The notes under the pieces are model-generated. The model saw only the letters and a list, made by a program, of their open reading frames with translations, had not been told where the DNA came from and searched no databases. Below are positions 1 through 64,000 of a stretch of DNA of 64,000 nucleotides, one piece after another (the stretch's first letter is position 1; every line of letters begins with the position of its first letter). Source of the DNA: Kordia sp. TARA_039_SRF (GTDB lineage: Bacteria > Bacteroidota > Bacteroidia > Flavobacteriales > Flavobacteriaceae); NCBI GenBank assembly GCA_006383075.2, contig SMNH02000003.1:178496-242495 (forward strand), written 5' to 3'. A program made the translations under genes and the position numbers.

Positions 1-1692
1 GCTGCATACAGTACTACAAATTGGACAAATATTGAACCTACAACAAACTTTAGTACCAACTGCGTTTTGCCTATAAATGACGAATGTGTAAATGCTATTT
101 CAGTACCCATTAGTGACGCTACGTGTAACAATACAGTTTCAGGAACGCTAGTAGAAGCTACAAACTCTAACTCACTGCATTGCTTTGGAGATTCGCCAAA
201 CTTTACAGATGTTTGGTTTAGTTTTGTTGCCACAGAAACGACACACAATATCGCCTTGCAAAACACCACAGGTCCATCAAATACTGTTTTTTATGCAATC
301 ATAGATGCACAAACGTACAATTGTGGAAACATCACCGAGGCAATCTACTGTTCAGATGAATTGGAAAGTCAAGCAACAGGATTAACTATCGGAAATACAT
401 ATTACATTCAAGTATACTCCGATGTAGCAAACTCCACGGAAACCTTTGATGTATGTGTTTCCACAAGCACAACTGCAGGATTGACCTATGTGCCAGATAA
501 TAACTTTGAGCAAGCTTTGATTGATTTAGGATTAGATGATGTCTTAGACGATTATGTCATTACGGCAAATATCAACACAGTCAATGACTTAAACATACGC
601 GACCTTGGTATTTTTGACCTTACGGGAATAGAAGACTTTGCAGCGTTAGAAATCTTAAACTGCGGATTAAACTTCTTAGGGGAATTAGATTTAAGCAACA
701 ACACGAATCTAAACTACCTCATAGCAGATAGCGCAGCCTTAACAGCATTAAATGTAAAAAACGGCAACAATACCAATGTAACAACATTTAACACACTCGG
801 CAACATAGATTTATTCTGTATCGAAGTAGATGATGCTGCATACAGTACTACAAATTGGACAAATATTGAACCTACAACAAGCTTTAATGTAGATTGTGGA
901 AGTCCTATTCAAGTAGCGGCAAAAGTATACTTACAAGGGGCAATGTTAGAAAATACAAATGGTTTGATGCGAACCGATTTAAAAGATAATAATTACATTC
1001 CAACAGTAAGCCCGTACATGGATAATACTACGATTATTGCTACTGATCCTGTATTTACTGCTACAGGACAAGACAAAATTGTCGATTGGATTTGGATAGA
1101 ACTTAGAGATGCTAACAACCCTACAATCGTAATTGATGGAAAATCAGCATTACTACAACAAGACGGAGACATTGTAGAAGCAATTTCAGAGAATACTTCA
1201 ACTCCTGTAAATTTCAATCAAGTCCCGGGCGATTACTATATAGTCATAAAACATAGAAATCACTTAGGAATCATGTCTAGCAGTCAAATCACGCTATCTA
1301 ATACAGCTGTCACTGCTGTAGATTTTACCGACAGTAACAACCAAATTACCCACGGCACAAACGCGCAAACAACATTTGGAATGCCAGCAAACACCGTAGC
1401 AATGTGGTGTGGAAATGTAAATGGAGACAACATTGTGCAATACTCAGGAATCATTCCAGATGTGCCAGCAATACTCACAACAGTGCTAAATGATGTCAAT
1501 AACTTCTTAAATTTTCCAACCTTCACAGTTGCAGGCTATAACGCAAACGATGTTAACATGGATGGAAACACCCAATATACAGGCGCAAATCCAGATACGC
1601 CAATAATATTACAAAATGTACTCGTGCATCCAGGAAACTTCTTAAACTTTAGCACGTTTCAAATCGTAGAACAATTGCCTAATAACGAATAG
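1..1692 (+). CDS. Secreted repeat protein with dockerin-like C-terminus (5' partial)
   Basis: The frame is open from base 1, so the N-terminus lies outside the window. Visible in order: the tail of one leucine-rich module (AAYSTTNWTNIEP), a PPC-like beta-sandwich (starting NDECVNAISVP, with DVWFSFVAT), a second leucine-rich stretch (LDLSNNTNLNYL), the same AAYSTTNWTNIEP motif again, then a region with VDWIWIELRD and YYIVIKHRNHLG as seen in Bacteroidetes proteins labelled hemagglutinin. The C-terminus carries two NVNGD/DVNMDGN calcium-loop-like motifs, as in dockerin-type repeats. It ends IVEQLPNNE, with no recognisable type A or B T9SS sorting tail. Probably an exported adhesin-like protein; the true function is unknown. 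Confidence 0.75.
   Translation, partial: AAYSTTNWTNIEPTTNFSTNCVLPINDECVNAISVPISDATCNNTVSGTLVEATNSNSLHCFGDSPNFTDVWFSFVATETTHNIALQNTTGPSNTVFYAIIDAQTYNCGNITEAIYCSDELESQATGLTIGNTYYIQVYSDVANSTETFDVCVSTSTTAGLTYVPDNNFEQALIDLGLDDVLDDYVITANINTVNDLNIRDLGIFDLTGIEDFAALEILNCGLNFLGELDLSNNTNLNYLIADSAALTALNVKNGNNTNVTTFNTLGNIDLFCIEVDDAAYSTTNWTNIEPTTSFNVDCGSPIQVAAKVYLQGAMLENTNGLMRTDLKDNNYIPTVSPYMDNTTIIATDPVFTATGQDKIVDWIWIELRDANNPTIVIDGKSALLQQDGDIVEAISENTSTPVNFNQVPGDYYIVIKHRNHLGIMSSSQITLSNTAVTAVDFTDSNNQITHGTNAQTTFGMPANTVAMWCGNVNGDNIVQYSGIIPDVPAILTTVLNDVNNFLNFPTFTVAGYNANDVNMDGNTQYTGANPDTPIILQNVLVHPGNFLNFSTFQIVEQLPNNE
835..880 (+). repeat. Second copy of a 46-bp identical direct repeat (first copy 1-46)
   Basis: Bases 835-880 are identical to bases 1-46 and then diverge. 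Both encode the end of a leucine-rich module (AAYSTTNWTNIEPTT) in the same frame, so the gene contains a recent internal duplication of a module of roughly 830 bp. Confidence 0.9.
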
Positions 1693-1904
1693 AAATTAAA
1701 TAACTAAACAATAAAAACAAGAACACATACAACTAGAATCATGTCGTAGTTTCACTGCTTTTTGAAGGATTTTCGGAATTTATTTTTACTATAAACTATA
1801 GTGATATCTTAATTGTTAAATCCTTTATAAAGTATTTTCATAAATCGCTACATATTTCGTAATTTAGCAAACCAAGTAAAAACAAAAAAAATTATAAAGA
1901 AAAT

Positions 1905-3194
1905 ATGTCAGATACCACAGCTACGTTAGAAATTAATGGTGAAAAATATGAGTTTCCAATTACCAAAGGAACAGAAAATGAACTTGCCATTGACATCAAA
2001 AAATTAAGAGGCTCTACAGGAGGAATTATCACCATCGATCCAGGATATAAAAACACAGGCTCTTGTGAAAGTGCCATTACTTTTTTGGATGGAGAAAAAG
2101 GAATTCTTCGCTACAGAGGATATGCCATTGAAGACTTAGCTGAAAAAGCAGACTTTTTAGAAGTCGTGTATCTGTTAATTTTTGGAGAATTGCCAAACGC
2201 AGAACAATTGGCAAAATTCCATAAAGACATCAAAGCACAATCTGTTGTTGATGATGATGTAAAGAAAATTCTTGATGCTTTCCCAAAAAGCGCACATCCA
2301 ATGGGCGTATTGGCATCATTGACAAACGCATTAACGGCTTTCAATCCTTCGTGTGTAAATGTTGATTCGGAAGAAGACATGTACAAAGCGATTGTGCGAA
2401 TTCTAGGGAAATTCCCAGTATTAGTAGCATGGACAATGCGCAAAAAGCAAGGTTTACCGTTAGACTATGGTGACTCTTCACTAGGATACGTAGAAAACGT
2501 ATTAAAAATGATGTTCAAGCAGCCAAATGAAGAATACAAACTAAATCCGATTGTTGTAAATGCATTGGATAAATTGTTAATTCTGCATGCAGACCACGAA
2601 CAAAACTGTTCTACATCAACCGTACGTATCGTAGGTTCGTCACACGCAGGATTATTTGCTTCGCTAGCTTCTGGAATCTCTGCACTTTGGGGACCATTAC
2701 ACGGAGGGGCTAACCAAGCTGTATTGGAAATGTTAGAAGCCATTCAGGAAGATGGTGGTGACACTAAAAAATACATGGCAAAAGCGAAAGACAAAAGCGA
2801 TCCGTTCCGTTTAATGGGATTCGGTCACCGTGTATACAAAAACTTTGATCCAAGAGCAACGATTATCAAAAAAGCGGCGGATGAGGTATTGAGCGATTTA
2901 GGAGTGGAAGATCCAATCTTAGACATCGCAAAAGGACTTGAAAAAGAAGCGTTGGAAGACTCATATTTCGTTGATAGAAAACTATATCCAAACGTAGACT
3001 TCTATTCAGGAATTATCTACAGAGCAATGGGCATTCCAGTAGAAATGTTTACAGTAATGTTTGCTTTAGGACGTTTGCCAGGATGGATTGCACAATGGAG
3101 AGAAATGCGCTTGCGCAAAGAACCAATTGGTCGTCCACGTCAAGTATACATTGGAGAAAATCACAGGGCATTCAAAGATATCTCTGAAAGATAA
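1905..3194 (+). CDS. gltA: Citrate synthase
   Basis: Condenses oxaloacetate and acetyl-CoA to citrate at the entry of the TCA cycle, in the cytoplasm. The 429-residue length fits hexamer-type (type I) bacterial citrate synthases. Family signatures are in order: HADHEQNCSTSTVR near residue 228, GPLHGGANQAVLEML near 262 (active-site His), GFGHRVYKNFDPRA near 304 (second His), VDFYSGI near 363 (catalytic Asp) and RPRQVYIG near the end. The N-terminal beta-rich extension (TATLEINGEKYEFPI) is typical of the type I enzyme. It stands alone as a transcription unit with a strong terminator just downstream. A weak promoter-like pair (TTTC about 20 bp before TAATTTAG at 1860-1867) lies upstream. Confidence 0.98.
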   Translation: MSDTTATLEINGEKYEFPITKGTENELAIDIKKLRGSTGGIITIDPGYKNTGSCESAITFLDGEKGILRYRGYAIEDLAEKADFLEVVYLLIFGELPNAEQLAKFHKDIKAQSVVDDDVKKILDAFPKSAHPMGVLASLTNALTAFNPSCVNVDSEEDMYKAIVRILGKFPVLVAWTMRKKQGLPLDYGDSSLGYVENVLKMMFKQPNEEYKLNPIVVNALDKLLILHADHEQNCSTSTVRIVGSSHAGLFASLASGISALWGPLHGGANQAVLEMLEAIQEDGGDTKKYMAKAKDKSDPFRLMGFGHRVYKNFDPRATIIKKAADEVLSDLGVEDPILDIAKGLEKEALEDSYFVDRKLYPNVDFYSGIIYRAMGIPVEMFTVMFALGRLPGWIAQWREMRLRKEPIGRPRQVYIGENHRAFKDISER

Positions 3195-3213
3195 TTAACA
3201 ACAAAACACACAC

Positions 3214-3250
3214 AAGCTTCATAGATACAAAATCTATGAAGCTTTTTTTT
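3214..3250 (+). terminator. Rho-independent terminator of gltA
   Basis: A perfect 13-bp stem (3214-3226 with 3232-3244) closes a 5-base ACAAA loop and is followed by a T run. The first ATG of the downstream reading frame (3236) lies inside the right arm, which argues against that start. Confidence 0.92.
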
Positions 3251-3274
3251 ACAATACACCTTACCCAAAATCAC

Positions 3275-4192
3275 ATGCTAGAATTACATGTAAATGACGA
3301 AACGGCAACGTTAAAAGCAGTTGTCTTAGGAACTGCGGAAAGTTGTGGTCCAACTCCCAAAGCAGAAGATTGCTACGATCCAAAATCAAAACAACATGTG
3401 TTGGCAGGAACCTATCCGCTTGAAAAAGATATGATTCCAGAAATGGAAGCTGTAGCTGCTGTTTTAAAAAAATACAACGTACAAGTATTCCGTCCAAAAG
3501 TCATTCAAGATTACAATCAAATCTTTTCACGAGACATTGCTTTTGTCATTGAAGATAAATTCATCAAATCGAACATCTTACCCGATCGCGAACGTGAAAT
3601 AGAAGCAATCAAACATGTAATTGAGCAAATCAATCCAGAAAATATCATCAAATTACCAGAAGAAGTGCATGTAGAAGGTGGCGATGTAATGCCTTGGGGC
3701 GATTATATTTTTGTGGGAACGTATTCGGGAGATGACTATTCGGATTACATTACCGCGCGAACTAATATGGACGCTGTAATTGCATTGCAAGAATTATTTC
3801 CGCATAAAACCGTAAAATCTTTTGAGCTACGAAAATCTAATACCAATCCAAAAGAAAACGCGCTGCATTTAGATTGTTGCTTTCAACCAATTGGGAAAGA
3901 CAAAGCCATTCTACATAAAAACGGCTTTTTAGTAGAAAAAGAATACGAATGGTTGGTGAATCTCTTTGGAAAGGAAAACATCTTCGAAATTTCAAAAGAA
4001 GAAATGTACAATATGAATAGCAATATCTTTTCTATTTCTCCTAATGTGGTCATTTCTGAGCAAAACTTTACACGCTTAAACGTATGGCTTGAAGAAAAAG
4101 GATTTACGGTGGAAAAAGTTCCGTATGCGCAAATTGCCAAACAAGAAGGCTTATTGCGTTGTAGCACCATGCCATTAATCCGAGAAAAGTAA
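3275..4192 (+). CDS. Dimethylargininase/amidinotransferase-family hydrolase
   Basis: Member of the guanidino-group modifying superfamily (pentein fold), nearest in style to N,N-dimethylarginine dimethylaminohydrolase. Such enzymes attack the guanidino carbon of arginine derivatives with a Cys. Seen: FSRDIAFVIE in the N-terminal half, HVEGGDVMPWGDY near residue 131, HLDCCFQPIG near 197 (catalytic His with Asp) and LLRCSTMP near 293 (catalytic Cys). I chose the ATG at 3275 (MLELHVNDE) over that at 3236, because the latter lies within the gltA terminator; this gives 305 residues. No signal peptide, so cytoplasmic. The substrate cannot be told from sequence: dimethylarginine, arginine or another guanidino compound are possible. 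A second enzyme of the superfamily (CtlX) lies 1.3 kb downstream. Confidence 0.85.
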   Translation: MLELHVNDETATLKAVVLGTAESCGPTPKAEDCYDPKSKQHVLAGTYPLEKDMIPEMEAVAAVLKKYNVQVFRPKVIQDYNQIFSRDIAFVIEDKFIKSNILPDREREIEAIKHVIEQINPENIIKLPEEVHVEGGDVMPWGDYIFVGTYSGDDYSDYITARTNMDAVIALQELFPHKTVKSFELRKSNTNPKENALHLDCCFQPIGKDKAILHKNGFLVEKEYEWLVNLFGKENIFEISKEEMYNMNSNIFSISPNVVISEQNFTRLNVWLEEKGFTVEKVPYAQIAKQEGLLRCSTMPLIREK

Positions 4193-4220
4193 GGATTCCG
4201 TTTTTTTATAGACTAACTTT

Positions 4221-4392
4221 CTTATAGAAGTGATTTAAACTTTTTCTTATGGCTGCAAATTTATCTTGTTTCGCCCTGATTTTGACTTTTTTTCGTAACG
4301 TAGCTACAGCTATGCTACTCAAAAAAGGCTTCATCAGGTCAAAAAATCTATAATTTTCGCTACAAAACAAAAAGTTTAAACCACTTCATAAA
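4221..4392. repeat. Large imperfect palindrome (about 170 bp)
   Basis: The left arm (from about 4224) and the reverse complement of the right arm (to about 4392) align along almost their whole length. Shared blocks include GAAGTGRTTTAAACTTTTT at the outer ends, CCTGAT in the middle and TAGCTNNAGC at the centre; the dyad is near 4309, where GTAGC (4300-4304) pairs with GCTAC (4314-4318). The right arm ends about 10 bases before the start codon of the next gene, so a transcript could fold into a long hairpin. It may be a dispersed non-autonomous repeat or a structured leader. Confidence 0.75.
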
Positions 4393-4402
4393 GAAAAAAA
4401 TT

Positions 4403-5215
4403 ATGAGAAAGAAAACGACGCAATTTTGTGTATGTGTAATGCTTTTATGCTTTTCCGTAAAGGGAATGGCGCAAGGAGCTATCAGCGGATTTTACAACGC
4501 TAAGGAAACAGCAACACTAGTATTAGGAGCTGGATTTGAAGATTCTAAAAACTACTTTATTGGAAGAGAACGAAGCGATTTAAGCCGAAACCTATACAGT
4601 ATTTCTCTCTTTGGAATTTACGGAATTAGTGACCGTTTCAATATACAAGCATCTTTGCCGTACTTATCAAGTGGTGAACAAAACGGATTGCAAGATGCAC
4701 AAGTATTTCTTAAATACAAAGCTTTTCAAACACAACGCGAAACTTCAAAACTAGAAATATCCTTCGCTACAGGATTTTCGACAAATGTAAGCGATTACCG
4801 AATTGGCGGACTGAACGATTTGGGACAACAAGCCAAAATTTTGGAAACGCGTGCCATGCTTCATTATCAAAAGAATTCTGGTTGGTTTGCCACGGCACAA
4901 AGTGGTTTTTCATTCAAATTTGAAGAAGTTCCAAACAGTTTTCCGTTCACACTCAAAATAGGAAAAGCAAGTACCAAAGGGTATTTTGATGTTTGGTACG
5001 ACTTTCAATATGCTTTTGGCGGAATTGACTATCGAGGCACACCACGACCACAAAACTTTAGAGAATTGGGCGTAAGTTATCACAAAGTAGGAGGAACGTA
5101 TCATTTTCCGTTCTCCAAAACTTCAGGAATTTACATTTCACCTTCGTATGTTCTTGACGGACGAAATGTATTTCAAGGATTCGCTTATTACGCAGGATTT
5201 ACCTATCAATTATAA
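4403..5215 (+). CDS. Outer-membrane beta-barrel protein, function unknown
   Basis: The 270-residue product starts with a signal peptide (MRKKTTQFCVCVMLLCFSV, cleavage probably after GMAQ) and then shows alternating hydrophobic/polar strands throughout, such as RNLYSISLFGIYGISDRFNI and FATAQSGFSFKF. It ends in an aromatic-rich strand (YYAGFTYQL), the usual end of outer-membrane barrels. The style resembles Bacteroidetes proteins of the phenol MetA-pathway/transporter barrel group, but I cannot assign a substrate. It lies between two guanidino-group hydrolases on the same strand, separated from each by over 200 bp, so shared transcription is uncertain. The start follows the large palindrome closely. 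Confidence 0.75.
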   Translation: MRKKTTQFCVCVMLLCFSVKGMAQGAISGFYNAKETATLVLGAGFEDSKNYFIGRERSDLSRNLYSISLFGIYGISDRFNIQASLPYLSSGEQNGLQDAQVFLKYKAFQTQRETSKLEISFATGFSTNVSDYRIGGLNDLGQQAKILETRAMLHYQKNSGWFATAQSGFSFKFEEVPNSFPFTLKIGKASTKGYFDVWYDFQYAFGGIDYRGTPRPQNFRELGVSYHKVGGTYHFPFSKTSGIYISPSYVLDGRNVFQGFAYYAGFTYQL

Positions 5216-5442
5216 CTTCCCGAAAGGATAAAAATAAAAAAACTGAATATCAGTAAATTACAGCTAATAAGCTATGTTGTTATTCTTTTTTTTGAAAGAA
5301 AAGACTATCAAATTCACAGGAAGTTTGAAAGGTTCATAATTTTATCAACACATCATTGAAAAAAGCCAAATTAAATTAGCATAATTTTAGTTTTTATGTA
5401 ATTTTACAAACTCGAAAAATAACCCTAAAACAGGCACGCAAA

Positions 5443-6378
5443 ATGCAGCAAATTACCAATACAATTTTAATGGTACGTCCCGTTGCGTTTCGAATGAACG
5501 AACAAACGGCTGTAAACAATTATTACCAAGAAACTATTACTGATTTACAACCCAAAACTATTCAGCAAAAAGCACAAGAAGAATTTGATGTTTACGTAGA
5601 AAAATTGCGTGGAATAGGCGTAAATGTAGTCGTAATTCAAGATGAGCAAGAGCCTGATACGCCAGATTCTATTTTTCCAAATAATTGGATTTCTTTTCAC
5701 CGAAGTGGAAATGTTGGTGTGTATCCAATGTTTGCTGAAAACCGTCGTTTAGAGCGTAGGGAAGATGTGTTGGAAGTATTGGAAGCACAAGGTTTCCATA
5801 TTGAAAATATTATAGATTACACGTCGGCGGAAGAAGAAGATATTTTCTTGGAAGGAACTGGAAGTATGGCGCTCGATAGAATTAATAGAAAAGCCTATTG
5901 TGCTTTGTCTCCAAGAGCTGACGAAGATTTGTTCATTGAGTTTTGTGAAGATTTTGAATATTCGCCTGTCATTTTCACGGCATATCAAACGGTTGAAGGC
6001 GAGCGTTTGCCAATTTACCACACAAATGTTATGATGTGTTTGGCGGAAACTTTTGCAGTGATTTGCTTGGATTGTATCGATGACAAGAAAGAGCGTAAAA
6101 TGGTAGAAAAGCACTTGAAAGAAGACGGTAGAGAAATCATCCGAATTACGGAAAAGCAAGTGGAAAGCTTTGCAGGAAACATGTTGCAAGTATTAGGTGC
6201 CAATAACGAACCGTATTTGGTGATGAGTCAATCAGCATACAATTCGCTAACCAAAGAGCAAATATCACGTGTAGAAAAACACTGTAAAATTTTAACCAGC
6301 TCTATAGAAACTATTGAAACTTGTGGTGGAGGAAGCGCACGTTGCATGATGGCTGAGGTGTTTTTGCCGAAAAAATAA
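5443..6378 (+). CDS. ctlX: CtlX-type citrulline/arginine-related hydrolase
   Basis: Guanidino-group modifying enzyme of the CtlX (citrulline utilisation hydrolase) type. Seen in 311 residues: MVRPVAFRMN at the N-terminus, SIFPNNWISFH near residue 77, GVYPMFAENRRLERR (substrate-loop style), LEGTGSM near 137, HTNVMM near 193 (catalytic His region) and ETCGGGSARCMMAE near 297 (catalytic Cys). No signal peptide. The family is proposed to act on citrulline or arginine-like compounds; the actual reaction here is inference. It ends with a strong terminator. No other arginine-catabolic gene is adjacent apart from the related enzyme at 3275-4192. Confidence 0.9.
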   Translation: MQQITNTILMVRPVAFRMNEQTAVNNYYQETITDLQPKTIQQKAQEEFDVYVEKLRGIGVNVVVIQDEQEPDTPDSIFPNNWISFHRSGNVGVYPMFAENRRLERREDVLEVLEAQGFHIENIIDYTSAEEEDIFLEGTGSMALDRINRKAYCALSPRADEDLFIEFCEDFEYSPVIFTAYQTVEGERLPIYHTNVMMCLAETFAVICLDCIDDKKERKMVEKHLKEDGREIIRITEKQVESFAGNMLQVLGANNEPYLVMSQSAYNSLTKEQISRVEKHCKILTSSIETIETCGGGSARCMMAEVFLPKK

Positions 6379-6395
6379 CAGTTTTTATAAATATA

Positions 6396-6447
6396 AAACG
6401 ATTACATAACGATACTCAAAAGTATGGTATGTAATCGTTTCGTTTTT
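6396..6447 (+). terminator. Terminator downstream of ctlX
   Basis: A 13-bp stem (6396-6408 with 6428-6440) encloses a smaller inner hairpin and is followed by CGTTTTT. It may also serve the convergent minus-strand gene ending at 6558. Confidence 0.8.
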
Positions 6448-6557
6448 AAGGTATTTTTCAAGTTTTCAGCCTAGTGTTTATGAGGTTTTTATCAAGATAA
6501 ATAAACCTACAAATTATAGAGATTTACGTTGCTTTATAAAACTTTCTATGGAACAAA

Positions 6558-8006
6558 TTAGTTTCCACAATCATTGTATTCTTGAATAATTTGCTTGAGG
6601 TTTTCCTCATTCGTTACATCAAACTCACCTGCTTTTAAATCGTTTGCAAGTTGTTTACACTTCCTCAAGTATTTTGCCATTGCCTTAGAAAGTTTTTCAT
6701 TCTTACGATTGTCTATCATAAAGCCAACATCCTCATCAGCAACTTTAATAACATAAGTGTCTTCTTCACCAGGCTTGATTAAAACCATACTTCCGTTTTC
6801 TTCGTAAATTTCTTCATAAAAGTAGGAATTGTTAAATCCAAAATTAGAGGCATTTGCAAACTTCTTTAATGCATTTCCTTTAGTTTTCATACCGTGAAAG
6901 GTCTTTGTCACGCCTTCATCTACAGCGGTGAAAGAAATGCCGTCTTTTGCAGAAAATTTCTTAATGCGTGTTCTTCCTTTATCATTTACATAGCGAATAC
7001 TGATAAATTTTCCGTAATTGTCAATTGAGTTCATATCGTGTAATCCTGAAACTTCTTGTCCTGGTTCTAGTACGAGTCGCTCAAAAATTACATATACAGT
7101 TCCCTTATATTGCGTTCCTTTTTTATCAGTAATACTTCCTGGAACACCGTACAGATTGACACTATTTTCTTTAGCTATTTTTACTTTTTCTTTATGCAAT
7201 TCGCTTTTATATCTTTTTGCTTGACGCCCAAATACATAACCACGACCAACCATTTCTTCTACAAAAAGCTGACCGAATGTTCTTGAAAAATAGCTAGTAA
7301 ACATAGTTTTTGAGCCTTCATCAAATTCAAAAGTTTCATCTGTATAAGTTTTTACAACTGCAGCTGTCGATCCTATTTTGTTTGATTCTTGCGCCGTTGC
7401 TACACGAATACCATCTAAGTCTGTAATAACATAGGCTTTTTCGGAAGCAGCATAATATACTTTCCCAACAATCTTTGTTCCACGAGTGCCGCCAAAAGTG
7501 ATGGTTCCGTTTGGTTTTACATAGGGTTTGTAACGACCTACAGTTTGCTTGCGTTTGTCGGCTTCAAGTTTTGCTTCTGCAGCAATCTTCATATACTTTT
7601 CGCTGATAGATTCGCGCTCTTGCGCAAAAAAGTCTGCTACTGCTTGCTTGTCAATTCCATCCGCATCAATCAAACCATACTTTTCACTCAGTAGGCGAAT
7701 GATGATTTTCTTTGTATTAAAAGAAGTTTGTAAAATTTCATATAAAATCTCAGTCTTAGTGCCATCTACAGCAGTCATTTCCAAATACTGATGATCTTGA
7801 ATAGACGAAATAGAGAGTGCTTTATAAGCAACATCAAAGGCTTTTTCGCCCGATAAATACTTAAATGTATATTTATCTCGTTCGTCACCATCTTCTATAA
7901 TAGCAACTTCCTTCTTGTCAAAAAGAATCTTATTCTTCTTAATTTTAATTTTTTGACTAATTGCCAGAGTAGGCAATAACAACAATACGACTAAGATGTT
8001 TTTCAT
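6558..8006 (-). CDS. Secreted protein of unknown function
   Basis: The 482-residue product begins with a clear signal peptide (MKNILVVLLLLPTLAIS, cut before QKIKIKKNK). The mature part is rich in Lys and Glu, with a helical charged stretch around residues 130-155 (QERESISEKYMKIAAEAKLEADKRKQ) followed by beta-rich segments (PNGTITFGGTRGTKIVGKVYY). There is no lipobox and no T9SS tail, so it is probably periplasmic. I do not recognise a family. It is monocistronic, convergent with ctlX and divergent from the Rrf2 gene. Confidence 0.7.
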   Translation of the reverse strand: MKNILVVLLLLPTLAISQKIKIKKNKILFDKKEVAIIEDGDERDKYTFKYLSGEKAFDVAYKALSISSIQDHQYLEMTAVDGTKTEILYEILQTSFNTKKIIIRLLSEKYGLIDADGIDKQAVADFFAQERESISEKYMKIAAEAKLEADKRKQTVGRYKPYVKPNGTITFGGTRGTKIVGKVYYAASEKAYVITDLDGIRVATAQESNKIGSTAAVVKTYTDETFEFDEGSKTMFTSYFSRTFGQLFVEEMVGRGYVFGRQAKRYKSELHKEKVKIAKENSVNLYGVPGSITDKKGTQYKGTVYVIFERLVLEPGQEVSGLHDMNSIDNYGKFISIRYVNDKGRTRIKKFSAKDGISFTAVDEGVTKTFHGMKTKGNALKKFANASNFGFNNSYFYEEIYEENGSMVLIKPGEEDTYVIKVADEDVGFMIDNRKNEKLSKAMAKYLRKCKQLANDLKAGEFDVTNEENLKQIIQEYNDCGN

Positions 8007-8384
8007 TATGAATGTTTAATTAGAATACAATTGGCGGCTAAATTACTAAAAATAAAAGTACACAGGATGAGAATGTTAGGGTATTTACTCGATAATCGAG
8101 ATTTAAAATACTCCGACACTTGCATCTAAATTTTTAAACAGTTTTTATAGAACGCTTCGTGAAATTACCCCAAAGTAGTTGACTAAGTGATGTGAAGATG
8201 TTTACGTTTTTGAAGAAAAACCAACTTTAATGATTTTATAGTTGAAAATTAAAAAAATGAATACAATTGTAGTTAATCTGTCAGATAATTAACATTTTCT
8301 TTGTTTTTGTGAAACATCCCGTTATTTTTGTGCATAAGATTGTAATGCCTCGAAAATGTTCCCACATACCAGAAAACTAGTCAC
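8007..8384. other. 378-bp divergent intergenic region upstream of the Rrf2 gene
   Basis: It holds the promoter listed separately at 8300-8330 and otherwise AT-rich sequence. No ORF, tRNA or large repeat was seen. Confidence 0.6.
8300..8330 (+). promoter_or_regulatory. Bacteroidetes-type promoter of the Rrf2 gene
   Basis: TTTG at 8300-8303 and TATTTTTG at 8323-8330 are separated by exactly 19 bp, matching the Bacteroidetes consensus TTTG-N19-TANNTTTG at every fixed position. A start site near 8337 would leave an untranslated leader of roughly 48 bases. Confidence 0.8.
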
Positions 8385-8798
8385 ATGTTGTCTAAAAAAA
8401 CAAAATATGGGCTCAAAGCATTAAGTTATATTGCCAAAAAAGGAGATGATGCTCCCGTATTAATCTCAGAGATTGCTACCGAAGAAAATATTTCTAAGAA
8501 ATTCTTAGAAGCCATTTTGCTGCAATTAAAAAATAATGGTTTACTAGGTTCCAAAAAAGGAAAAGGTGGCGGTTACTACTTAATAAAAACTCCCAAAGAA
8601 ATCAACGTTGCTTCCCTCATTCGTATCCTTGAAGGTCCGATTGCCATGTTGCCGTGCGTGAGTTTAAATTTCTACGAAAAGTGTGACGATTGCAAAGACG
8701 AAGCGCAATGCGGTTTGCACCATATTATGATAGAAGTGCGCGATAATATGCTGGCAGTTTTAGAAAACAAAACCCTAGATGATTTAACGAGTTTATAA
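8385..8798 (+). CDS. Rrf2-family transcriptional regulator with four Cys
   Basis: The 137-residue protein has the Rrf2 winged helix-turn-helix at about residues 1-80 (MLSKKTKYGLKALSYIAKKG, then SKKFLEAILLQLKNNGLLGSKKGKGGGY). The C-terminal part has Cys at about positions 91, 100, 103 and 109 (CX8CX2CX5C), which could bind an Fe-S cluster as in IscR or NsrR, though the spacing differs from the three-Cys IscR pattern. Rrf2 proteins with clusters sense iron-sulfur status, NO or redox. The target genes are not evident: argS follows after 77 bp but has its own -7 element. Confidence 0.92.
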   Translation: MLSKKTKYGLKALSYIAKKGDDAPVLISEIATEENISKKFLEAILLQLKNNGLLGSKKGKGGGYYLIKTPKEINVASLIRILEGPIAMLPCVSLNFYEKCDDCKDEAQCGLHHIMIEVRDNMLAVLENKTLDDLTSL

Positions 8799-8844
8799 AT
8801 TGGAATAATCTCTACACTTTTCGTCAATCCTTGTTAATAATTGA

Positions 8845-8852
8845 TATCTTTG
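8845..8852 (+). promoter_or_regulatory. Probable -7 element upstream of argS
   Basis: TATCTTTG matches the Bacteroidetes -7 consensus TANNTTTG and lies 23 bases before the argS ATG. No good TTTG is found 19 bp upstream, so only this half is supported. Confidence 0.45.
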
Positions 8853-8875
8853 CATCTTAAATTTTTTTGAGAATC

Positions 8876-10654
8876 ATGAATATTCAAGAAGTATTAACAG
8901 CAAAAGTCAAAGAAGCATTTGAAAGTTTGTACAGTGTCACATTAGATACTGTAGAGTTTCAAGCAACCCGAAAAGATTTTGAAGGAGATATTACAGTGGT
9001 AGTATTTCCAATGTTACGCGTTAAAAAAATGAATCCTGCGCAACTCGGTGAGGAGTTAGGGAATTTTTTAGTGGAACATGTTGCTGAGGTACGTCGTTTC
9101 AATGTAGTAAAAGGGTTTTTAAATCTTGTTATTGATGATGCGTATTACCTAAATTTCTTCGCGAAAAGTACTCAAAATGAAACCTTCGGACATGCAACTC
9201 CACAAGCAGGAGAATCTGCCGTAATGGTTGAATATTCATCACCAAATACGAACAAACCGTTGCACTTAGGACACATACGAAATAACTTATTAGGATACAG
9301 TGTTGCCGAAATCATCAAAGCATCTGGGAAAAAAGTCTATAAAACTCAAATCATCAACGATAGAGGAATACATATCTGTAAATCCATGTTGGCGTGGAAA
9401 CGTTATGGCAACGGTGAAACACCTGAATCTACAGGCATAAAAGGAGATAAATTGGTTGGAAATTACTATGTGAAATTTGATAGTGTTTACAAACAAGAAA
9501 TCGCAGAATTGGTCGCTAGCGGGATGGAAGAAGAGGAAGCAAAAAAGCAAGCTCCTGTGTTATTGGAAGCCCAAGAAATGCTCCGTAAATGGGAAGCGGG
9601 CGACGCTGAAACAGTAGCGTTGTGGAAGCAAATGAATCAATGGGTATATGACGGTTTTGCAGTGACCTACAAAAACTTAGGCGTTGATTTTGACGCACTA
9701 TATTATGAAAGTGATACCTATTTATTAGGAAAAGATTTTGTCTCAGAAGGTTTGGAAAGCGGTGTTTTTTATAAAAAAGAAGACGGCTCTGTGTGGTGTG
9801 ATTTGACAGACGAAGGTTTGGATGAAAAAATCGTGTTACGTGCTGATGGAACTGCGGTGTACATGACACAAGATATCGGAACGGCAATTCAGCGTGTAAA
9901 AGACTATCCAGATGTTGGCGGAATGATTTACACAGTTGGAAACGAGCAAGATTATCACTTCAAGGTATTATTTTTAATCTTGAAAAAACTCGGATTCGAT
10001 TGGTCTAAAAACCTATATCACTTGTCCTACGGAATGGTCGATTTGCCAAGCGGGAAAATGAAAAGTCGTGAAGGAACTGTGGTCGATGCAGATGATTTAA
10101 TGATTGAAATGGCAGCAACCGCCAAAGAAATCTCACAAGAATTAGGAAAACTAGACGGCTATTCGGAAGAAGAAAAAGAAGAACTTTACAAAATCATCGG
10201 AATGGGCGCATTGAAATACTTTATCTTAAAAGTAGATCCGAAAAAGCGTATTTTATTTGACCCAAAAGAATCGATTGATTTTGCAGGAAATACAGGACCT
10301 TTCGTTCAATATACGTATGCGCGTATTCAGTCAATTTTGCGTAAAGCAGATTTTGACTATACCAAAGAAATCGCTGGAATTGACTTAGACATTCGCGAAA
10401 AAGAAATTTTAAAGCAATTACAAGGCTATCCAGATGCGGTACAATTGGCTGCGAACAATCAAAGTCCAGCAGTCATTGCCAATTATACCTACGATTTGGT
10501 GAAATTATACAATTCGTTCTTCCAAAATATTTCCATTTTAGGCGAAGAAAACGAAGACAAAAAAATCTTCCGAGTACAACTCTCTAAAAAAGTTGGAGAC
10601 ACGATAAAATTAGCCTTTGGCTTGTTAGGAATCGAAGTTCCAGAACGAATGTAG
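8876..10654 (+). CDS. argS: Arginyl-tRNA synthetase
   Basis: Class I aminoacyl-tRNA synthetase charging tRNA-Arg. The ATG at 8876 (MNIQEVLTAKVKEAF) is preferred to the upstream TTG at 8867, giving 592 residues, a normal length. Seen: an N-terminal Add1-like domain (about 1-110), EYSSPNTNKPLHLGHIRNN near residue 120 (the HIGH motif), the Rossmann core with QDIGTAIQRV, YGMVDLPSGKMKSREG near 390 (KMSKS-like motif) and a C-terminal anticodon-binding helical domain (FVQYTYARIQSILRKA onward) ending in the conserved FGLLGIEVPERM. A strong terminator follows. Confidence 0.98.
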   Translation: MNIQEVLTAKVKEAFESLYSVTLDTVEFQATRKDFEGDITVVVFPMLRVKKMNPAQLGEELGNFLVEHVAEVRRFNVVKGFLNLVIDDAYYLNFFAKSTQNETFGHATPQAGESAVMVEYSSPNTNKPLHLGHIRNNLLGYSVAEIIKASGKKVYKTQIINDRGIHICKSMLAWKRYGNGETPESTGIKGDKLVGNYYVKFDSVYKQEIAELVASGMEEEEAKKQAPVLLEAQEMLRKWEAGDAETVALWKQMNQWVYDGFAVTYKNLGVDFDALYYESDTYLLGKDFVSEGLESGVFYKKEDGSVWCDLTDEGLDEKIVLRADGTAVYMTQDIGTAIQRVKDYPDVGGMIYTVGNEQDYHFKVLFLILKKLGFDWSKNLYHLSYGMVDLPSGKMKSREGTVVDADDLMIEMAATAKEISQELGKLDGYSEEEKEELYKIIGMGALKYFILKVDPKKRILFDPKESIDFAGNTGPFVQYTYARIQSILRKADFDYTKEIAGIDLDIREKEILKQLQGYPDAVQLAANNQSPAVIANYTYDLVKLYNSFFQNISILGEENEDKKIFRVQLSKKVGDTIKLAFGLLGIEVPERM

Positions 10655-10683
10655 TCTATTAGAAAAGCTAGTATAAAAACTAT

Positions 10684-10722
10684 AAAAGCACATGTTCTTT
10701 GGAGTATGTGCTTTTATTTTTT
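10684..10722. terminator. Bidirectional terminator after argS
   Basis: A 10-bp perfect stem AAAAGCACAT/ATGTGCTTTT with a 12-base loop is followed by ATTTTTT on the plus strand and by a T-rich tract on the minus strand. It can serve both argS and the convergent gene ending at 10758. Confidence 0.85.
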
Positions 10723-10757
10723 GTTTTTGAGATAAACTTAAAACTCCACCCGAAAAC

Positions 10758-11210
10758 TCAATGTTGACTTTCTGCAAGTGCTACTCTTTTGGAATAGAGC
10801 AAATCTAATAACTGCATTTTATTTTTAATTTGCAGCAAAGCAGAAAATTGGAATTCTAGACTTTTAATAAGAAAAACTGAATTACTTTTAGTTAATTCCA
10901 AATTACGCAGTCTTTCATATAAACTATCAGACAAATTTTCATTGTGAGTTTCCTTTAAATGCGCCAGGTAATTGCTAAAGGTCATATCTTTAAATAAAAG
11001 CTTATCGGAAGCATTCGCTTTTAAAATATAATTTTCTATATCTAGTTGAACTTCTTTAGACAGCTTTTGAGTTGCTTTAAATCGTACTTCTAAAGGATCA
11101 ATATATTCTTCTTCTTTTTCCTCTTTTTGTTCTTTGCGTTTATAAAAGAAAAAGTATTCAACAGTGATTATTACAATGATAAATCCTAAAATTCCTAGAG
11201 TTACTTCCAT
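10758..11210 (-). CDS. Small membrane-anchored protein, function unknown
   Basis: The 150-residue product has one N-terminal membrane segment (TLGILGFIIVIITVEYFFFY, residues about 3-22), then a basic/acidic linker (KRKEQKEEKEEEY) and a helical, probably coiled-coil cytoplasmic domain of about 115 residues. No family recognised. It lies 69 bp downstream of the TonB receptor gene on the same strand and might be co-transcribed, but its content gives no link to that system. Confidence 0.65.
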   Translation of the reverse strand: MEVTLGILGFIIVIITVEYFFFYKRKEQKEEKEEEYIDPLEVRFKATQKLSKEVQLDIENYILKANASDKLLFKDMTFSNYLAHLKETHNENLSDSLYERLRNLELTKSNSVFLIKSLEFQFSALLQIKNKMQLLDLLYSKRVALAESQH

Positions 11211-11279
11211 GTATTTTAAAATTATAATTCAAAAATATTAGATTTTGAATTATTTACTTCAATAAATTGTAGTAAAACA

Positions 11280-13586
11280 TCAAAACTCCACTCGAAAACT
11301 CAAATTAGGCGTAATGCCGAGTGCGCGATTTTGAATTTGTGAAACGACATCGTTGTCCAAATTGTAGTATTCGTTCAAGACGTTTTGCTGGTCAAAAATG
11401 TTCCAAATGGAGAGCCCGATTTTGGAGTAGATTTTCTTCTTTTTAGACAACGTAAAACGATAAGTTGATGAAAAATCCGTTCTAAAATAGTTTTCTAAGG
11501 TTGCTGCATTTGGCGCATTATAGTTGATTTCGCCATTTGTAATTTCAGGCGTTCCAACGGTTGTATTGGGAATTCCGGTGCGGAAATAACTTCCCAATGA
11601 AAACTCAAATTGGTTCCATGAATACGTCGCGCCAAGTGTCAAATTGTGTGTAATGTCAATATTATTTGGAAACGAATTTCCATTGTTAAGCGATGTGAAT
11701 TTATAATCGTTTTTGCTTACAGAATAACTCAACCACGTATTCAAATCGCGCCACTTTTTGTTGAATAAAAAGTCAATTCCATACGTAGTGTAACTTCCCA
11801 CAGCGTTGACAAACTGAAACTGATTTTGAAAACCTTGACTTCGTGTGGTAATACCGTCAACATCTTTTACGTAGGCTTCTGCCGTAATCAATAAGTTATT
11901 TTTCGTGAATTGCACACCAACAGACGCTTGTTTGCTTTCAATGAGCGGAACAGTTGTATTGTTTGCTAAGGTCCAACGACGCTTTTCTACACCTAAAAAA
12001 TCGTTTTGCAAATCAATGACTTGTGAAATGGCTTGACTTTTAAATTCGCCCAACACCAATACACTAAAATAATTAGAGAATTGCTGTCGAAAACTTAAGC
12101 GCGGCTCCAAACGAAATTTATCAATCTTTCCAAACTGATTCGCACGAAATCCTAGCGTTAGCATGGTACGATAACTATCTGAAAAATAGTGAATTTCTGA
12201 ATACAGGGCGTGATTTCGCATCACATCTTTTCGCTCGCTACGGAATTGCGGATTGCTCACATCTTGAATGTTGGTAATCCCAATTTCAGAAAATTGATAA
12301 CCACTTTCTACCGTAAAATTTTCATCAATTCGGTATTTGGTGTGGAATTTTATAGAGCTATCTGCCAAATCATTTTCTTGAAATAATCGCTGACTGTCCG
12401 CAATATTGAAGTTGGTGGCTTCTAAATTGTAATTGGAAGTATACAACTGTACTTGGGTTGAAAATGCAGGATTCCATTCGCGAAAATAAGTCAAACCTGT
12501 CGCCAAGTTTCGTTGTGTAATTCCGCTATTAACGGCGAGTTGTCTGTTGTTCAAAGTAGCTTCTTCCGTATAACTCAAATCGTTGAAAATATTTAAAAAG
12601 CTAACCTGTATATTTTCAGTTTTCGAAATATCATAGATAAACTTTGCGCCAACATCGTAAAAATAAAAATCTCTGTTAGTCGTAGTCGTTCTATTGGTTT
12701 CTTGATTGTTATTGGTGATGTCAGTATCTTGAAAAATTCGATCAAAATAAATGGCGTATGTTGGTGTTTCTAGCAAATCGGTAATCGCTCTTCGTGCGGA
12801 AACTTGTACTTCCATCTTTTTATTGAGTTGTACTTTGCCAAAACCATCCACGTGAATTAAGTTCAATCCCGCACCAGCGATTAAAGAATCGTTTACATGT
12901 TCGTCCAAATCCATTTGAATCATTCCAGAAACGCCATCGCCGTGTTGTGCGCTTGTGCCGTTTTTTGTCACGATAATTTTCTTTAAAAAATACGGATTAA
13001 ACGCAGAAATCAATCCGAAAAAGTGTCCAGATTGATACATTTTAATATCGTCCCATAGTAAAATATTTTGGTCATTCGTGCCGCCGCGAATGTTGATATT
13101 AGAAACCGTTTCGTTCACGCTAGAAATACCTGGCAATGCTTGAATCGTCAATAAAACATCAGGTTCGGTAACGCCAGGAAGAATGCTGAAATTCTTAGGT
13201 TTTACGGTAACTTGCCCGTTTCTATTCGTAGAAATTCCTGAAGCAATATATTCGGTCAAATACACTTCGTCTAACTCTTGAATTTGATCTACAAAAACTG
13301 TGATGGCAATGTAGCGCTCGTTGATAATGGTAAAGCGCAAATTGGTTTCTGATTCAAAACCGTCTAACAATTCTTGTAGTGAAATCGTTTTGTTTCTTGG
13401 CGTGACCAAGACTGTATCGAGTGTATTATCGACATACGAAAAAACGACATCGTATTGCTTTTGAATGCTAGGTAATAATTTAGACAGTAAAATTTTAGTT
13501 TCTTGATTTTCTTGTGCGATAAGACACTGAAAACTAAGAAAGAAGCATAGAAAAGTGGAAAAAGTGAGTACGCGTTTTTTAATCAC
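11280..13586 (-). CDS. TonB-dependent receptor with STN signalling domain
   Basis: Outer-membrane active transporter and signal transducer of the FecA type. The 768 residues comprise a signal peptide (1-24, ending LIAQ), an STN domain (about 28-98, with LLSKLLPSIQKQYDVVFSY), a plug (about 130-245, with GVTEPDVLLTIQALPGISS and NINIRGGTNDQNILLWDD) and a 22-strand-type barrel ending NLSFRVEF. STN domains contact a FecR-type anti-sigma factor in the periplasm, and the gene overlaps the fecR-like gene by 8 bp. No SusD partner is adjacent. The ligand is unknown; the divergent LamG lipoprotein at 15326 is a candidate partner. Confidence 0.93.
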   Translation of the reverse strand: MIKKRVLTFSTFLCFFLSFQCLIAQENQETKILLSKLLPSIQKQYDVVFSYVDNTLDTVLVTPRNKTISLQELLDGFESETNLRFTIINERYIAITVFVDQIQELDEVYLTEYIASGISTNRNGQVTVKPKNFSILPGVTEPDVLLTIQALPGISSVNETVSNINIRGGTNDQNILLWDDIKMYQSGHFFGLISAFNPYFLKKIIVTKNGTSAQHGDGVSGMIQMDLDEHVNDSLIAGAGLNLIHVDGFGKVQLNKKMEVQVSARRAITDLLETPTYAIYFDRIFQDTDITNNNQETNRTTTTNRDFYFYDVGAKFIYDISKTENIQVSFLNIFNDLSYTEEATLNNRQLAVNSGITQRNLATGLTYFREWNPAFSTQVQLYTSNYNLEATNFNIADSQRLFQENDLADSSIKFHTKYRIDENFTVESGYQFSEIGITNIQDVSNPQFRSERKDVMRNHALYSEIHYFSDSYRTMLTLGFRANQFGKIDKFRLEPRLSFRQQFSNYFSVLVLGEFKSQAISQVIDLQNDFLGVEKRRWTLANNTTVPLIESKQASVGVQFTKNNLLITAEAYVKDVDGITTRSQGFQNQFQFVNAVGSYTTYGIDFLFNKKWRDLNTWLSYSVSKNDYKFTSLNNGNSFPNNIDITHNLTLGATYSWNQFEFSLGSYFRTGIPNTTVGTPEITNGEINYNAPNAATLENYFRTDFSSTYRFTLSKKKKIYSKIGLSIWNIFDQQNVLNEYYNLDNDVVSQIQNRALGITPNLSFRVEF

Positions 13587-14475
13587 GTTTTAGAATAATC
13601 GAATTTTGTTTCTTCTGATACTTCAAGTTAAACGGTAATGTAATGGATTGTAATGCGGTATCAATATTTGTATGCGTAAAACTTCCAGTAACTATTTGAG
13701 AAGTGTCAATATTTTTGGCTTCTACCGTTACATTATATTGTCGTTCAAACTCTTGAATAACTTCCTGTAAAGGTAAACTTTTAAAAGAACTTTCATTGCG
13801 AATCCACGTAGGTTCTTTCAAATTTTCTTCTTCATAGCGAAATTCTTTTCCATTCAGTATTCCATAGCTTTCTCCAGGCGATAATACCACATTTTTGTCG
13901 TTGTGCGTAACTTTTACCGAGCCTTCATAACAAAACACTTCAAATAAATCATTGCGTTGTTTTACGTTGAATTCAGTTCCCAACACCGTGACAATTCCAT
14001 CGTCTGTTAGTACGCTAAAAGTTTTTCCTTTTGCAACTTTAAAGTACGCTTCTCCGTTGAGGTTGACTTCACGTTTGTTTGTCCACGCATCTTTGTCAAA
14101 AGACACGCTAGAAACTGCGTTGAGCATTACTTCGGAAGTATCGGGTAATTCGACACGTGTTTTGTGTGCGACTACCGTTTCGTGCGTGGTGAGCGTTGGT
14201 AATGTTGTATAAAAATACGTTCCAAACCCGATGACTAAAATGGCAGCAATTTTGAGTAATGGCATTAACCAAGTCGTCGATTTTGATGTTTCTTTCTTTG
14301 TAGTTGTTACAGTATTGTACGCAGAATTTACGTCTACTTCAGGCGCTTTAAAATACTGCAAAGCGGTTTGCATCTTGGTCAATTCCTCGTAATCGTCAAG
14401 CTGTTTAAAAGCTTCCAATTCCTCAGGAGACAACGCATGATCTAACCATTTTTGAATTAATTCTTCTCGTTTCAT
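13579..14475 (-). CDS. FecR-family anti-sigma factor
   Basis: Membrane anti-sigma regulator that relays the receptor signal to the ECF sigma factor. In 298 residues: a cytoplasmic N-terminal part (MKREELIQKWLDHALSPEEL), one membrane segment at about 69-93 (LKIAAILVIGFGTYFYTTL), a FecR domain (TRVELPDTSEVMLNAVSSVS, then VNLNGEAYFKVAKGKTFSV and VLGTEFNVKQ) and a C-terminal DUF4974-like domain (LPLQEVIQEFERQYNVTVEA). It overlaps the downstream TonB receptor gene by 8 bp, so the two are translationally linked. The gap of 217 bp to the sigma gene is unusually long and contains a dispersed repeat fragment. Confidence 0.94.
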   Translation of the reverse strand: MKREELIQKWLDHALSPEELEAFKQLDDYEELTKMQTALQYFKAPEVDVNSAYNTVTTTKKETSKSTTWLMPLLKIAAILVIGFGTYFYTTLPTLTTHETVVAHKTRVELPDTSEVMLNAVSSVSFDKDAWTNKREVNLNGEAYFKVAKGKTFSVLTDDGIVTVLGTEFNVKQRNDLFEVFCYEGSVKVTHNDKNVVLSPGESYGILNGKEFRYEEENLKEPTWIRNESSFKSLPLQEVIQEFERQYNVTVEAKNIDTSQIVTGSFTHTNIDTALQSITLPFNLKYQKKQNSIILKRD

Positions 14476-14624
14476 AATCGTTACTTATCTATATAACAAC
14501 TTACTATGTAAAATTCCCCTGTGTTTTTATAAGTATTGAGGTGTTAGTATTGCATTTCAACTGCGCTCAATGTAAAAGTATTGAGATTGTTTTTATTAAA
14601 ATTAATCGCTTCACAGCAGATTTT

Positions 14625-14661
14625 GATACAAAATCTCTACGAGATTTCACTCAATCTGACG
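14625..14661. repeat. Partial copy of a dispersed intergenic repeat
   Basis: GATACAAAATCTCT followed by AGATTTCA and TGACG matches, in order, the reverse complement of the left half of the repeat at 42406-42515. This copy lies between the sigma factor and anti-sigma genes. Related full copies are at 42406-42515 and 60117-60245. Confidence 0.65.
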
Positions 14662-14692
14662 TTTGATAATCGAATACATCAAAAATCGTACA

Positions 14693-15208
14693 TCACAATT
14701 CTTCAATATCTTCTCGCAGCTTTGCCAAGGCTCTGTAAATACGCTTTTCTACGGCTTTGGTGGAAATCTCTAAAATAGCGGCAATTTCTTTATGACGTTT
14801 TCCTTCTACACGATTCATCAAAAAAGCAGTGCGTTCAGATTCTGTCAAATTCCCAATAGCGCGTTGCAATTTTTGTAAATATTCTTGCTCTTGCATTAAA
14901 AATTCCGGATTCTCGTTGGTATGCGATTTCGGCTTTATTTTTTGGTATTGCAATACTACTTTGTGATGTTTTACTTCATTCAACATCAGATTATTACCAA
15001 TGGTAAATACATAACTTTTGGCTTTTTCGGGTTTCACCTTTCCGCAATTTTGCCATAATTTGGTAAAAGCTTCCTGCGTTTTATCTTCAGGATTCAAATA
15101 ATCACCAAACTTATAGTATAAATACGAATACAAACTTTGGTAATGTTTCTTGAAAAAATTAGAAAACAGTACCTCATTACAAATAGTATCTTGGAGCGAT
15201 TTTGGCAT
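14693..15208 (-). CDS. ECF-type RNA polymerase sigma factor
   Basis: A 171-residue sigma-70 family protein with only regions 2 and 4. Region 2 is visible as HYQSLYSYLYYKFGDYLNPED plus TQEAFTKLWQN, and region 4 as LTESERTAFLMNRVEGKRHK followed by a helix-turn-helix (EIAAILEISTKAVEKRIYRAL). It is the first gene of the sigma/FecR/TonB-receptor set on the minus strand, a FecI-like arrangement. The lipoprotein gene at 15326 diverges from it with 117 bp between start codons, so both probably use control sites in that gap. Confidence 0.95.
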   Translation of the reverse strand: MPKSLQDTICNEVLFSNFFKKHYQSLYSYLYYKFGDYLNPEDKTQEAFTKLWQNCGKVKPEKAKSYVFTIGNNLMLNEVKHHKVVLQYQKIKPKSHTNENPEFLMQEQEYLQKLQRAIGNLTESERTAFLMNRVEGKRHKEIAAILEISTKAVEKRIYRALAKLREDIEEL

Positions 15209-15325
15209 TTGTGTTGGCTAAATAATTCGCTAAAAGTAAACATAAATTTTTTATAAGTAAAGGTAGGAATTTTACCGATTGAGTTGTTCAATAGATAGCA
15301 TACTAAAAGAGTAGACTATTATTTT

Positions 15326-17335
15326 ATGAGTAAAATTGCCCCAAGAAAAGTTTTAAAAACTGTGCTATTGCTTTGCGCGATGAGTTTTTGTTTTTATGCT
15401 TGCCAAGAAGAAAATGTACAAACTACGGAACCTGACACGGAAACTACGCTGGTTCCAAACACGACTTTACCTCGTTTGATGGAACGTGTTTCGCTGCTTG
15501 ATGGCTCTGTGGATAATTTTATTGATAATGCCAATTGTTTTATTGTTGATTTGCCTGTAACGGTTTCTGCCAATGGAACTACAATTACCATCAATACACC
15601 AAACGATTACGCTGCAATGTTGGGCGTATTGCAACAATCGGATGAAAATACAGTGCAAATTAGCTTTCCAATTACTATTATTTTAAGCGACTACACAGAA
15701 ATTATTATTGAAAATGAAGAAGAACTCGCAACGCAAATTTCAAATTGTGCAGGACCGAATGAATCAGACATCGACATTGAATGTATCGATTTTCAATATC
15801 CGTTTAGCATTGCTGTTTTTGATACGAATTTTGAAGTAACGGAAACACTTACAATCACAGACGATGAAGAATTATTCAATTTTATAGCAACGTTGGCAAA
15901 TGGACTTGTGGCTAGTATCAACTATCCAATTAATCTTATAGAAGCAGACGGAACTATTATTTCTGTAAACAGTAATGAAGAATTGGAAGCTGCCATCGCT
16001 GCGGCGGAAAATGCCTGTGATGAAGATGATGACAACAATTACAACGACGCCGATTGTACAGAAACACTCGTAACGGCAAGTTTGCTTAACTGTTTTTGGC
16101 GAATTACCAATTTTGCTGGAAATACGGAATTGCCGTATGAATTCTATTTCAATGAAGATGGCTCGTTTACGTTTTCTACCGAACCGACAAGTAGTACTGT
16201 GCATACAGGAAATTGGGAAGTAGCCGTTTCGCAAGGAAGTTTGGTGTTGCATATTTCAAATATTACAGGTGAATTTACAGCGCTCAACGGTTCTTGGATT
16301 ATAGATGAATGCAGCGAGGACGAATTGATAGTTTACAACGGAAATCAGGAAGTTGTGTTAGAAAAAGTATGTGAAAATGCGACTGCTTTTGAATGTTTTG
16401 AACATATAGAATTGACCGTGTGTGATGAAGAAAATCCGTTTGATGGCTTTGTCGAAATGGACTTAGAAGCATTGGTAATTTCGCCGATAAATTGCACGCA
16501 AGAATTTACCTTTTCATTCCACACTACACAAGCGGATGCAGATTCGGATACGAATACACTCAATCCAAATTCATACACCAATACTGCTACGCAAGAAATC
16601 TTGTATCTACGTATTGAAGCGATAGACGGAACTTTCGAAGTTTACACTATAGAAATCACGGTGGAAGATTGTTGTACGAATGCTACTGTGTTAACAGAAA
16701 ATTTAGTGTTGTACATGCCGTTTGCCAATGAAACAACAGATTTGGTAAGCAATTGGGAAACTTCTGAGAATTACAATTACGTATCTGACAGAGCTGGAAA
16801 TCAAAACTGTGCGATTTCGTTTAATGGAAATGAAATGGTTGAAATACCTGTAACAAGCACAAATCAAATTGTGCAAGGTGACGCTTTTTCAGTAAGTCTT
16901 TGGTTTCGAATGCAAAATACCAATCCGTCGAATTATGAAATTTTATTCCAAAAAGGAAATTCGGTGAGTGAAGGTTTTCAAATCAGTGTGTTCGATTTAA
17001 ACACGCCAGTATTTAGTGATGCAGACTCAGGATATGGTTTGTGGGATGATCCATGGAATATGGACGCCAATTTGCCAAGCGACACAACCAATTGGCATCA
17101 TTTAGTGATTACTGTGGATGAAAACAATACGGTGCGATTGTATCGTGATGGAATTCAGCGAAATGTAGATGAAAATGCTAGTATTGACATAGGAAATACA
17201 CCGTTGCAAAATTACATATTGGGAAATGGCTTTGAAGGTCATTTAGACGATATACGCGTATATAAAATTGCGCTCAGTCCAAATCAAATCAGTCAATTGT
17301 ACAATTTGGAAGCCGATTGCAACAACTGTTTATAA
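15326..17335 (+). CDS. LamG-domain lipoprotein with two tandem repeated modules
   Basis: The 669-residue protein has a lipoprotein signal peptide with lipobox ending FYAC (Cys 26). Residues of roughly 60-145 and 150-235 are two copies of one module, each with a hydrophobic beta-strand, a line of the type FPITIILSDYTEIIIENEEEL or YPINLIEADGTIISVNSNEEL, and a closing Cys. A middle region resembles lipocalin-like domains (FWRITNFAGNTELPYEFYF). The C-terminal 210 residues form a LamG/concanavalin-like domain (LVLYMPFANETTDLVSN, then HHLVITVDENNTVRLYRDG and HLDDIRVYKIALSPNQISQLY). Surface display and carbohydrate binding are likely but inferred. It is divergent from the sigma factor gene and may be a regulon member or ligand-binding partner. 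Confidence 0.85.
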   Translation: MSKIAPRKVLKTVLLLCAMSFCFYACQEENVQTTEPDTETTLVPNTTLPRLMERVSLLDGSVDNFIDNANCFIVDLPVTVSANGTTITINTPNDYAAMLGVLQQSDENTVQISFPITIILSDYTEIIIENEEELATQISNCAGPNESDIDIECIDFQYPFSIAVFDTNFEVTETLTITDDEELFNFIATLANGLVASINYPINLIEADGTIISVNSNEELEAAIAAAENACDEDDDNNYNDADCTETLVTASLLNCFWRITNFAGNTELPYEFYFNEDGSFTFSTEPTSSTVHTGNWEVAVSQGSLVLHISNITGEFTALNGSWIIDECSEDELIVYNGNQEVVLEKVCENATAFECFEHIELTVCDEENPFDGFVEMDLEALVISPINCTQEFTFSFHTTQADADSDTNTLNPNSYTNTATQEILYLRIEAIDGTFEVYTIEITVEDCCTNATVLTENLVLYMPFANETTDLVSNWETSENYNYVSDRAGNQNCAISFNGNEMVEIPVTSTNQIVQGDAFSVSLWFRMQNTNPSNYEILFQKGNSVSEGFQISVFDLNTPVFSDADSGYGLWDDPWNMDANLPSDTTNWHHLVITVDENNTVRLYRDGIQRNVDENASIDIGNTPLQNYILGNGFEGHLDDIRVYKIALSPNQISQLYNLEADCNNCL

Positions 17336-17381
17336 AAAATAAAAATTAAGTGTTTATTTAAGTTAGTTTAGTGACTTAGTT

Positions 17382-17417
17382 AAAAAGCTGCCTCAATTGA
17401 TTTTGGGCAGCTTTTTT
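17382..17417 (+). terminator. Terminator of the LamG lipoprotein gene
   Basis: An 11-bp stem AAAAAGCTGCC/GGCAGCTTTTT with a loop of 13 bases is followed by further T. Confidence 0.88.
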
Positions 17418-17460
17418 CAACAATACTAATCTGGTAGTTTGAGGTTTGTTGTAAAATATT

Positions 17461-17593
17461 ATGAGACTGTCTAAAAAGTTATTAGAAACGTCATTCTGAG
17501 CTTGACTCAGAATCTCATCATGCTGATTATTAAATGTTATGAGAAGCCGAATCAAGTTCGGCTTGACGAACTAGACTTTTTAGACAGCCTCAT
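17461..17593. repeat. 133-bp inverted-repeat element carrying two pentaloop hairpin units
   Basis: The outer 19 bp at each end are inverted copies with a single mismatch (ATGAGACTGTCTAAAAAGT at 17461-17479, and the reverse complement of 17575-17593). Inside lie two small perfect hairpins with 8-bp stems: 17493-17513 (loop CTTGA) and 17544-17564 (loop TCAAG). No ORF. It looks like a non-autonomous MITE-like element between two genes. Confidence 0.8.
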
Positions 17594-17611
17594 ATATTCA
17601 CGATTATGAAC

Positions 17612-20389
17612 TTACTTTTTTAAGATTTTAATACTTGAATTTCCTTTTGTAGTCGCGATGTTTAAAATATACAATCCAGCAGGTAAGTTTGCCATGTCTA
17701 CTTGATTTGTATGTTGCGAACGTACAACAACTTGTCCCATCGTATTCAACACTTCGATAGTGGTGACCGTTTCATTCGTTTTTATAGAAACTGAGGAGGA
17801 AGTTGGATTTGGGTACGCAATAATTTCTGCGCTTGTAGCTTCTATATCATCAACGCTTAGCGGAACAGAGTTAAACTCATACGCACCAAGATCTACTGTA
17901 GTATTCGCAAAACGAGCATTCCCCGATAAGTCTGCATTTCCAAACAAATTGGCATCATAAAAAGAATTGGTTCCTTGGTCAATTACCGCCGTAGATGCGC
18001 TTGTTGGTTTGTAGTTGGTATCCAAATTTGGGTTAGCTACGTTGATGTTAAAACCATCGGCATCAACATTTGCAGTATACGGGTATATGCTTGGCATTAC
18101 GCAGTTGTCAATATTCAAGTCTCCAAAATTTCCTTCCGATGTTTTAGAGTTGTCAAAAACAATATCACTAACCGAAGACGTATTGTACAAGTTGTTGTAA
18201 AAGATAGAGTTATGCACGTTTACAATATTATTCAAAGAACCTGTTGCACTAATGTTTATAAGTTGCTTTAAAGTTGTAGAAGAGAAAAAGTTTACATTAT
18301 CAGCAAAAGTCGAATTGACAATTGTACTGTTTATCGTTGATGTGCCTGTTCTTCGAAACCAAATCGCACCAAAGTCTGAAGCACATTGATTGCCAACAAA
18401 TTCAAAGTTTACAAAGTTTGCGGTAATGTTGTTTGCGTTGGAAGACTGCATTAATAGGATACCTGTTGTACCATTTGTAGCATTATTTTTTACAGAAACA
18501 TTGATAAAGTTTACAGTACCGTTAAAGTTTCGGTAATCCATCACCAATCCGCTAGAGTAGTGTTCTTGAATGATGGTATTTTGCAAAGTAAAGTTGTTGG
18601 TGGTGTTTGATTGAAAATCGATGGCAGGATTTTTACTGCCTGAATGTCCATTTTGAATAATGAAACCATCTAGAGTTACAAAACTGGCTCCTACATATAC
18701 CAATTGCGCTAGGTTATCTGTTCTGTTTGTAAATTGATCGTCATAAATATCATCATCATTAACATCACCAGAAATAATTGTAGCATTTGTGGTGTGAATT
18801 AATGAAAAATCTCTGTCATTTTCATCTGTTTCTGTTCCGTCAAAACCACCAATAAGCTTTACTGAAGCATCTGCAATTGTGTATGCGCCTGTTGTTGGTT
18901 TGTATGTGCCTGCTTTTACAAATATTTTTGAGCCAGCACTCACACTTGTAGAGTTTACCGCATCATAAATAGTAGTGTACGCATCTGTCCAACTCGTTCC
19001 ATCATTGTTTCCTGTAGCCGCAGCATCTACATAAATAGTTGCTGCCGGAGCTGGTAATGATAAACTGGCAATATTTCCAGGACCTGTAAACATCGCAGTA
19101 TTTGCATATTGAATAGCGCCTAAGCCAATAATGGTTCCACTAGAGTAAAATCGTCCGTTTTGAAAACAATCGGTAAAAGGCAATTCGTTCGTATCATACG
19201 CGCTGCCATTCGCAGTTCCTGTTTGTCTGTATGCTGGTAGTGGTGCAAAATTTCCTGCAGAAATATCTTCAAAAGGACTTTCTGACAAAAAAATTGAATT
19301 CGGTAATGTATATACTGGAGCAAAATCGAGTGCGTTTGTGCTTCCTAAATCAATACTTGCGGTACTTGCTGTAGCAGTTCCTACAAACTCATTGGTTCCT
19401 GTGTTGTTGTAATAAATATTGTTATACCACCAACCATCAACAGCTCCTGAAGTGCGTTCTAAGCGAATACAACTTGCTAGTGAAGCCGCTACGCCAGTAC
19501 CTTCTTGGTTTAATGCAAGAGTATTGTTAGAAAATCGTACGGTAAGTCCTTGTCCACCATTCGAAATAAAACGCGCAACACTTCCAGAATATCCAGCATC
19601 TGTTACTTTGTTCGCAATGAATAAATTGTTAGCAATGTAAATTTCAACGAATTGACTAAAGTTTCGATATTCAAATGCATATCCTACTTGCGAAACATTT
19701 TCATCCATGATACTGTTTAGCAAGTAAAAGTTCTTTGTCGGATTCGAGGAAGTTCCTGAATTATTCAAAGAACGCATGTCTAAAGCAGGACGAGAAGCTG
19801 CATAGTTTCTTGAAAAACGACAATTCAAAATCGTAATTTTCTTTTGCGTATATCCTGTTTGTGGATGTGGGTAACTGTAAAAAGCACTTCCTCCATACGA
19901 ATGTACTAAGTTGATTCTGTCAATAATGATTTCAGCATTTACATGATCTAAAACAGTTCCACCAACCGTTGTAGGTTCAATTTGTAAAATACGAGTTGCA
20001 TTGTCTGTTTTGTTTGCAGATGTTGCGCTCGGAATTTCGTTGAGATCATCACCATTGATATCACCAGATAAATATACAGGATGCAACCAAGGATCTGTAC
20101 TTCTGTCTGCTCTAATAATTTCGGTGCCGTCAAAGCCACCATAAATATTCACACCGTATTGATTCAAAAATGGCGTAGAAGCGTTTACGGGTGTGTACGT
20201 TCCTTCTGCAATCCAAATTTCTGCGCCTGCAGTAGTCGTGTTGGTAAGTGCATCGTGTAAGGAATTGTAGGCATTTGTCCAACTTGTTCCGTCGTTACTT
20301 CCTGTAGCATCAATATCTACATAAACAACAGTTTGTGCTTGCGAAACAGCAAATACCAACAGGGGAAATAATAGTAGTATTCTTTTCAT
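17612..20389 (-). CDS. T9SS-secreted parallel beta-helix surface protein
   Basis: The 925-residue protein has a signal peptide (MKRILLLFPLLVFAVSQAQ) and two homologous halves, each opening with VDxxATGxNDGTSWTxAY, then IWIAEGTYTP or IFVKAGTYKP and GGFDGTE. This is the pattern of right-handed beta-helix/DUF1565-like repeats. The C-terminal 75 residues are a type A T9SS sorting domain (IIAYPNPTSSSVSIKTN, then GLYILNIATTKGNSSIKILKK). It is likely exported through T9SS and attached to or released from the surface. The kinase and regulator genes upstream are on the same strand, with a 104-bp gap before this gene. Ligand or substrate unknown; no polysaccharide-lyase motif was recognised. Confidence 0.88.
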   Translation of the reverse strand: MKRILLLFPLLVFAVSQAQTVVYVDIDATGSNDGTSWTNAYNSLHDALTNTTTAGAEIWIAEGTYTPVNASTPFLNQYGVNIYGGFDGTEIIRADRSTDPWLHPVYLSGDINGDDLNEIPSATSANKTDNATRILQIEPTTVGGTVLDHVNAEIIIDRINLVHSYGGSAFYSYPHPQTGYTQKKITILNCRFSRNYAASRPALDMRSLNNSGTSSNPTKNFYLLNSIMDENVSQVGYAFEYRNFSQFVEIYIANNLFIANKVTDAGYSGSVARFISNGGQGLTVRFSNNTLALNQEGTGVAASLASCIRLERTSGAVDGWWYNNIYYNNTGTNEFVGTATASTASIDLGSTNALDFAPVYTLPNSIFLSESPFEDISAGNFAPLPAYRQTGTANGSAYDTNELPFTDCFQNGRFYSSGTIIGLGAIQYANTAMFTGPGNIASLSLPAPAATIYVDAAATGNNDGTSWTDAYTTIYDAVNSTSVSAGSKIFVKAGTYKPTTGAYTIADASVKLIGGFDGTETDENDRDFSLIHTTNATIISGDVNDDDIYDDQFTNRTDNLAQLVYVGASFVTLDGFIIQNGHSGSKNPAIDFQSNTTNNFTLQNTIIQEHYSSGLVMDYRNFNGTVNFINVSVKNNATNGTTGILLMQSSNANNITANFVNFEFVGNQCASDFGAIWFRRTGTSTINSTIVNSTFADNVNFFSSTTLKQLINISATGSLNNIVNVHNSIFYNNLYNTSSVSDIVFDNSKTSEGNFGDLNIDNCVMPSIYPYTANVDADGFNINVANPNLDTNYKPTSASTAVIDQGTNSFYDANLFGNADLSGNARFANTTVDLGAYEFNSVPLSVDDIEATSAEIIAYPNPTSSSVSIKTNETVTTIEVLNTMGQVVVRSQHTNQVDMANLPAGLYILNIATTKGNSSIKILKK

Positions 20390-20493
20390 AATGATTTGTG
20401 TTACTTCGTTTAATTTAGAAGCAAAACAACAAATGATTACGCTGTATACAAGTTACATTTTTCTAAATGGGTTCGATTTTTTTCTAAATGAAT

Positions 20494-21246
20494 TTATAGA
20501 AAAGTTTCTTTTACAATAGTGATGAATTGTTCTTTTTTTGACCTAGAAATAGGAATGCGCTTTTGGTTGTTCATTAATAAGAAATCGCCGTCTTCTTTAA
20601 TGAGTTCATCCACATATTTTAAATTGATTAAGTACGAGCGATGACACTTAAAAAACATAGCATTTTCTTCTAGTTGCGCTACAAAATGCTTTAACGGTTT
20701 GCAAATGGTTTTTGTTTTTCCGTTTTTGAGCTGTACGTTGGTATACATACTATCAGCTTCAAAGTAAATGATATCTTCATGCGAAGCAAACATGATTCCT
20801 TTTGGAATTTCGAGCGCAATTTTATTGATGGAAATTTGTTGCAAGGAAGCTCTTAATTTTTCAAATTGTTGCGTTAAATTGTTTGCTTCAATCGCTTCTT
20901 GCGCTTTCAATACAGCGCTTTGTAACTCTAGCGTATCAATCGGTTTTAAGAGATAATCAATTGCAGAAATTTTAAAAGCTTCAATCGCATATTGATTATA
21001 CGCTGTGACGAAAATGATTTTGAAATTGATTGGTTCTTCAAAATAATCTAAAATATCCAATCCAGATTGATTGGGCATTTCAATATCTAAAAACACCAAT
21101 TCAGGTTGTTCTTCTTTAATGACTGAAACACCAGAAGCCAAGTCAGAAGCTTCTAAGGTTTGTTGTATTTGTGGACAATAGGCTGTGATTAACTGCAATA
21201 GTAAATGTCTTGCACGTTTTTCATCGTCAATAATTACAGCTTTCAT
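20494..21246 (-). CDS. LytTR-family response regulator
   Basis: A 250-residue regulator. Residues 1-120 form a receiver domain (MKAVIIDDEKRARHLL, phospho-acceptor Asp in LVFLDIEMPNQSG near residue 55, and Lys in YLLKPID). Residues about 148-250 form a LytTR DNA-binding domain (DIIYFEADSMYTNVQL, FFKCHRSYLINLKYVDEL, RIPISRSKKEQF). It follows its sensor kinase gene with only one base between the two and precedes the T9SS beta-helix protein gene, which is a candidate target. Confidence 0.95.
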   Translation of the reverse strand: MKAVIIDDEKRARHLLLQLITAYCPQIQQTLEASDLASGVSVIKEEQPELVFLDIEMPNQSGLDILDYFEEPINFKIIFVTAYNQYAIEAFKISAIDYLLKPIDTLELQSAVLKAQEAIEANNLTQQFEKLRASLQQISINKIALEIPKGIMFASHEDIIYFEADSMYTNVQLKNGKTKTICKPLKHFVAQLEENAMFFKCHRSYLINLKYVDELIKEDGDFLLMNNQKRIPISRSKKEQFITIVKETFL

Positions 21247-21247
21247 A

Positions 21248-24136
21248 TCAATTGGATTTTAAAGGTATATACATAGACACTTTGGTTCCTGCAGGTTTTT
21301 CGTTTGCCATCATATCTTCTACAGTTACATTAATGTCGTATTTTAAATTGGTATTATAAATATGCACACGTTCTTCGTTGGCTTTGGTAGCAAATGGTTT
21401 GTGTGATTTTTTCTGCGCAGCAATTTCTTTTGCCTTTTCTCGTCCGACACCATTATCTTCAACGGTGATAAACAGTTTTTCGTGTTCTTTTTGGAAAGAA
21501 ATCGTTAGGTTTCTATCTCCTTTTTTATGTAACAAACCATGTTTTAAAGCATTTTCAACATACGGTTGAATAAATAGTGAAGGTACTTTAATTTGCTGTT
21601 TGTTGAGGTTGTTATCAATATTAATTTGATAGTTCAACTCATCTTCAAAACGAACTTTTTCAAGTTGTAAATACAGTTCGAGTGCTTGTATTTCTTCGGC
21701 TAACGTAATTTTGTTTTGTTGACTATATTCTAAGTACATGCGAATTAGTCGACTAAACTTTACCAAATACGAACTCGCCAATTCTTTTTCATTGGAAATG
21801 ATATAATCTTGAATAGAATTCAATGCATTAAAAATAAAATGTGGATTCATTTGCGAGCGGAAATTCTCTAACTGCAAGTTTGCAATTTTCTTTTCCATCA
21901 AAATCTTTTCAATAGCACTGTTTCTTTTTCGTTCTCTCTTTTTAAATTTTTGTAAAAAATAAAACACAATCACGCCAATACAAACCATGCTACAGAGCGC
22001 ATAAAACCATAAAGTTTCCCAAAAAGGTTTTGCAATCGTAAAACGTATGGCAGCAATTTCAGAAAAAGTAGTACCTGCCGTATTTTTTGCTTTCACTTCA
22101 AAGGTGTACGTATTGCTTGCCAAATTGTTGAAAGTGACAAAGCTATTACCACGTTCAATCGTTTGCCATTCGGTGTCAATAGGCTTCAAGCGATATTGAT
22201 AATTCATGTGTTTGTCCGATTGATAGCCTGCCGAATGAAAGTCAAACTTCAGCTTGTTGGTATCATAATCAAAAGTGTACGAATCGCGGACCAACGTGTC
22301 TACATTGTTTACAGCAACAGCATCAATATGGACATTTGCTGTGCGGTACTTTTTAAAAATTAATTGTTCATTTTTCGGGAAGGTATAAAAGTACTTTGGC
22401 GTTGTTAACACTACATGCTTGGAAAGCAATACCATATTTTTTACACTAAAGTCCAAACCGTCTTGTCCTGTTAAAAAATGTAGCGAATTTGTTGTTGGAT
22501 TGAATTTTGCCAAGCCTTTATCAATTGCCAACCATAAGATGTTTTCATCTGCTTTGATAGCGCTAATTTCCAGATTTGCAAATTGTTCAATACTTTTTAC
22601 GATTCCATCAGTATATTGTAAAACCTTCGTGTTTTGTGTCAAAATCCAAACTTGGTTTTTGGTCGCAGTAATGTCACTAACTAAAATTGGGTTGCCATCT
22701 TGTAAAATAGGTGTTTCGTTTCCGTTAGCATCATACAAAAACAAGCCATCTACAAACGCAATCAGGAGTTCTTTATTGGGTAATAGGAGCGAAGTTATCA
22801 CGCGTTTTTCTCGCAACAGTTGTTGCTGCGTGTTCTTGTAAATGATGGCTTCTTTATAGTTTCCATAAAAAACACGGTCTGCATCCAAAATTTGAATACT
22901 TTTTGCAACGGCAAATTTCCGATGTGTATTTTGTAATGTCTTACTTGTTATATTGTACACGTACGATTGCGCATAACTCGTGCTAATAATGAGTTGATTG
23001 TTATACTGATCAAACTGTATCAGTTTCACCACAAGTTTGGAAGGAAGCGTTAGTTCATCAATCAATTTAAAATTTTCATACAAAAGAAGGGTTCCTTGAT
23101 TCGTGCCTATAACAAATGAATTGTCGTTCAATTGGCAACTTGCGGTTATTTTGGAAACTTTAGAAGGCAATTCAAAGGTTTTAATCGCTAAATTAGGAGA
23201 AACCAATACGCCGTTGTCAATAGTTGTAAACCAGTAATTTGCATTAAAATCTTTAATAATATTTGTAATCGATTCTTCTTTAAAAAAATGATTCTCTAAC
23301 AGTAATTTGTCATCTTTTAACGTGTATACAAATACACCAGAAACGGTACAAAACCATACGCTCTCATCAATCGTAACCACATTATAAATGGTTTCTTTAA
23401 GTAGTTCTTTAGGTGTTTTGATAGTCTTAAAATGGTCACTTTTTGCATCATACAAACTAAAAACATACTCCAACTCATCTTTATAAATAAACAACAGTTG
23501 CTGTTTAGTAAGCTTAAATATTTTAGGTGTTTCAACAATAGATTTCGAGTTGATTTTCGCAACTTGTCGTTCTGTAGCATCTTCAATAACTTGTAAAGCA
23601 GGTACTTGATTGATAGGGAAGAAGTAAAAATTATCATTCAACTTACAACTTGCAATTACAGGGTTTGTGGTCAATTGTTGAATTTCCTTTGTGTCTTTAG
23701 AAATTTTAAAAATTCCAGCATTGGTAAACACAACAATAAAATCTTCAGAAACTTCGAAAGTAGCTAGCTGTCCGTTGGTAATATGATTAATATCTAAAAA
23801 AAGGAGTAGTTCATCATTAGCTACATAAAACAACTGACCGTATAAATTAGTACACCAAATTTTACCACTTTTATCTTCCGTTAATCCAAAAACAGCTTTT
23901 CCTTTTTGGGCAACATTGGTAAATTTAGTGTAGGTATAACCGTCATAGCGTAGCAAACCTTTATTCGCGGCAAGCCACATATAATGGTTACTATCTTCCA
24001 AAATATCATAAAACTCACTATACGGTAAATTGGTTACGGCTGTTAAATTATCAGCCACAGGTCGCTGCGAAAAAGCAAACTGTACACCAGTCAAAAACGT
24101 AAAAACGAGGATTAAAAGCCTTACTATTTGAAACAT
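21248..24136 (-). CDS. Propeller-type sensor histidine kinase (LytS-like)
   Basis: A 962-residue membrane kinase. A signal sequence (ends AFS) precedes a large periplasmic region of two-component-regulator propeller repeats (PYSEFYDILEDSNHYMWLAA and many further blades), then a Y_Y_Y domain (QYRLKPIDTEWQTIERGN, NTYTFEVKAKNTAGT) at about 625-695. One membrane helix (TLWFYALCSMVCIGVIVFYF) lies near residue 710. The cytoplasmic part has the His_kinase signature NPHFIFNALNSIQDYI near 760 and a HATPase with QPYVENALKHGL near 858. It forms an operon with the LytTR regulator. The signal is unknown; such propellers often sense glycans or outer-surface cues in Bacteroidetes. A -7-like TAAGTTTG sits at 24152-24159 on the minus strand. 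Confidence 0.95.
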   Translation of the reverse strand: MFQIVRLLILVFTFLTGVQFAFSQRPVADNLTAVTNLPYSEFYDILEDSNHYMWLAANKGLLRYDGYTYTKFTNVAQKGKAVFGLTEDKSGKIWCTNLYGQLFYVANDELLLFLDINHITNGQLATFEVSEDFIVVFTNAGIFKISKDTKEIQQLTTNPVIASCKLNDNFYFFPINQVPALQVIEDATERQVAKINSKSIVETPKIFKLTKQQLLFIYKDELEYVFSLYDAKSDHFKTIKTPKELLKETIYNVVTIDESVWFCTVSGVFVYTLKDDKLLLENHFFKEESITNIIKDFNANYWFTTIDNGVLVSPNLAIKTFELPSKVSKITASCQLNDNSFVIGTNQGTLLLYENFKLIDELTLPSKLVVKLIQFDQYNNQLIISTSYAQSYVYNITSKTLQNTHRKFAVAKSIQILDADRVFYGNYKEAIIYKNTQQQLLREKRVITSLLLPNKELLIAFVDGLFLYDANGNETPILQDGNPILVSDITATKNQVWILTQNTKVLQYTDGIVKSIEQFANLEISAIKADENILWLAIDKGLAKFNPTTNSLHFLTGQDGLDFSVKNMVLLSKHVVLTTPKYFYTFPKNEQLIFKKYRTANVHIDAVAVNNVDTLVRDSYTFDYDTNKLKFDFHSAGYQSDKHMNYQYRLKPIDTEWQTIERGNSFVTFNNLASNTYTFEVKAKNTAGTTFSEIAAIRFTIAKPFWETLWFYALCSMVCIGVIVFYFLQKFKKRERKRNSAIEKILMEKKIANLQLENFRSQMNPHFIFNALNSIQDYIISNEKELASSYLVKFSRLIRMYLEYSQQNKITLAEEIQALELYLQLEKVRFEDELNYQINIDNNLNKQQIKVPSLFIQPYVENALKHGLLHKKGDRNLTISFQKEHEKLFITVEDNGVGREKAKEIAAQKKSHKPFATKANEERVHIYNTNLKYDINVTVEDMMANEKPAGTKVSMYIPLKSN

Positions 24137-24459
24137 ACCAAATTAAAAAAGCAAACTTATCATTTTCTAATTACATCTAGCTTCTTTTTTTTCTGTAGAA
24201 GGGTTATTTCTTTCTAAAATAAAAAGTGAATCAATACTTCGGCAAGCTCAGTGTAAACAGATTAGAAGTTAAAAAGTTTATAAGTTAATAGTTTAGAGAT
24301 TGAAACAAGAAACAGTGTCAACGACTAACCGACAACTCACAGCCAACAACAGACAACAGAGCGCAGCGACCTAATACCCAAAACCCAACACCTAAAACCT
24401 TTCAAAAGTTAGAAGTTTCCACTATCTTTGCCACTTGTCAAAAAAAGAATAAAAGTCGT
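24137..24459. other. 323-bp divergent intergenic region between kinase and ffh
   Basis: It contains the ffh promoter (24400-24430), a fragment reading CTTCGGCAAGCTCAGTGTAA of a kind common as dispersed repeats, and a low-complexity C/A-rich stretch (24320-24395). Part of the latter (AAACCCAACACCTAA) recurs in inverted orientation near 38170-38190. No gene was seen. Confidence 0.6.
24400..24430 (+). promoter_or_regulatory. Promoter of ffh
   Basis: TTTC (24400-24403), exactly 19 bp, then TATCTTTG (24423-24430) fits the Bacteroidetes promoter consensus with one mismatch in the -33 box. The leader to the ATG at 24460 is about 23 bases. Confidence 0.7.
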
Positions 24460-25791
24460 ATGTTTAATAATTTAAGTGAAAAACTCGATAAGGCGTTACA
24501 TGTATTAAAAGGACATGGAAGTATAACGGAAGTAAATGTTGCGGAAACCTTAAAAGAAGTGCGTAGAGCATTGCTTGATGCCGATGTAAACTTTAAAATT
24601 GCGAAAGACTTTACAAAAAGGGTCAAAGAAAAAGCCATTGGACAAAACGTACTGACAACTTTACAGCCAGGACAGTTAATGGTAAAAATCGTAAAGGATG
24701 AATTGACGGAGTTGATGGGTGGAGACGCCGCAGGAATCAACTTGTCAGGGAAACCATCGGTGATTTTAATGTCTGGTTTACAAGGTTCGGGTAAAACGAC
24801 TTTTTCTGGTAAACTAGCCAATTACTTAAAGAACAAAAAAACAAAGAAACCGCTGTTAGTTGCCTGTGATGTATATCGTCCAGCAGCGATTGACCAGCTA
24901 CATGTGGTTGGTGAGCAAATCAACGTTGAGGTATATTCAGACAAAGGAAATAATGATCCTGTTGCGATTGCACAAGCGGGAATTGCACATGCAAAGCAAA
25001 ACGGACACAACGTAGTTATTATTGATACCGCAGGTCGTTTGGCAGTTGATGAAGCCATGATGACCGAAATTGCAAATATTCATAACGCCATTGAACCACA
25101 AGAAACCTTGTTTGTAGTGGATTCTATGACGGGACAAGATGCGGTAAATACAGCAAAAGCCTTTAACGATGTATTAAATTTTGACGGTGTTATTTTAACA
25201 AAGTTAGATGGTGATACGCGTGGTGGAGCTGCAATTTCTATTAAATCTGTAGTCAACAAACCTATCAAATTTATTGGTACGGGTGAAAAGATGGAAGCGA
25301 TTGATGTTTTCTATCCTTCACGTATGGCAGATCGTATTTTGGGAATGGGAGACGTTGTTTCGTTAGTAGAAAGAGCGCAAGAGCAATTTGATGAAGAAGA
25401 AGCTAGAAAATTGCAAAAGAAAATCGCGAAGAACCAATTCGGTTTCGACGATTTCTTAAAGCAAATTCAGCAAGTAAAGAAAATGGGGAACATGAAAGAC
25501 TTGGTCGGCATGATTCCAGGAGCTTCCAAAGCGATGAAAGGTATGGAAATTGAAGACGATGCCTTCAAACATATTGAAGCATTAATCCATTCTATGACAC
25601 CAGCAGAACGCTCAAAACCATCTATGATTAACGCAAGTCGTAAAAAACGTATTGCCAAAGGAGCAGGTCGTTCAGTGCAAGAAATGAATCAACTCTTAAA
25701 GCAATTTGACCAAATGAGCAAAATGATGAAGATGATGCAAGGCGGCGGCGGAAGAAAGCTCATGCAAATGATGAAGGGAATGGGACGTTAA
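24460..25791 (+). CDS. ffh: Signal recognition particle protein Ffh
   Basis: GTPase of the bacterial signal recognition particle. It binds signal peptides on ribosomes with 4.5S RNA and docks to FtsY. In 443 residues: an N domain (MFNNLSEKLDKALHVLKGHG), a G domain with P-loop GLQGSGKTTFSGKLA near 108, DVYRPAAIDQL, DTAGRLAVDE and TKLDGDTRGGAA, and a Met-rich M domain (GMIPGASKAMKGMEIEDDAF, SRKKRIAKGAGRSVQEMNQL) with a Gly-rich tail ending MKGMGR. Length and motif order are normal for the family. Confidence 0.99.
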   Translation: MFNNLSEKLDKALHVLKGHGSITEVNVAETLKEVRRALLDADVNFKIAKDFTKRVKEKAIGQNVLTTLQPGQLMVKIVKDELTELMGGDAAGINLSGKPSVILMSGLQGSGKTTFSGKLANYLKNKKTKKPLLVACDVYRPAAIDQLHVVGEQINVEVYSDKGNNDPVAIAQAGIAHAKQNGHNVVIIDTAGRLAVDEAMMTEIANIHNAIEPQETLFVVDSMTGQDAVNTAKAFNDVLNFDGVILTKLDGDTRGGAAISIKSVVNKPIKFIGTGEKMEAIDVFYPSRMADRILGMGDVVSLVERAQEQFDEEEARKLQKKIAKNQFGFDDFLKQIQQVKKMGNMKDLVGMIPGASKAMKGMEIEDDAFKHIEALIHSMTPAERSKPSMINASRKKRIAKGAGRSVQEMNQLLKQFDQMSKMMKMMQGGGGRKLMQMMKGMGR

Positions 25792-25804
25792 TTGAAGTTA
25801 ACAG

Positions 25805-26250
25805 TCTCAGTTAGCAGTTTTCAGCTTTTTCATTTTATACATAGAAATATTGAGATTATATGGATTTTCAAAAACTATTAGCTTATCAAAAATCGTATGA
25901 GTTGGCAATGCTAGTTTTTGAAATTACCAAACAATTCCCAAAAGAAGAAGTATATTCTTTAACTGATCAAATAAGACGTTCTTCAAGATCAGTAACTGTA
26001 AATATTGCTGAAGCGTACAGAAAAAGAAAGTATGTAAAGCATTTTATCAGTAAACTAACTGATGCAGATGCTGAAAATTCAGAAACTATTGTTTGGTTAG
26101 ATTTTGCAGTATCTTGTAATTATCTAGCAAAATCGGAAGTAGAGAATTTAAAGACTTTGAGTAAAGAAGTAGGGAAGTTGCTCAATTATATGATGAATTA
26201 TCCTGAGAAATTTGGGGTGAAGACTGAAAACCGACAACTGAAAACTGAGA
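25805..26250. repeat. Imperfect inverted repeats bracketing the four-helix-bundle gene
   Basis: The left arm 25805-25824 (TCTCAG, then a 14-base block ending GTTTTCAG) is matched by the reverse complement of 26224-26250, which has the same two blocks with a short insertion and three mismatches. The right arm lies inside the last codons of the gene. This suggests that the gene with its flanks moved, or expanded, as a unit between ffh and folD. Confidence 0.55.
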
Positions 26251-26276
26251 AACAACAACAACACAACTATACATGA
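25860..26276 (+). CDS. Four-helix-bundle protein (23S rRNA intervening-sequence family)
   Basis: The 138-residue protein matches the four helix bundle/IVP family: an N-terminal helix FQKLLAYQKSYELAMLVFEI, the conserved turn YSLTDQIRRSSRSVTVNIAEAY, a third helix beginning VKHFISKLTDADAENSETIV and a final helix. The family was first seen inside 23S rRNA intervening sequences and later as stand-alone genes; its role is unresolved. The C-terminal tail (KTENRQLKTEKQQQHNYT) is encoded by a repeat-like sequence and is probably not part of the fold. The stop codon overlaps the folD start as ATGA, so the two are probably translated together. Confidence 0.85.
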   Translation: MDFQKLLAYQKSYELAMLVFEITKQFPKEEVYSLTDQIRRSSRSVTVNIAEAYRKRKYVKHFISKLTDADAENSETIVWLDFAVSCNYLAKSEVENLKTLSKEVGKLLNYMMNYPEKFGVKTENRQLKTEKQQQHNYT

Positions 26277-27160
26277 TTTTATTAGACGGAAAAAAGGTAT
26301 CAAATGATATCAAGGACGAAATAGCAGCGGAAGTCCAAAAAATGAAAGATCGCGGTGAAAAAGTACCACACTTGGCAGCCGTATTGGTAGGAGATGACGG
26401 AGCGAGTTTAACTTACGTGGGAAGTAAAGTGCGCGCTTGTGAACGCGTTGGTTTTGAATCTACTTTGGTACGTATGTCCAACACGACATCTGAATTGGAA
26501 CTTCTGAGAAAAATCAAAGAACTAAACGAAGACGACAATATTGACGGATTCATCATTCAGTTGCCATTGCCTCCGCAAATCAATACGCAAAAAGTGTTAA
26601 TGGCGGTTGATCCAGAGAAAGATGTAGATGGTTTTCACCCAGAAAACTTTGGAAAAATGGCGTTGGATATGTCAACTTTCATTCCTGCAACACCTTTCGG
26701 AATTTTAGAACTTTTAGAGCGTTACGACGTAGAAACCAAAGGAAAACATACAGTTGTCATTGGAAGAAGTCATATTGTAGGTAGACCGATGAGTATTTTG
26801 ATGGGAAGAAAAGGATTTCCAGGAAACTCTACAGTAACCTTAACACACAGTCACACCAAAAACATTACCCAAATTACCTGTCAGGCAGACATTATCATCA
26901 CCGCTTTAGGACAACCTAATTTCTTAAAAGCTGAAATGGTAAAAGACGATGCTGTCGTAATTGATGTTGGAATCACAAGAGTTCCAGACGAGACACGTAA
27001 ACGCGGATATCGCATTACAGGTGATGTTGATTTTGAAAATGTGAGTAAAAAAACGAGTCACATCACGCCAGTACCAGGTGGAGTTGGACCGATGACGATT
27101 GCGATGTTGCTTAAAAACACTTTGCTAGCGCGTGAAGGTCACATGGAAACGAGAAAATAA
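26273..27160 (+). CDS. folD: Bifunctional methylenetetrahydrofolate dehydrogenase/cyclohydrolase
   Basis: Interconverts 5,10-methylene-THF and 10-formyl-THF through methenyl-THF with NADP, in cytoplasmic one-carbon metabolism. In 295 residues: YVGSKVRACERVGF near residue 50 (catalytic Tyr and Lys), QLPLPPQIN, DPEKDVDGFHPENFG, PATPFGILELLERY, the Rossmann dinucleotide site VVIGRSHIVGRPMSILM near 163 and TPVPGGVGPMTIAMLLKNT near 265. All key residues are present. The start codon overlaps the preceding four-helix-bundle gene by 4 bp. A terminator follows. Confidence 0.98.
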   Translation: MILLDGKKVSNDIKDEIAAEVQKMKDRGEKVPHLAAVLVGDDGASLTYVGSKVRACERVGFESTLVRMSNTTSELELLRKIKELNEDDNIDGFIIQLPLPPQINTQKVLMAVDPEKDVDGFHPENFGKMALDMSTFIPATPFGILELLERYDVETKGKHTVVIGRSHIVGRPMSILMGRKGFPGNSTVTLTHSHTKNITQITCQADIIITALGQPNFLKAEMVKDDAVVIDVGITRVPDETRKRGYRITGDVDFENVSKKTSHITPVPGGVGPMTIAMLLKNTLLAREGHMETRK

Positions 27161-27183
27161 TACTTCTTATAGCATATAAACTG

Positions 27184-27216
27184 AAAAGCAATCTTTAAAA
27201 AAGGTTGCTTTTTTTT
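27184..27216 (+). terminator. Terminator of folD
   Basis: The stem AAAAGCAATC/GGTTGCTTTT (one T-G pair) with a short A-rich loop is followed by a T run. Confidence 0.88.
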
Positions 27217-27298
27217 GTGAAAGATTTGATTACAATACGGAAAACCTCAATTTAAATTTAAAGTTTTATATTACTATTGTTTTTTAATACCAAATTTC

Positions 27299-27874
27299 AT
27301 GAAATACAAACACATACTTTTTATAATACTCTTAGCTGTTGTTGTTGCCTGTAAAGGAGATAGAAAAACAAATCAAAAAACGACAACAACCAACAACCAA
27401 GAAATCGCTGATAAGTCAGAATTACTGCTGGGAAGATGGAAAACGTCGACTTTTGTCAATAAAGAACAATTCAAAAAAAGTATAGGCGAAGACATGGAAG
27501 AAGGAATGAGCGGAGAAATGACCATGATTAATGAATTTCAATTCATAAAAGGAAATCGTTTTAATGAAGAAGGCGAAGTGACTTTTAAGTTGACAATGGG
27601 AAATCAAGAAATACCTTTAAAGTTTTACGGTAAGCAATCAGGAACTTGGAAGTTATACGGAAATACTTTGGTGACTGTTGCGGAAGATTCTAAAATAGTT
27701 CCGTTGGATGATATCACTAAAAGTGTGGTAGAAGCTGCTCCCGAATTCAAAGCCATGATTCAACCCAACAAAGGGGAATCTATCTCATACGAAATAAAAT
27801 TACTCACAGAGAAGGTCATGCAAGTAACTGATGAAGACATGCCAGATATGATTATAACCTATAATAAAAAATAA
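27299..27874 (+). CDS. Small lipoprotein, lipocalin-like, function unknown
   Basis: The 191-residue product has a lipoprotein signal peptide with lipobox VVVAC (Cys 18). A Lys/Asn/Thr-rich linker leads to a compact beta-rich domain beginning LLGRWKTSTFV and including GTWKLYGNTLVTV, which resembles lipocalin-like domains of Bacteroidetes lipoproteins. It is probably attached to a membrane facing the periplasm. No neighbour explains its role; the gap to the next gene is 51 bp and that gene has a promoter-like sequence of its own. Confidence 0.75.
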   Translation: MKYKHILFIILLAVVVACKGDRKTNQKTTTTNNQEIADKSELLLGRWKTSTFVNKEQFKKSIGEDMEEGMSGEMTMINEFQFIKGNRFNEEGEVTFKLTMGNQEIPLKFYGKQSGTWKLYGNTLVTVAEDSKIVPLDDITKSVVEAAPEFKAMIQPNKGESISYEIKLLTEKVMQVTDEDMPDMIITYNKK

Positions 27875-27878
27875 TACC

Positions 27879-27909
27879 TTAGCGATACGATTTGTTTATA
27901 CTATCTTTA
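27879..27909 (+). promoter_or_regulatory. Possible promoter of the SRPBCC gene
   Basis: TTAG at 27879-27882, 19 bp, then TATCTTTA at 27902-27909: one mismatch in each box against the Bacteroidetes consensus. Confidence 0.4.
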
Positions 27910-27925
27910 AAGAAAAACAAATCTC

Positions 27926-28366
27926 ATGAAAACCTCCGAACCACCAGTAATTGTTTTACAACACTTTTCACAACCTTTAGAAACCCTATGGAAAGCCATC
28001 ACGGAAGTTTCGCAAATGCGCCAATGGTTTTTTGACAATATTCCCGATTTTAAAGCTGAGGTAGGTTTTCAAACAGCATTTGACGTTCAAGCCACAACAC
28101 GCGTTTTTACACACCAATGGACTATAAAAGGAGTGCTACCGCTACAAAAAATTATCTACAATTGGAAATACAAAGATTTTGCCGGAGATTCATTTGTAAC
28201 TTTTGAACTGCAAGAAAAAGAAGATGGTACACTTTTAACCGTAACAACAGCTGTTATCCAAGATTTTCCAGATGATATTCCTGAGTTTACCAGAGAAAGC
28301 TGTTTACAAGGCTGGACATATTTTATTAAAGAGCGGCTGGTAGAATATATAGAAAGTCTACACTAA
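27926..28366 (+). CDS. SRPBCC (AHSA1-like) domain protein
   Basis: The 146-residue cytoplasmic protein has the Bet v1/START-like fold pattern of the AHSA1 group: FSQPLETLWKAITEVSQMRQWFF at the N-terminus, central strands (IIYNWKYKDFAGDSFVTFEL) and a long C-terminal helix (TRESCLQGWTYFIKERLVEYIESL). Family members bind small hydrophobic ligands or activate Hsp90-type chaperones; the specific role here is unknown. It is monocistronic or weakly coupled to the preceding lipoprotein gene. Confidence 0.85.
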   Translation: MKTSEPPVIVLQHFSQPLETLWKAITEVSQMRQWFFDNIPDFKAEVGFQTAFDVQATTRVFTHQWTIKGVLPLQKIIYNWKYKDFAGDSFVTFELQEKEDGTLLTVTTAVIQDFPDDIPEFTRESCLQGWTYFIKERLVEYIESLH

Positions 28367-28499
28367 TATGCTTCTGAAATTCATTTTTATGTAGTCTAAA
28401 GCTTATATTTTTTAGAAATAATTCTATCACTTGGTTTTAAAAGTATTTTTTTTAAAGAAAATTCGTATATTTATAATTCACGCATTAAAACCAATTAAT

Positions 28500-28931
28500 A
28501 TGAAAAACTACTTAAAAATTATACATGTACTGTGCTTTTTGCTAGTATTAATTGCTTGTTCTCATGAAAATACCAATACGAATGAGATTCAGCAAAAAGA
28601 TATAGAGCATATTCTCTCTGATATGAAAAAAGAAGGTGATGCAAAAGGGAAAATAGTCATTTTTAGTTTTAAAGACTTTAAAAATGGAAACCATTTGGAA
28701 AGTTTTGATTACATCGAAAACTCTAAAAAAGTGCTTTCATTTACAAATGGAACTAATGATTTGAGTAAATTTTCCATGGACACGTTTACAGTATCTTTTG
28801 TATCAAAACACGGTAATTCAACGGCGAAAGATTTAGGAAAGGACATCAAACTGATTTCTGAAAACTTCCCAAAATTAGATGATGAAAACTTTAAAAACAC
28901 TACAATTACTTATACGCCTTCATTATTTTAA
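28500..28931 (+). CDS. Small lipoprotein of unknown function
   Basis: I place the start at ATG 28500 (MKNYLKIIHVLCFLLVLIAC), because this gives a clean lipoprotein signal peptide with Cys 20. The frame extends upstream to 28431, but that part is AT-rich and unlike a signal sequence. The mature part (about 123 residues) begins SHENTNTNEIQQKDIEHIL and contains KIVIFSFKDFKNGNH. No family recognised. A strong bidirectional terminator follows. Confidence 0.7.
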   Translation: MKNYLKIIHVLCFLLVLIACSHENTNTNEIQQKDIEHILSDMKKEGDAKGKIVIFSFKDFKNGNHLESFDYIENSKKVLSFTNGTNDLSKFSMDTFTVSFVSKHGNSTAKDLGKDIKLISENFPKLDDENFKNTTITYTPSLF

Positions 28932-28954
28932 ATATAAAGATTATTACGGCGAAT

Positions 28955-28999
28955 AAAAAACCGAGCAAATATCACTAGAAATAATTGCTCGGTTTTTTT
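28955..28999. terminator. Bidirectional terminator between convergent genes
   Basis: The 14-bp stem AAAAAACCGAGCAA/TTGCTCGGTTTTTT encloses a 16-base loop, giving T runs on both strands. It serves the lipoprotein gene (plus) and the outer-membrane receptor gene ending at 29026 (minus). Confidence 0.92.
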
Positions 29000-29025
29000 A
29001 TAACAACCTAAAGTGTGTCTACGTT

Positions 29026-31740
29026 TTATAAGGTATAAATGAATCGGAAGGTTACAAATCGTGGTTGAATGAAGGTTTCCGAACTGAATACAGATATATT
29101 ATTGGCGCTGTTTCGCACACGCGCGTCAATGTCTAATAAGTTGGTTGCCTTGATTTCATATTCCCATTTAGCATCTCTGTCTTTTCGATACGAAAGTGAT
29201 GCATTCCATGTTTGAAACGATTGTGATTCTCCATTTCCTAAATCTTGATTGGTATAGGTGAAATCGGTTCTAAAAGTAACTTTCTTCCAAATATACGCGT
29301 CAAAATCAAAGGTCGTAGCGTTGGTAGTAAATTTTGTGCTTCGTCCACCTTGTTTGTTGTCAGTAACGCTATAACTATGGCGCAAACGTACATTCGGTGC
29401 CACTCTAAAGTTGGTGCGAATTTCAGGAACATAAGTTTGTGTAAAACCTTCATTCACAGAACGACGTTGCTGAATGAACTGATTGATTTTACTATAGTTA
29501 AATCGCCCAAAAATACTTGCTCTAATCTTTCCAAATGTACGCTGAACACGTCCTGTTAAACTAGCGTTTTCATCCGCAAAATTCGAATTAAAAAACGTTC
29601 CTGTACGAATAACACTCTCAAAGTCTGTCAATCCACGAATTTGGTCAATATTACTTGAATACGCAGCTCTCGCAAATACATTGGTATAGTTAAACAAATT
29701 GAAACTTGTATAAATCAAGTTTACATTGTGCGAAAGTGCATTTTGTAAAGTCGGTTCTCCAAATTGATAGCTATTAAAGTTATTCATTACCAAGCCTTCT
29801 GCCAAACGTGTAACGTCTGTAAATTGATTTCGCATGCTGTAGCTTAGCGTTAAGGCTTCACTCTTTTTAAACTGAATTCGGGTTTCGAAATCTGGTAAAA
29901 TTCTAAAGAAATTATCTTTATATTCTACACCAAATTGACTGTTTTTATTGCCATACGCATGTACTGAAAATCCTGGCGTAAAGGTGAACTTACCACTTTT
30001 CAATCGGTAATGAAAACCTAGATAAATATCGCTAAAATTGTATTCAATATCGTTGCTCGCACGTCCGTCATTAAATGTTGGCGTAGGGTTTAACGTTAAT
30101 CCAGGTCCTAAAAACTGAAATAAGTTTGAGTTGAATCGTTGATTGCTTAAAATGGTTCCAAACGTGATATTGAGATTGCTTCGCGCATTTAAAATATGAT
30201 AATAATCGAGTTTTGCGTCCAACTGATTGGATTTAATGCGTCGATTTTGTCCTAAATTATATTGCTCTGCATCCGTATCTAAGCCTAAAGCCGTTGCGGT
30301 TGTATCAAAAGCGCTATTTGTGTCATTGTCTAAAATTGCATTGTAAAAAGGATCTTCGTCTTTAATCAAATGCTGCGCTTCAAGCGCAAAAATATTATTC
30401 TCGTTGAGCGTGTAATAATAATTTAAGCTTTGATTGAAGCTAAACGGCTTTACTTCCTCAATTTGATTGGTACTTCCAATTACAGATGAAAACACACCTT
30501 GATTTTGCGTATCGTTAGAAACTCTACCAATTACATCATAATCCAATTGATTGTTTAAATTTGGCTGATACGAAGCACTCAATTTTGCGACTACTTGGTC
30601 CGAACGTTCTCTGCTTCGTTGTTCGGTAGCTTCATCAGGAATGCCTAATTCTGGATCGGTATATCGTACAAAACTTGTTTCTCTTGATAAAATACGATTG
30701 CTACTGTAGATTAAAAATCCGCCAATATCCAACGCTTTATTTGGAGAATAGCTAAAGTTTCCTGTCGCCAATTTGCTTTCTATTTCCAACGCATTGTTTT
30801 GATTCGTCAAAAAGTTTAAGCCATTATCACCAAGATTGATATTTGTTCCGCTACTTCTACTTGGAGCACGAAATCCGCCTGTAAAGTTTCGAATATCACG
30901 TCGCGTTAACGCAAGTTCTCCAATATTGTTCATATCACCAATAAAGTTAATGCTGTACTTCGGACTGTAATAGAAGAGCTTTGGTTGAAACAAATACAAT
31001 TCATTATCTGGTGACGCACCACTTCCTGCGGTAACATTTCCAAACCAGAAATTTTCTTTTCCTTCTTTCAGTTTAATATTGATAGCAACATTATCTTGAT
31101 TGTTAGTTACGCTTCGCAATTGTCCAACTTCCGAGTAATTACGCAATACTTGAATCTTATCAACTGCTTTAGATGGAATATTTTTCGTAGCCAATTTGGT
31201 ATCGCCGTCAAAAAAGTCTTTTCCGTTCACCATCAATTTATTGACTACTTTTCCTTCAACTTCCACTTGTCCGTCTTCGTTAATTTCGACGCCTGGTAGT
31301 TTTTCCAGTACGTCTTCTAGTTTCCGTTCGGTACCATTTTTAAACGAATCGGCGTTGTATACAAGCGTATCACCTTTAATCGTTACAGGCATTTCATACG
31401 TGAGTTCCACAGCTTCTAGCGAGTTGCCTTGTTTCATAATGAAATCCTTCGTGATGTCACTTTCTTTGGTAGAAAGGTCTTCTTCCAGATTTTCCAATCC
31501 GATATAGCTGACTTGAATTTTATAATTGGTGTTTTTAGAAAGTTTCAGTCGGTATTTTCCAAACTTGTCTGTAATTCCATACGATTCTAGCGTACCCGAT
31601 GTTTTGTTGAGCGCAATTACATTGGCTAGTTCTAACGGATTTTTAAGACTATCTCTTACAACTCCTTCCATAGTTACTTGTGAGTAGGAAATTGTAGCTA
31701 CCAAAAGCAGTAGCAAAGTGCAGAGTTTTTTAATGTTCAT
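29026..31740 (-). CDS. TonB-dependent receptor-like outer-membrane barrel
   Basis: The 904-residue protein has a signal peptide (ends ISYSQ), a carboxypeptidase-regulatory-like beta-sandwich at about 22-105 (VTMEGVVRDSLKNPLELANV, GKYRLKLSKNTNYKIQVSYI), a plug-like region (RKLEDVLEKLPGVEINEDG, KLMVNGKDFFDGDTKLATK) and a long barrel ending RFVTFRFIYTL. Such barrels in Bacteroidetes commonly neighbour GLPGLI proteins. Here the GLPGLI gene lies 46 bp upstream in the same direction, so the pair is probably an operon. Export of a substrate or uptake of a metal or peptide are both possible; the ligand is unknown. Confidence 0.88.
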   Translation of the reverse strand: MNIKKLCTLLLLLVATISYSQVTMEGVVRDSLKNPLELANVIALNKTSGTLESYGITDKFGKYRLKLSKNTNYKIQVSYIGLENLEEDLSTKESDITKDFIMKQGNSLEAVELTYEMPVTIKGDTLVYNADSFKNGTERKLEDVLEKLPGVEINEDGQVEVEGKVVNKLMVNGKDFFDGDTKLATKNIPSKAVDKIQVLRNYSEVGQLRSVTNNQDNVAINIKLKEGKENFWFGNVTAGSGASPDNELYLFQPKLFYYSPKYSINFIGDMNNIGELALTRRDIRNFTGGFRAPSRSSGTNINLGDNGLNFLTNQNNALEIESKLATGNFSYSPNKALDIGGFLIYSSNRILSRETSFVRYTDPELGIPDEATEQRSRERSDQVVAKLSASYQPNLNNQLDYDVIGRVSNDTQNQGVFSSVIGSTNQIEEVKPFSFNQSLNYYYTLNENNIFALEAQHLIKDEDPFYNAILDNDTNSAFDTTATALGLDTDAEQYNLGQNRRIKSNQLDAKLDYYHILNARSNLNITFGTILSNQRFNSNLFQFLGPGLTLNPTPTFNDGRASNDIEYNFSDIYLGFHYRLKSGKFTFTPGFSVHAYGNKNSQFGVEYKDNFFRILPDFETRIQFKKSEALTLSYSMRNQFTDVTRLAEGLVMNNFNSYQFGEPTLQNALSHNVNLIYTSFNLFNYTNVFARAAYSSNIDQIRGLTDFESVIRTGTFFNSNFADENASLTGRVQRTFGKIRASIFGRFNYSKINQFIQQRRSVNEGFTQTYVPEIRTNFRVAPNVRLRHSYSVTDNKQGGRSTKFTTNATTFDFDAYIWKKVTFRTDFTYTNQDLGNGESQSFQTWNASLSYRKDRDAKWEYEIKATNLLDIDARVRNSANNISVFSSETFIQPRFVTFRFIYTL

Positions 31741-31786
31741 GTGTTATAATAAGTTAGTGTATTAGTTAGTGTGTAAAATTAATGAA

Positions 31787-32605
31787 TTAGCCGCGTCTTC
31801 TCCCACGATTGTTCATCATTTCTTGCATCTTTCCACGAATTGTTTCTTGATATTTATCTTTTGTAATTTCTTTTCCGCTGTCAGGCGCTTCAATTTCAAT
31901 CTCGTCTCCTGGATTGATGACAATTTTAGAGCATAACATCGTCGTATTGTCCGCGCTAACTTCTAAAATAAGTCCTGGTAATCCCCAAAACTCTGCAGGT
32001 CCATGACTTACAGGAACTTGTGGTGTGTACCAAGCTTCTACGGCAATCATAGGAACATCGGGAGTTCCGTCGCCATCATCATCGTTTCTTCGTAAATCAC
32101 TCCATGAAAAATTGTACCATTCCAAATCGTCTTTGGATACCATTGCAGTCGCTTTAAAGCACATATATTGTCCAATTTGCTTGGTTTCTTTCCCCATTTT
32201 CCAATCAATCGTGTGCAATTGGTCTTTTACTAAAAATTTCTTTCCATAAAATTCTTGTGCCTGAATCAACGCAGAATCTTTCACATTTTTATACTGTTCG
32301 CCACGAGAAAAATTCGCGCCCCAAGAATCGGTGGCACCAGAAATCGCATCCAGTCTATCTTCTTCCTTAAAAACAGACGCTTCTTTATCAAAACTTAATA
32401 CATAGCTTTTTTCAAGTCTGTTCTTTAAACGTGCGGCAACATCTTTTTTCTGAGCTTCACTCAAGCGTTTGCCCCAGTTTCCAAGTTCCATTTTTGATTT
32501 GGAGAAATAATAGGCTTTTCCTTGAAATTTTTGGGAGTCATCTACACTAAACGAAAGCAGTGCGATAAAGGAAAGCGATAGGAATTTTAGTAAAAAAGTT
32601 TTCAT
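31787..32605 (-). CDS. GLPGLI-family protein
   Basis: The 272-residue exported protein carries the family-defining motif in EFWGLPGLILEVS near residue 210. It has an N-terminal signal peptide (MKTFLLKFLSLSFIALLSFS), a Lys-rich helix (GKRLSEAQKKDVAARLKNRLE), a typical W-x-Y core (NDLEWYNFSW-like region, AWYTPQVPVSHGPAEFWG) and a charged tail (MQEMMNNRGRRRG). GLPGLI proteins are a Bacteroidetes-restricted family found beside TonB-receptor-like barrels, as here. The molecular function of the family is not established. Confidence 0.93.
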   Translation of the reverse strand: MKTFLLKFLSLSFIALLSFSVDDSQKFQGKAYYFSKSKMELGNWGKRLSEAQKKDVAARLKNRLEKSYVLSFDKEASVFKEEDRLDAISGATDSWGANFSRGEQYKNVKDSALIQAQEFYGKKFLVKDQLHTIDWKMGKETKQIGQYMCFKATAMVSKDDLEWYNFSWSDLRRNDDDGDGTPDVPMIAVEAWYTPQVPVSHGPAEFWGLPGLILEVSADNTTMLCSKIVINPGDEIEIEAPDSGKEITKDKYQETIRGKMQEMMNNRGRRRG

Positions 32606-32785
32606 AGCGGTTGATTCAGTTTGTTTTGTCTAACGAATATACTAAAAGATTAAACGTTTATTCTGAAATCATAAAAACATTAACATTAATTTAAGTCCTA
32701 ATCAGCTTCTTTTCATTTCGTTACAGCCTATAGACTCTAGAAATTGAAAAAGGTTTAAAATGTTTTTTAATTTTTTTCTTTTTTG

Positions 32786-32835
32786 CATAAAAAAAGAAAC
32801 CGAGCCGATATTCTTTTCAAAATACCGCTCGGTTT
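32786..32835 (-). terminator. Terminator of icd
   Basis: On the minus strand the stem AAACCGAGC/GCTCGGTTT (32827-32835 with 32797-32805) is followed by CTTTTTTT. Confidence 0.85.
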
Positions 32836-32883
32836 GCTAACTGAATAATAACACTTACTAACTACTTATGAACTCTTTATATA

Positions 32884-34395
32884 TTATTCTCCTTGACCTA
32901 GTGAGAAACCGCGTTTCCCGTCAAATTCATAGAGATTTTCTGTCTTAATCACTTCGTATCCAATTTCGTTGATGTTTGAGAGTAATGCTAAGATTTGTTC
33001 AAAATCCACTGGTGTATATTTTGGTGTTCCACCTTTGATGACTGCATCGGTTGCTACAAATCTGCAACGCCAGTGGTCGGTACAATAGGTTTCTGGTAAT
33101 CCGTTTGGATACACTTTTACACCGCGATTGGTAATCATTTTTAATTTTAGTTTGTACGATTGTAAACTTGCCAACGCATCTCCAATTTCCTGTGGATTGC
33201 TACCTTGCCAGTTGATAAATACGTCGGTACCGACCAATACTTGTTTTTCTTTTGGACGCTTGTATTCAGGAATAACAATGCTTCCTGCGTTTTCATCTAA
33301 GTTGCTTGATGGTAACTTTTCAGGGACATTTCCTAAGTTTTCGATGATTTTTTCGGCAAATTCACTCGTAGAAACTTTCTGAACACTTTGCCCTTCTTGG
33401 TAAATATCTGCGGTATGATATCCTTGCTCAATCGTGCTTAACAAAGCATTTTTAATTTTATTGGCAATCCTAGCTTTTCCAACGTGCACCAACATCATTA
33501 CGGCTGCGTTTATCAATCCTGACGGATTTGCAATGCTTTTTCCAGCAATATCTGGCGCCGAACCGTGAATAGCTTCAAACATGGCTACATTTTTTCCAAC
33601 ATTCGCCGAGCCCGCCATTCCGACAGAACCTGCAATCTCAGCAACAATATCTGATACAATATCACCGTACAAATTGGACGTTACGACCACATCATAATCT
33701 TCTGGTCGCGCTGCTATACGTGCGGAACCGATATCGATAATTTGTGAGTCACTTTTAATTTCAGGATATTCTGCGGCAATTTCTTTAAACACACTGTGAA
33801 ACAATCCGTCGGTTAGTTTCATAATGTTGTCTTTTACCATGCAGGTTACTTTCTTGCGTCCGTATAACTTTGCGTATTCAAAAGCATATCTGATGATTTT
33901 TTCGCAACCTGGACGCGTAATCAGTTTTAAACATTGTACCACATCTTGGGTTTGCTGATGCTCGATTCCTGCATATAAATCCTCTTCATTTTCACGAATA
34001 ATTACCACATCCATGTTTGGAAAGTTGGTGTGGATGTACGGGTGTAGCGCACTTACGGGACGCACATTGGCAAACAATCCGAGTGATTTTCGCAAGGTTA
34101 CGTTCAAGCTTTTATAGCCTTTTCCTTGTGGAGTTGTAATTGGCGCTTTAAAAATGATTTTATTTTGATTAATCACTTCCCAAGACTTCTTTTCAATTCC
34201 TGAAGAATTTCCAGACAAGTATACTTTTTCGCCAACTTCAATAATTTCAGGTTCGATTTCAGCACCTGCTGCATCTAAAATATTAAGTGTAGCTTTCATG
34301 ATTTCAGGACCAATTCCGTCACCATACGCTACGGCTACTTTGGTTTTTGTGTTTGTTTGTCGCTGTTGCGAAACCTGTGTTTTGATGTTCTCCAT
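32884..34395 (-). CDS. icd: NADP-dependent isocitrate dehydrogenase
   Basis: Oxidatively decarboxylates isocitrate to 2-oxoglutarate in the TCA cycle. The 503-residue length with a C-terminal extension matches the Thermus-like IDH group. Seen: VAVAYGDGIGPEIMKATLNIL near the N-terminus, IIRENEEDLYAGIEHQ, TCMVKDNIMKLTDGLF, VTSNLYGDIVSDIVAEIAG and FEAIHGSAPDIAGKSIANPSG (substrate and coenzyme sites). The C-terminal domain ends GFSLGQGE after KMITNRGVKVYPNGLPETYC. I chose ATG 34395 (MENIKTQV); the frame also has a TTG at 34422. NADP rather than NAD use is inferred from the family. The upstream region has a diverged copy at 36445-36548. Confidence 0.95.
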   Translation of the reverse strand: MENIKTQVSQQRQTNTKTKVAVAYGDGIGPEIMKATLNILDAAGAEIEPEIIEVGEKVYLSGNSSGIEKKSWEVINQNKIIFKAPITTPQGKGYKSLNVTLRKSLGLFANVRPVSALHPYIHTNFPNMDVVIIRENEEDLYAGIEHQQTQDVVQCLKLITRPGCEKIIRYAFEYAKLYGRKKVTCMVKDNIMKLTDGLFHSVFKEIAAEYPEIKSDSQIIDIGSARIAARPEDYDVVVTSNLYGDIVSDIVAEIAGSVGMAGSANVGKNVAMFEAIHGSAPDIAGKSIANPSGLINAAVMMLVHVGKARIANKIKNALLSTIEQGYHTADIYQEGQSVQKVSTSEFAEKIIENLGNVPEKLPSSNLDENAGSIVIPEYKRPKEKQVLVGTDVFINWQGSNPQEIGDALASLQSYKLKLKMITNRGVKVYPNGLPETYCTDHWRCRFVATDAVIKGGTPKYTPVDFEQILALLSNINEIGYEVIKTENLYEFDGKRGFSLGQGE

Positions 34396-34408
34396 TGCAG
34401 TGTTTTTA

Positions 34409-34510
34409 AGTTTACAATGCAAAGGTCAGAAAAAGAATTCATATATTTTTATTTATGTTTTATATGATATATATAAGTTATTTTTATGTTTTGTTGTTTA
34501 ATTGAAAGAT
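34409..34510. repeat. Left copy of an imperfect direct repeat (icd upstream region)
   Basis: This stretch between icd and the HU-like gene aligns with 36445-36548 in the same orientation. The best block, 34446-34477 against 36485-36516, has one mismatch in 32 bases, and the 48 bases ending in the shared ATTTATG align without gaps at about three quarters identity. It includes the icd leader and probable promoter region. Confidence 0.75.
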
Positions 34511-34529
34511 TCTTTGACAAATTCTTAGG

Positions 34530-34916
34530 TCAATTATGCTTTTTAAACTCCACCGTTTTCATCCGATTCTTAAACTCTACGCTTGGGCGAAAGCTTACTT
34601 TGACATCGGTAATGCTGTGTGCATTAACGGCTTCGGGAGTATCTTTTCCTTCACTGCGAATATGTACCGAAAACGTACCAAAGTCGCCCAACGAAACACT
34701 ATTGCCGTTGCACAAATATTCAGGCAGCAAATGCACCAAGCCTTGTAACACTGCAATCGTATCAATTTCAGATACAGTAGAAATAGCGGCGAGTCGTTCA
34801 CTTAATTGTTTTAAATCTATCTTTTGGCGTGCTGTTGCGGAAGCGTAATATTTCTTAGAACCACCACCAGAAACTCCAGGTGTTCCGCGTTCAGTAACTT
34901 TATATTTAATTGCCAT
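34530..34916 (-). CDS. HU-like DNA-binding protein
   Basis: The 128-residue product fits the Bacteroidetes HU-like group (HU-family DNA-binding, histone-like fold). It has an N-terminal segment with GVSGGGSKKYYASATARQKI, a helical pair (LKQLSERLAAISTVSEIDTIAVLQGLVHLLPEYL), the beta-arm start VSLGDFGTFSVHIRS and a basic end (VSFRPSVEFKNRMKTVEFKK). It probably bends or compacts DNA. Three palindromic iterons (35021-35084) lie 105-168 bp upstream of its start codon and might be its operator. It lies in a segment bounded by direct repeats. Confidence 0.88.
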   Translation of the reverse strand: MAIKYKVTERGTPGVSGGGSKKYYASATARQKIDLKQLSERLAAISTVSEIDTIAVLQGLVHLLPEYLCNGNSVSLGDFGTFSVHIRSEGKDTPEAVNAHSITDVKVSFRPSVEFKNRMKTVEFKKHN

Positions 34917-35020
34917 TGTCTTGTGTGTTTACCATTTTTAAACAGATTATTTGTCTACGTTCTCAAGTAGTTTCCCATAAAACTTCCTGATGTTTTGACA
35001 TACTACTAAATATAAAAATA

Positions 35021-35084
35021 AATTTTAATACGTATGAAACTTATTTTTAATAGGTATCAAAATCATTTTTAATATGTATTAAAT
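35021..35084. promoter_or_regulatory. Three palindromic iterons with 22-bp period
   Basis: 20-bp units at 35021-35040, 35043-35062 and 35065-35084 share the core TTTTAATAnGTATnAAA. Each core is nearly palindromic (the first reads TTTAATACGTATGAAA, against its complement TTTCATACGTATTAAA). The exact 22-bp period puts the units on the same face of the helix. They lie upstream of the HU-like gene (minus strand) and about 300 bp before the lipoprotein gene at 35388 (plus strand), so they could control either. Read as operator sites for an unknown regulator or for the HU-like protein itself. Confidence 0.75.
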
Positions 35085-35387
35085 TTTTCAAAGCTTTTGT
35101 TCTTTTATTACAGACATCTTGATTAATGGGGAGGGAGTACTTGATGGAGTGGTGGGGAAGTCGGTTTGTTTTGAGGGAATGATTTGGAGTATTTAGTAGT
35201 GTTTGCGGGAAACCGTAATGTTAAAATGTAGGTTTTTTATTATTTAGTGCCGATAAAATTAAACTTTTAATTATTAAAGTATTTGATAGGGTATAAAAAG
35301 GACTTACCATCCATCATGAGTAGAAACAAATATTAAAAACTTATAAATTAATAACCAACATAAATAATCAACATAACAAGAATTAAA
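35085..35387. other. Rest of the 471-bp divergent intergenic region
   Basis: After the iterons a G-rich tract (about 35118-35215, with GGGGAGGG, GGTGGGG and GCGGG) stands out against the surrounding AT-rich DNA. It is followed by a T/A-rich leader to the ATG at 35388. No ORF was seen. The G tract could be a structured or regulatory element. Confidence 0.45.
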
Positions 35388-36032
35388 ATGAAAAAAAATA
35401 TCCTTATAAAGTTTAAAGTAATAATACTAACTATTTGTATTAGTATTGGATTCATTAGTTGTTCTGAACAAAGTGAATTTTCAGATAATGAGTATGCCTT
35501 TAAAAAAGTAGCTGTTGCTTTTCTTGAAAATGCAAAGGAAACTACAATTAATAAGCAAATGATTAACTCTAATTACTCAACGTTATTAAAATCATTTCAA
35601 AATGTATCTAACAAATCAAATGTAGAAAATGAAACATATACATTTGAGGAATTAAGTATAATGTTTGAAATTAATTTTGGAATCCCTAGTGAAAATACAA
35701 TGAGATTCTTTAATATTGCGTACGAAAACAGAGACCTTTTGCTTAAAGAAAATGCAAGGGAATTATTTACAGAACAATTAAAGTTAGAATTAGATTATAT
35801 AATAGGTCAAGATGCTACTAATGAAAAATGGCTTTTTGCGACTTTATATGAAATGATTGCAGGAGATGATACACATTGTGCCTTGGGAGTTTTAGCTCAT
35901 ATCGTAGACGCTATGATTTTAACAGCTACGGCAGCAATTACAGCTCCAACAGGTATAGGAGCTGCTACAGCAGGAACAGGTGTAGCTTCATCAGTAGCAG
36001 CGGCAACACATGCAGCTAGTAACTGTGATTAA
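35388..36032 (+). CDS. Lipoprotein with hydrophobic Ala/Gly-rich C-terminal segment
   Basis: The 214-residue product has a lipoprotein signal peptide (lipobox GFISC, Cys 25), a helical polar middle (residues about 30-160) and a very different last 50 residues. That tail starts at HCALGVLAHIVDAMILTATA, continues Ala/Gly/Thr-rich (APTGIGAATAGTGVASSVAA) and ends ASNCD, with one Cys near each end. Such a tail could insert in membranes or be released as a peptide. A 97-residue membrane protein gene begins 14 bp downstream, suggesting a pair such as toxin and immunity protein. This is inference; no known family was recognised. Confidence 0.65.
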   Translation: MKKNILIKFKVIILTICISIGFISCSEQSEFSDNEYAFKKVAVAFLENAKETTINKQMINSNYSTLLKSFQNVSNKSNVENETYTFEELSIMFEINFGIPSENTMRFFNIAYENRDLLLKENARELFTEQLKLELDYIIGQDATNEKWLFATLYEMIAGDDTHCALGVLAHIVDAMILTATAAITAPTGIGAATAGTGVASSVAAATHAASNCD

Positions 36033-36046
36033 TATATAAGTATCTT

Positions 36047-36340
36047 ATGATAATTTCAAAATACTATTACATATTTCCATTGTTATTAACCATAGCTACC
36101 TATGTTCTCTTATTTAAAGAACAGAAGTTACGTAAGGAAAAACAAGAGTCAAAAGAGTATACTTGGTTAGTATATATTGGTGTTATTTTGGGAGTATTGC
36201 TAGCTTTTATGGGGATAAGTTATATGTTTTTTACGGAGCACTTTACCGAAATATTAAAAAGTATACTTTTATTGTTACATATTATATGGTTCTTAGGAAT
36301 CATACTATGGTATCGAAAACTAACAGATAGCATTATTTAG
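36047..36340 (+). CDS. Small three-helix membrane protein
   Basis: A 97-residue protein with three predicted membrane segments: YYYIFPLLLTIATYVLLF (about 6-23), TWLVYIGVILGVLLAFMGIS (about 39-60) and SILLLLHIIWFLGIILWY (about 72-90), separated by a Lys/Glu-rich loop and a short acidic loop. It starts 14 bp after the preceding lipoprotein gene and is surely co-transcribed. Size and topology resemble bacteriocin immunity proteins, but this is only a resemblance. Confidence 0.65.
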   Translation: MIISKYYYIFPLLLTIATYVLLFKEQKLRKEKQESKEYTWLVYIGVILGVLLAFMGISYMFFTEHFTEILKSILLLLHIIWFLGIILWYRKLTDSII

Positions 36341-36344
36341 TCGA

Positions 36345-36548
36345 TAAAAAAACCAAACAATACATTCTCACAAATATTGCTTGGGTTTCGGCTAACTTTT
36401 ATAACATTTTACTAACTACATACGATTAGCGTATGTGTCTTTGCTAACTTTTACATTGCAAATATCGGCATAACAGTTTATGTGTTTTTATTTATGTTTT
36501 AAATGATATATATAAGTGTATTTTATGTGTTTGGTGGTGTATTGGAAG
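36345..36548. repeat. Non-coding copy of icd flanking sequences
   Basis: 36445-36548 is the right copy of the direct repeat at 34409-34510. To its left, 36345-36420 loosely resembles the icd downstream flank (32787-32868): an A run with a weak hairpin, then GCTAAC, an AT-rich stretch and TACTAACTAC in both. Thus the icd 3' flank and 5' flank seem to be joined here with no icd gene between them. The second half of this similarity is strong, the first half moderate. Confidence 0.55.
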
Positions 36549-36565
36549 TCAGTGTGTTATGTGAT

Positions 36566-37138
36566 TTATTCTTCGCGTTTGGTACATGAAATTTTCCAAA
36601 AAGGAAAACTCATGGTCTCTTTTGGGTCTACCCATTCACCTATCCATTTGTAACCAGTATCGGTGATGTCGTAAAACGTCAATCGTGAAAAACCATCCAT
36701 GCCATTCGGTGCCTTTTGGGGTTTGTAGAGAACAATTTTACCATCGGCTGTTTTGTTGCCTTTCCATGAACCCAATGTTGGAGTAGGCGTGGCAGAGGCA
36801 TAATAATGCACATACCATTGCAAACTATCTTTATGAAACTGTCGGATGCTGCCCGAATGCTTTCCGTCAGCTTTCAAAGTCTCATCTTGAATAGCCATGC
36901 CGTTCATAATATACTTAAACTTCCACGTCATTTTCACAGGTGTTGCCCACGAACCATCAGGGTTTCTACGCTCCGAATCGCAATCGCAAATGCCAATCAT
37001 CGGTTTAAAATCGTCTAATTGTTTAGGTGCTTTCGGGTTTTTAGTTCCATACGGATCTATTTCGGTAGGTTCGTGTTCGGTTTGCGCAATGGCAAAGGAA
37101 CTCAGAAATAACAGAAGCAGTGTGATTGTTTTCATCAA
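36566..37138 (-). CDS. Exported DUF1579-like protein
   Basis: The 190-residue product has a signal peptide (MMKTITLLLLFLSSFAIAQ). The mature protein reads LDDFKPMIGICDCDSERRNP, MTWKFKYIMNGMAIQDETLK, SIRQFHKDSLQWYVHYYASA and GYKWIGEWVDPKETMSFPFW, a pattern of a closed beta-barrel similar to DUF1579/lipocalin-like proteins. Function unknown; probably periplasmic. It stands alone on the minus strand. Confidence 0.75.
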   Translation of the reverse strand: MMKTITLLLLFLSSFAIAQTEHEPTEIDPYGTKNPKAPKQLDDFKPMIGICDCDSERRNPDGSWATPVKMTWKFKYIMNGMAIQDETLKADGKHSGSIRQFHKDSLQWYVHYYASATPTPTLGSWKGNKTADGKIVLYKPQKAPNGMDGFSRLTFYDITDTGYKWIGEWVDPKETMSFPFWKISCTKREE

Positions 37139-37275
37139 TACAAGGTTTTAATCTTAGGAAGATAGTGATTTTTTTGGTCTGTTGCTGTTTTAGTCGTGAG
37201 AATTGAGTCGTGAGTCGTGAGATTTTTTTTGTTGTTACGAGTGTTTCTTACAGCGATGCTTTTTGTGAGTTTTTT

Positions 37276-37408
37276 GAAGTGTCACTGCGAAGCGTAGCTG
37301 TAGCAGTCTTCAAGTTTCGAAGTTTAATTTTTTTATGAAAGATACAGATTGCCACGAATTCCAAAGAAATTCTCGCAAAGACGTTTCAAAAAATCGTAAA
37401 TCAAAAAT
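37276..37408. repeat. Dispersed repeat downstream of the second LytTR regulator
   Basis: It contains a block GTCACTGCGAAGCGTAGC with an extension to GCAGTCTT (37278-37308) and a block GAAATTCTCGCAAAGACG followed by TTTCAAAAAATCG (37366-37398). Both recur in inverted orientation at 38323-38408. The last bases (AATCGTAAATCAAAAATC) directly adjoin the stop codon of the regulator gene, and the same bases adjoin the stop codon of the kinase gene at 38435. Confidence 0.75.
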
Positions 37409-38161
37409 CTACTTCCGATGTATACTACTCAACACTTCCATAACTTCCACTTTTTTACGAACCGAAACAGGTACAGTGCTTTTATCTTTCAACAGTAAAT
37501 AACCACCATCCGTTTTGATAAACGCTTTGATGAATTGTAAATTGACCAAATGACTTTGATGTACACGCAGAAATTGATAATTGCTCAACATGTCCGAGAA
37601 GTATTTCAAGGTTTTGGTCACAAAAATTTTCTGTCCGTCTTGCAGGTAAAAAATAGTATTATTGCTATCCGATTCACAACGAATGATTTCATCCATACTT
37701 ACAATAATAATTTTGTCTAACGTGTGAAGTGAGATTTTGGTTGGCTTTTCATTTGGCGCGGCTAAGGTATCTTTTAAAATGTCCAAACGCTCTTTGTTTG
37801 GGTGAATTTGACCTTTGGCTTTTTCAATCGCGGTAGAAAGCTCTTCTTCCGAATAGGGTTTCAATACATAATCAATTGCCGCAAATTTAAAAGCTCTGAT
37901 GGCAAACTCGTCACTCGCAGTGACGAAAATAATCTTTGAGGTCAGATTTGGAAAGATTTCCAACACATCAAATCCAGAGCCATCACCCAACATAATATCT
38001 AAAAACAGAATATCAGGTTGCTGTTTACGCAACAATTTTGCCGTTTCCACTACGCTTGAAGCGGTTCCAATAATATTCAATTCAGGATGCAAGCGTTTGA
38101 TATCGTCGTGAAGCATTTGCAACGCCGCAGGAATATCGTCAACGATTATAGTAGTGAGCAT
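37409..38161 (-). CDS. LytTR-family response regulator (second system)
   Basis: I chose ATG 38161 (MLTTIIVDDIPAALQMLHDD), giving 250 residues. The longer frame to 38251 only translates repeat DNA, including a palindromic hairpin. Receiver domain at 1-120 with phospho-acceptor Asp in DILFLDIMLGDGSG and Lys in YVLKPYS; LytTR DNA-binding domain in the C-terminal 100 residues (DEIIRCESDSNNTIFYL, FLRVHQSHLVNLQFIKAF, STVPVSVRKKVEV). The kinase gene is upstream on the same strand, separated by 273 bp of repeat sequence, unlike the tightly packed first system (20494-24136). Confidence 0.93.
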   Translation of the reverse strand: MLTTIIVDDIPAALQMLHDDIKRLHPELNIIGTASSVVETAKLLRKQQPDILFLDIMLGDGSGFDVLEIFPNLTSKIIFVTASDEFAIRAFKFAAIDYVLKPYSEEELSTAIEKAKGQIHPNKERLDILKDTLAAPNEKPTKISLHTLDKIIIVSMDEIIRCESDSNNTIFYLQDGQKIFVTKTLKYFSDMLSNYQFLRVHQSHLVNLQFIKAFIKTDGGYLLLKDKSTVPVSVRKKVEVMEVLSSIHRK

Positions 38162-38206
38162 ATTTTTAGGTATTAGGTGTTGGGTTTTAGGTGTTCTTTG
38201 TCTTTT

Positions 38207-38231
38207 GTCATTCCTGCGTAGGCAGGAATCT
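38207..38231. repeat. Short palindromic hairpin between kinase and regulator
   Basis: GTC, then an 8-bp perfect stem ATTCCTGC/GCAGGAAT with loop GTAG, then CT. It resembles the pentaloop hairpin units elsewhere in the window in its outer bases (GTCATTC...GAATCT). Confidence 0.7.
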
Positions 38232-38322
38232 ATATACTTTTCATGAATCACTCAAAGCATATTTCTTGTTTCAAGCTTAAATATAACAATCAAAATGCAA
38301 AAAGCTAGTTGATGACTTTGAA

Positions 38323-38433
38323 TTTTTTTGAAACGTCTTTGCGAGAATTTCAAAGAAAAAATACACTTCGATACTAAAAGACTGCCGCGGCTACGCCTCG
38401 CAGTGACGTTTCAATAATCGTAAATCAAAAATC
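38323..38433. repeat. Inverted copy of the 37276-37408 repeat
   Basis: It starts with TTTTTTTGAAACGTCTTTGC and runs on to GAGAATTTC; 28 bases are a perfect inverted match to the region around 37366-37393. A second block (CTGCCGCGGCTACGCCTCGC) is an inverted copy of 37278-37308 with a few transitions. It ends with GACGTTTCAA then AATCGTAAATCAAAAATC in direct orientation. It lies within the 273-bp gap of the kinase/regulator pair. Confidence 0.75.
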
Positions 38434-38434
38434 C

Positions 38435-41400
38435 CTAAAACTCAGTTTCTAACGGAATCTTAAACGAAATTTTTGTTCCGGTTGCTCCTTCTTTTGATAC
38501 ATCTTGAATTGTTAAGGTGTTTTTTCCCGCTAAGGATTCTATGCGTTCTTTCGTCACTTGCAACGCCATAGATTGATGATCGGTTTTCGGTTTGTTTTGT
38601 TGCGATTGTTGAATGCCAATGCCGTTGTCGGTTATAGTAGCGTATAAAAAGTTAGTGTCTGTTTTAAACGTAACACTCAGTGTGCCTTCTCGTTGCAACG
38701 GTTTTATTCCGTGTCGTATTGCATTTTCCACAAACGGCTGAATCAACATGGGCGGAATGAGGACTTCTTCTGGGTCTAAATCTGATGTCACATCAACAGT
38801 ATAGGTAAAATCCTGACTCGCCATCAAGCGTTCTACTTCAATATAGTTTTTAAGCGTTTTTACTTCTTGCGCAAGTGTAATGCTATCTTTTCTTGAATTT
38901 GTCAACGTTTCTCGGAGCAGTACGGCAAAGGTATTGATGGTTTTGTCCATCTTTGAAATGTCGTTTCGACTCATCCCTTTAATACCGTTCAACACATTGA
39001 AAATAAAGTGCGGATTCATCTGTAAACGCAAGGCTTTTTGCTCTAGCGAAAGCAAGTGATTTTCCAATTGCAAACGCTCACGAATCGCGCGGTTTTTAGC
39101 CTTTACACGTTTGATGTAATTGTAAATAATAAAAGCAACAATCAATCCGAGAATCGTCCATAAAAGGTTTTTAAACCATGTTTTTTTATACAACGGTTGA
39201 ATGACGTGAAAGTTAAAGCCTATCGGTTCACTTTCCAACCAATCTTTGTTACGTGATTGTGCCATAAACGTATGGTCGCCAAAATCTAAATCGCCAAACG
39301 TAATTTTACTTTCTGCATTCCACGGACTCCATTTATTATCGTCAAATTTGTAACGGTACACAATCGCTTCTGGATTGTCCAAATCGACTGTACGAAACTG
39401 AAACGCCAAATCATTTTCATCTTCGGTAAGTTGCAATTGCTTGTCGGAATTTGTCCAATCTTGTAAATCAATCGAATCCAAAATTTGGTAGGCAACTTCA
39501 ATGTTTTCAAAGTGTATTTGTGGTTTTTCGCTTTCTTGTGTCGCAATAGAAGGCGTGTATTTGGTAAGTCCGTAAATAGTACCAAACCATAAGTTTCCTT
39601 CTGCGTCTTTTGCGGTAGCATTGTGACAGGTTTCAATACCTAAAAAACCATCGTTTTCGCCATAATGAATCACGTTTTGAATTTCATTTTTCTTATCCAA
39701 CGTAATTTGATCCACGCCGCGTTCACTTCCTGCCCATAAATCACCGTTAGTGTCAAAAATCAATTGGTAAATATTGTCAGAATAGAGGTCTTTTTTTCCT
39801 TGTAAGGGTTTAAATTCAAAGTCTTTCGACAGATAGGAAAACCAAATTCCTTTTCCAAACGTGCCCAAATACATATCGTAATTGTGAAAACGAATGGTGC
39901 CAATCGTGACTTCACTTCCGGTTACTTTTTCATAACTGAAGTGCGTAACTTCATCATTTTTGATATAGCCTACATGTCCTTTGCTCGTGGCGTACCAAAT
40001 ACGTCCGGTTTCATCACGTGCCAAATCGCGAATGCTCACATCTTTGATGCCGTCTTCTGTTCCAAATGTTTTTAGATTGTATATTTTTTTCTTTTCGTGA
40101 TTGTACTCAAAACGGGCAATTCCGTCCGCATACGTTGCAATCCACACTTGCGAACCGTAAATTTTTATCTTGCTAATCCAGTCGGAAGGCAGTCCAATAT
40201 CAGTCGTAATATACGCTTCGTAAACATCTTCAATTTTTTGAATTTCATAAGTTTTTTCATTGGTGGCAGTACTATCATACACCACGCTGTCGCGGATTTT
40301 TTTCTGATAGATATAAATTCCTTTCCCTTCAGTTCCTGCCCAAATTCTTCCTTCGTTATCGTTGGTGAGTGTTTTTACCTTTTTGTTAAGATAGTTGCTC
40401 GTTTCTCTTTCTTGATGAATACCTGTGGAATCTATTTTGGTCAAGCCAGATTCTGCTGTCGAAACCCACAATGCGTCGTTTACATGATGCAACGCGTAAA
40501 TTCGATTGGCAACCAAACCGTTGTCTTTCGTATAATGTCGAAAATTATTCTTTTCAAACTTAAACAATCCGCCGCCAGAAGAACCAATCCACACATTGTT
40601 TTGGCGATCTTTAAACACTGTTCGGATGTTGTAAACGGACAAACCATTACTTTTAGAAATTGGTTTTTCGTCAATATTATCGGTAAGATTGATGCGTTTG
40701 ATGCCCGAATTGGTTGTATTAATCCATAATTCGTCGCCGTTAATCACTTCAATACTGTTGATTTGTCGCGCTTCAGAAACTTCTTGAAAACCTGGTCTTT
40801 TTGGGTGAAATGAAAAAATGCCATCTACAAAACTCGCGGCAATAATTTGGTCTTTATACAACGTGAGCGATTTAAAGTCACTGTTGAATACTTTTTGAAA
40901 CGTTCCGTCAGCCGCCAAACGATTTGTTTTCCACAAACCACGACGCGAAGCAATCCAAAAGGAATTGCCGTCAAACAAAATGTCATTGATTTGCGTCGCA
41001 TTAAGCGTTGCATTGCAATCTACTTTTACAATTTCATTGTTGGAAGTGTATTGATAAATTCCTTCTTCGGTGGCTAAAAAGGATGTGTCTTTTGCAATTT
41101 CAATGTCATAGACTCGTGGCGCTTTGTATTCTGAAAAACTATTTTTTGTGCGAATGGCAAGACCTTGTCGCGTACCGATGTAGAGTTTATTTTTTTTAAA
41201 TTTTAATGCGTGAATGTAGTTGGACATCAGTCCATTCTTTTCATTCCAAACGGTAAACGATTTTCCGTCAAAACGTGCAATTCCGCCACCTTGTGTTCCA
41301 ATCCACAAATATCCCAGTTCATCCTGAACAATAGCATTTACTTGCGATTGCGGCAAACCATCTTTTAATGTATACGCACGCAGTTGATTGTTTTGAGAAA

Positions 41401-41464
41401 AGGAAAACCAACTTCCAAACACAAAAAATAAAATAAAAAGATGAATATGAGTGGGAACCTTCAT
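38435..41464 (-). CDS. Propeller-type sensor histidine kinase (second system)
   Basis: A 1009-residue membrane kinase. A signal sequence (ends WFSFSQ) precedes a periplasmic two-component-regulator propeller with many blades (LPQSQVNAIVQDELGYLWIG, NIRTVFKDRQNNVWIGSSGG, and others), then a Y_Y_Y domain (YRYKFDDNKWSPWNAES, FGDHTFMAQSRN) at about 690-745. The membrane helix is near 765 (NLLWTILGLIVAFIIYNYI). The His_kinase signature NPHFIFNVLNGIKGM is near 813 and the ATP-binding N box QPFVENAIRHGI near 914. It works with the LytTR regulator downstream. The sensed signal is unknown. Confidence 0.95.
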   Translation of the reverse strand: MKVPTHIHLFILFFVFGSWFSFSQNNQLRAYTLKDGLPQSQVNAIVQDELGYLWIGTQGGGIARFDGKSFTVWNEKNGLMSNYIHALKFKKNKLYIGTRQGLAIRTKNSFSEYKAPRVYDIEIAKDTSFLATEEGIYQYTSNNEIVKVDCNATLNATQINDILFDGNSFWIASRRGLWKTNRLAADGTFQKVFNSDFKSLTLYKDQIIAASFVDGIFSFHPKRPGFQEVSEARQINSIEVINGDELWINTTNSGIKRINLTDNIDEKPISKSNGLSVYNIRTVFKDRQNNVWIGSSGGGLFKFEKNNFRHYTKDNGLVANRIYALHHVNDALWVSTAESGLTKIDSTGIHQERETSNYLNKKVKTLTNDNEGRIWAGTEGKGIYIYQKKIRDSVVYDSTATNEKTYEIQKIEDVYEAYITTDIGLPSDWISKIKIYGSQVWIATYADGIARFEYNHEKKKIYNLKTFGTEDGIKDVSIRDLARDETGRIWYATSKGHVGYIKNDEVTHFSYEKVTGSEVTIGTIRFHNYDMYLGTFGKGIWFSYLSKDFEFKPLQGKKDLYSDNIYQLIFDTNGDLWAGSERGVDQITLDKKNEIQNVIHYGENDGFLGIETCHNATAKDAEGNLWFGTIYGLTKYTPSIATQESEKPQIHFENIEVAYQILDSIDLQDWTNSDKQLQLTEDENDLAFQFRTVDLDNPEAIVYRYKFDDNKWSPWNAESKITFGDLDFGDHTFMAQSRNKDWLESEPIGFNFHVIQPLYKKTWFKNLLWTILGLIVAFIIYNYIKRVKAKNRAIRERLQLENHLLSLEQKALRLQMNPHFIFNVLNGIKGMSRNDISKMDKTINTFAVLLRETLTNSRKDSITLAQEVKTLKNYIEVERLMASQDFTYTVDVTSDLDPEEVLIPPMLIQPFVENAIRHGIKPLQREGTLSVTFKTDTNFLYATITDNGIGIQQSQQNKPKTDHQSMALQVTKERIESLAGKNTLTIQDVSKEGATGTKISFKIPLETEF

Positions 41465-41476
41465 GTGTCTTTGAAA

Positions 41477-42313
41477 TTAATTGTTAGGGTTGTAATATTT
41501 TTTAGAAAATTCAGGTACCAATTTCGTGCCATCCCATTCGTAATAGCGAGACATACTTTTAGTCTTCGTCCACTCTGTCACTTCGTCAATAACTTCACTT
41601 TCTTCCTTAGTAAATAAAATAGCTATATTGCCAGTATTTGGATTTGGTTGAAAAGTAAAGGTTTCAGATTCATAATATAACGCATCACCATTCACGGATA
41701 GGTGTGCTACAAATACCATTTCATCAAGATTATTGATAAAGAAATATGTATTGCCGTTTTCCGCACCACAAGAATCTCCGTAATGCTTAATTTTTAAAAT
41801 ATACTGCACATTTTTTAAATCATGATTGCTTTCTATTAGTGCGCCAACATCTGCGCCTCTGAGTTGCATTGTATTTTCTGTATAGTTGCTAAAATCGTCG
41901 TCTTTTAGCAATCGGATAGCCAATTCTTCACCGTTTTTTTTGGAAAAACGTTTTGTGAAAAATATAGTATGTGTATTGTATGTTAGTGTTTTGTGTGCGA
42001 TAAATTGTCCTGGAATAAATCCTCTTAGGTTGTTGTATTCTACTTCATACCAAGGCGTTTTGTTGATGCCATTTTCAAAAATGACAGCTGTTTTTGCTAT
42101 AATTTTCACATTAAATCCTATACGCAATCGCGTGATTTCTTTAGAAGTGGTATTTGGTTTTTCTCGTAAATTGACATTGTCGCCAAATAGCGAATAGGTT
42201 TCATCGATGTTGAGTTCTTGAAAAACATTCAAATACACAGGTTCTTGCGCAGAAAGCTGATGTATGTTGATGAAAAGAATGAAAATTACCAAGTGTTTTG
42301 TAAACAAGCTCAT
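41477..42313 (-). CDS. Secreted protein with bacterial SH3 domain
   Basis: The 278-residue product has a signal peptide (MSLFTKHLVIFILFINIHQL, cut near SAQ) followed by an SH3b-like domain at about 38-105 (GDNVNLREKPNTTSKEITRL, TPWYEVEYNNLRGFIPGQFI). The C-terminal half is beta-rich with no recognised family. SH3b domains often bind cell-wall or peptide ligands, so a periplasmic role is likely. It ends 12 bp before the second kinase gene on the same strand, so it may be the first gene of that operon and an accessory factor of the sensor. Confidence 0.78.
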   Translation of the reverse strand: MSLFTKHLVIFILFINIHQLSAQEPVYLNVFQELNIDETYSLFGDNVNLREKPNTTSKEITRLRIGFNVKIIAKTAVIFENGINKTPWYEVEYNNLRGFIPGQFIAHKTLTYNTHTIFFTKRFSKKNGEELAIRLLKDDDFSNYTENTMQLRGADVGALIESNHDLKNVQYILKIKHYGDSCGAENGNTYFFINNLDEMVFVAHLSVNGDALYYESETFTFQPNPNTGNIAILFTKEESEVIDEVTEWTKTKSMSRYYEWDGTKLVPEFSKKYYNPNN

Positions 42314-42405
42314 AAGGCAAATATAGGTTAAAAATTGATTGTTAGTTGTTGGTGGTTTTTTTGTTTTTCGATGTGTTTGTGAGTGTTGTTATGTAAATTT
42401 AAAAT

Positions 42406-42515
42406 GTCATTTCGGTTGAAATCTTGGAGAGATTTTGTATCGAGAAATGCTTTGAAAATTATGTTTCTTAATATTTCTCGATACAAATTTGTTACACAAA
42501 TTCACTCGAAATGAC
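42406..42515. repeat. Dispersed inverted-repeat element (copy 2)
   Basis: It begins GTCATTTCGG and ends CACTCGAAATGAC, with inner blocks GATTTTGTATCGAGAAAT and ATTTCTCGATACAAATTT facing each other, so the roughly 110-bp element can fold on itself. A related full copy is at 60117-60245 and a partial one at 14625-14661. Confidence 0.75.
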
Positions 42516-42568
42516 GCCAGTGTTTCAAACCAACAAAGAACAAATCAACAAACAACGAATAACAAACA

Positions 42569-43618
42569 CTAAAGCTGTGTATAATAACGCTGATTCTCAA
42601 ACTCTGTACGCACGTACGATAACGGATTGTTGCGCTGCATCATTGGTTGTAATACACAAACCACAGTTGTTTTTCCTTTGATGATGACTTTTTGCCCAGA
42701 AGTGTAGGCTCTCCATCTAAATTTTTCCACGTCGATTCCCATGTCTTTGATGCGCTTGCTGTATTCTTCGTTAGCGTCAATCCAGTCCATAATTTCGTTG
42801 GCGTTGCTAAGTTTTGGAACATCTTCGTCATCTGGGAATTGAATTTCCCAACGGACAGGAATGTTAAACTTATACGAGAATGCTTCGCCAGGTTCGCCTT
42901 CTTCTTTGGTTCGGATTGCATCTAGCCAATGAATGTCTTCCAACGGATATTTACGAATGAATTGCTTTGACAAATCCACATTTCCAGGCGATTGCGCAGT
43001 TGGGTAATACCCGTAAAATACTTTTGCTAAGTAATGTTTTTGAAAGTTTCCGTTAAAAACTGTTGCGTGTGGAGTCGCAAATACTTTCGGTTGATGATTT
43101 GCTGTAAACGTTTGTCGCAATATCTGTAAGAGTTGTTTGTTTTTCCCCAATTCGGAAGTGTGGAATACCAATTTACTATCAGCGGAAAGCACGTTTTCTA
43201 GTTTTGGGAGTTTGTCCTCTTTCAAGCAATTTAACAAAGCTTCTTGTGATAAAAGTTCGCCATGAATCGTAGTTTCGAGCGATAATCCTTTTTTTGAATT
43301 TCCTTTGTTTACAATGTGAATTTCTTCAAAATCTTTTCCATCGTGATTTTTATTCAACCACGAAATAATTTCCTGAAGCGAAAATGCGTCATCCACAATA
43401 GTGTACTCTTGCGCTTCAAAATGTGCTTTGGCATCTTTATAATAGGTGCTTTCATCTTTGTCATATCCAGCAATAAACACGACTGATTGTTTTGCAATGC
43501 TAACTTCTTCGTCATTAATTGCGGTTAAATTTTCTTTTTTCTCTTCTGGGGAACATGCAAAAAACAATGTCAATACAAGTCCCATGAATGCGGTCATTTT
43601 GAATGTTCTTGTTTTCAT
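42569..43618 (-). CDS. Lipoprotein with possible degenerate DUF4347-like domain
   Basis: The 349-residue product has a lipoprotein signal (lipobox LFFAC, Cys 22). Residues about 45-190 have the strand/helix order of DUF4347 (caspase/gingipain-like fold): SVVFIAGYDKDESTYYKDAK, TIVDDAFSLQEIISWLNKN, FEEIHIVNKGNSKKGLSLE near 95-110 and SKLVFHTSELGKNKQLLQIL near 146-165. In DUF4347 the third element usually reads HIVSHG and the fourth has a GC pair; here they are HIVNKG and FHTSEL, so catalytic His and Cys seem absent. The remaining 150 residues (FSYKFNIPVRWEIQFPDDED onward) are unknown. The domain call is inference from pattern only. Confidence 0.65.
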   Translation of the reverse strand: MKTRTFKMTAFMGLVLTLFFACSPEEKKENLTAINDEEVSIAKQSVVFIAGYDKDESTYYKDAKAHFEAQEYTIVDDAFSLQEIISWLNKNHDGKDFEEIHIVNKGNSKKGLSLETTIHGELLSQEALLNCLKEDKLPKLENVLSADSKLVFHTSELGKNKQLLQILRQTFTANHQPKVFATPHATVFNGNFQKHYLAKVFYGYYPTAQSPGNVDLSKQFIRKYPLEDIHWLDAIRTKEEGEPGEAFSYKFNIPVRWEIQFPDDEDVPKLSNANEIMDWIDANEEYSKRIKDMGIDVEKFRWRAYTSGQKVIIKGKTTVVCVLQPMMQRNNPLSYVRTEFENQRYYTQL

Positions 43619-43694
43619 AGTAGTAGTATTTATAATTAGTAAATCCTTTAATATTTTAGTTTTTCAATCATTTAATCTTTCAGTTAGCACATAT

Positions 43695-43820
43695 AAAAAT
43701 CAGCTCGAATGTTTTTATTTTTTTGGATAAAAACGACTATCAGTATTGTTTTACTAACCCACTCTTCAATACGTTTGATAATCCTTTTTGACAGCCATCA
43801 AAAAGATTCAAGCTGATTTT
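43695..43820. repeat. 126-bp imperfect inverted repeat
   Basis: The outer arms (AAAATCAGCTCGAATGTTTT from 43696, and the reverse complement of 43801-43820) match with about three mismatches. Inner parts (TATCAGTATTG and CAATACGTTTGATA) also pair. It lies downstream of the small gene at 43846 and upstream of the DUF4347-like gene, possibly as a transcription-ending structure. Confidence 0.6.
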
Positions 43821-43845
43821 CCCAACTAACCAACCTAAACGTTCT

Positions 43846-44061
43846 TTATCTTGTTAATGTGATAGATGCTTTTTGTTTTACAGGTAATGCAATATGTTGT
43901 AAGCGCATGCGTTTTGCGAGTGTGGGACTAGAAATCCATTTTCCTTCTTGAAATAAATCGACTTTGTTGACTTTACCTTCTGCGTCAAATTGCAAGTTGA
44001 TTTTCGAGTACATGTCCAAATACTTTTGAATCATTTTTGTTACTGTTATATCGTACCACAT
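43846..44061 (-). CDS. Small protein of unknown function
   Basis: A 71-residue frame (ATG at 44061; an internal Met at residue 10 is an alternative start). The composition is normal for a coding region, with a clear pattern of KINLQFDAEGKVNKVDLFQE and a basic end (KQKASITLTR). No signal peptide. No family recognised. It is on the same strand as the downstream lipoprotein gene, 227 bp away, and divergent from the CBM9-like gene. Confidence 0.45.
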   Translation of the reverse strand: MWYDITVTKMIQKYLDMYSKINLQFDAEGKVNKVDLFQEGKWISSPTLAKRMRLQHIALPVKQKASITLTR

Positions 44062-44276
44062 GTTGTGTTGTTTTTAAATTACATTTCAAATGTAGTAGCT
44101 ACGAAGCGCTTTTTGGGAGTGGTTTTAGAATTCGTTGGCAGTAAACTAGAATTCGTAAAAATGTTTGCGAAAGTAGGGGAGAATTCAACTGATTTTTATT
44201 TTTTGCCTGTATTGAAACCGTCTTTTTCCTATGTGGAATTAGTTTTTAAACTCTTCTGTAACTGATTGAACCTAAA

Positions 44277-44284
44277 TAGTTTTG
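44277..44284 (+). promoter_or_regulatory. Probable -7 element of the CBM9-like gene
   Basis: TAGTTTTG fits TANNTTTG exactly; TCTG 18 bp upstream is a weak -33 box. It lies 36 bases before the ATG at 44321. Confidence 0.4.
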
Positions 44285-44320
44285 TGTCGGAAATAATATA
44301 ACCTAAAAACTAGAAAAATC

Positions 44321-45787
44321 ATGGGAACAATTAAATCAACTTGGGCAGGAACGCCTATTAGCTTAGAGGACCAATTAGAAGATGCAGTTTGGTCGGGCGC
44401 ATTGGAAAAACAAATGGAATTTGATGGCGGATTTATGCTGGCAAAGAACGACGCAAAGTATTTATACGTTGTGTTAGATGTGGTAAAAGATACACATAAC
44501 GATCCAGGAACGGGCGATTATTTTTGGTTTACCTTCGACAGAAACCGAAATAAAGCCATTACACCAAGATACGACGTGAATTATGGAAATTATCGTGGGA
44601 ATCCTAATAAAATGGGGCGACAGTATTATTTGGGAGCTGGACGATGGACAGGATTGTTAAATGAAGAACAAAAGTCAGAATGTAAAAGTACGTTTGGAAC
44701 GTCGCCAAATTCAGCAACACCACACAGAATCTGGAAATTCAGATTTTTGTTGTCCGATTTAAAAGTGAATTTATTATGGTGGTGGTTCAGTTCGTATACA
44801 AAGTTTGGTTTTAGAGTACATTCTAACAAACCGAATTTGAATTATGATACACCTGCAAATTTCTTTAGAGATTTCTCAAAACTACACACGCTGTACTTTT
44901 CAAGAAAACCAAGCATTGCAACGGCTGATTTAGGTCCCGTAATGGGAAGTGTAGGATTGATTCCAACCACAAAAATCAATTCGTCTACAGGACGTGCTAC
45001 TACTGCTTCAAACTATTTCATTCACGCAAAAAACGCCGCTTTTGGTGGACGATTGAACGTGATTGGAAATCGTACAAAAATGGATCAATTGCCAGGAATA
45101 GGTGCAAAAAAGCATAAAGTATTTCACCGCTCAGGAACGTCAGGTTCGTTTTCAGAGTTTGTGACTTCTTGGTATAATTACAAATGGGATGGCTCCGATT
45201 ATGTGTTAGAAGCAGCTTCGCCAGACAGCAATAATTTTTATAAAATGCCAAGTGCCGGTGTTGATTACTCGATTGACGATTTGCTCTTCCAGTTTGATTC
45301 TTCCAAATTGAAGACAGGCTTGCATCAATTCAAAGTCAAATTCTACAACAACGCAGGAACAGAAGTGGGCGCAACGAATCCTGAGCAAGTATTGACCATG
45401 TACATCGACAATAATGTCCCTGAAGTGAGTATCAATTCGGTAAAATATAAAAATGCGGAAATTGGTGCCTGTGGTATTGTAAACTTACAAAATCCAACCG
45501 ATAAGATTGCTGTTGATTTTGAAGCGTTTGATACCGAAGGAAACTTGTTGGATTATAGTTTAACAGCGCGTTGGGGCGATGGCGATTCGGAAAATATTGT
45601 GTATCAAGCATACAACTTAACAACGCCGCCAGCAACGTGGCAAGGAAGTAGAAATATTTCAGGAAGTTTTAACGCGAAAGTAACTTGTGCACATTCGTTC
45701 AACGTGTATGCGAGAGCCAGAACGACCAACGGTTACGGCTATATTGGAAAAAATAGCACGTACCGATACGTGACAATTATTAAATAA
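44321..45787 (+). CDS. CBM9/DOMON-like protein without signal peptide
   Basis: The 488-residue protein starts MGTIKSTWAGTPISLEDQLE, with no export signal. The first 190 residues look like a carbohydrate-binding family 9 or DOMON-type sandwich (DAVWSGALEKQMEFDGGFML, YLYVVLDVVKDTHNDPGTGD, YFWFTFDRNRNKAITP). The later part has an Ig-like region (TMYIDNNVPEVSINSVKYKN, then KIAVDFEAFDTEGNLLDYSL) and ends HSFNVYARARTTNGYGYIG. Such sandwich domains are nearly always extracellular, so the missing signal is odd: non-classical export or a fault in start choice are possible, but no upstream extension with a signal is visible. A strong terminator follows. Function unknown. Confidence 0.7.
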   Translation: MGTIKSTWAGTPISLEDQLEDAVWSGALEKQMEFDGGFMLAKNDAKYLYVVLDVVKDTHNDPGTGDYFWFTFDRNRNKAITPRYDVNYGNYRGNPNKMGRQYYLGAGRWTGLLNEEQKSECKSTFGTSPNSATPHRIWKFRFLLSDLKVNLLWWWFSSYTKFGFRVHSNKPNLNYDTPANFFRDFSKLHTLYFSRKPSIATADLGPVMGSVGLIPTTKINSSTGRATTASNYFIHAKNAAFGGRLNVIGNRTKMDQLPGIGAKKHKVFHRSGTSGSFSEFVTSWYNYKWDGSDYVLEAASPDSNNFYKMPSAGVDYSIDDLLFQFDSSKLKTGLHQFKVKFYNNAGTEVGATNPEQVLTMYIDNNVPEVSINSVKYKNAEIGACGIVNLQNPTDKIAVDFEAFDTEGNLLDYSLTARWGDGDSENIVYQAYNLTTPPATWQGSRNISGSFNAKVTCAHSFNVYARARTTNGYGYIGKNSTYRYVTIIK

Positions 45788-45820
45788 AAGAATTTGAATT
45801 AGTTAGCTAGCAGAATTATC

Positions 45821-45873
45821 AAATCGAGCGCAGTTGGGAATATTTTGAATTCTTCACTGCGCTCGATTTTTTT
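45821..45873 (+). terminator. Terminator of the CBM9-like gene
   Basis: A 14-bp perfect stem AAATCGAGCGCAGT/ACTGCGCTCGATTT with a 21-base loop is followed by T. Confidence 0.92.
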
Positions 45874-45904
45874 ACTTCAATATTTTCTTTTAAAAACAAA
45901 TTAC

Positions 45905-45991
45905 TTCGTCAAACCAAACTTGATTTGGTTTCCCATAACAGTGAGATAGCTACGACAGCACTAATTTGTGACCTTGAATCAAGTTCAAGGT
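45905..45991. repeat. Two pentaloop hairpin units in opposite orientation
   Basis: 45905-45939 is the unit in minus orientation: TTCGTC, then the perfect stem AAACCAAA/TTTGGTTT with loop CTTGA, then CCCATAAC. 45971-45991 is a second hairpin, stem ACCTTGAA/TTCAAGGT with loop TCAAG. These match the units at 17489-17518, 17536-17570 and 60015-60049 in loop, stem length and flanks while the stem sequences differ. Confidence 0.82.
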
Positions 45992-46017
45992 GCCGTTAGG
46001 ATGTTTACGGAAGTTTT

Positions 46018-46389
46018 TTATTGCTCTTCGCGATGCACCAAATCCATTGAAAAAGCTGGCAAGCAAATAGCGATGTATTCGCAATCTTCGTCAAACGGAT
46101 TGGAATATTGAATGCGTGTATTTTTTTCTATTTTGATAGATTGTCCCGCTTCCAACACAATAGTTTCGCCTTCAATAATAAACTGTTTTTTTCCTTTGAT
46201 GATGTATGTGTATTCGTCAAATTCAGGTGTTTGAAATGGCTCGCTCCATTTCGGTGGCGCAATCATGTGCGCAATGCTGATGTTTTTGTTTCCATCAGTT
46301 GCATTTCCGAAATGTTCTTCAATCAATTTGCCGTCGGTAGTAGGAACTACAAACGGACTTTTTTGAATTTGATACTTTTTATTCGCCAT
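46018..46389 (-). CDS. Cupin-domain protein
   Basis: A 123-residue single-domain cupin: HMIAPPKWSEPFQTPEFDEYTYIIKGKKQF (first cupin motif region) and GQSIKIEKNTRIQYSNPFDED (second). It is cytoplasmic (no signal). The His-rich metal site is only partly present, so a binding rather than catalytic role is possible. Its start overlaps the end of the upstream lipoprotein gene by 11 bp, showing co-transcription; ligand unknown. Confidence 0.85.
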   Translation of the reverse strand: MANKKYQIQKSPFVVPTTDGKLIEEHFGNATDGNKNISIAHMIAPPKWSEPFQTPEFDEYTYIIKGKKQFIIEGETIVLEAGQSIKIEKNTRIQYSNPFDEDCEYIAICLPAFSMDLVHREEQ

Positions 46390-46969
46390 CTTTTTTCTCG
46401 GTATTTTCCGTGTCTCGGTGTTTCCAATTAATCATGAATTGCTTGATTTTTGCTTCACCCGGAATTTGAATGGCTTCAATATTCAAGCTCATGTTGTGGC
46501 GTAAATCTTCAGGTAATTCCTTTTTGTCAATCGTAAAGTATTCTTGTCCATTTACGGTAATCACCAAATTTTTCATAGTGTTGTAAATGTTCTTTATTTT
46601 ATAATGCTCCCGAATATCTTTGAAGGTGCTTTTTAGCGAAATTCCATTTTCAGTTTTGTAACGTGCATCATGAATTTGAATCGTTTCTATCTTTTCATTT
46701 TCATCATGCTGTTGTCTTGGAATTAAGGTGAAAACATGCTTTCCTTGTTTTTCATACACCAAATACTGGTCGTTTCCAGCTTGCATATAATCGCCTTCGC
46801 CAATGCGTTTTACCAAAGAATCTTTCGCAAAAATAGAATCCAACTGCTTTACAGTGGCGTCTTTTGAGAGTTTTCCAATACGATCTTTCTGAATTAAAAA
46901 TGGATCTTCTTTTTTAGCACAACTTACCAAACAAGCTGCCATAAGTCCAAGAAATACGGTTTTTTTCAC
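46379..46969 (-). CDS. Lipoprotein of unknown function
   Basis: The 196-residue product has a lipoprotein signal peptide (MKKTVFLGLMAACLVSC, Cys 17). The mature domain, SKDATVKQLDSIFAKDSLVK through HVFTLIPRQQHDENEKIETI and GISLKSTFKDIREHYKIKNI, resembles DUF1131-like periplasmic domains, without certainty. It overlaps the cupin gene by 11 bp, and 23 bp separate it from the HerA-like ATPase gene upstream, so the three genes form one operon. Confidence 0.75.
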   Translation of the reverse strand: MKKTVFLGLMAACLVSCAKKEDPFLIQKDRIGKLSKDATVKQLDSIFAKDSLVKRIGEGDYMQAGNDQYLVYEKQGKHVFTLIPRQQHDENEKIETIQIHDARYKTENGISLKSTFKDIREHYKIKNIYNTMKNLVITVNGQEYFTIDKKELPEDLRHNMSLNIEAIQIPGEAKIKQFMINWKHRDTENTEKKDGE

Positions 46970-46992
46970 GCGATTTTAATTTATGTAATTTG

Positions 46993-48501
46993 TTATTTAA
47001 TTATTTTTTTGAGGATTCCAAAAATGCTTCTGATAAAAGTAGCGCTAGTCAATACTTTCACAATCGGATTTTGTCGCGTACTTCTTCTTGACGAACTTCT
47101 GGAAGTCTTTTTCTCAGCTTCTTTCTCTTTTTCATGAAGTGCTTCTGCTTTTTCAATTTTTTCAGTTAGCATTTCATACGCACTTTCTCTGTCTATTTCT
47201 TCATTGTATTTTTCCACCAATTTCGAATTGTCAATCACTTCTGCCAATTCTTTTGGAGTTAAAACATCCATACGACTCATTGGCGCACGTAACATGGTTG
47301 CGGCTAAGGGTGTTGGTCGTCCTTTTTCGTCTAAGGCAGAAATTAAGGCTTCCCCAATTCCCAAAGAGGTTAACACTTCGGTGGTATCATAGAATTCAGA
47401 ATCTGGATAGTTTTCTGCGGTGAGCTTTATTGCTTTTCTATCTTTTGCGGTAAACGCACGTAGCGCATGTTGTATTTTTAATCCTAACTGTCCCAAAACG
47501 GCTTCTGGAATATCGGTTGGATTTTGTGTAACGAAATACAAACCAATTCCTTTTGAACGAATCAATTTGACAATACTTTCTATCTGATCTAATAAAGCAT
47601 CCGAAGCTTGCTTAAAGATTAAATGAGCTTCATCGATGAATAATACCAATTCTGGTCGTCCGCTGTCGCCTTGTTCAGGAAACGTCTCGTAAATTTCTGC
47701 CAAAAGGCTTAACATAAACGTGGAGAAAAGTTTCGGTCTGTCTTGAATATCTGTCAAACGAATGATGTTGATATAACCGCGACCGTTTTCATCAATACGC
47801 GTTAAATCGTCTACTTCAAAAGATGTTTCTCCAAAAAATAAATCGGCACCTTGCTGTTCTAGCTCGATAATTTTACGCAAAATAGCACCTGTAGAAGCAG
47901 TTGAAATTCGGCCATAGGCTTTTTGAAATTCTTCTTTTCCTTCGCCAGTGGCGTATTGTAATACTTTTTTAAAATCTTTTAAATCGAGCAACGGCATTTT
48001 GTGGTCGTCACAGTATTTAAAAACAACGGCTACTATTCCTGATTGTGTTTCAGTCAAATCTAAAATTCGAGAGAGCAAAACAGGACCAAATTCGGAAACG
48101 GTAGCACGCAAACGTACACCATCTTGGTCAGACAATGATAATATTTCAACGGGAAAGTTCTTTGCTTCAAATGGAAATCCAATTTTTGCATGACGCTCAT
48201 CAATTTTAGGATGTCCCGCACTTGGTTGCGCAATTCCACTTAAATCACCTTTTAAATCCATCAATAACACAGGAATTCCTTGTTCGGAAAGGTTTTCTGC
48301 CAATACTTGAAGCGTTTTGGTTTTTCCAGTTCCTGTTGCGCCGGCAATTAAACCGTGTCTGTTTAAGGTTTTTAAAGGAATTTTCACATACGAATTTGTC
48401 ACCGTTTCTCCTTCATACATGGCTGCGCCCATGGTAATAAAATCTCCTTTGGTGGTGTATCCTTTTTCAATGTGTTCAATAAAATGATTTTTGCTGCTCA
48501 T
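46993..48501 (-). CDS. HerA-like ATPase of the DUF853/YjgR family
   Basis: A 502-residue P-loop ATPase: HGLIAGATGTGKTKTLQVLA near residue 40 (Walker A), PVLLMDLKGDLSGIAQPSAG, ELVLFIDEAHLIFKQASDAL near 283 (Walker B) and IGLYFVTQNPTDIPEAVLGQ (sensor/arginine-finger region). The C-terminus is a coiled-coil and Ser/Arg-rich tail. The family is related to HerA/FtsK translocases, but its cellular role is unknown. It is the first gene of an operon with a lipoprotein and a cupin. No nuclease such as NurA is adjacent, so a defence role is not suggested. Confidence 0.93.
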   Translation of the reverse strand: MSSKNHFIEHIEKGYTTKGDFITMGAAMYEGETVTNSYVKIPLKTLNRHGLIAGATGTGKTKTLQVLAENLSEQGIPVLLMDLKGDLSGIAQPSAGHPKIDERHAKIGFPFEAKNFPVEILSLSDQDGVRLRATVSEFGPVLLSRILDLTETQSGIVAVVFKYCDDHKMPLLDLKDFKKVLQYATGEGKEEFQKAYGRISTASTGAILRKIIELEQQGADLFFGETSFEVDDLTRIDENGRGYINIIRLTDIQDRPKLFSTFMLSLLAEIYETFPEQGDSGRPELVLFIDEAHLIFKQASDALLDQIESIVKLIRSKGIGLYFVTQNPTDIPEAVLGQLGLKIQHALRAFTAKDRKAIKLTAENYPDSEFYDTTEVLTSLGIGEALISALDEKGRPTPLAATMLRAPMSRMDVLTPKELAEVIDNSKLVEKYNEEIDRESAYEMLTEKIEKAEALHEKEKEAEKKTSRSSSRRSTRQNPIVKVLTSATFIRSIFGILKKIIK

Positions 48502-48594
48502 TCGTTCAAAAATTTGGCTTAAAAGTACGGATTTTGATGAAGTCTAAAAAAAATGCGTTTAGATTTCCGAAAAAGTTCTTTCACAAGAATTCAT

Positions 48595-48636
48595 TCAAAA
48601 ATAAAACATCCGCTTTTCCTAAGAAAAACGGATGTT
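48595..48636 (-). terminator. Terminator of the T9SS protease gene
   Basis: The stem AACATCCG/CGGATGTT with an inner A/T pairing (48605-48636) is followed on the minus strand by TTATTTTTG. Confidence 0.75.
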
Positions 48637-48657
48637 ATATGTACGTTGTATTCGATG

Positions 48658-51000
48658 TTAGTATCGTATAATCTTTTTTGTAACGCTGATATTATTTTCA
48701 GTATCGGTAATTCTGATAAAGTATAAACCAGCAGCTTGTCCTCTCATAGAAAGTGTATTGTCACCTTCATTGAAGTTTCCAGCTTTGATGCGTTGTCCTG
48801 TCACACTATTGATTTCATACGTTACATTGGAATAGTTGCGAATGTTTACGGTGAAATCTGCCGCAGACGGATTTGGATAAATACGCAAGTTGCTTTCCAA
48901 AGCATTTTCACCAACACTCAAAGGTTCTGTTATTTTGAATAAGTTGGAAACGCTGGTTGTAAATGAGCCATCACCGTTAATCAAAACATTACCACTGCCA
49001 TCTTCTAAACGATAAGTTCCAGAGCCGTATAAACAGCAAATTCCGTCACCATACGAATCGTTTAGTGTAAATGTATAACATTCGTTCAATGTTGTAATCG
49101 CTACATCTTGAATTTCATCTGGTTGTGTTCCGTTCGTTCCTACTGTAGTGTATGGGCCGCCGCTTCCTATCACCATGCCGTTAGAGTCTTCTAACGTCCA
49201 TGTAGTTTCAGCTCCGTAACGGTCAGGTGTAATGATAACGCGAATTGTAGTTACTTCAAATCCTTGCGGAATTGAGAAGTTTTGTACGTTGGTATCGTTT
49301 GTAAGCGATTCGTCTGTCCCGCCATTTGGATTAGACACCGTAGCTGTGAATGAATGTGCGCCTTCTCCCGTTACTGCGATTGGACTTAACACGATATCTT
49401 CAAATTCGTCTAAAGCCAAACTTCCTGTCCAGTTGATAACTACTGGCGTATCTGTATCTAGTTGATACGTAATAGTTGCGCTTGTCAATTGAAAGTTTCC
49501 AGCATTTGTAATTCGGATAGTTGGTGTGATGGTATCTTCACATAAATCATTTGGAATATTTAACACGGATACAGCCGCATCAGTGTCAAACACCTGTAAT
49601 GGAGGGAATTGTCCTAAACTAATAGGATTTGTTCCTGCTGGATCTAACCAAAATTTTAATTGTGTAGCATTGGTGGTTCCAAAATCCCAAGAAACACCAA
49701 AACGGCCATAAATGTCAAATCCGCCATTATCATTCGTTCCAGCACATGCCGCAGAACCTCCAGATAGTTTTCCAATGATTAATCCATCTTGGTCAAATAA
49801 AGGAGAACCTGAAGAACCTGGTTCTGTAACTCCTAAATCCCAATCTGCAATTCGCCATACTTGAGTATTAGGGTTTCCATTGAAATTTGTTGTTTGTCTA
49901 GTTGCTCCTTGCAAGTCTACACACACTTTTTGAATGTCTCCACTTGGATGGTGAACACCTACATTTAATGAAGGTACTGCCGAAGTAGAACGATTCCATC
50001 CTGCCCATACCAAATCAGCACTGTTATTAGTAAAGAATGCCGCATCTGTAATTTCTACCAAAGCCATATCCGATTGAGAGCTGAAAGCTCTTAAAATACT
50101 TCCACTAGCCGTTTGAATAAATGAGCTGTTGATACTTGGTGCGTTTGTTGCACAGTCTGCAACTGACTCGTCACTTGCCCAGTTAAATCGGAATGCCCAT
50201 CCAGCTACCGAACCACCTAAACAGTGATTTGCTGTTAGGAAATATGGTGTTCCATCATTATTGGTGTTGTTTACCAATGCGCCGGTACATGCACCGCTTC
50301 CACCGACAACAATCATGGCTACCGATTTTTTTACATCTTCTTTAATGTCGTGCGCTGTGGAGTCGAACGCAGAAATATCACAGTTTACATCCACATTACA
50401 TGGTCCAGAATCATTCAATGCTTTTGGCGTACCATTCACATTTTTTACGGTTAAAGTTCTGTATCCGTGAATTACGTTTCCAATATTTAGTTTTCCTTGA
50501 CCTTTTACTTTTTTAGGCTCAAAATATTCAATCCATAAACTTTCGCCGTCAACCATCCAAGTTCCTAAAATCTCTTCTGGGTTGTTTTGTAAGTGTGAAT
50601 ATGTATTTAAAATTTGCGAGCGATCGCCATTGTAAACATATACTTTTCCTCCGATTGGAATTTTATAACGATCAAAAAGAACATTCATCGTTAATGCACC
50701 AGGAGAGATGAAGTTAATTCTCCAAATACGATCTCCATTAGGTAATTCGTACCATTGTCCGGCATTTTCCAGACCGTAATCTACAAAGTGATCATATCCA
50801 AAACGCCAAGGAATGGACTTGTCTAAGTCATTGATAGCATCTTCCGCTTTTAAAGGCGCTAAGTTCGGTTCTTGAAATTTTATTGGAGTTACCTTGTCAA
50901 TGGAAGGAATGCTCCAACTTTCAGGTTCTGGTCTTTGAGGATTTTGTGCCGACATCTGAAAAATAAAGGCGAGCAACACAAAAAGCGTAAAGTTTTTCAT
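48658..51000 (-). CDS. T9SS-secreted trypsin-like serine protease (lysyl endopeptidase-like)
   Basis: The 780-residue preproenzyme has a signal peptide (ends QMSAQ) and a propeptide of roughly 200 residues. The chymotrypsin-fold domain shows the catalytic triad: His in YFLTANHCLGG near 255, Asp in SQSDMALVEITD near 312 and Ser in EPGSSGSPLFDQDG near 395. Cys-rich context (DSGPCNVDVNCDISAFDS) is like Achromobacter protease I-type enzymes. After it come a CARDB-like Ig domain (about 490-585) and a Ca-binding-like domain with NDSYGDGICCLYG. A type A T9SS sorting tail (LRIYPNPSAADFTVNI, GLYFIRITDTENNISV) ends the protein. It is likely secreted for protein degradation; cleavage specificity is inferred. 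Confidence 0.92.
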   Translation of the reverse strand: MKNFTLFVLLAFIFQMSAQNPQRPEPESWSIPSIDKVTPIKFQEPNLAPLKAEDAINDLDKSIPWRFGYDHFVDYGLENAGQWYELPNGDRIWRINFISPGALTMNVLFDRYKIPIGGKVYVYNGDRSQILNTYSHLQNNPEEILGTWMVDGESLWIEYFEPKKVKGQGKLNIGNVIHGYRTLTVKNVNGTPKALNDSGPCNVDVNCDISAFDSTAHDIKEDVKKSVAMIVVGGSGACTGALVNNTNNDGTPYFLTANHCLGGSVAGWAFRFNWASDESVADCATNAPSINSSFIQTASGSILRAFSSQSDMALVEITDAAFFTNNSADLVWAGWNRSTSAVPSLNVGVHHPSGDIQKVCVDLQGATRQTTNFNGNPNTQVWRIADWDLGVTEPGSSGSPLFDQDGLIIGKLSGGSAACAGTNDNGGFDIYGRFGVSWDFGTTNATQLKFWLDPAGTNPISLGQFPPLQVFDTDAAVSVLNIPNDLCEDTITPTIRITNAGNFQLTSATITYQLDTDTPVVINWTGSLALDEFEDIVLSPIAVTGEGAHSFTATVSNPNGGTDESLTNDTNVQNFSIPQGFEVTTIRVIITPDRYGAETTWTLEDSNGMVIGSGGPYTTVGTNGTQPDEIQDVAITTLNECYTFTLNDSYGDGICCLYGSGTYRLEDGSGNVLINGDGSFTTSVSNLFKITEPLSVGENALESNLRIYPNPSAADFTVNIRNYSNVTYEINSVTGQRIKAGNFNEGDNTLSMRGQAAGLYFIRITDTENNISVTKKIIRY

Positions 51001-51220
51001 AGTAAATAGGTTGATTAATTTGGTTTACAAAAATTTTTTGTCGGGAAATTAACAAAAAAATAACATTTTGAGCCACAATTTTAGAATTAATCCTAAATAA
51101 AGTGGTCATAATATGAGAAGTTTATCAGTTTAGCGATAAAAATATATTTTTCTATTTCTTTTTTGAAAATTAACTGGAAAAGTAATATTCTTGTAAAGCC
51201 TACCTTTTTACAATACTTGT

Positions 51221-51754
51221 ATGAAAAAAATCTTAATCTTTGTTTTTCTTTTTGTAGGAATACAGTTTACGGTTGCTCAAAATGACCCGTATATTGACAG
51301 TGTAAAGCATTATTTGACCATTAACGGAACGCAAACGCAATACGAAAATGCAATTGATGCGATGTTTGTGATGTTGAAAAAGCGCTTTAAAGAGTATAAA
51401 ATTTCAGAGGCAATTTGGACAGAATTAGAAAGTGAAAAAGCAACACACGTAGAAGATGTGAAATCAATTTTGGTGTCTGCCTACAAAGCGTATTTTACAC
51501 TGAACGACATTAAGAATATGACTGCTTTTTATGAATCTGCTGCTGTCAAACAAATGCGCGCTGATAAAACAAAACTCACCGATACACAGCGCCAGCAAAT
51601 CGTGAATTTTTACAACTCCGATACAGGATTGAAAATGATTGACAGTCGTGAAGGTTTGGCAAAAATTGAAGGTGAAATTTCACAACAATGGAGTGGTGAA
51701 TTGTATAAAAATGTTCTTGCGAAACTTGCGGCGAAAGGGTATAGTTTGGATTAA
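51221..51754 (+). CDS. DUF2059-family exported protein
   Basis: The 177-residue product has a signal peptide (MKKILIFVFLFVGIQFTVAQ). The mature part is all helical, with the DUF2059 signature: LVSAYKAYFTLNDIKNMTAF, YESAAVKQMRADKTKL and NFYNSDTGLKMIDSREGL. It is probably periplasmic; function of the family is unknown. It stands alone on the plus strand between minus-strand genes. Confidence 0.85.
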   Translation: MKKILIFVFLFVGIQFTVAQNDPYIDSVKHYLTINGTQTQYENAIDAMFVMLKKRFKEYKISEAIWTELESEKATHVEDVKSILVSAYKAYFTLNDIKNMTAFYESAAVKQMRADKTKLTDTQRQQIVNFYNSDTGLKMIDSREGLAKIEGEISQQWSGELYKNVLAKLAAKGYSLD

Positions 51755-51880
51755 ATCGCTTCGCTCAATTCAAGGATTTAAAGATTCAATGATTCAAGGT
51801 TTTTTTCTTCGCTTTGCTCAATGTAAGAGTTTTAGAAGCGCTTCGCTATTAGATTCTAGATTTTTATCGCTTCGCTCAAT
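51754..51880. repeat. Short direct repeats after the DUF2059 gene
   Basis: ATCGCTTCGCTCAATT occurs at about 51755-51770 and 51865-51880, with a variant CTTCGCTTTGCTCAATG near 51807. Similar words (GCGCTCAATGTAAAAGTATT) lie at 14563-14582. Non-coding. Confidence 0.65.
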
Positions 51881-51971
51881 TTTAGTTTTTCTGATTAGGC
51901 TTTTTGAAAATTTCAATGAAGTTCGAAGTAATCAATTATCTATCAAATTGGCACATTTTCAAATCATCAAA

Positions 51972-52676
51972 TTAAATAAAAAGTTTTGCCAAATAATCGT
52001 AATGTTCGCCTTCTAAGATGAGTTCGCATTGCAAACCACAGGCGTGCGCAGCATTTTGAAGCGTGTTGTAATCAATATATAGCCATGGAAATGGCGCTTC
52101 ATGTTCGCCTTTGTAACTTACGTAGTATAACAATTCGCCGTAATAATCAGTATCGGAAGGAATCCATTTGCCGCCATCTTCATCTTCGTCAAACATATAA
52201 ATGATATCGGAAGAATCTACCAAAATTTGTCCGCCATCTTTCAACAAGCTTTTTAAATGATTTAGAAAACCAGCAATTTGATGGAGCTTTCCACACATAC
52301 CAGCGCCATTCATCAACAACAAAATAGTGTCAAATTTCCCTGAAAATTGCATCACATTTGCAACTTCAGCATGTTTGATGCCGCGCAATTTGCAAGCTTC
52401 AATAGCTGCTGGCGACACGTCAATGGCAGTAACTTCTAATTGACGTTCGTTTTGTAAATACAAACTGTGACTTCCTGCGCCGCAACCCACATCGAGTACG
52501 TTTCCTTTTGCGAGTTGTAAAGCGGTTTGCTCTAACAACGGCATTTCCGAATACGAACGAAACAAATACGGAAGTGGCAACGAATCTTCTTCCGAAATAG
52601 AAGTTGCTGTCGTAATATCTTCTGTGTAGTTTCCTTGTTGGTAATCTAAAATCGCTTTTCCGAATAGGTCTTTCAT
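51972..52676 (-). CDS. Class I SAM-dependent methyltransferase
   Basis: I chose ATG 52676 (MKDLFGKAILDYQQGNY), giving 234 residues. Motif I is NVLDVGCGAGSHSLYLQNE, motif II AIDVSPAAIEACK, and motif IV FDTILLLMNGAGM followed by LLKDGGQILVDSSD. The substrate cannot be assigned. The acidic patch (MFDEDEDGGKWIP) is unusual. It is monocistronic and its start faces the plus-strand lipoprotein genes. Confidence 0.9.
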   Translation of the reverse strand: MKDLFGKAILDYQQGNYTEDITTATSISEEDSLPLPYLFRSYSEMPLLEQTALQLAKGNVLDVGCGAGSHSLYLQNERQLEVTAIDVSPAAIEACKLRGIKHAEVANVMQFSGKFDTILLLMNGAGMCGKLHQIAGFLNHLKSLLKDGGQILVDSSDIIYMFDEDEDGGKWIPSDTDYYGELLYYVSYKGEHEAPFPWLYIDYNTLQNAAHACGLQCELILEGEHYDYLAKLFI

Positions 52677-52740
52677 CACAAATACAATAGAGCACAAAAG
52701 TACAGCAAGTTCATGAACTTTATGACAACATTCACAATTA

Positions 52741-53017
52741 AAGTTTTTTACATTAATGGAGAGCCTCTTTTAAAATTCAAGTAATATTTGTTTGACAGCA
52801 TAGCATTCGCTTTAAAAAAAGATATTATAAGAGAATTTGAAGAACGAATATAGCTATGCGCAACAAAACGTGTACAATTAACTGCTGTTTCTATGTGTAC
52901 TCGGAAAATTCTAACAGATTTCCCTCTAGTTTGTTTTCTTTTACTAAATTAGTTGTCAACACAATTAACCAACCATACACAATCACGTTGTAGGTAATAC
53001 GAGAAAAATCGAACTGA
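52741..53017. other. Cassette-like boundary upstream of the DUF4253 gene
   Basis: 52798-52859 can fold (GCATAGC and ATTCG facing CGAAT and GCTATGC). Further on, TCGGAAAATTCTAAC, then TTTTACTAAATTAG (about 52936-52951), and ACACAATCACGTTGTAGGTAAT-like words (near 52977) precede the gene. The first two words recur in the same order in 54801-54942. No ORF. Confidence 0.5.
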
Positions 53018-53659
53018 ATGAAAAAAATATTAATACTTATGGGAATTTTATCCTTCTTTGGTTGTGGAGCAAAAGACTTATCACCGAAAGAAACTGAATT
53101 AGTAAATAAGTTAGATTTTAATATCGAACTTATGAAAGAACTTAAAAAAGAAACCAAAAATGGATTGATTCAGTTGCCAGCAATCGACCAAGAAACAGCT
53201 GATGTTTTGGATGAATTTTATAACGGAATTTACGCAAGTGTTTCAGAAGAAAAAGCGAACTCGATAGTAAAAAAGTTAAAAGAAAAATTTAGAGCAAAAG
53301 GATATTTAATATTTGCTTTTACAAAAGAAGAAGATTCAAAATGCATAGGAGTTATAAAAGGAACTAACGACCTTGATATTTTGCGATATAGAAGAACCGA
53401 CGGAATTAACCACGATTACGAAAATGACGATATCGTTGCGAAAATATCGGAATGGAACGAAAGATTTGGACTCACTGTAATTGGCTGCGGACGAGATTGG
53501 CTCGAATTGGAATTTAAAAAATTACCGACTGATTTGGACGCTTTTTCAGAAGAGGTTTATGAATTCTGCCCTGATTCAGTTGACCAAGGAGTTGGAGAAG
53601 TAGAAAATTTAAAAGCATTAATAAAAGAAATGAACGGAATATGGTTGTGGTGGGACTAA
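53018..53659 (+). CDS. DUF4253-domain lipoprotein
   Basis: The 213-residue product has a lipoprotein signal (MKKILILMGILSFFGC, Cys 16). Residues about 100-213 match the DUF4253 pattern: LDILRYRRTDGINHDYENDD, KISEWNERFGLTVIGCGRDW and LPTDLDAFSEEVYEFCPDSV, ending GIWLWWD. The function of DUF4253 is unknown; it is found in toxin/immunity-rich and cassette regions of many bacteria. It is the first of three consecutive lipoprotein genes with cassette-like boundaries. Confidence 0.85.
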   Translation: MKKILILMGILSFFGCGAKDLSPKETELVNKLDFNIELMKELKKETKNGLIQLPAIDQETADVLDEFYNGIYASVSEEKANSIVKKLKEKFRAKGYLIFAFTKEEDSKCIGVIKGTNDLDILRYRRTDGINHDYENDDIVAKISEWNERFGLTVIGCGRDWLELEFKKLPTDLDAFSEEVYEFCPDSVDQGVGEVENLKALIKEMNGIWLWWD

Positions 53660-53741
53660 AAAAGTACTTGTAAAAGTTTTATTTAGGTACGTAACTACCT
53701 ATAGTCATAAAGTTGTGTAAAATTTAAAGACTGAACTATAA

Positions 53742-54800
53742 ATGAAATTTACTACTAAATTAATCTTGTTCTTAGCAACCTTATTTTTGTTTAATTGTTC
53801 TTCCGATAAGAAGAAAACTCTACAATTAGATGGAGAAGTTAAAGGTGCTGATACCAAATCAATTATGTTAATCAAACCTAACCAAGATACTAGATTTGAT
53901 TCAATAATACAGATTCCAGTCATTGAGGGGAAATTTTACTATGAAGAAGAACTTCAAAATCCAGAGGTCGTATATTTAGCATTTGCAGAAAGCGTAAAAA
54001 AAGGAACTTACAGACCAATGCCTTTATTTTTAGAAAACGAAAAAATTAATTTGACCATTTTTCCAGAAGAAGAATTTGATAAAAATATAGTCAAGGGAGG
54101 AAATTTGAACATTAAATACCAAAATTATAAAAAAGAAGCAGGCTCTTTATTTAATTCTAAAGATTGGGAAAAACAACTAAAATGGGAGCAAGAGTATTAT
54201 ATTCCTCAAAACCCTAATTTGATATCATATTACCTTTTTTTAGACCAATTAAGATATTTTAAAGAAAACCTCAATTTGGATTTAGTTAAAAATAACTATA
54301 AAAAATTATCAGAGAGCAATCCAAACCATCCTTATAACGAATTAGCTTCAAACTTAATTACCGCAATTGAGAATATAAAAATCGGCAAAAAATACACTGA
54401 CTTTTCCGCACCTGATTTAAATGGAAATGAAATCAAACTTTCTGAAAAAATTAATGGAAAATTAGCATTATTAGATTTATGGGCTACTTGGTGCGGACCT
54501 TGTATCGCTAAAAGTAGAACAATGGTTCCTCTCTACAACGAATACAAAGACAAAGGATTTACAATTATTGGAGTTGCTGGGGAATTTAAAAATACAGATA
54601 GACTTGTAAAGTTCCTTGAAAAAGAAAAATGGGAATGGACAAACCTTGTCGAACTAGACAGACAAAACAATATTTGGCAAAAATATGGAGTCGATGGTGG
54701 CGGTGGCGGAATATTCCTAATTGACGAAAATGGAATAATATTAGCAAAAGACCCAACCGCAGAAGAAGTTAGAATGGAATTAGAAACTCGATTGAATTAA
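53742..54800 (+). CDS. TlpA-like thioredoxin-fold lipoprotein (DUF4369 N-domain)
   Basis: The 352-residue product has a lipobox (FLFNC, Cys 19), a DUF4369-type N-terminal domain (LDGEVKGADTKSIMLIKPNQ, at about 28-125), a helical linker and a C-terminal AhpC/TSA-type thioredoxin domain from about 215: DFSAPDLNGNEIKLSEKING, then LLDLWATWCGPCIAKSR with the redox pair CGPC near 250, and GGIFLIDENGIILAKDPTAE with the cis-Pro position replaced by a Gly-rich loop (GVDGGGGGIF). It is likely a periplasmic thiol reductase. The missing cis-Pro is notable, since most thioredoxin folds have Pro there. Confidence 0.9.
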   Translation: MKFTTKLILFLATLFLFNCSSDKKKTLQLDGEVKGADTKSIMLIKPNQDTRFDSIIQIPVIEGKFYYEEELQNPEVVYLAFAESVKKGTYRPMPLFLENEKINLTIFPEEEFDKNIVKGGNLNIKYQNYKKEAGSLFNSKDWEKQLKWEQEYYIPQNPNLISYYLFLDQLRYFKENLNLDLVKNNYKKLSESNPNHPYNELASNLITAIENIKIGKKYTDFSAPDLNGNEIKLSEKINGKLALLDLWATWCGPCIAKSRTMVPLYNEYKDKGFTIIGVAGEFKNTDRLVKFLEKEKWEWTNLVELDRQNNIWQKYGVDGGGGGIFLIDENGIILAKDPTAEEVRMELETRLN

Positions 54801-54942
54801 AAAACTTTGCACGACAAAGGTTAAATTTCCTATTCGGCAATTCAACTCATTTTACTAAATTAGGCGCGTCAGCGGAAAGCACTCGCGCACTTTTCCATTA
54901 CTTATGCTTACACAATACTGTTAGCAAACATTTGATAAAAAC
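54801..54942. other. Cassette-like boundary between two lipoprotein genes
   Basis: In order: TCGGCAATTCAAC, TTTTACTAAATTAG, a GCGCG...CGCGC palindrome (about 54864-54888), then ACACAATACTGTTAGCAAAC just before the next start. The first two words also occur in the 52741-53017 boundary in the same order and spacing style. Confidence 0.55.
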
Positions 54943-55797
54943 GTGAAATATATTCAAATTCTCATATTGATTTTGATTTTTAGTTGTTCGAATAATAAAA
55001 ACAAATTGAATGATAAAGAATTTGGTTTGCAGAATATAGACACACTGAGATATGGATATAACGGATCTAATTATGGAGTACAACTGGATTTATTAAGTGA
55101 TGGACGCTTTATTAACGAAAATTATCTGTTCAGTTGCTTAGGTGGTGGAGAAAGAAAAAAAGTATTCGGAACATATAAAATGGAAAGTTTAAAACTGACT
55201 TTGAATCCCGAAAGAATTGAATTTATTGAATATTCTGAGGATATACCATCAAAACCGAAAATGACCAAAATAAAATACGGGATTGACTCATTAAAAATCA
55301 AAACGGAATTTCAAGTTATAAAATGGGAAAATAATGAATATCTGTTTTCAGAATTCTTTGATTTTGGTTGGAGTTTGGAAAAGGAAAATGACTATATCCG
55401 ATTTGCGGACTATCTAAACAGTGGTTTAGAACCCGAAATGAATGGTATGTATTTAGTTCGTAAAACTACAGATTCAATCACATCTGAATTTGATTTAAAG
55501 CAAATACCTGAAAAATGGCAAAGTTATTTTTTAAAAGAACCTGTATCTGCGAAAATTAAATACATCAAAAAAGTTGTTGACCCAAACGATAAAGAAAATA
55601 TCTCTTGGCTAATAGAATTAGACAAAGGAAAAAATGACAGAATAAATAATAGATTGACCTTACAAACGAAAGATGGAGGGTTTTTTATCGAGGTCGATTC
55701 TGTATTGACGCACAGAAGTTTTGGAATGACTTATATGTATGATTTTACGCTAAAAAAAATTCCAATCGGAACTGAATTAAGAACAAAATGGAAATAA
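54943..55797 (+). CDS. Lipoprotein of unknown function with GTG start
   Basis: The frame opens with GTG at 54943, which gives a clean lipoprotein signal peptide (MKYIQILILILIFSC, Cys 15). No ATG nearby would retain it. The 284-residue product is beta-rich and repetitive in style (YGVQLDLLSDGRFINENYLF, FQVIKWENNEYLFSEFFDFG), with no recognised family. It is third in a row of lipoprotein genes and shares AT-rich codon use with them. Confidence 0.7.
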   Translation: MKYIQILILILIFSCSNNKNKLNDKEFGLQNIDTLRYGYNGSNYGVQLDLLSDGRFINENYLFSCLGGGERKKVFGTYKMESLKLTLNPERIEFIEYSEDIPSKPKMTKIKYGIDSLKIKTEFQVIKWENNEYLFSEFFDFGWSLEKENDYIRFADYLNSGLEPEMNGMYLVRKTTDSITSEFDLKQIPEKWQSYFLKEPVSAKIKYIKKVVDPNDKENISWLIELDKGKNDRINNRLTLQTKDGGFFIEVDSVLTHRSFGMTYMYDFTLKKIPIGTELRTKWK

Positions 55798-56326
55798 AAA
55801 TACGTTTGCTAACGTCAGTTCTAAACCGAAAATTAACCCATAACTGACGGTTGCACGCAACTGTTACATACTTCACTACATCTCTCATTCCTATGTAATT
55901 CTCCTGAATCCAACAAGATGTGCTTGCTAGTATGAATACAAATGAAATTAAAAAAATAACTATAGTTGGAGTATTGTAAATTCAATAAAAATAACACAGT
56001 GCTGATTTTTTTAACAATTAGCAGCAGAGCATCGTACATCATTACTTTATTCAAAAGTAAAGGATAAAGAAATTTTCAATCTATTCAATCCTAAAAAAGC
56101 AACGACGCCTTACAAATGGAGTCGTCGTTGCGGTTGTTAACTATAACCTAAATAATTAACAAAACTTGCTAACCCTTAAAAATCCCCCAATTTATAAGGC
56201 TAGGCCTTCACTTTTTCATGAAAAAATGACGTTGTAATTATGGTTTGTTTCTCTAAAGTGTCATGTTGTGTATTTTGTTACCCAATACATCTAAAAAAAT
56301 GTGTGTATTTTTGCTTTTTAAGATAA
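55798..56326. other. 529-bp intergenic region with boundary remnant and hairpins
   Basis: Just after the gene, GTTTGCTAACGTCAGTT (to 55820) pairs with AACTGACGGTT (55842-55852), a hairpin followed by GCACGCAACTGTTAC; this is similar in words (GCTAAC, CTGTTA) to the other boundaries. A second perfect 9-bp hairpin GCAACGACG/CGTCGTTGC lies at 56099-56131. TATTTTTG at 56306-56313 is a good -7 box for the gene at 56327. No ORF was seen. Confidence 0.55.
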
Positions 56327-56839
56327 ATGTGCATGCAAGATATCATTGATGATTTGCCTCAAAAGGCAAAAGAAGTTGAAAAAGAGAACCAAAAGTTCTT
56401 TCATAAGCTACGAAAGAAAGCGCCCAAAAATTTAGATTACATCATGCAAGAATTGCACGAGGAAGAATTTTCAACAACAGATTGTCTTGCTTGTGCCAAT
56501 TGCTGTAAAACGACGAGTCCAATATTTACAAATGCAGATATTGCACGTATTTCCAAGCATTTTTGCATGAAAGAACACCAATTCATCAGTCAGTTTTTAT
56601 ACTTTGATGAAGACAATCATTATGTGTTGCAAAATGCACCGTGTCATTTTTTGGGAGCAGACAATGAATGCATGATTTATGATGTACGTCCCAAAGCGTG
56701 CCGTGAATATCCACATACCGACCGCAAAAAATTTCACAAAATTTCAGACATCACCATGAACAATATTGCCATTTGTCCTGCGACGTATAATATTGTAGAA
56801 AAACTCAAATCGGTGATTGAAAGTAAAGGTAAACGATAG
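56327..56839 (+). CDS. YkgJ-family cysteine-cluster protein
   Basis: The 170-residue cytoplasmic protein has the zinc or iron-chelating Cys pattern of the family: DCLACANCCKTTSP near residue 64, APCHFLGADNECMIYDVRPK with ACREYP near 104-128, and ICPATYN near 149. The N-terminal helix (QKAKEVEKENQKFFHKLRKK) is usual in Bacteroidetes members. It probably binds a metal cluster; the physiological role is unknown. First gene of a four-gene run, with a 55-bp gap to the next. Confidence 0.9.
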   Translation: MCMQDIIDDLPQKAKEVEKENQKFFHKLRKKAPKNLDYIMQELHEEEFSTTDCLACANCCKTTSPIFTNADIARISKHFCMKEHQFISQFLYFDEDNHYVLQNAPCHFLGADNECMIYDVRPKACREYPHTDRKKFHKISDITMNNIAICPATYNIVEKLKSVIESKGKR

Positions 56840-56894
56840 TTTGGACTAATTTTTAGAAAATTGTATCTTTAAAAACACACAAAAACCTACAAAA

Positions 56895-57746
56895 TTGGAT
56901 ACTATTTTAGCATATTTTGACAACATTCCATCATCGCATCGAAGCCTGATTTTAGTAGGCGGAATTGCATTTTTTTGGTTGATAGAATATATTATTCCGC
57001 TATTTCGATTTAACTATAAAAAAGTAAATCATGCTGGAATTAACATCTTTTTTACGCTAACAACCATCGTAGTCAACTTTGTATTGGCGTTTTTACTACT
57101 AAAAGTTTCCGATTGGACAGTCGCCAACAAATTTGGAGTATTACAATGGATTGATTTGCAATTTCCAGAACTATCCGCGTGGTGGTATGTGTTAATCGGA
57201 GTTGCGTTGCTGGACTTTATTGGCGCTTGGCTCGCACATTACGTAGAACACAGAGTGCCGTTTTTTTGGCGATTCCATTTGGTGCATCATACCGATACGC
57301 ATGTAGATACGACAACGGCAAACAGACATCACCCGGGCGAAAGTGTCATTCGTTTTGCCTTTACACTGTTAGGAGTTTTTATTGTGGGCGCGCCTGTCGC
57401 GATTATCATGTTGTACCAATCGATGTCGGTGGTATTATCACAGTTCAATCATGCGAATATCCACATTCCAAAAAAAGTAGATAAATGGATTAGTTATGTC
57501 ATTGTTTCACCAAACATGCACAAAGTTCATCATCATCATGTATTGCCGTATACAGATACCAATTATGGAAACATTTTCTCTATTTGGGATCATATCTTTA
57601 GAACCTTCGCTGTGAAAGACCCAAATACCTTAGTGTATGGTGTAGACACGTATCCAGATGCGTCTGAAAATGCCAATTTAAAAAGTCTGTTAAAAATTCC
57701 ATTCAATAAATATCGTCCGCCAACAACGCTCAACGCGGATGAATAA
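56895..57746 (+). CDS. Sterol desaturase/fatty acid hydroxylase family membrane enzyme
   Basis: The 283-residue integral membrane protein has several hydrophobic helices (LILVGGIAFFWLIEYIIPLF, INIFFTLTTIVVNFVLAFLL, WWYVLIGVALLDFIGAWLA) and the di-iron His clusters: HYVEHR, HLVHHTDTHVDTTTANRHHP and HKVHHHHVLPYTDTNYG. These are the eight-His motifs of the family. The substrate (lipid or carotenoid-like) is unknown. The start is TTG 56895: the next in-frame Met lies well past the first helices, so a non-ATG start is required. Its end overlaps by 8 bp the frame of the next gene if that starts at 57739. Confidence 0.92.
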   Translation: MDTILAYFDNIPSSHRSLILVGGIAFFWLIEYIIPLFRFNYKKVNHAGINIFFTLTTIVVNFVLAFLLLKVSDWTVANKFGVLQWIDLQFPELSAWWYVLIGVALLDFIGAWLAHYVEHRVPFFWRFHLVHHTDTHVDTTTANRHHPGESVIRFAFTLLGVFIVGAPVAIIMLYQSMSVVLSQFNHANIHIPKKVDKWISYVIVSPNMHKVHHHHVLPYTDTNYGNIFSIWDHIFRTFAVKDPNTLVYGVDTYPDASENANLKSLLKIPFNKYRPPTTLNADE

Positions 57747-57756
57747 TTGTATACTC

Positions 57757-58647
57757 ATGAAATCACTTTTACGAAGTTCTTTCGCGTTATTGTTGCTGTT
57801 ACTAGTACAGTGCAAAGAAAATACTTCCCAAAAACAACACTCAAAAATGATAGACATTCAAGGGCATCGCGGTTGTAGAGGATTGTTCCCTGAAAATTCC
57901 ATGATTGGATTTGAAAAAGCCATCGAATTGGGCGTACATACGTTAGAATTGGATGTTGTGATTTCAAAAGATAAAAAAGTAGTGGTTTCGCATGAACCAT
58001 TCATGAATCATGAAATTGCGCTCGATGTACAAGGAAATTCAATTCCAAAAAGTGATGAGCTGAATTACAATCTCTATCAAATGAATTACGACAGCATTCG
58101 TCAATACGATTGCGGTAGCAAACATCATCCACGATTTCCAAATCAAGAAAAAATAAAAGTTGCAAAACCGTTGCTTTCTGAGGTGATCCAAATGGCGGAA
58201 GCAAAGACTGAAAAAACAATACGATACAATATCGAAATAAAACGTACACCTTCAAATGATGAAATATTTACGCCTAAAGTAGCAGAATTTGTACGTTTGG
58301 TAATAGACGTCATTCAAAAACACGATTTGAGCAATCGTGTTAACTTGCAAGCATTTGATTTGGAAACCTTAGAAGAAATCAAAAAACAAGCGCCTTCGAT
58401 AAAAATTGCACTATTAGTAGATGGCGGCGAATCCATCGATGAAAAACTACAACAATTGAGTTTTTCACCAGAAATCATCAGTCCGTACTATAAATTATTG
58501 ACGCAAAAAAATATCGAAAACTATAAAAAGAAGCAGTTTTTAATCATTCCGTGGACGGTCAATAAAAAAAGTGACATGCTCCAACTCATCGATTGGAACG
58601 TGGACGGAATTATCACAGATTATCCCAATTTAATAACCAATCCTTAA
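57757..58647 (+). CDS. Glycerophosphodiester phosphodiesterase lipoprotein
   Basis: Hydrolyses glycerophosphodiesters to glycerol-3-phosphate and an alcohol. I chose ATG 57757 (MKSLLRSSFALLLLLLVQC), because it gives a compact lipoprotein signal with Cys 19; an upstream ATG at 57739 also exists. The domain starts QGHRGCRGLFPENSMIGFEK (catalytic His and Arg), then HTLELDVVISKDKKVVVSHE (metal Glu/Asp and second His), KTIRYNIEIKRTP-like strand and IPWTVNKKSDMLQLIDWNVD near the C-terminus. Probably periplasm-facing. Co-transcribed with the desaturase and glycosyltransferase. Confidence 0.93.
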   Translation: MKSLLRSSFALLLLLLVQCKENTSQKQHSKMIDIQGHRGCRGLFPENSMIGFEKAIELGVHTLELDVVISKDKKVVVSHEPFMNHEIALDVQGNSIPKSDELNYNLYQMNYDSIRQYDCGSKHHPRFPNQEKIKVAKPLLSEVIQMAEAKTEKTIRYNIEIKRTPSNDEIFTPKVAEFVRLVIDVIQKHDLSNRVNLQAFDLETLEEIKKQAPSIKIALLVDGGESIDEKLQQLSFSPEIISPYYKLLTQKNIENYKKKQFLIIPWTVNKKSDMLQLIDWNVDGIITDYPNLITNP

Positions 58648-58653
58648 AAATCC

Positions 58654-59889
58654 ATGCAACACGTGTTAGTCATCGGCTATGTGTGGCCAGAACCGAATTC
58701 ATCAGCCGCAGGAACGCGTATGTTGCAATTATTACAACTCTTTCGAGCAGAAAAATGGCACGTAACTTTTGCGTGTCCCGCAGCAAAAAGTGCGTTTTGT
58801 GTAGACTTACGTCAGATGGATATTGCGACCAAAACCATTCAAATTAACGATAGTAGCTTTGACGAATTCATCAAAAAATTGCAGCCAACTATTGTACTGT
58901 TTGATCGTTTTATGATGGAAGAACAATTCGGTTGGCGTGTGACTGAAAATTGTCCAGAAGCCTTACGAATTCTCGATGCGGAAGATTTACACAGCCTGCG
59001 AAAAGCGCGTCATCAAGCCTTAAAAGATGGAAAAGAGTTTCATATTGACCAATTAAAAAATTACCAATTGGCGCAACGGGAAATTGCGAGTATTCTGCGC
59101 TGTGATATTTCGCTATTGATTTCAGAAGTTGAACGCGATATGCTTATCAATGAGTTTAACATTGACGAAGCGTTGTTGTTGTACATTCCGTTTATGTTGG
59201 ATGAAATTCGACAAGAAGACAAAGAAAAGTTACCCACTTTTGAAGCGCGACAACATTTTGTTACGATTGGAAACTTTCTACACGCGCCCAATCGTGATGT
59301 GGTTTTGTATCTGAAAAAGGAAATTTGGCCAATCTTGCGAAAAAAACTACCAAAAGCCGAGATGCAGGTGTACGGGTCGTATGCGAAAGAACACAATTTA
59401 CAACTCAATCAACCGAAGGAACGCTTTTTTGTAAAAGGCAGAGCGGAAAGTGCGGCTGAGGTCATCAAAAATGCACGAATTGTATTAGCGCCGTTGCGTT
59501 TTGGCGCGGGACTCAAAGGAAAGTTCATCGATGCGATGCAAAACGGAACACCTTGTGCAACAACGTCTATCGGCGCAGAAGGCATGCATGGCAATTTGTC
59601 TTGGAACGGAATTATTTCAGACAATGTAGAAACTTTGATTGAAGAAACCGTCAAACTGTATACAGACAAAAATCGTTGGTTGAAAGCGCAGGAAAATGGT
59701 TTTGAAATCATACAAAAGCGATATCATAAACAGTTCTTTCAACAGCAACTTTTAGATAAAATTCAAAACACTCAACAACATTTAGAAAAGCACCGTACAC
59801 AAAACTTCTTTGGAAGCATGTTACAATTGCACCACATGAAAAGCACCAAATATATGTCACTTTGGATTGAGGGAAAGAATAAAGATTAG
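58654..59889 (+). CDS. Family 4-like glycosyltransferase (GT-B fold)
   Basis: The 411-residue cytoplasmic protein has an N-terminal Rossmann part (HVLVIGYVWPEPNSSAAGTR, EALRILDAEDLHSLRKARHQ) and a C-terminal donor-binding domain (FVTIGNFLHAPNRDVVLYLK, VYGSYAKEHN, then IVLAPLRFGAGLKGKFIDAM and GTPCATTSIGAEGM), as in glycosyltransferases 4/1. The sugar donor and acceptor are unknown. It lies 6 bp after the glycerophosphodiesterase gene and ends the operon. Confidence 0.9.
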   Translation: MQHVLVIGYVWPEPNSSAAGTRMLQLLQLFRAEKWHVTFACPAAKSAFCVDLRQMDIATKTIQINDSSFDEFIKKLQPTIVLFDRFMMEEQFGWRVTENCPEALRILDAEDLHSLRKARHQALKDGKEFHIDQLKNYQLAQREIASILRCDISLLISEVERDMLINEFNIDEALLLYIPFMLDEIRQEDKEKLPTFEARQHFVTIGNFLHAPNRDVVLYLKKEIWPILRKKLPKAEMQVYGSYAKEHNLQLNQPKERFFVKGRAESAAEVIKNARIVLAPLRFGAGLKGKFIDAMQNGTPCATTSIGAEGMHGNLSWNGIISDNVETLIEETVKLYTDKNRWLKAQENGFEIIQKRYHKQFFQQQLLDKIQNTQQHLEKHRTQNFFGSMLQLHHMKSTKYMSLWIEGKNKD

Positions 59890-60014
59890 TATGGCAATTT
59901 GATAATTGCTTTTTTGATATATTTTAAAAATTAATTTACAGAAACATTACAGTCGTCTCATTGATTTCTATGACAAAAGAGCAAGTAGTAGTTTTTGTTG
60001 AAAATTTTAGTTGC

Positions 60015-60049
60015 TTTATGGGAAGCTGAATCGAGTTCAGCTTGACGAA
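60015..60049 (+). repeat. Pentaloop hairpin unit
   Basis: TTTATGGG, perfect stem AAGCTGAA/TTCAGCTT with loop TCGAG, then GACGAA. It differs from the unit at 17536-17570 by a compensated C-G to T-A change in the stem and a single loop base. Confidence 0.85.
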
Positions 60050-60116
60050 ATATATTTTCAATTCTAAATAAAAACTATTGATACATTTTCAAATTATCAA
60101 ATTGATACATTGAAAA

Positions 60117-60245
60117 AACGTCTCATCGAGTGAATTTCTGATAAGAAATTTGTATCGAGATGTACTTTGATGTTAAGAGTTATCAAGGACTTCTCGATAC
60201 AATTTTTCTTCATTTCATTTCGAAAAACCACTCGAAATGACGTTT
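60117..60245. repeat. Dispersed inverted-repeat element (copy 3)
   Basis: Outer arms AACGTCTCATCGAGTG and CACTCGAAATGACGTT are imperfect inverted copies, and inner TTGTATCGAGATG faces TTCTCGATACAA. The same outer and inner words in the same order make up the element at 42406-42515. Confidence 0.78.
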
Positions 60246-60255
60246 TAGGTTCTAC

Positions 60256-61536
60256 TTATTTGTAAATCAAATATCTCTCTCTGATTTTCTTAAAACTTTC
60301 CAAACCTTCTTCCCAAGTCGCTTTGATTTCCGCTTCCGACATTCCAGACTCAATTTGTTGTTGTAATTTGTCCGTTCCTGCGAGTTTAGAGAAGAATTTG
60401 TTTTTATTGAAAAACGGTGTTTTAGGCGCGAATTGTTGGTGCGTTTTGTAAAACTCTAACAACCATTCCAAGTTTAGTGCTGATAAACGTGGTTCTTTTG
60501 TCAAATTGTAACCGTTACATTCTTTACCATTATGCTTCGGATTTTTAGCACCAGGATTTGGTTTTGGTGTAAAACTATACAAGTGACGTTTCAAAAAATA
60601 TTCAGGTGTTCCGATGACTTGAAATTGCTTGTTGGTTCCGCGACCAACACTGATAGGCGTTCCTTCAAACAGACACAAACTCGGATATAAATTGATGGAT
60701 TTGTCATTTGGCAAATTTGGCGACGGTTTTATCGGCAAACTATAGTGTGTTTGGTGCGTGTAGTTATCTACAGAAATCACCGTCAAATCACATTGTGCCT
60801 TGTTTGCCAACCATTGTTCGCCATTAATCATTTTAGCATATTCACCAATCGTCATGCCGTGTACAATCGGAATCGGATGCATTCCGATAAAGCTTTTAAA
60901 TTCTTTTTCTAAAATTGGTCCGTCAATATAATGTCCGTTCGGATTAGGTCTGTCGAGGACAATCACAGGAATATTGGCTTCTGCGCAGGCTTCCATTACA
61001 TAGTGTAATGTAGAAATATAGGTGTAAAAACGCACGCCGACATCTTGTACATCAAAAATAACAACATCTAAATTTTCAAGCTGTGTTGGAAAAGGTTTTT
61101 TGTTTTTTCCATACAAAGAAATAATGGGCAAGCCTGTTTTAACATCTTTTCCATCTTTTACAATTTCGCCAGCATCTGCTTGTCCACGAAAACCATGTTC
61201 AGGTGAAAAAACAGTTTTTACATCAACCTTTAGCGCTACGAGCGAATCTACCAAATGTGTATAGGTCGCATCTGGCTTAAAAATCACACTCGTCTGATTG
61301 GCAACGATTCCCACGCGCTTGTTGTGTAGCTTGGGTAACAGTTCGTTCATTTTATTAGCGCCCACAATGGGAGTTTTCTGTGTCCATTCTGCGGAAGCGT
61401 TAACAGTTGTATTAGTTGCAGAAATAGAAGTATCTGCTATTTTTTTAATGTTTTGTTGTTTGTTGGCGTCACATCTTGTGAAAAATCCAATTAATAACAA
61501 CAAGAAAAATGTATTTTTGAAAAATCTATAAACCAT
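60256..61536 (-). CDS. namZ: DUF1343/NamZ-like exo-beta-N-acetylmuramidase lipoprotein
   Basis: The 426-residue product has a lipoprotein signal (lipobox FFTRC, Cys 22). The domain begins HNKRVGIVANQTSVIFKPDA, then VFSPEHGFRGQADAGEIVKD, GLPIISLYGKNKKP, VIFDVQDVGVRFYTYISTLH and VLDRPNPNGHYIDGPILE, all hallmarks of DUF1343. Members (NamZ of Bacillus) release N-acetylmuramic acid from peptidoglycan fragments; that activity is inferred here. Its start lies 7 bp from the start of the divergent ABC permease gene. Confidence 0.9.
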   Translation of the reverse strand: MVYRFFKNTFFLLLLIGFFTRCDANKQQNIKKIADTSISATNTTVNASAEWTQKTPIVGANKMNELLPKLHNKRVGIVANQTSVIFKPDATYTHLVDSLVALKVDVKTVFSPEHGFRGQADAGEIVKDGKDVKTGLPIISLYGKNKKPFPTQLENLDVVIFDVQDVGVRFYTYISTLHYVMEACAEANIPVIVLDRPNPNGHYIDGPILEKEFKSFIGMHPIPIVHGMTIGEYAKMINGEQWLANKAQCDLTVISVDNYTHQTHYSLPIKPSPNLPNDKSINLYPSLCLFEGTPISVGRGTNKQFQVIGTPEYFLKRHLYSFTPKPNPGAKNPKHNGKECNGYNLTKEPRLSALNLEWLLEFYKTHQQFAPKTPFFNKNKFFSKLAGTDKLQQQIESGMSEAEIKATWEEGLESFKKIRERYLIYK

Positions 61537-61543
61537 TCTTACT

Positions 61544-62785
61544 TTGAATTACGAGTTTTTTATTGCCAAACGTATTATTAAGGCAAAACAATATAAAAGT
61601 AGTGTATCGGCAACAATAATAAAAATCGCGATTGCTGCTATTGCAATTGGGATTATTATGATGATGGTTGCGATTGCTACGGGAATGGGACTGCAAAAAA
61701 CAATCCAAGAAAAAGTTGCGACGTTCAACGGGCATATTCAAATCTCTAATTTTGACAATAATAATTCGGAAGTTTCCTTGATGCCTTTGGAAGTGCAACA
61801 AGACTTTTATCCTGAGTTTACAGAGGTTTCAGGCATACAACACATTCAAGCAGTAGCCATCAAAGCAGGGATTATTCGTACTGAAAAAACTTTTGAAGGT
61901 GTATTGGCAAAAGGTATTGGTACCGATTATAATTGGGCTGCTTTTGAAGATTTTTTAACCGAAGGACGCTTTCCAAATGTTTCCGAAAAGCGCGAAAATA
62001 GAGAAGTATTGCTCTCTGCGTATATGGCAAGACGTTTGGAATTAAAGTTGGGCGATACGTTTAAAACCTTATTCTTAAAAGAAGATACAAGTGAAATTCC
62101 CAACGAGCGTACGTTTGAAATTGTGGGGATTTACGATTCAGGATTTCAAAAATTTGACGCCAATGTGATGTTGGTAGACATTCGTCACATTCAACGCATG
62201 AATAAATGGAGAAACGGCGAAGTTGGTCATTTTGAAGTTTTTATTGACAATTTTAATGAGATAAGCGAAAAGACAGTGGAAATCTACGATAGCATTCCAT
62301 CTAATTTAGACACGCAAAGTGTCATCAGTAAGTTTCCGTTTATTTTTGAGTGGATTTCGCTGTTTGATGTCAATATCTTTCTCATCATCGGAATCATCAT
62401 TATTGTGGGCGGCATCAATATGATTACAGCATTATTGGTGTTAATTCTGGACAGAACACCTATGATTGGAATATTAAAATCGCTCGGAAGTAGCAATTGG
62501 AGCATTCGGAAAATCTTTTTGTACAACGCAGCGTATTTAATTGGTATTGGATTGCTTTGGGGAAATATCATTGGCATTGCGCTGGTGTGGACGCAACATG
62601 TGTTTGGGTTTCTAAAATTCCCGAACCCTGAGCAATATCACACATCTATCATTCCTATTCATATAGAAGTATGGCATATCATTGCGCTTAATATTGGGAC
62701 GCTTGTTTTATGCGTTTTAATGTTGTTATTGCCGTCATACATCATCACCAAAATATCTCCTGTAAAAGCGATAAAGTTTCAGTAA
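61544..62785 (+). CDS. LolC/LolE-like ABC transporter permease (FtsX family)
   Basis: The 413-residue protein has one N-terminal membrane helix (IIKIAIAAIAIGIIMMMVAI, about 25-46), a large periplasmic MacB-like domain and three C-terminal helices (LFDVNIFLIIGIIIIVGGIN, KIFLYNAAYLIGIGLLWGNI, IALNIGTLVLCVLMLLLPSY), the FtsX/LolCE topology. LolCE extracts lipoproteins for transport to the outer membrane; the ATPase partner is not in the window. The start is TTG 61544 (N-terminus MNYEFFIAKRIIKAKQYKSS, typical of the family). It shares a 7-bp divergent gap with the namZ-like gene. Confidence 0.92.
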   Translation: MNYEFFIAKRIIKAKQYKSSVSATIIKIAIAAIAIGIIMMMVAIATGMGLQKTIQEKVATFNGHIQISNFDNNNSEVSLMPLEVQQDFYPEFTEVSGIQHIQAVAIKAGIIRTEKTFEGVLAKGIGTDYNWAAFEDFLTEGRFPNVSEKRENREVLLSAYMARRLELKLGDTFKTLFLKEDTSEIPNERTFEIVGIYDSGFQKFDANVMLVDIRHIQRMNKWRNGEVGHFEVFIDNFNEISEKTVEIYDSIPSNLDTQSVISKFPFIFEWISLFDVNIFLIIGIIIIVGGINMITALLVLILDRTPMIGILKSLGSSNWSIRKIFLYNAAYLIGIGLLWGNIIGIALVWTQHVFGFLKFPNPEQYHTSIIPIHIEVWHIIALNIGTLVLCVLMLLLPSYIITKISPVKAIKFQ

Positions 62786-62877
62786 TGTTATTAGTCTATT
62801 AAATCGCTGGGTTTTGTAAAAATATTAGTATAAAAATCTATAGAGACTTTGTATCTTTGTCCCTTCAAAATAAAAGA

Positions 62878-64000
62878 ATGGAATACGCAGAAAATATATT
62901 AGAAACTATTGGAAATACGCCTTTAGTTAAAATGAACGCTTTAGTAAAAGAAGTCGATGCCTTGGTATTGGCAAAGTACGAAACCTTCAATCCTGGAAAC
63001 TCTGTAAAAGATAGAATGGCTTTAAAGATGATTGAAGATGCGGAAGCGGACGGACGTTTGCAACCCGGCGGAACTATTATTGAAGGAACTTCTGGAAACA
63101 CAGGAATGGGCTTAGCGTTAGCAGCCATTGTAAAAGGATATAAGTTGGTGTGTGTAATGGCAGACAAACAATCGAAAGAGAAGATGGATATTTTACGTGC
63201 CGTAGGTGCTGAGGTTGTCGTATGTCCAACAGCCGTTGAACCAGACGATCCACGCTCGTATTATTCAGTATCAAAACGTTTGGCAGAAGAAACACCAAAC
63301 TCTTGGTATGTAAATCAGTACGACAATCCAAGCAATGCTAGAGCGCACTACGAAAGCACAGGTCCGGAAATTTGGAAGCAGACGAATGGAAAAGTAACAC
63401 ATTTTATCGTAGGTGTGGGAACAGGCGGAACCATTTCTGGTGTTGGAAAATACTTAAAAGAGCAAAATCCGAACGTAAAAGTTTGGGGAGTAGATACGTA
63501 TGGTTCTGTATTTAAAAAATATCATGAAACAGGTATTTTTGATGAGAATGAAATCTATTCGTATGTAACGGAAGGTATTGGAGAAGATATTTTACCTAAA
63601 AATGTCGATTTTGATATCATAGACGGATTCACAAAAGTGACCGACAAAGATGCTGCTGTATACACGCAGCGTTTGGCAAAAGAAGAAGGCATGTTTTTAG
63701 GAAACTCTGCGGGTGCAGCCATCAAAGGTGTGTTGCAACTCAAAGAGCACTTTTCTAAAGATGATGTGGTAGTCGTGTTGTTTCACGATCACGGAAGTAG
63801 ATATGTTGGGAAAATGTTTAATGACGATTGGATGCGCGAACGAGGTTTTTTAGAAGAACAAGTTTCAACGGCGGCCGATTTAATCAAAGAACACTCAGAT
63901 AAACCTTTAATCACTGTAAAAACTGGCGAATTGGTGTCGCACGCCATTGAGCGTATGCGTACATTCAAAATATCACAAATTCCTGTGGTTGATACGGAAG
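62878..64000 (+). CDS. Cystathionine beta-synthase-like PLP enzyme (3' partial)
   Basis: The coding region starts at ATG 62878 (MEYAENILETIGNTPLVKM) and is open to the window end (374 complete codons). PLP fold type II: NPGNSVKDRMALKMIEDAEA with the Schiff-base Lys near residue 44, EGTSGNTGMGLALAAI, VGVGTGGTISGVGKYL and GNSAGAAIKGVL. From about residue 340 a CBS domain starts (DKPLITVKTGELVSHAIERM, FKISQIPVVDTE), which favours cystathionine beta-synthase over plain cysteine synthase. It takes part in sulfur amino acid metabolism. TATCTTTG at 62852-62859 is a good -7 element just upstream. Confidence 0.95.
   Translation, partial: MEYAENILETIGNTPLVKMNALVKEVDALVLAKYETFNPGNSVKDRMALKMIEDAEADGRLQPGGTIIEGTSGNTGMGLALAAIVKGYKLVCVMADKQSKEKMDILRAVGAEVVVCPTAVEPDDPRSYYSVSKRLAEETPNSWYVNQYDNPSNARAHYESTGPEIWKQTNGKVTHFIVGVGTGGTISGVGKYLKEQNPNVKVWGVDTYGSVFKKYHETGIFDENEIYSYVTEGIGEDILPKNVDFDIIDGFTKVTDKDAAVYTQRLAKEEGMFLGNSAGAAIKGVLQLKEHFSKDDVVVVLFHDHGSRYVGKMFNDDWMRERGFLEEQVSTAADLIKEHSDKPLITVKTGELVSHAIERMRTFKISQIPVVDTE

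What the first reader, a model, noticed from the sequence alone, without database searches (positions are those of the whole stretch)
17489..60049. Dispersed 35-bp hairpin unit with co-varying stems and constant pentaloop
Four intergenic copies (17489-17518 minus, 17536-17570 plus, 45905-45939 minus, 60015-60049 plus) share flanks TTATGRG and GACGAA (part of them in the first copy) and a loop TCAAG (one TCGAG), joined by perfect 8-bp stems. The stem sequences differ between copies (ATTCTGAG, AAGCCGAA, AAACCAAA, AAGCTGAA), yet every change is compensated. A fifth hairpin at 45971-45991 (ACCTTGAA stem, same loop) and one at 38207-38231 with a tetraloop look related. Variable stem with fixed loop and flanks implies selection on structure, or a copying mechanism that acts on folded DNA. 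They come as opposed pairs in two of the sites.
Basis: seen in the sequence. Interest (0 to 1): 0.7.

Follow-up and report, generated by a model that had tools for sequence, protein, structure and literature searches.

The report
Mobile terminators built from REP hairpins
The scattered hairpins belong to a known class of bacterial repeat (CGTC-tagged REPs), but here pairs of them ride inside a larger hairpin that appears to have taken the place of ordinary gene-end (terminator) signals in this genus of marine bacteria.

Summary
The genome (a Kordia) holds at least 144 copies. Among 70 listed pattern hits at up to 2 mismatches, with stems unconstrained by the pattern, 550 of 560 stem cells pair. 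Tag, stem, loop, tail and outward dimers fit the published CGTC-tagged REPs, reported to lack a dedicated transposase (PMC3733652). None of the 38 lies between divergent genes. In sister genomes, 15 of 17 composite sites with a dimer-free ortholog show, in at least one relative, an intrinsic terminator with an unrelated stem (judged by eye), so the composite appears to have replaced native terminators. Composites also occur inverted in place (2 of 5 shared with G002) or reduced to the bare outer stem (3 sites). The unit has no hit at 15 REP-transposase loci of the genus. Class membership is not new; the terminator-replacing composite appears to be. Termination in vivo and the way it moves are unproven.

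The parts
17460..17479 (.). Left arm of the outer, terminator-like stem (TATGAGACTGTCTAAAAAGT)
   Evidence: sequence; pairs with 17575-17594; outer stem covaries in 29 composites
17489..17520 (+). CGTC REP 'B' unit (stem ATTCTGAG, loop CTTGA, tail TCTCATC)
17537..17570 (-). CGTC REP 'A' unit (stem AAGCCGAA, loop CTTGA, tail TCTCATAA); 50 bp start-to-start from B, tags outward
17575..17594 (.). Right arm of the outer stem (ACTTTTTAGACAGCCTCATA)
   Evidence: the stretch 17452-17604 folds with z = -9.3 (RNA) and -9.7 (DNA) against shuffles; R2 hit at window 17457-17598
45905..45938 (+). CGTC REP 'A' unit (stem AAACCAAA)
45961..45994 (-). Decayed partner unit (tag CGGC, stem ACCTTGAA) completing a tags-outward pair; no clear outer stem by eye
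   Evidence: sequence
60016..60049 (-). CGTC REP singlet of subgroup 'AAGCTGAA'
59953..60170 (-). Approximate extent of the repeat of about 200 bp that carries the subgroup-'AAGCTGAA' singlets (20 own copies aligned)
   Evidence: limits approximate
38206..38230 (+). CGTC-1-like REP (TGTC tag, stem ATTCCTGC, 4-nt loop GTAG)
   Evidence: (sequence) against the description in PMC3733652

Best explanation
The unit is a CGTC-tagged REP. Its paired form in this genus is mostly carried in a ~134-bp palindromic composite: A-tract, outer stem (typically RRCTGTYTNNAAAGT), REP A, short apical stem, REP B inverted, outer stem, T-tract. Shown: the architecture, covariation of outer and inner stems, position just downstream of stop codons, and intrinsic-terminator-like hairpins with other stems at the same sites in sister genomes. 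Inferred: the composite terminates transcription in both directions, and it is tolerated because it supplies the terminator it displaces. Least certain: how it moves. I favour DNA-level exchange at the folded terminator (template switching or annealing between the A/T tracts of two hairpins). The same process would copy one arm onto the other (compensated stems), flip the interior, and delete the interior to leave a bare stem. I put that movement step alone at about 0.4; the confidence below is for the composite as a terminator that replaced native ones.
For: Copy number and pairing. 38 of 42 close pairs have tags outward, 36 of those at 47-55 bp start-to-start. Outer stem: 12 of 17 pairs with double changes, covariation score 0.409 against 0.193 for shuffles (the 29 composites were chosen for outer-stem score >=12, of 38). 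0 of 38 dimers between divergent genes, 18 convergent, 20 codirectional; 34 of 38 within 65 bp of a stop codon. 52 of 54 dimer-free orthologous stretches have a terminator-like hairpin against 16 of 216 shuffles. At 15 of 17 sites at least one relative has an unrelated stem; at 14 of the 15 two or more relatives share a similar one (by eye). Distances from gene to hairpin foot agree between own composite and G002 hairpin (10 sites, 9 unrelated stems and 1 bare stem; r = 0.98 left, 0.93 right). Inversion in place at L001 and L077; bare stem in G002 at L004, L006, L051. No unit at 15 RAYT loci.
Against: No transcript data: termination is inferred from shape and place only. At both paired sites in the window a separate terminator of the left-hand gene remains (17382-17417 and about 45821-45873), so replacement there is not of that terminator. 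9 of 38 dimers score under 12 for the outer stem. The swap is within 2 nt on both sides at only 3 of 9 sites with an unrelated G002 stem; others shift by 5-20 nt on at least one side. G008 at the window site has neither composite nor a clear terminator (by eye). 'Unrelated stem' is my judgement by eye. Template switching between distant loci through 7-9 nt of A/T is, to my knowledge, not a documented route for such spread.
Confidence: 0.7

Rival explanations
1. Simple insertion, then loss (a rival for the movement step only). A transposase acting in trans inserts the composite at or near a terminator's A- or T-tract; the now redundant native hairpin is later deleted by slippage between the two T-tracts.
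For: REP doublets (REPINs) are proposed to move with RAYTs (PMC3116915, passages). T-tract slippage would also give exact-looking swaps. The divergence between genomes leaves ample time for loss.
Against: 2 of 36 composites have another terminator-like hairpin within 110 bp by a detector that finds 52 of 54 in orthologous stretches; it did miss the left-gene terminator at the window site. No linked RAYT; other transposase classes were not tested.
Confidence: 0.35
2. Insertion into the loop of a special host terminator class. The RRCTGTYT stem is a host terminator and the REP dimer merely inserts into its tip.
For: G002 has the same stem without dimer at L004, L006 and L051; bare stems occur in G012 and G008 (L335, L336). 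In 72 non-Kordia loci the near-relative 6-mer CTGTCA is the commonest in terminator stems (16 of 156 hairpins).
Against: At 15 of 17 sites relatives carry an unrelated stem, so the stem arrived too. CTGTCT and CTGTTT occur in 0 of those 156 hairpins (the loci surround one gene family and are no random sample). L168 keeps part of a REP inside a bare stem, which points to loss.
Confidence: 0.18
3. Structured regulatory RNA (an attenuator or riboswitch-like element) selected at each site for a cellular function.
For: Strong covariation in the arms.
Against: Sits after genes, never between divergent genes in 38; presence varies between sister genomes at the same gene; no Rfam family matched in the window at gathering thresholds; unit counts vary from 1 to at least 117 across the genus.
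Confidence: 0.04
4. MITE of a DDE transposase, the outer stem being its terminal inverted repeat.
For: Ends conserved with different interiors in other genera (L328, L329, L295).
Against: Arms covary instead of staying constant; no evident target duplication by eye; of 13 places with the end motif away from units in the own genome, 10 were read and lie in what look like coding stretches or bare terminators, 3 were not read.
Confidence: 0.06

Closest known systems
CGTC-tagged REPs, families 1 and 2 (Di Nocera et al. 2013, PMC3733652; abstract, one section and passages seen)
   Same: CGTC tag (also TGTC), 8-bp stem beginning with A-T pairs, 5-nt (family 2) or 4-nt (family 1) loop, short tail, tags-outward ('HH') heterodimers, no linked transposase; Bacteroidetes already listed as hosts
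   Different: The covarying terminator-like outer stem and replacement of native terminators are not in the passages I saw. They do report H. [quoted passage not shown] variabilis GTAG-15 dimers in long palindromes.
REPINs with RAYTs (Bertels and Rainey 2011, PMC3116915; passages seen)
   Same: Inverted REP doublet folding into a long hairpin; compensatory changes; doublet as unit
   Different: No RAYT linked to the unit here; CGTC not GTAG (the GTAG tag of Pseudomonas REPs is taken from PMC3733652); outer terminator stem
BIMEs as bidirectional terminators and 'mobile attenuators' (Naville and Gautheret 2010, PMC2965389; passages seen, authors' names recalled)
   Same: Repeated or mobile sequence acting as a terminator
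   Different: There IS or prophage terminators, or BIMEs, upstream of genes; here hairpins at gene ends are replaced
Quasipalindrome template-switch mutation (PMC7202029; abstract and introduction seen)
   Same: Arm-to-arm correction that makes inverted repeats more perfect
   Different: Local event; not shown there to move a hairpin between loci

Membership tests
CGTC-tagged REP | CGTC (or TGTC/CCTC) motif at one end | tested here: met
   GTC invariant in 40 picked copies and the C before it at least 90%; GTC is part of the pattern that selected them, so the test leans towards it
CGTC-tagged REP | 8-9 bp stem, first pairs A-T | tested here: met
   8-bp stem; first pair A-U in 39 of 40 copies; stem not part of the pattern
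CGTC-tagged REP | 4-5 nt loop and short unpaired tail, mostly CCA | tested here: met
   loop CTTGA; tail C-Y-C-A; both are part of the selecting pattern
CGTC-tagged REP | mostly HH (tags outward) dimers among dimers | tested here: met
   38 of 42 close pairs
CGTC-tagged REP | no associated transposase gene | tested here: met
   0 hits at 15 RAYT loci of the genus; other transposase classes not tested
REPIN moved by a RAYT | RAYT flanked by the same REP | tested here: not met
   own RAYT flanked by GTTGGAGCGAGTT repeats
Intrinsic terminator | stable stem followed by a T-tract, downstream of genes | tested here: met
Intrinsic terminator | RNA 3' ends at the element in vivo | not testable with these tools
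   no transcript data
MITE | constant terminal inverted repeats shared with an IS | tested here: not met
   arms covary; no IS with these ends recognised in the places read (10 of 13)
MITE | target-site duplication | tested here: inconclusive
   none evident by eye at the empty sites, but the flanks are A/T-rich

The most novel reading that the evidence does not exclude
Terminator hairpins can be exchanged between loci as folded units without a dedicated transposase. A REP-headed hairpin spreads by displacing native terminators through their A/T tracts, and the same process proofreads its arms, flips it and strips its interior. This would answer how CGTC REPs spread without a transposase.
Probability: 0.3. 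Interest if true: 0.85.

Novelty: new variant of a known kind. Interest (0 to 1): 0.6.

Why it matters
CGTC REPs were left in 2013 with an open question: what moves them, if anything. The Kordia genomes give matched filled and empty sites at orthologous genes, and suggest that the unit there is a terminator cassette that takes over native terminators. That makes the movement testable, offers a reason why such repeats are tolerated, and points to gene-end terminators as a class of site that a repeat can colonise without evident harm.

Tried and rejected
RAYT mobilisation of this unit: rejected as the local explanation. Rfam: no family in the window at gathering thresholds. IS or MITE with the outer motif as ends: 38 motif hits in the own genome against 20 for the reversed pattern; of 13 places away from units I read 10, and they lie in what look like coding stretches or in two bare terminators (L168, L170). 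Reading the 'AAGCTGAA' singlets as composites: no, they belong to another repeat. One search failed on a script error and was redone; one search's neighbour-hairpin count was too strict and is replaced. One search asked for the outer motif in 72 non-Kordia loci and found 1 (L295). In one search the R2 matches in L316 have a poor outer stem; I do not count them as composites.

Papers: in the listings of searches I saw none on hairpin-for-hairpin terminator replacement; several listings were cut (for example 25 of 285, 20 of 24, 12 of 22, 10 of 14), and the library holds open-licence papers only. PMC3733652: abstract, one section and passages; PMC12306157, PMC2965389, PMC3116915: passages; PMC7202029: abstract and introduction; PMC6006769: listing only.

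Full report
WHAT IS THERE. The four copies in the window are as described and are not chance (4 matches, shuffles mean 0.08). The window lies in contig C3 of a 4.59-Mb draft genome of 27 contigs. Among named records the closest relative of the protein of gene 15326-17335 is in Kordia periserrulae DSM 25731 (91% identity), so the host is a Kordia. Genome-wide there are 114 pattern matches (control 8) and at least 144 covariance-model hits (150 of 2426 candidates scored), in 102 clusters: 60 singlets and 42 close pairs. 38 of the 42 pairs have their tags outward, and 36 of those lie 47-55 bp apart start to start. The pattern says nothing about the stems; of the 70 listed matches with up to 2 mismatches, 550 of 560 stem cells pair. 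In 40 distinct copies picked from 74 distinct listed ones (7 stemless and 27 other ones left out), 96.9% of 320 cells pair and 7 of 8 pairs show changes on both sides; the covariation score exceeds all 500 shuffles, the bare count of double-changed pairs does not (25 of 500 as high).

WHAT IT IS CALLED. The abstract, one section and passages of Di Nocera et al. 2013 (PMC3733652) describe CGTC-tagged REPs: CGTC end, 8-9 bp stems starting with A-T pairs, 4-5 nt loops, short tails, mostly tags-outward dimers, hosts including Bacteroidetes, and no associated transposase. The unit fits each of these. The hairpin at 38206 fits their family 1 (4-nt loop). The hairpin at 45971 reads as a decayed partner that completes a pair with 45905.

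Reading the flanks of the copies showed that most outward pairs lie inside a third palindrome. In 38 dimers held (30 own, 8 from relatives), the best outer stem scores a median of 16 against 6 for shuffled flanks; 29 of 38 reach 12 or more. In those 29 (chosen for that score), 12 of 17 outer pairs have changes on both sides, and the covariation score is 0.409 against 0.193 for shuffles and at most 0.174 for slid registers; the number of pair types stands out less (22 of 500 shuffles as high). The CGTC tag can pair with the partner's GACG, but these pairs hardly vary and so give no covariation evidence. The window composite folds at z = -9.7 as DNA, into a junction of outer stem, two REP hairpins and an apical stem; as RNA (z = -9.3) its best fold is one long rod in which the two REPs pair with each other. 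It has an A-rich stretch before and a T-rich stretch after the outer stem, which in most copies is the form of a bidirectional intrinsic terminator. None of the 38 dimers lies between divergent genes; 18 are convergent and 20 codirectional (with mechanically called ORFs), and 34 of 38 lie within 65 bp of a stop codon.

TERMINATOR REPLACEMENT. I searched for the genes on both sides of 22 own composites in five other genomes of the genus and fetched intergenic stretches. Three composites gave no stretch that I used (L070 and L152: only one side found; L084: flanks 1 kb apart in G002, not fetched). At two (L005 in G002; L077 in G002 and G010) the relatives fetched also had a composite. For 17, at least one dimer-free orthologous stretch was read (54 stretches). 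52 of the 54 contain a terminator-like hairpin scoring 20 or more, against 16 of 216 shuffled stretches. At 15 of 17 sites one or more relatives carry a stem that by eye is unrelated to the composite's; at 14 of those 15 (not L039) two or more relatives share a similar stem (for example GCGCAAT..ATTGCGC in five genomes at L032; CGCTTT..AAAGCG in five at L024; CCCGAAA with its complement in four at L020). I infer that the native hairpin is the older state and the composite the derived one. At the other two sites (L004, L006) only G002 was read, with a bare outer stem. Of 9 sites with an unrelated stem in G002, L019, L021 and L068 are almost exact exchanges: A-tract and T-tract kept, 0-2 nt difference in distance to the genes on both sides. 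L024, L032, L039, L043 and L089 differ by 5-20 nt on at least one side. L066 differs by 10-11 nt as computed, because the tool's native stem includes a CATAAAAAAA/TTTTTTTATG foot. Another terminator-like hairpin lies within 110 bp of 2 of 36 composites; the scan missed the left-gene terminator at the window site, so this is a low estimate.

OTHER CHANGES IN PLACE. Of five composites shared by the own genome and G002 (L001, L005, L020, L077, L088), two have the interior inverted inside the outer stem (L001, L077), L001 with an identical outer stem. At L005 one outer pair changed on both sides between the two genomes. At L004, L006 and L051 G002 has the outer stem with no dimer; at L051 other relatives show an unrelated stem, so loss of the dimer is the simpler reading there. 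L168 in the own genome keeps a piece of REP A in a bare stem. At the window site G010 has a composite in the opposite orientation and G008 has none.

WIDER RANGE. The 144-position composite model hits all 11 genomes of the genus and 21 of 40 genomes searched (both strands are counted and totals are capped, so numbers are no copy counts; the best G008 and G012 matches are bare stems). Unit counts in the genus run from 1 to at least 117 (capped). In other genera, one of them in another family, a similar outer stem encloses different GTCA-type hairpins (L328, L329; L295, Ichthyenterobacterium), so the outer stem seems a conserved part of the element. In 72 non-Kordia loci none of 156 terminator-like hairpins carries CTGTCT or CTGTTT, though CTGTCA is the commonest 6-mer there (16 hairpins); the loci surround one gene family and are no random sample.

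WHAT MOVES IT. Not shown. The own genome has one REP-associated tyrosine transposase (NF047646, 100.9 bits), flanked on both sides by another hairpin repeat. In the genus 7 of 11 genomes have a match to that family (5 above its cut-off); G002, G009 and G010 have none but hold 65, 55 and 67 units; G008 has none and 1 unit. The unit has no hit in the 15 loci around these genes. Two mechanisms fit: exchange of folded hairpins through A/T tracts (template switching), which would also explain compensated arms, flips and bare stems; or insertion by an unknown enzyme followed by loss of the redundant native hairpin through T-tract slippage. Compensatory change is known for REPINs (PMC3116915, passages), and template switching makes quasipalindromes more perfect in E. 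coli (PMC7202029, abstract and introduction). Movement of a hairpin between loci by that route is my inference.

VERDICT. Known class, new arrangement: a REP-headed mobile terminator that appears to replace native terminators. Interest 0.6.

Noticed in passing
window 59953-60170; 20 own copies aligned: The 60016 singlet belongs to a repeat of about 200 bp that seems to hold further degenerate CGTC-like hairpins; it is distinct from the terminator composite.
   Followed up: partly
L009:1348-2090 (G000:C5): The only REP-associated tyrosine transposase found in the own genome is flanked on both sides by GTTGGAGCGAGTTTGYAACTCGTTCCAAC hairpins, a candidate cognate REP of its own; the pattern found no further copies in the own loci held.
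   Followed up: partly
L128, L133, L136, L137 (G005), L129, L134 (G004), L132, L135 (G006): Split, partial or stop-bearing matches to REP-associated transposase genes in sister genomes.
   Followed up: no
L187 (G002), L196 (G010): Where the own genome has composite L079, these two relatives carry what looks like a small Cys-rich peptide gene between the same neighbours (by eye).
   Followed up: no
window 17382-17417: The terminator of the left-hand gene (RGCYGYCT-like stem) is seen at the same place in several genomes of the genus and remains beside the composite.
   Followed up: partly
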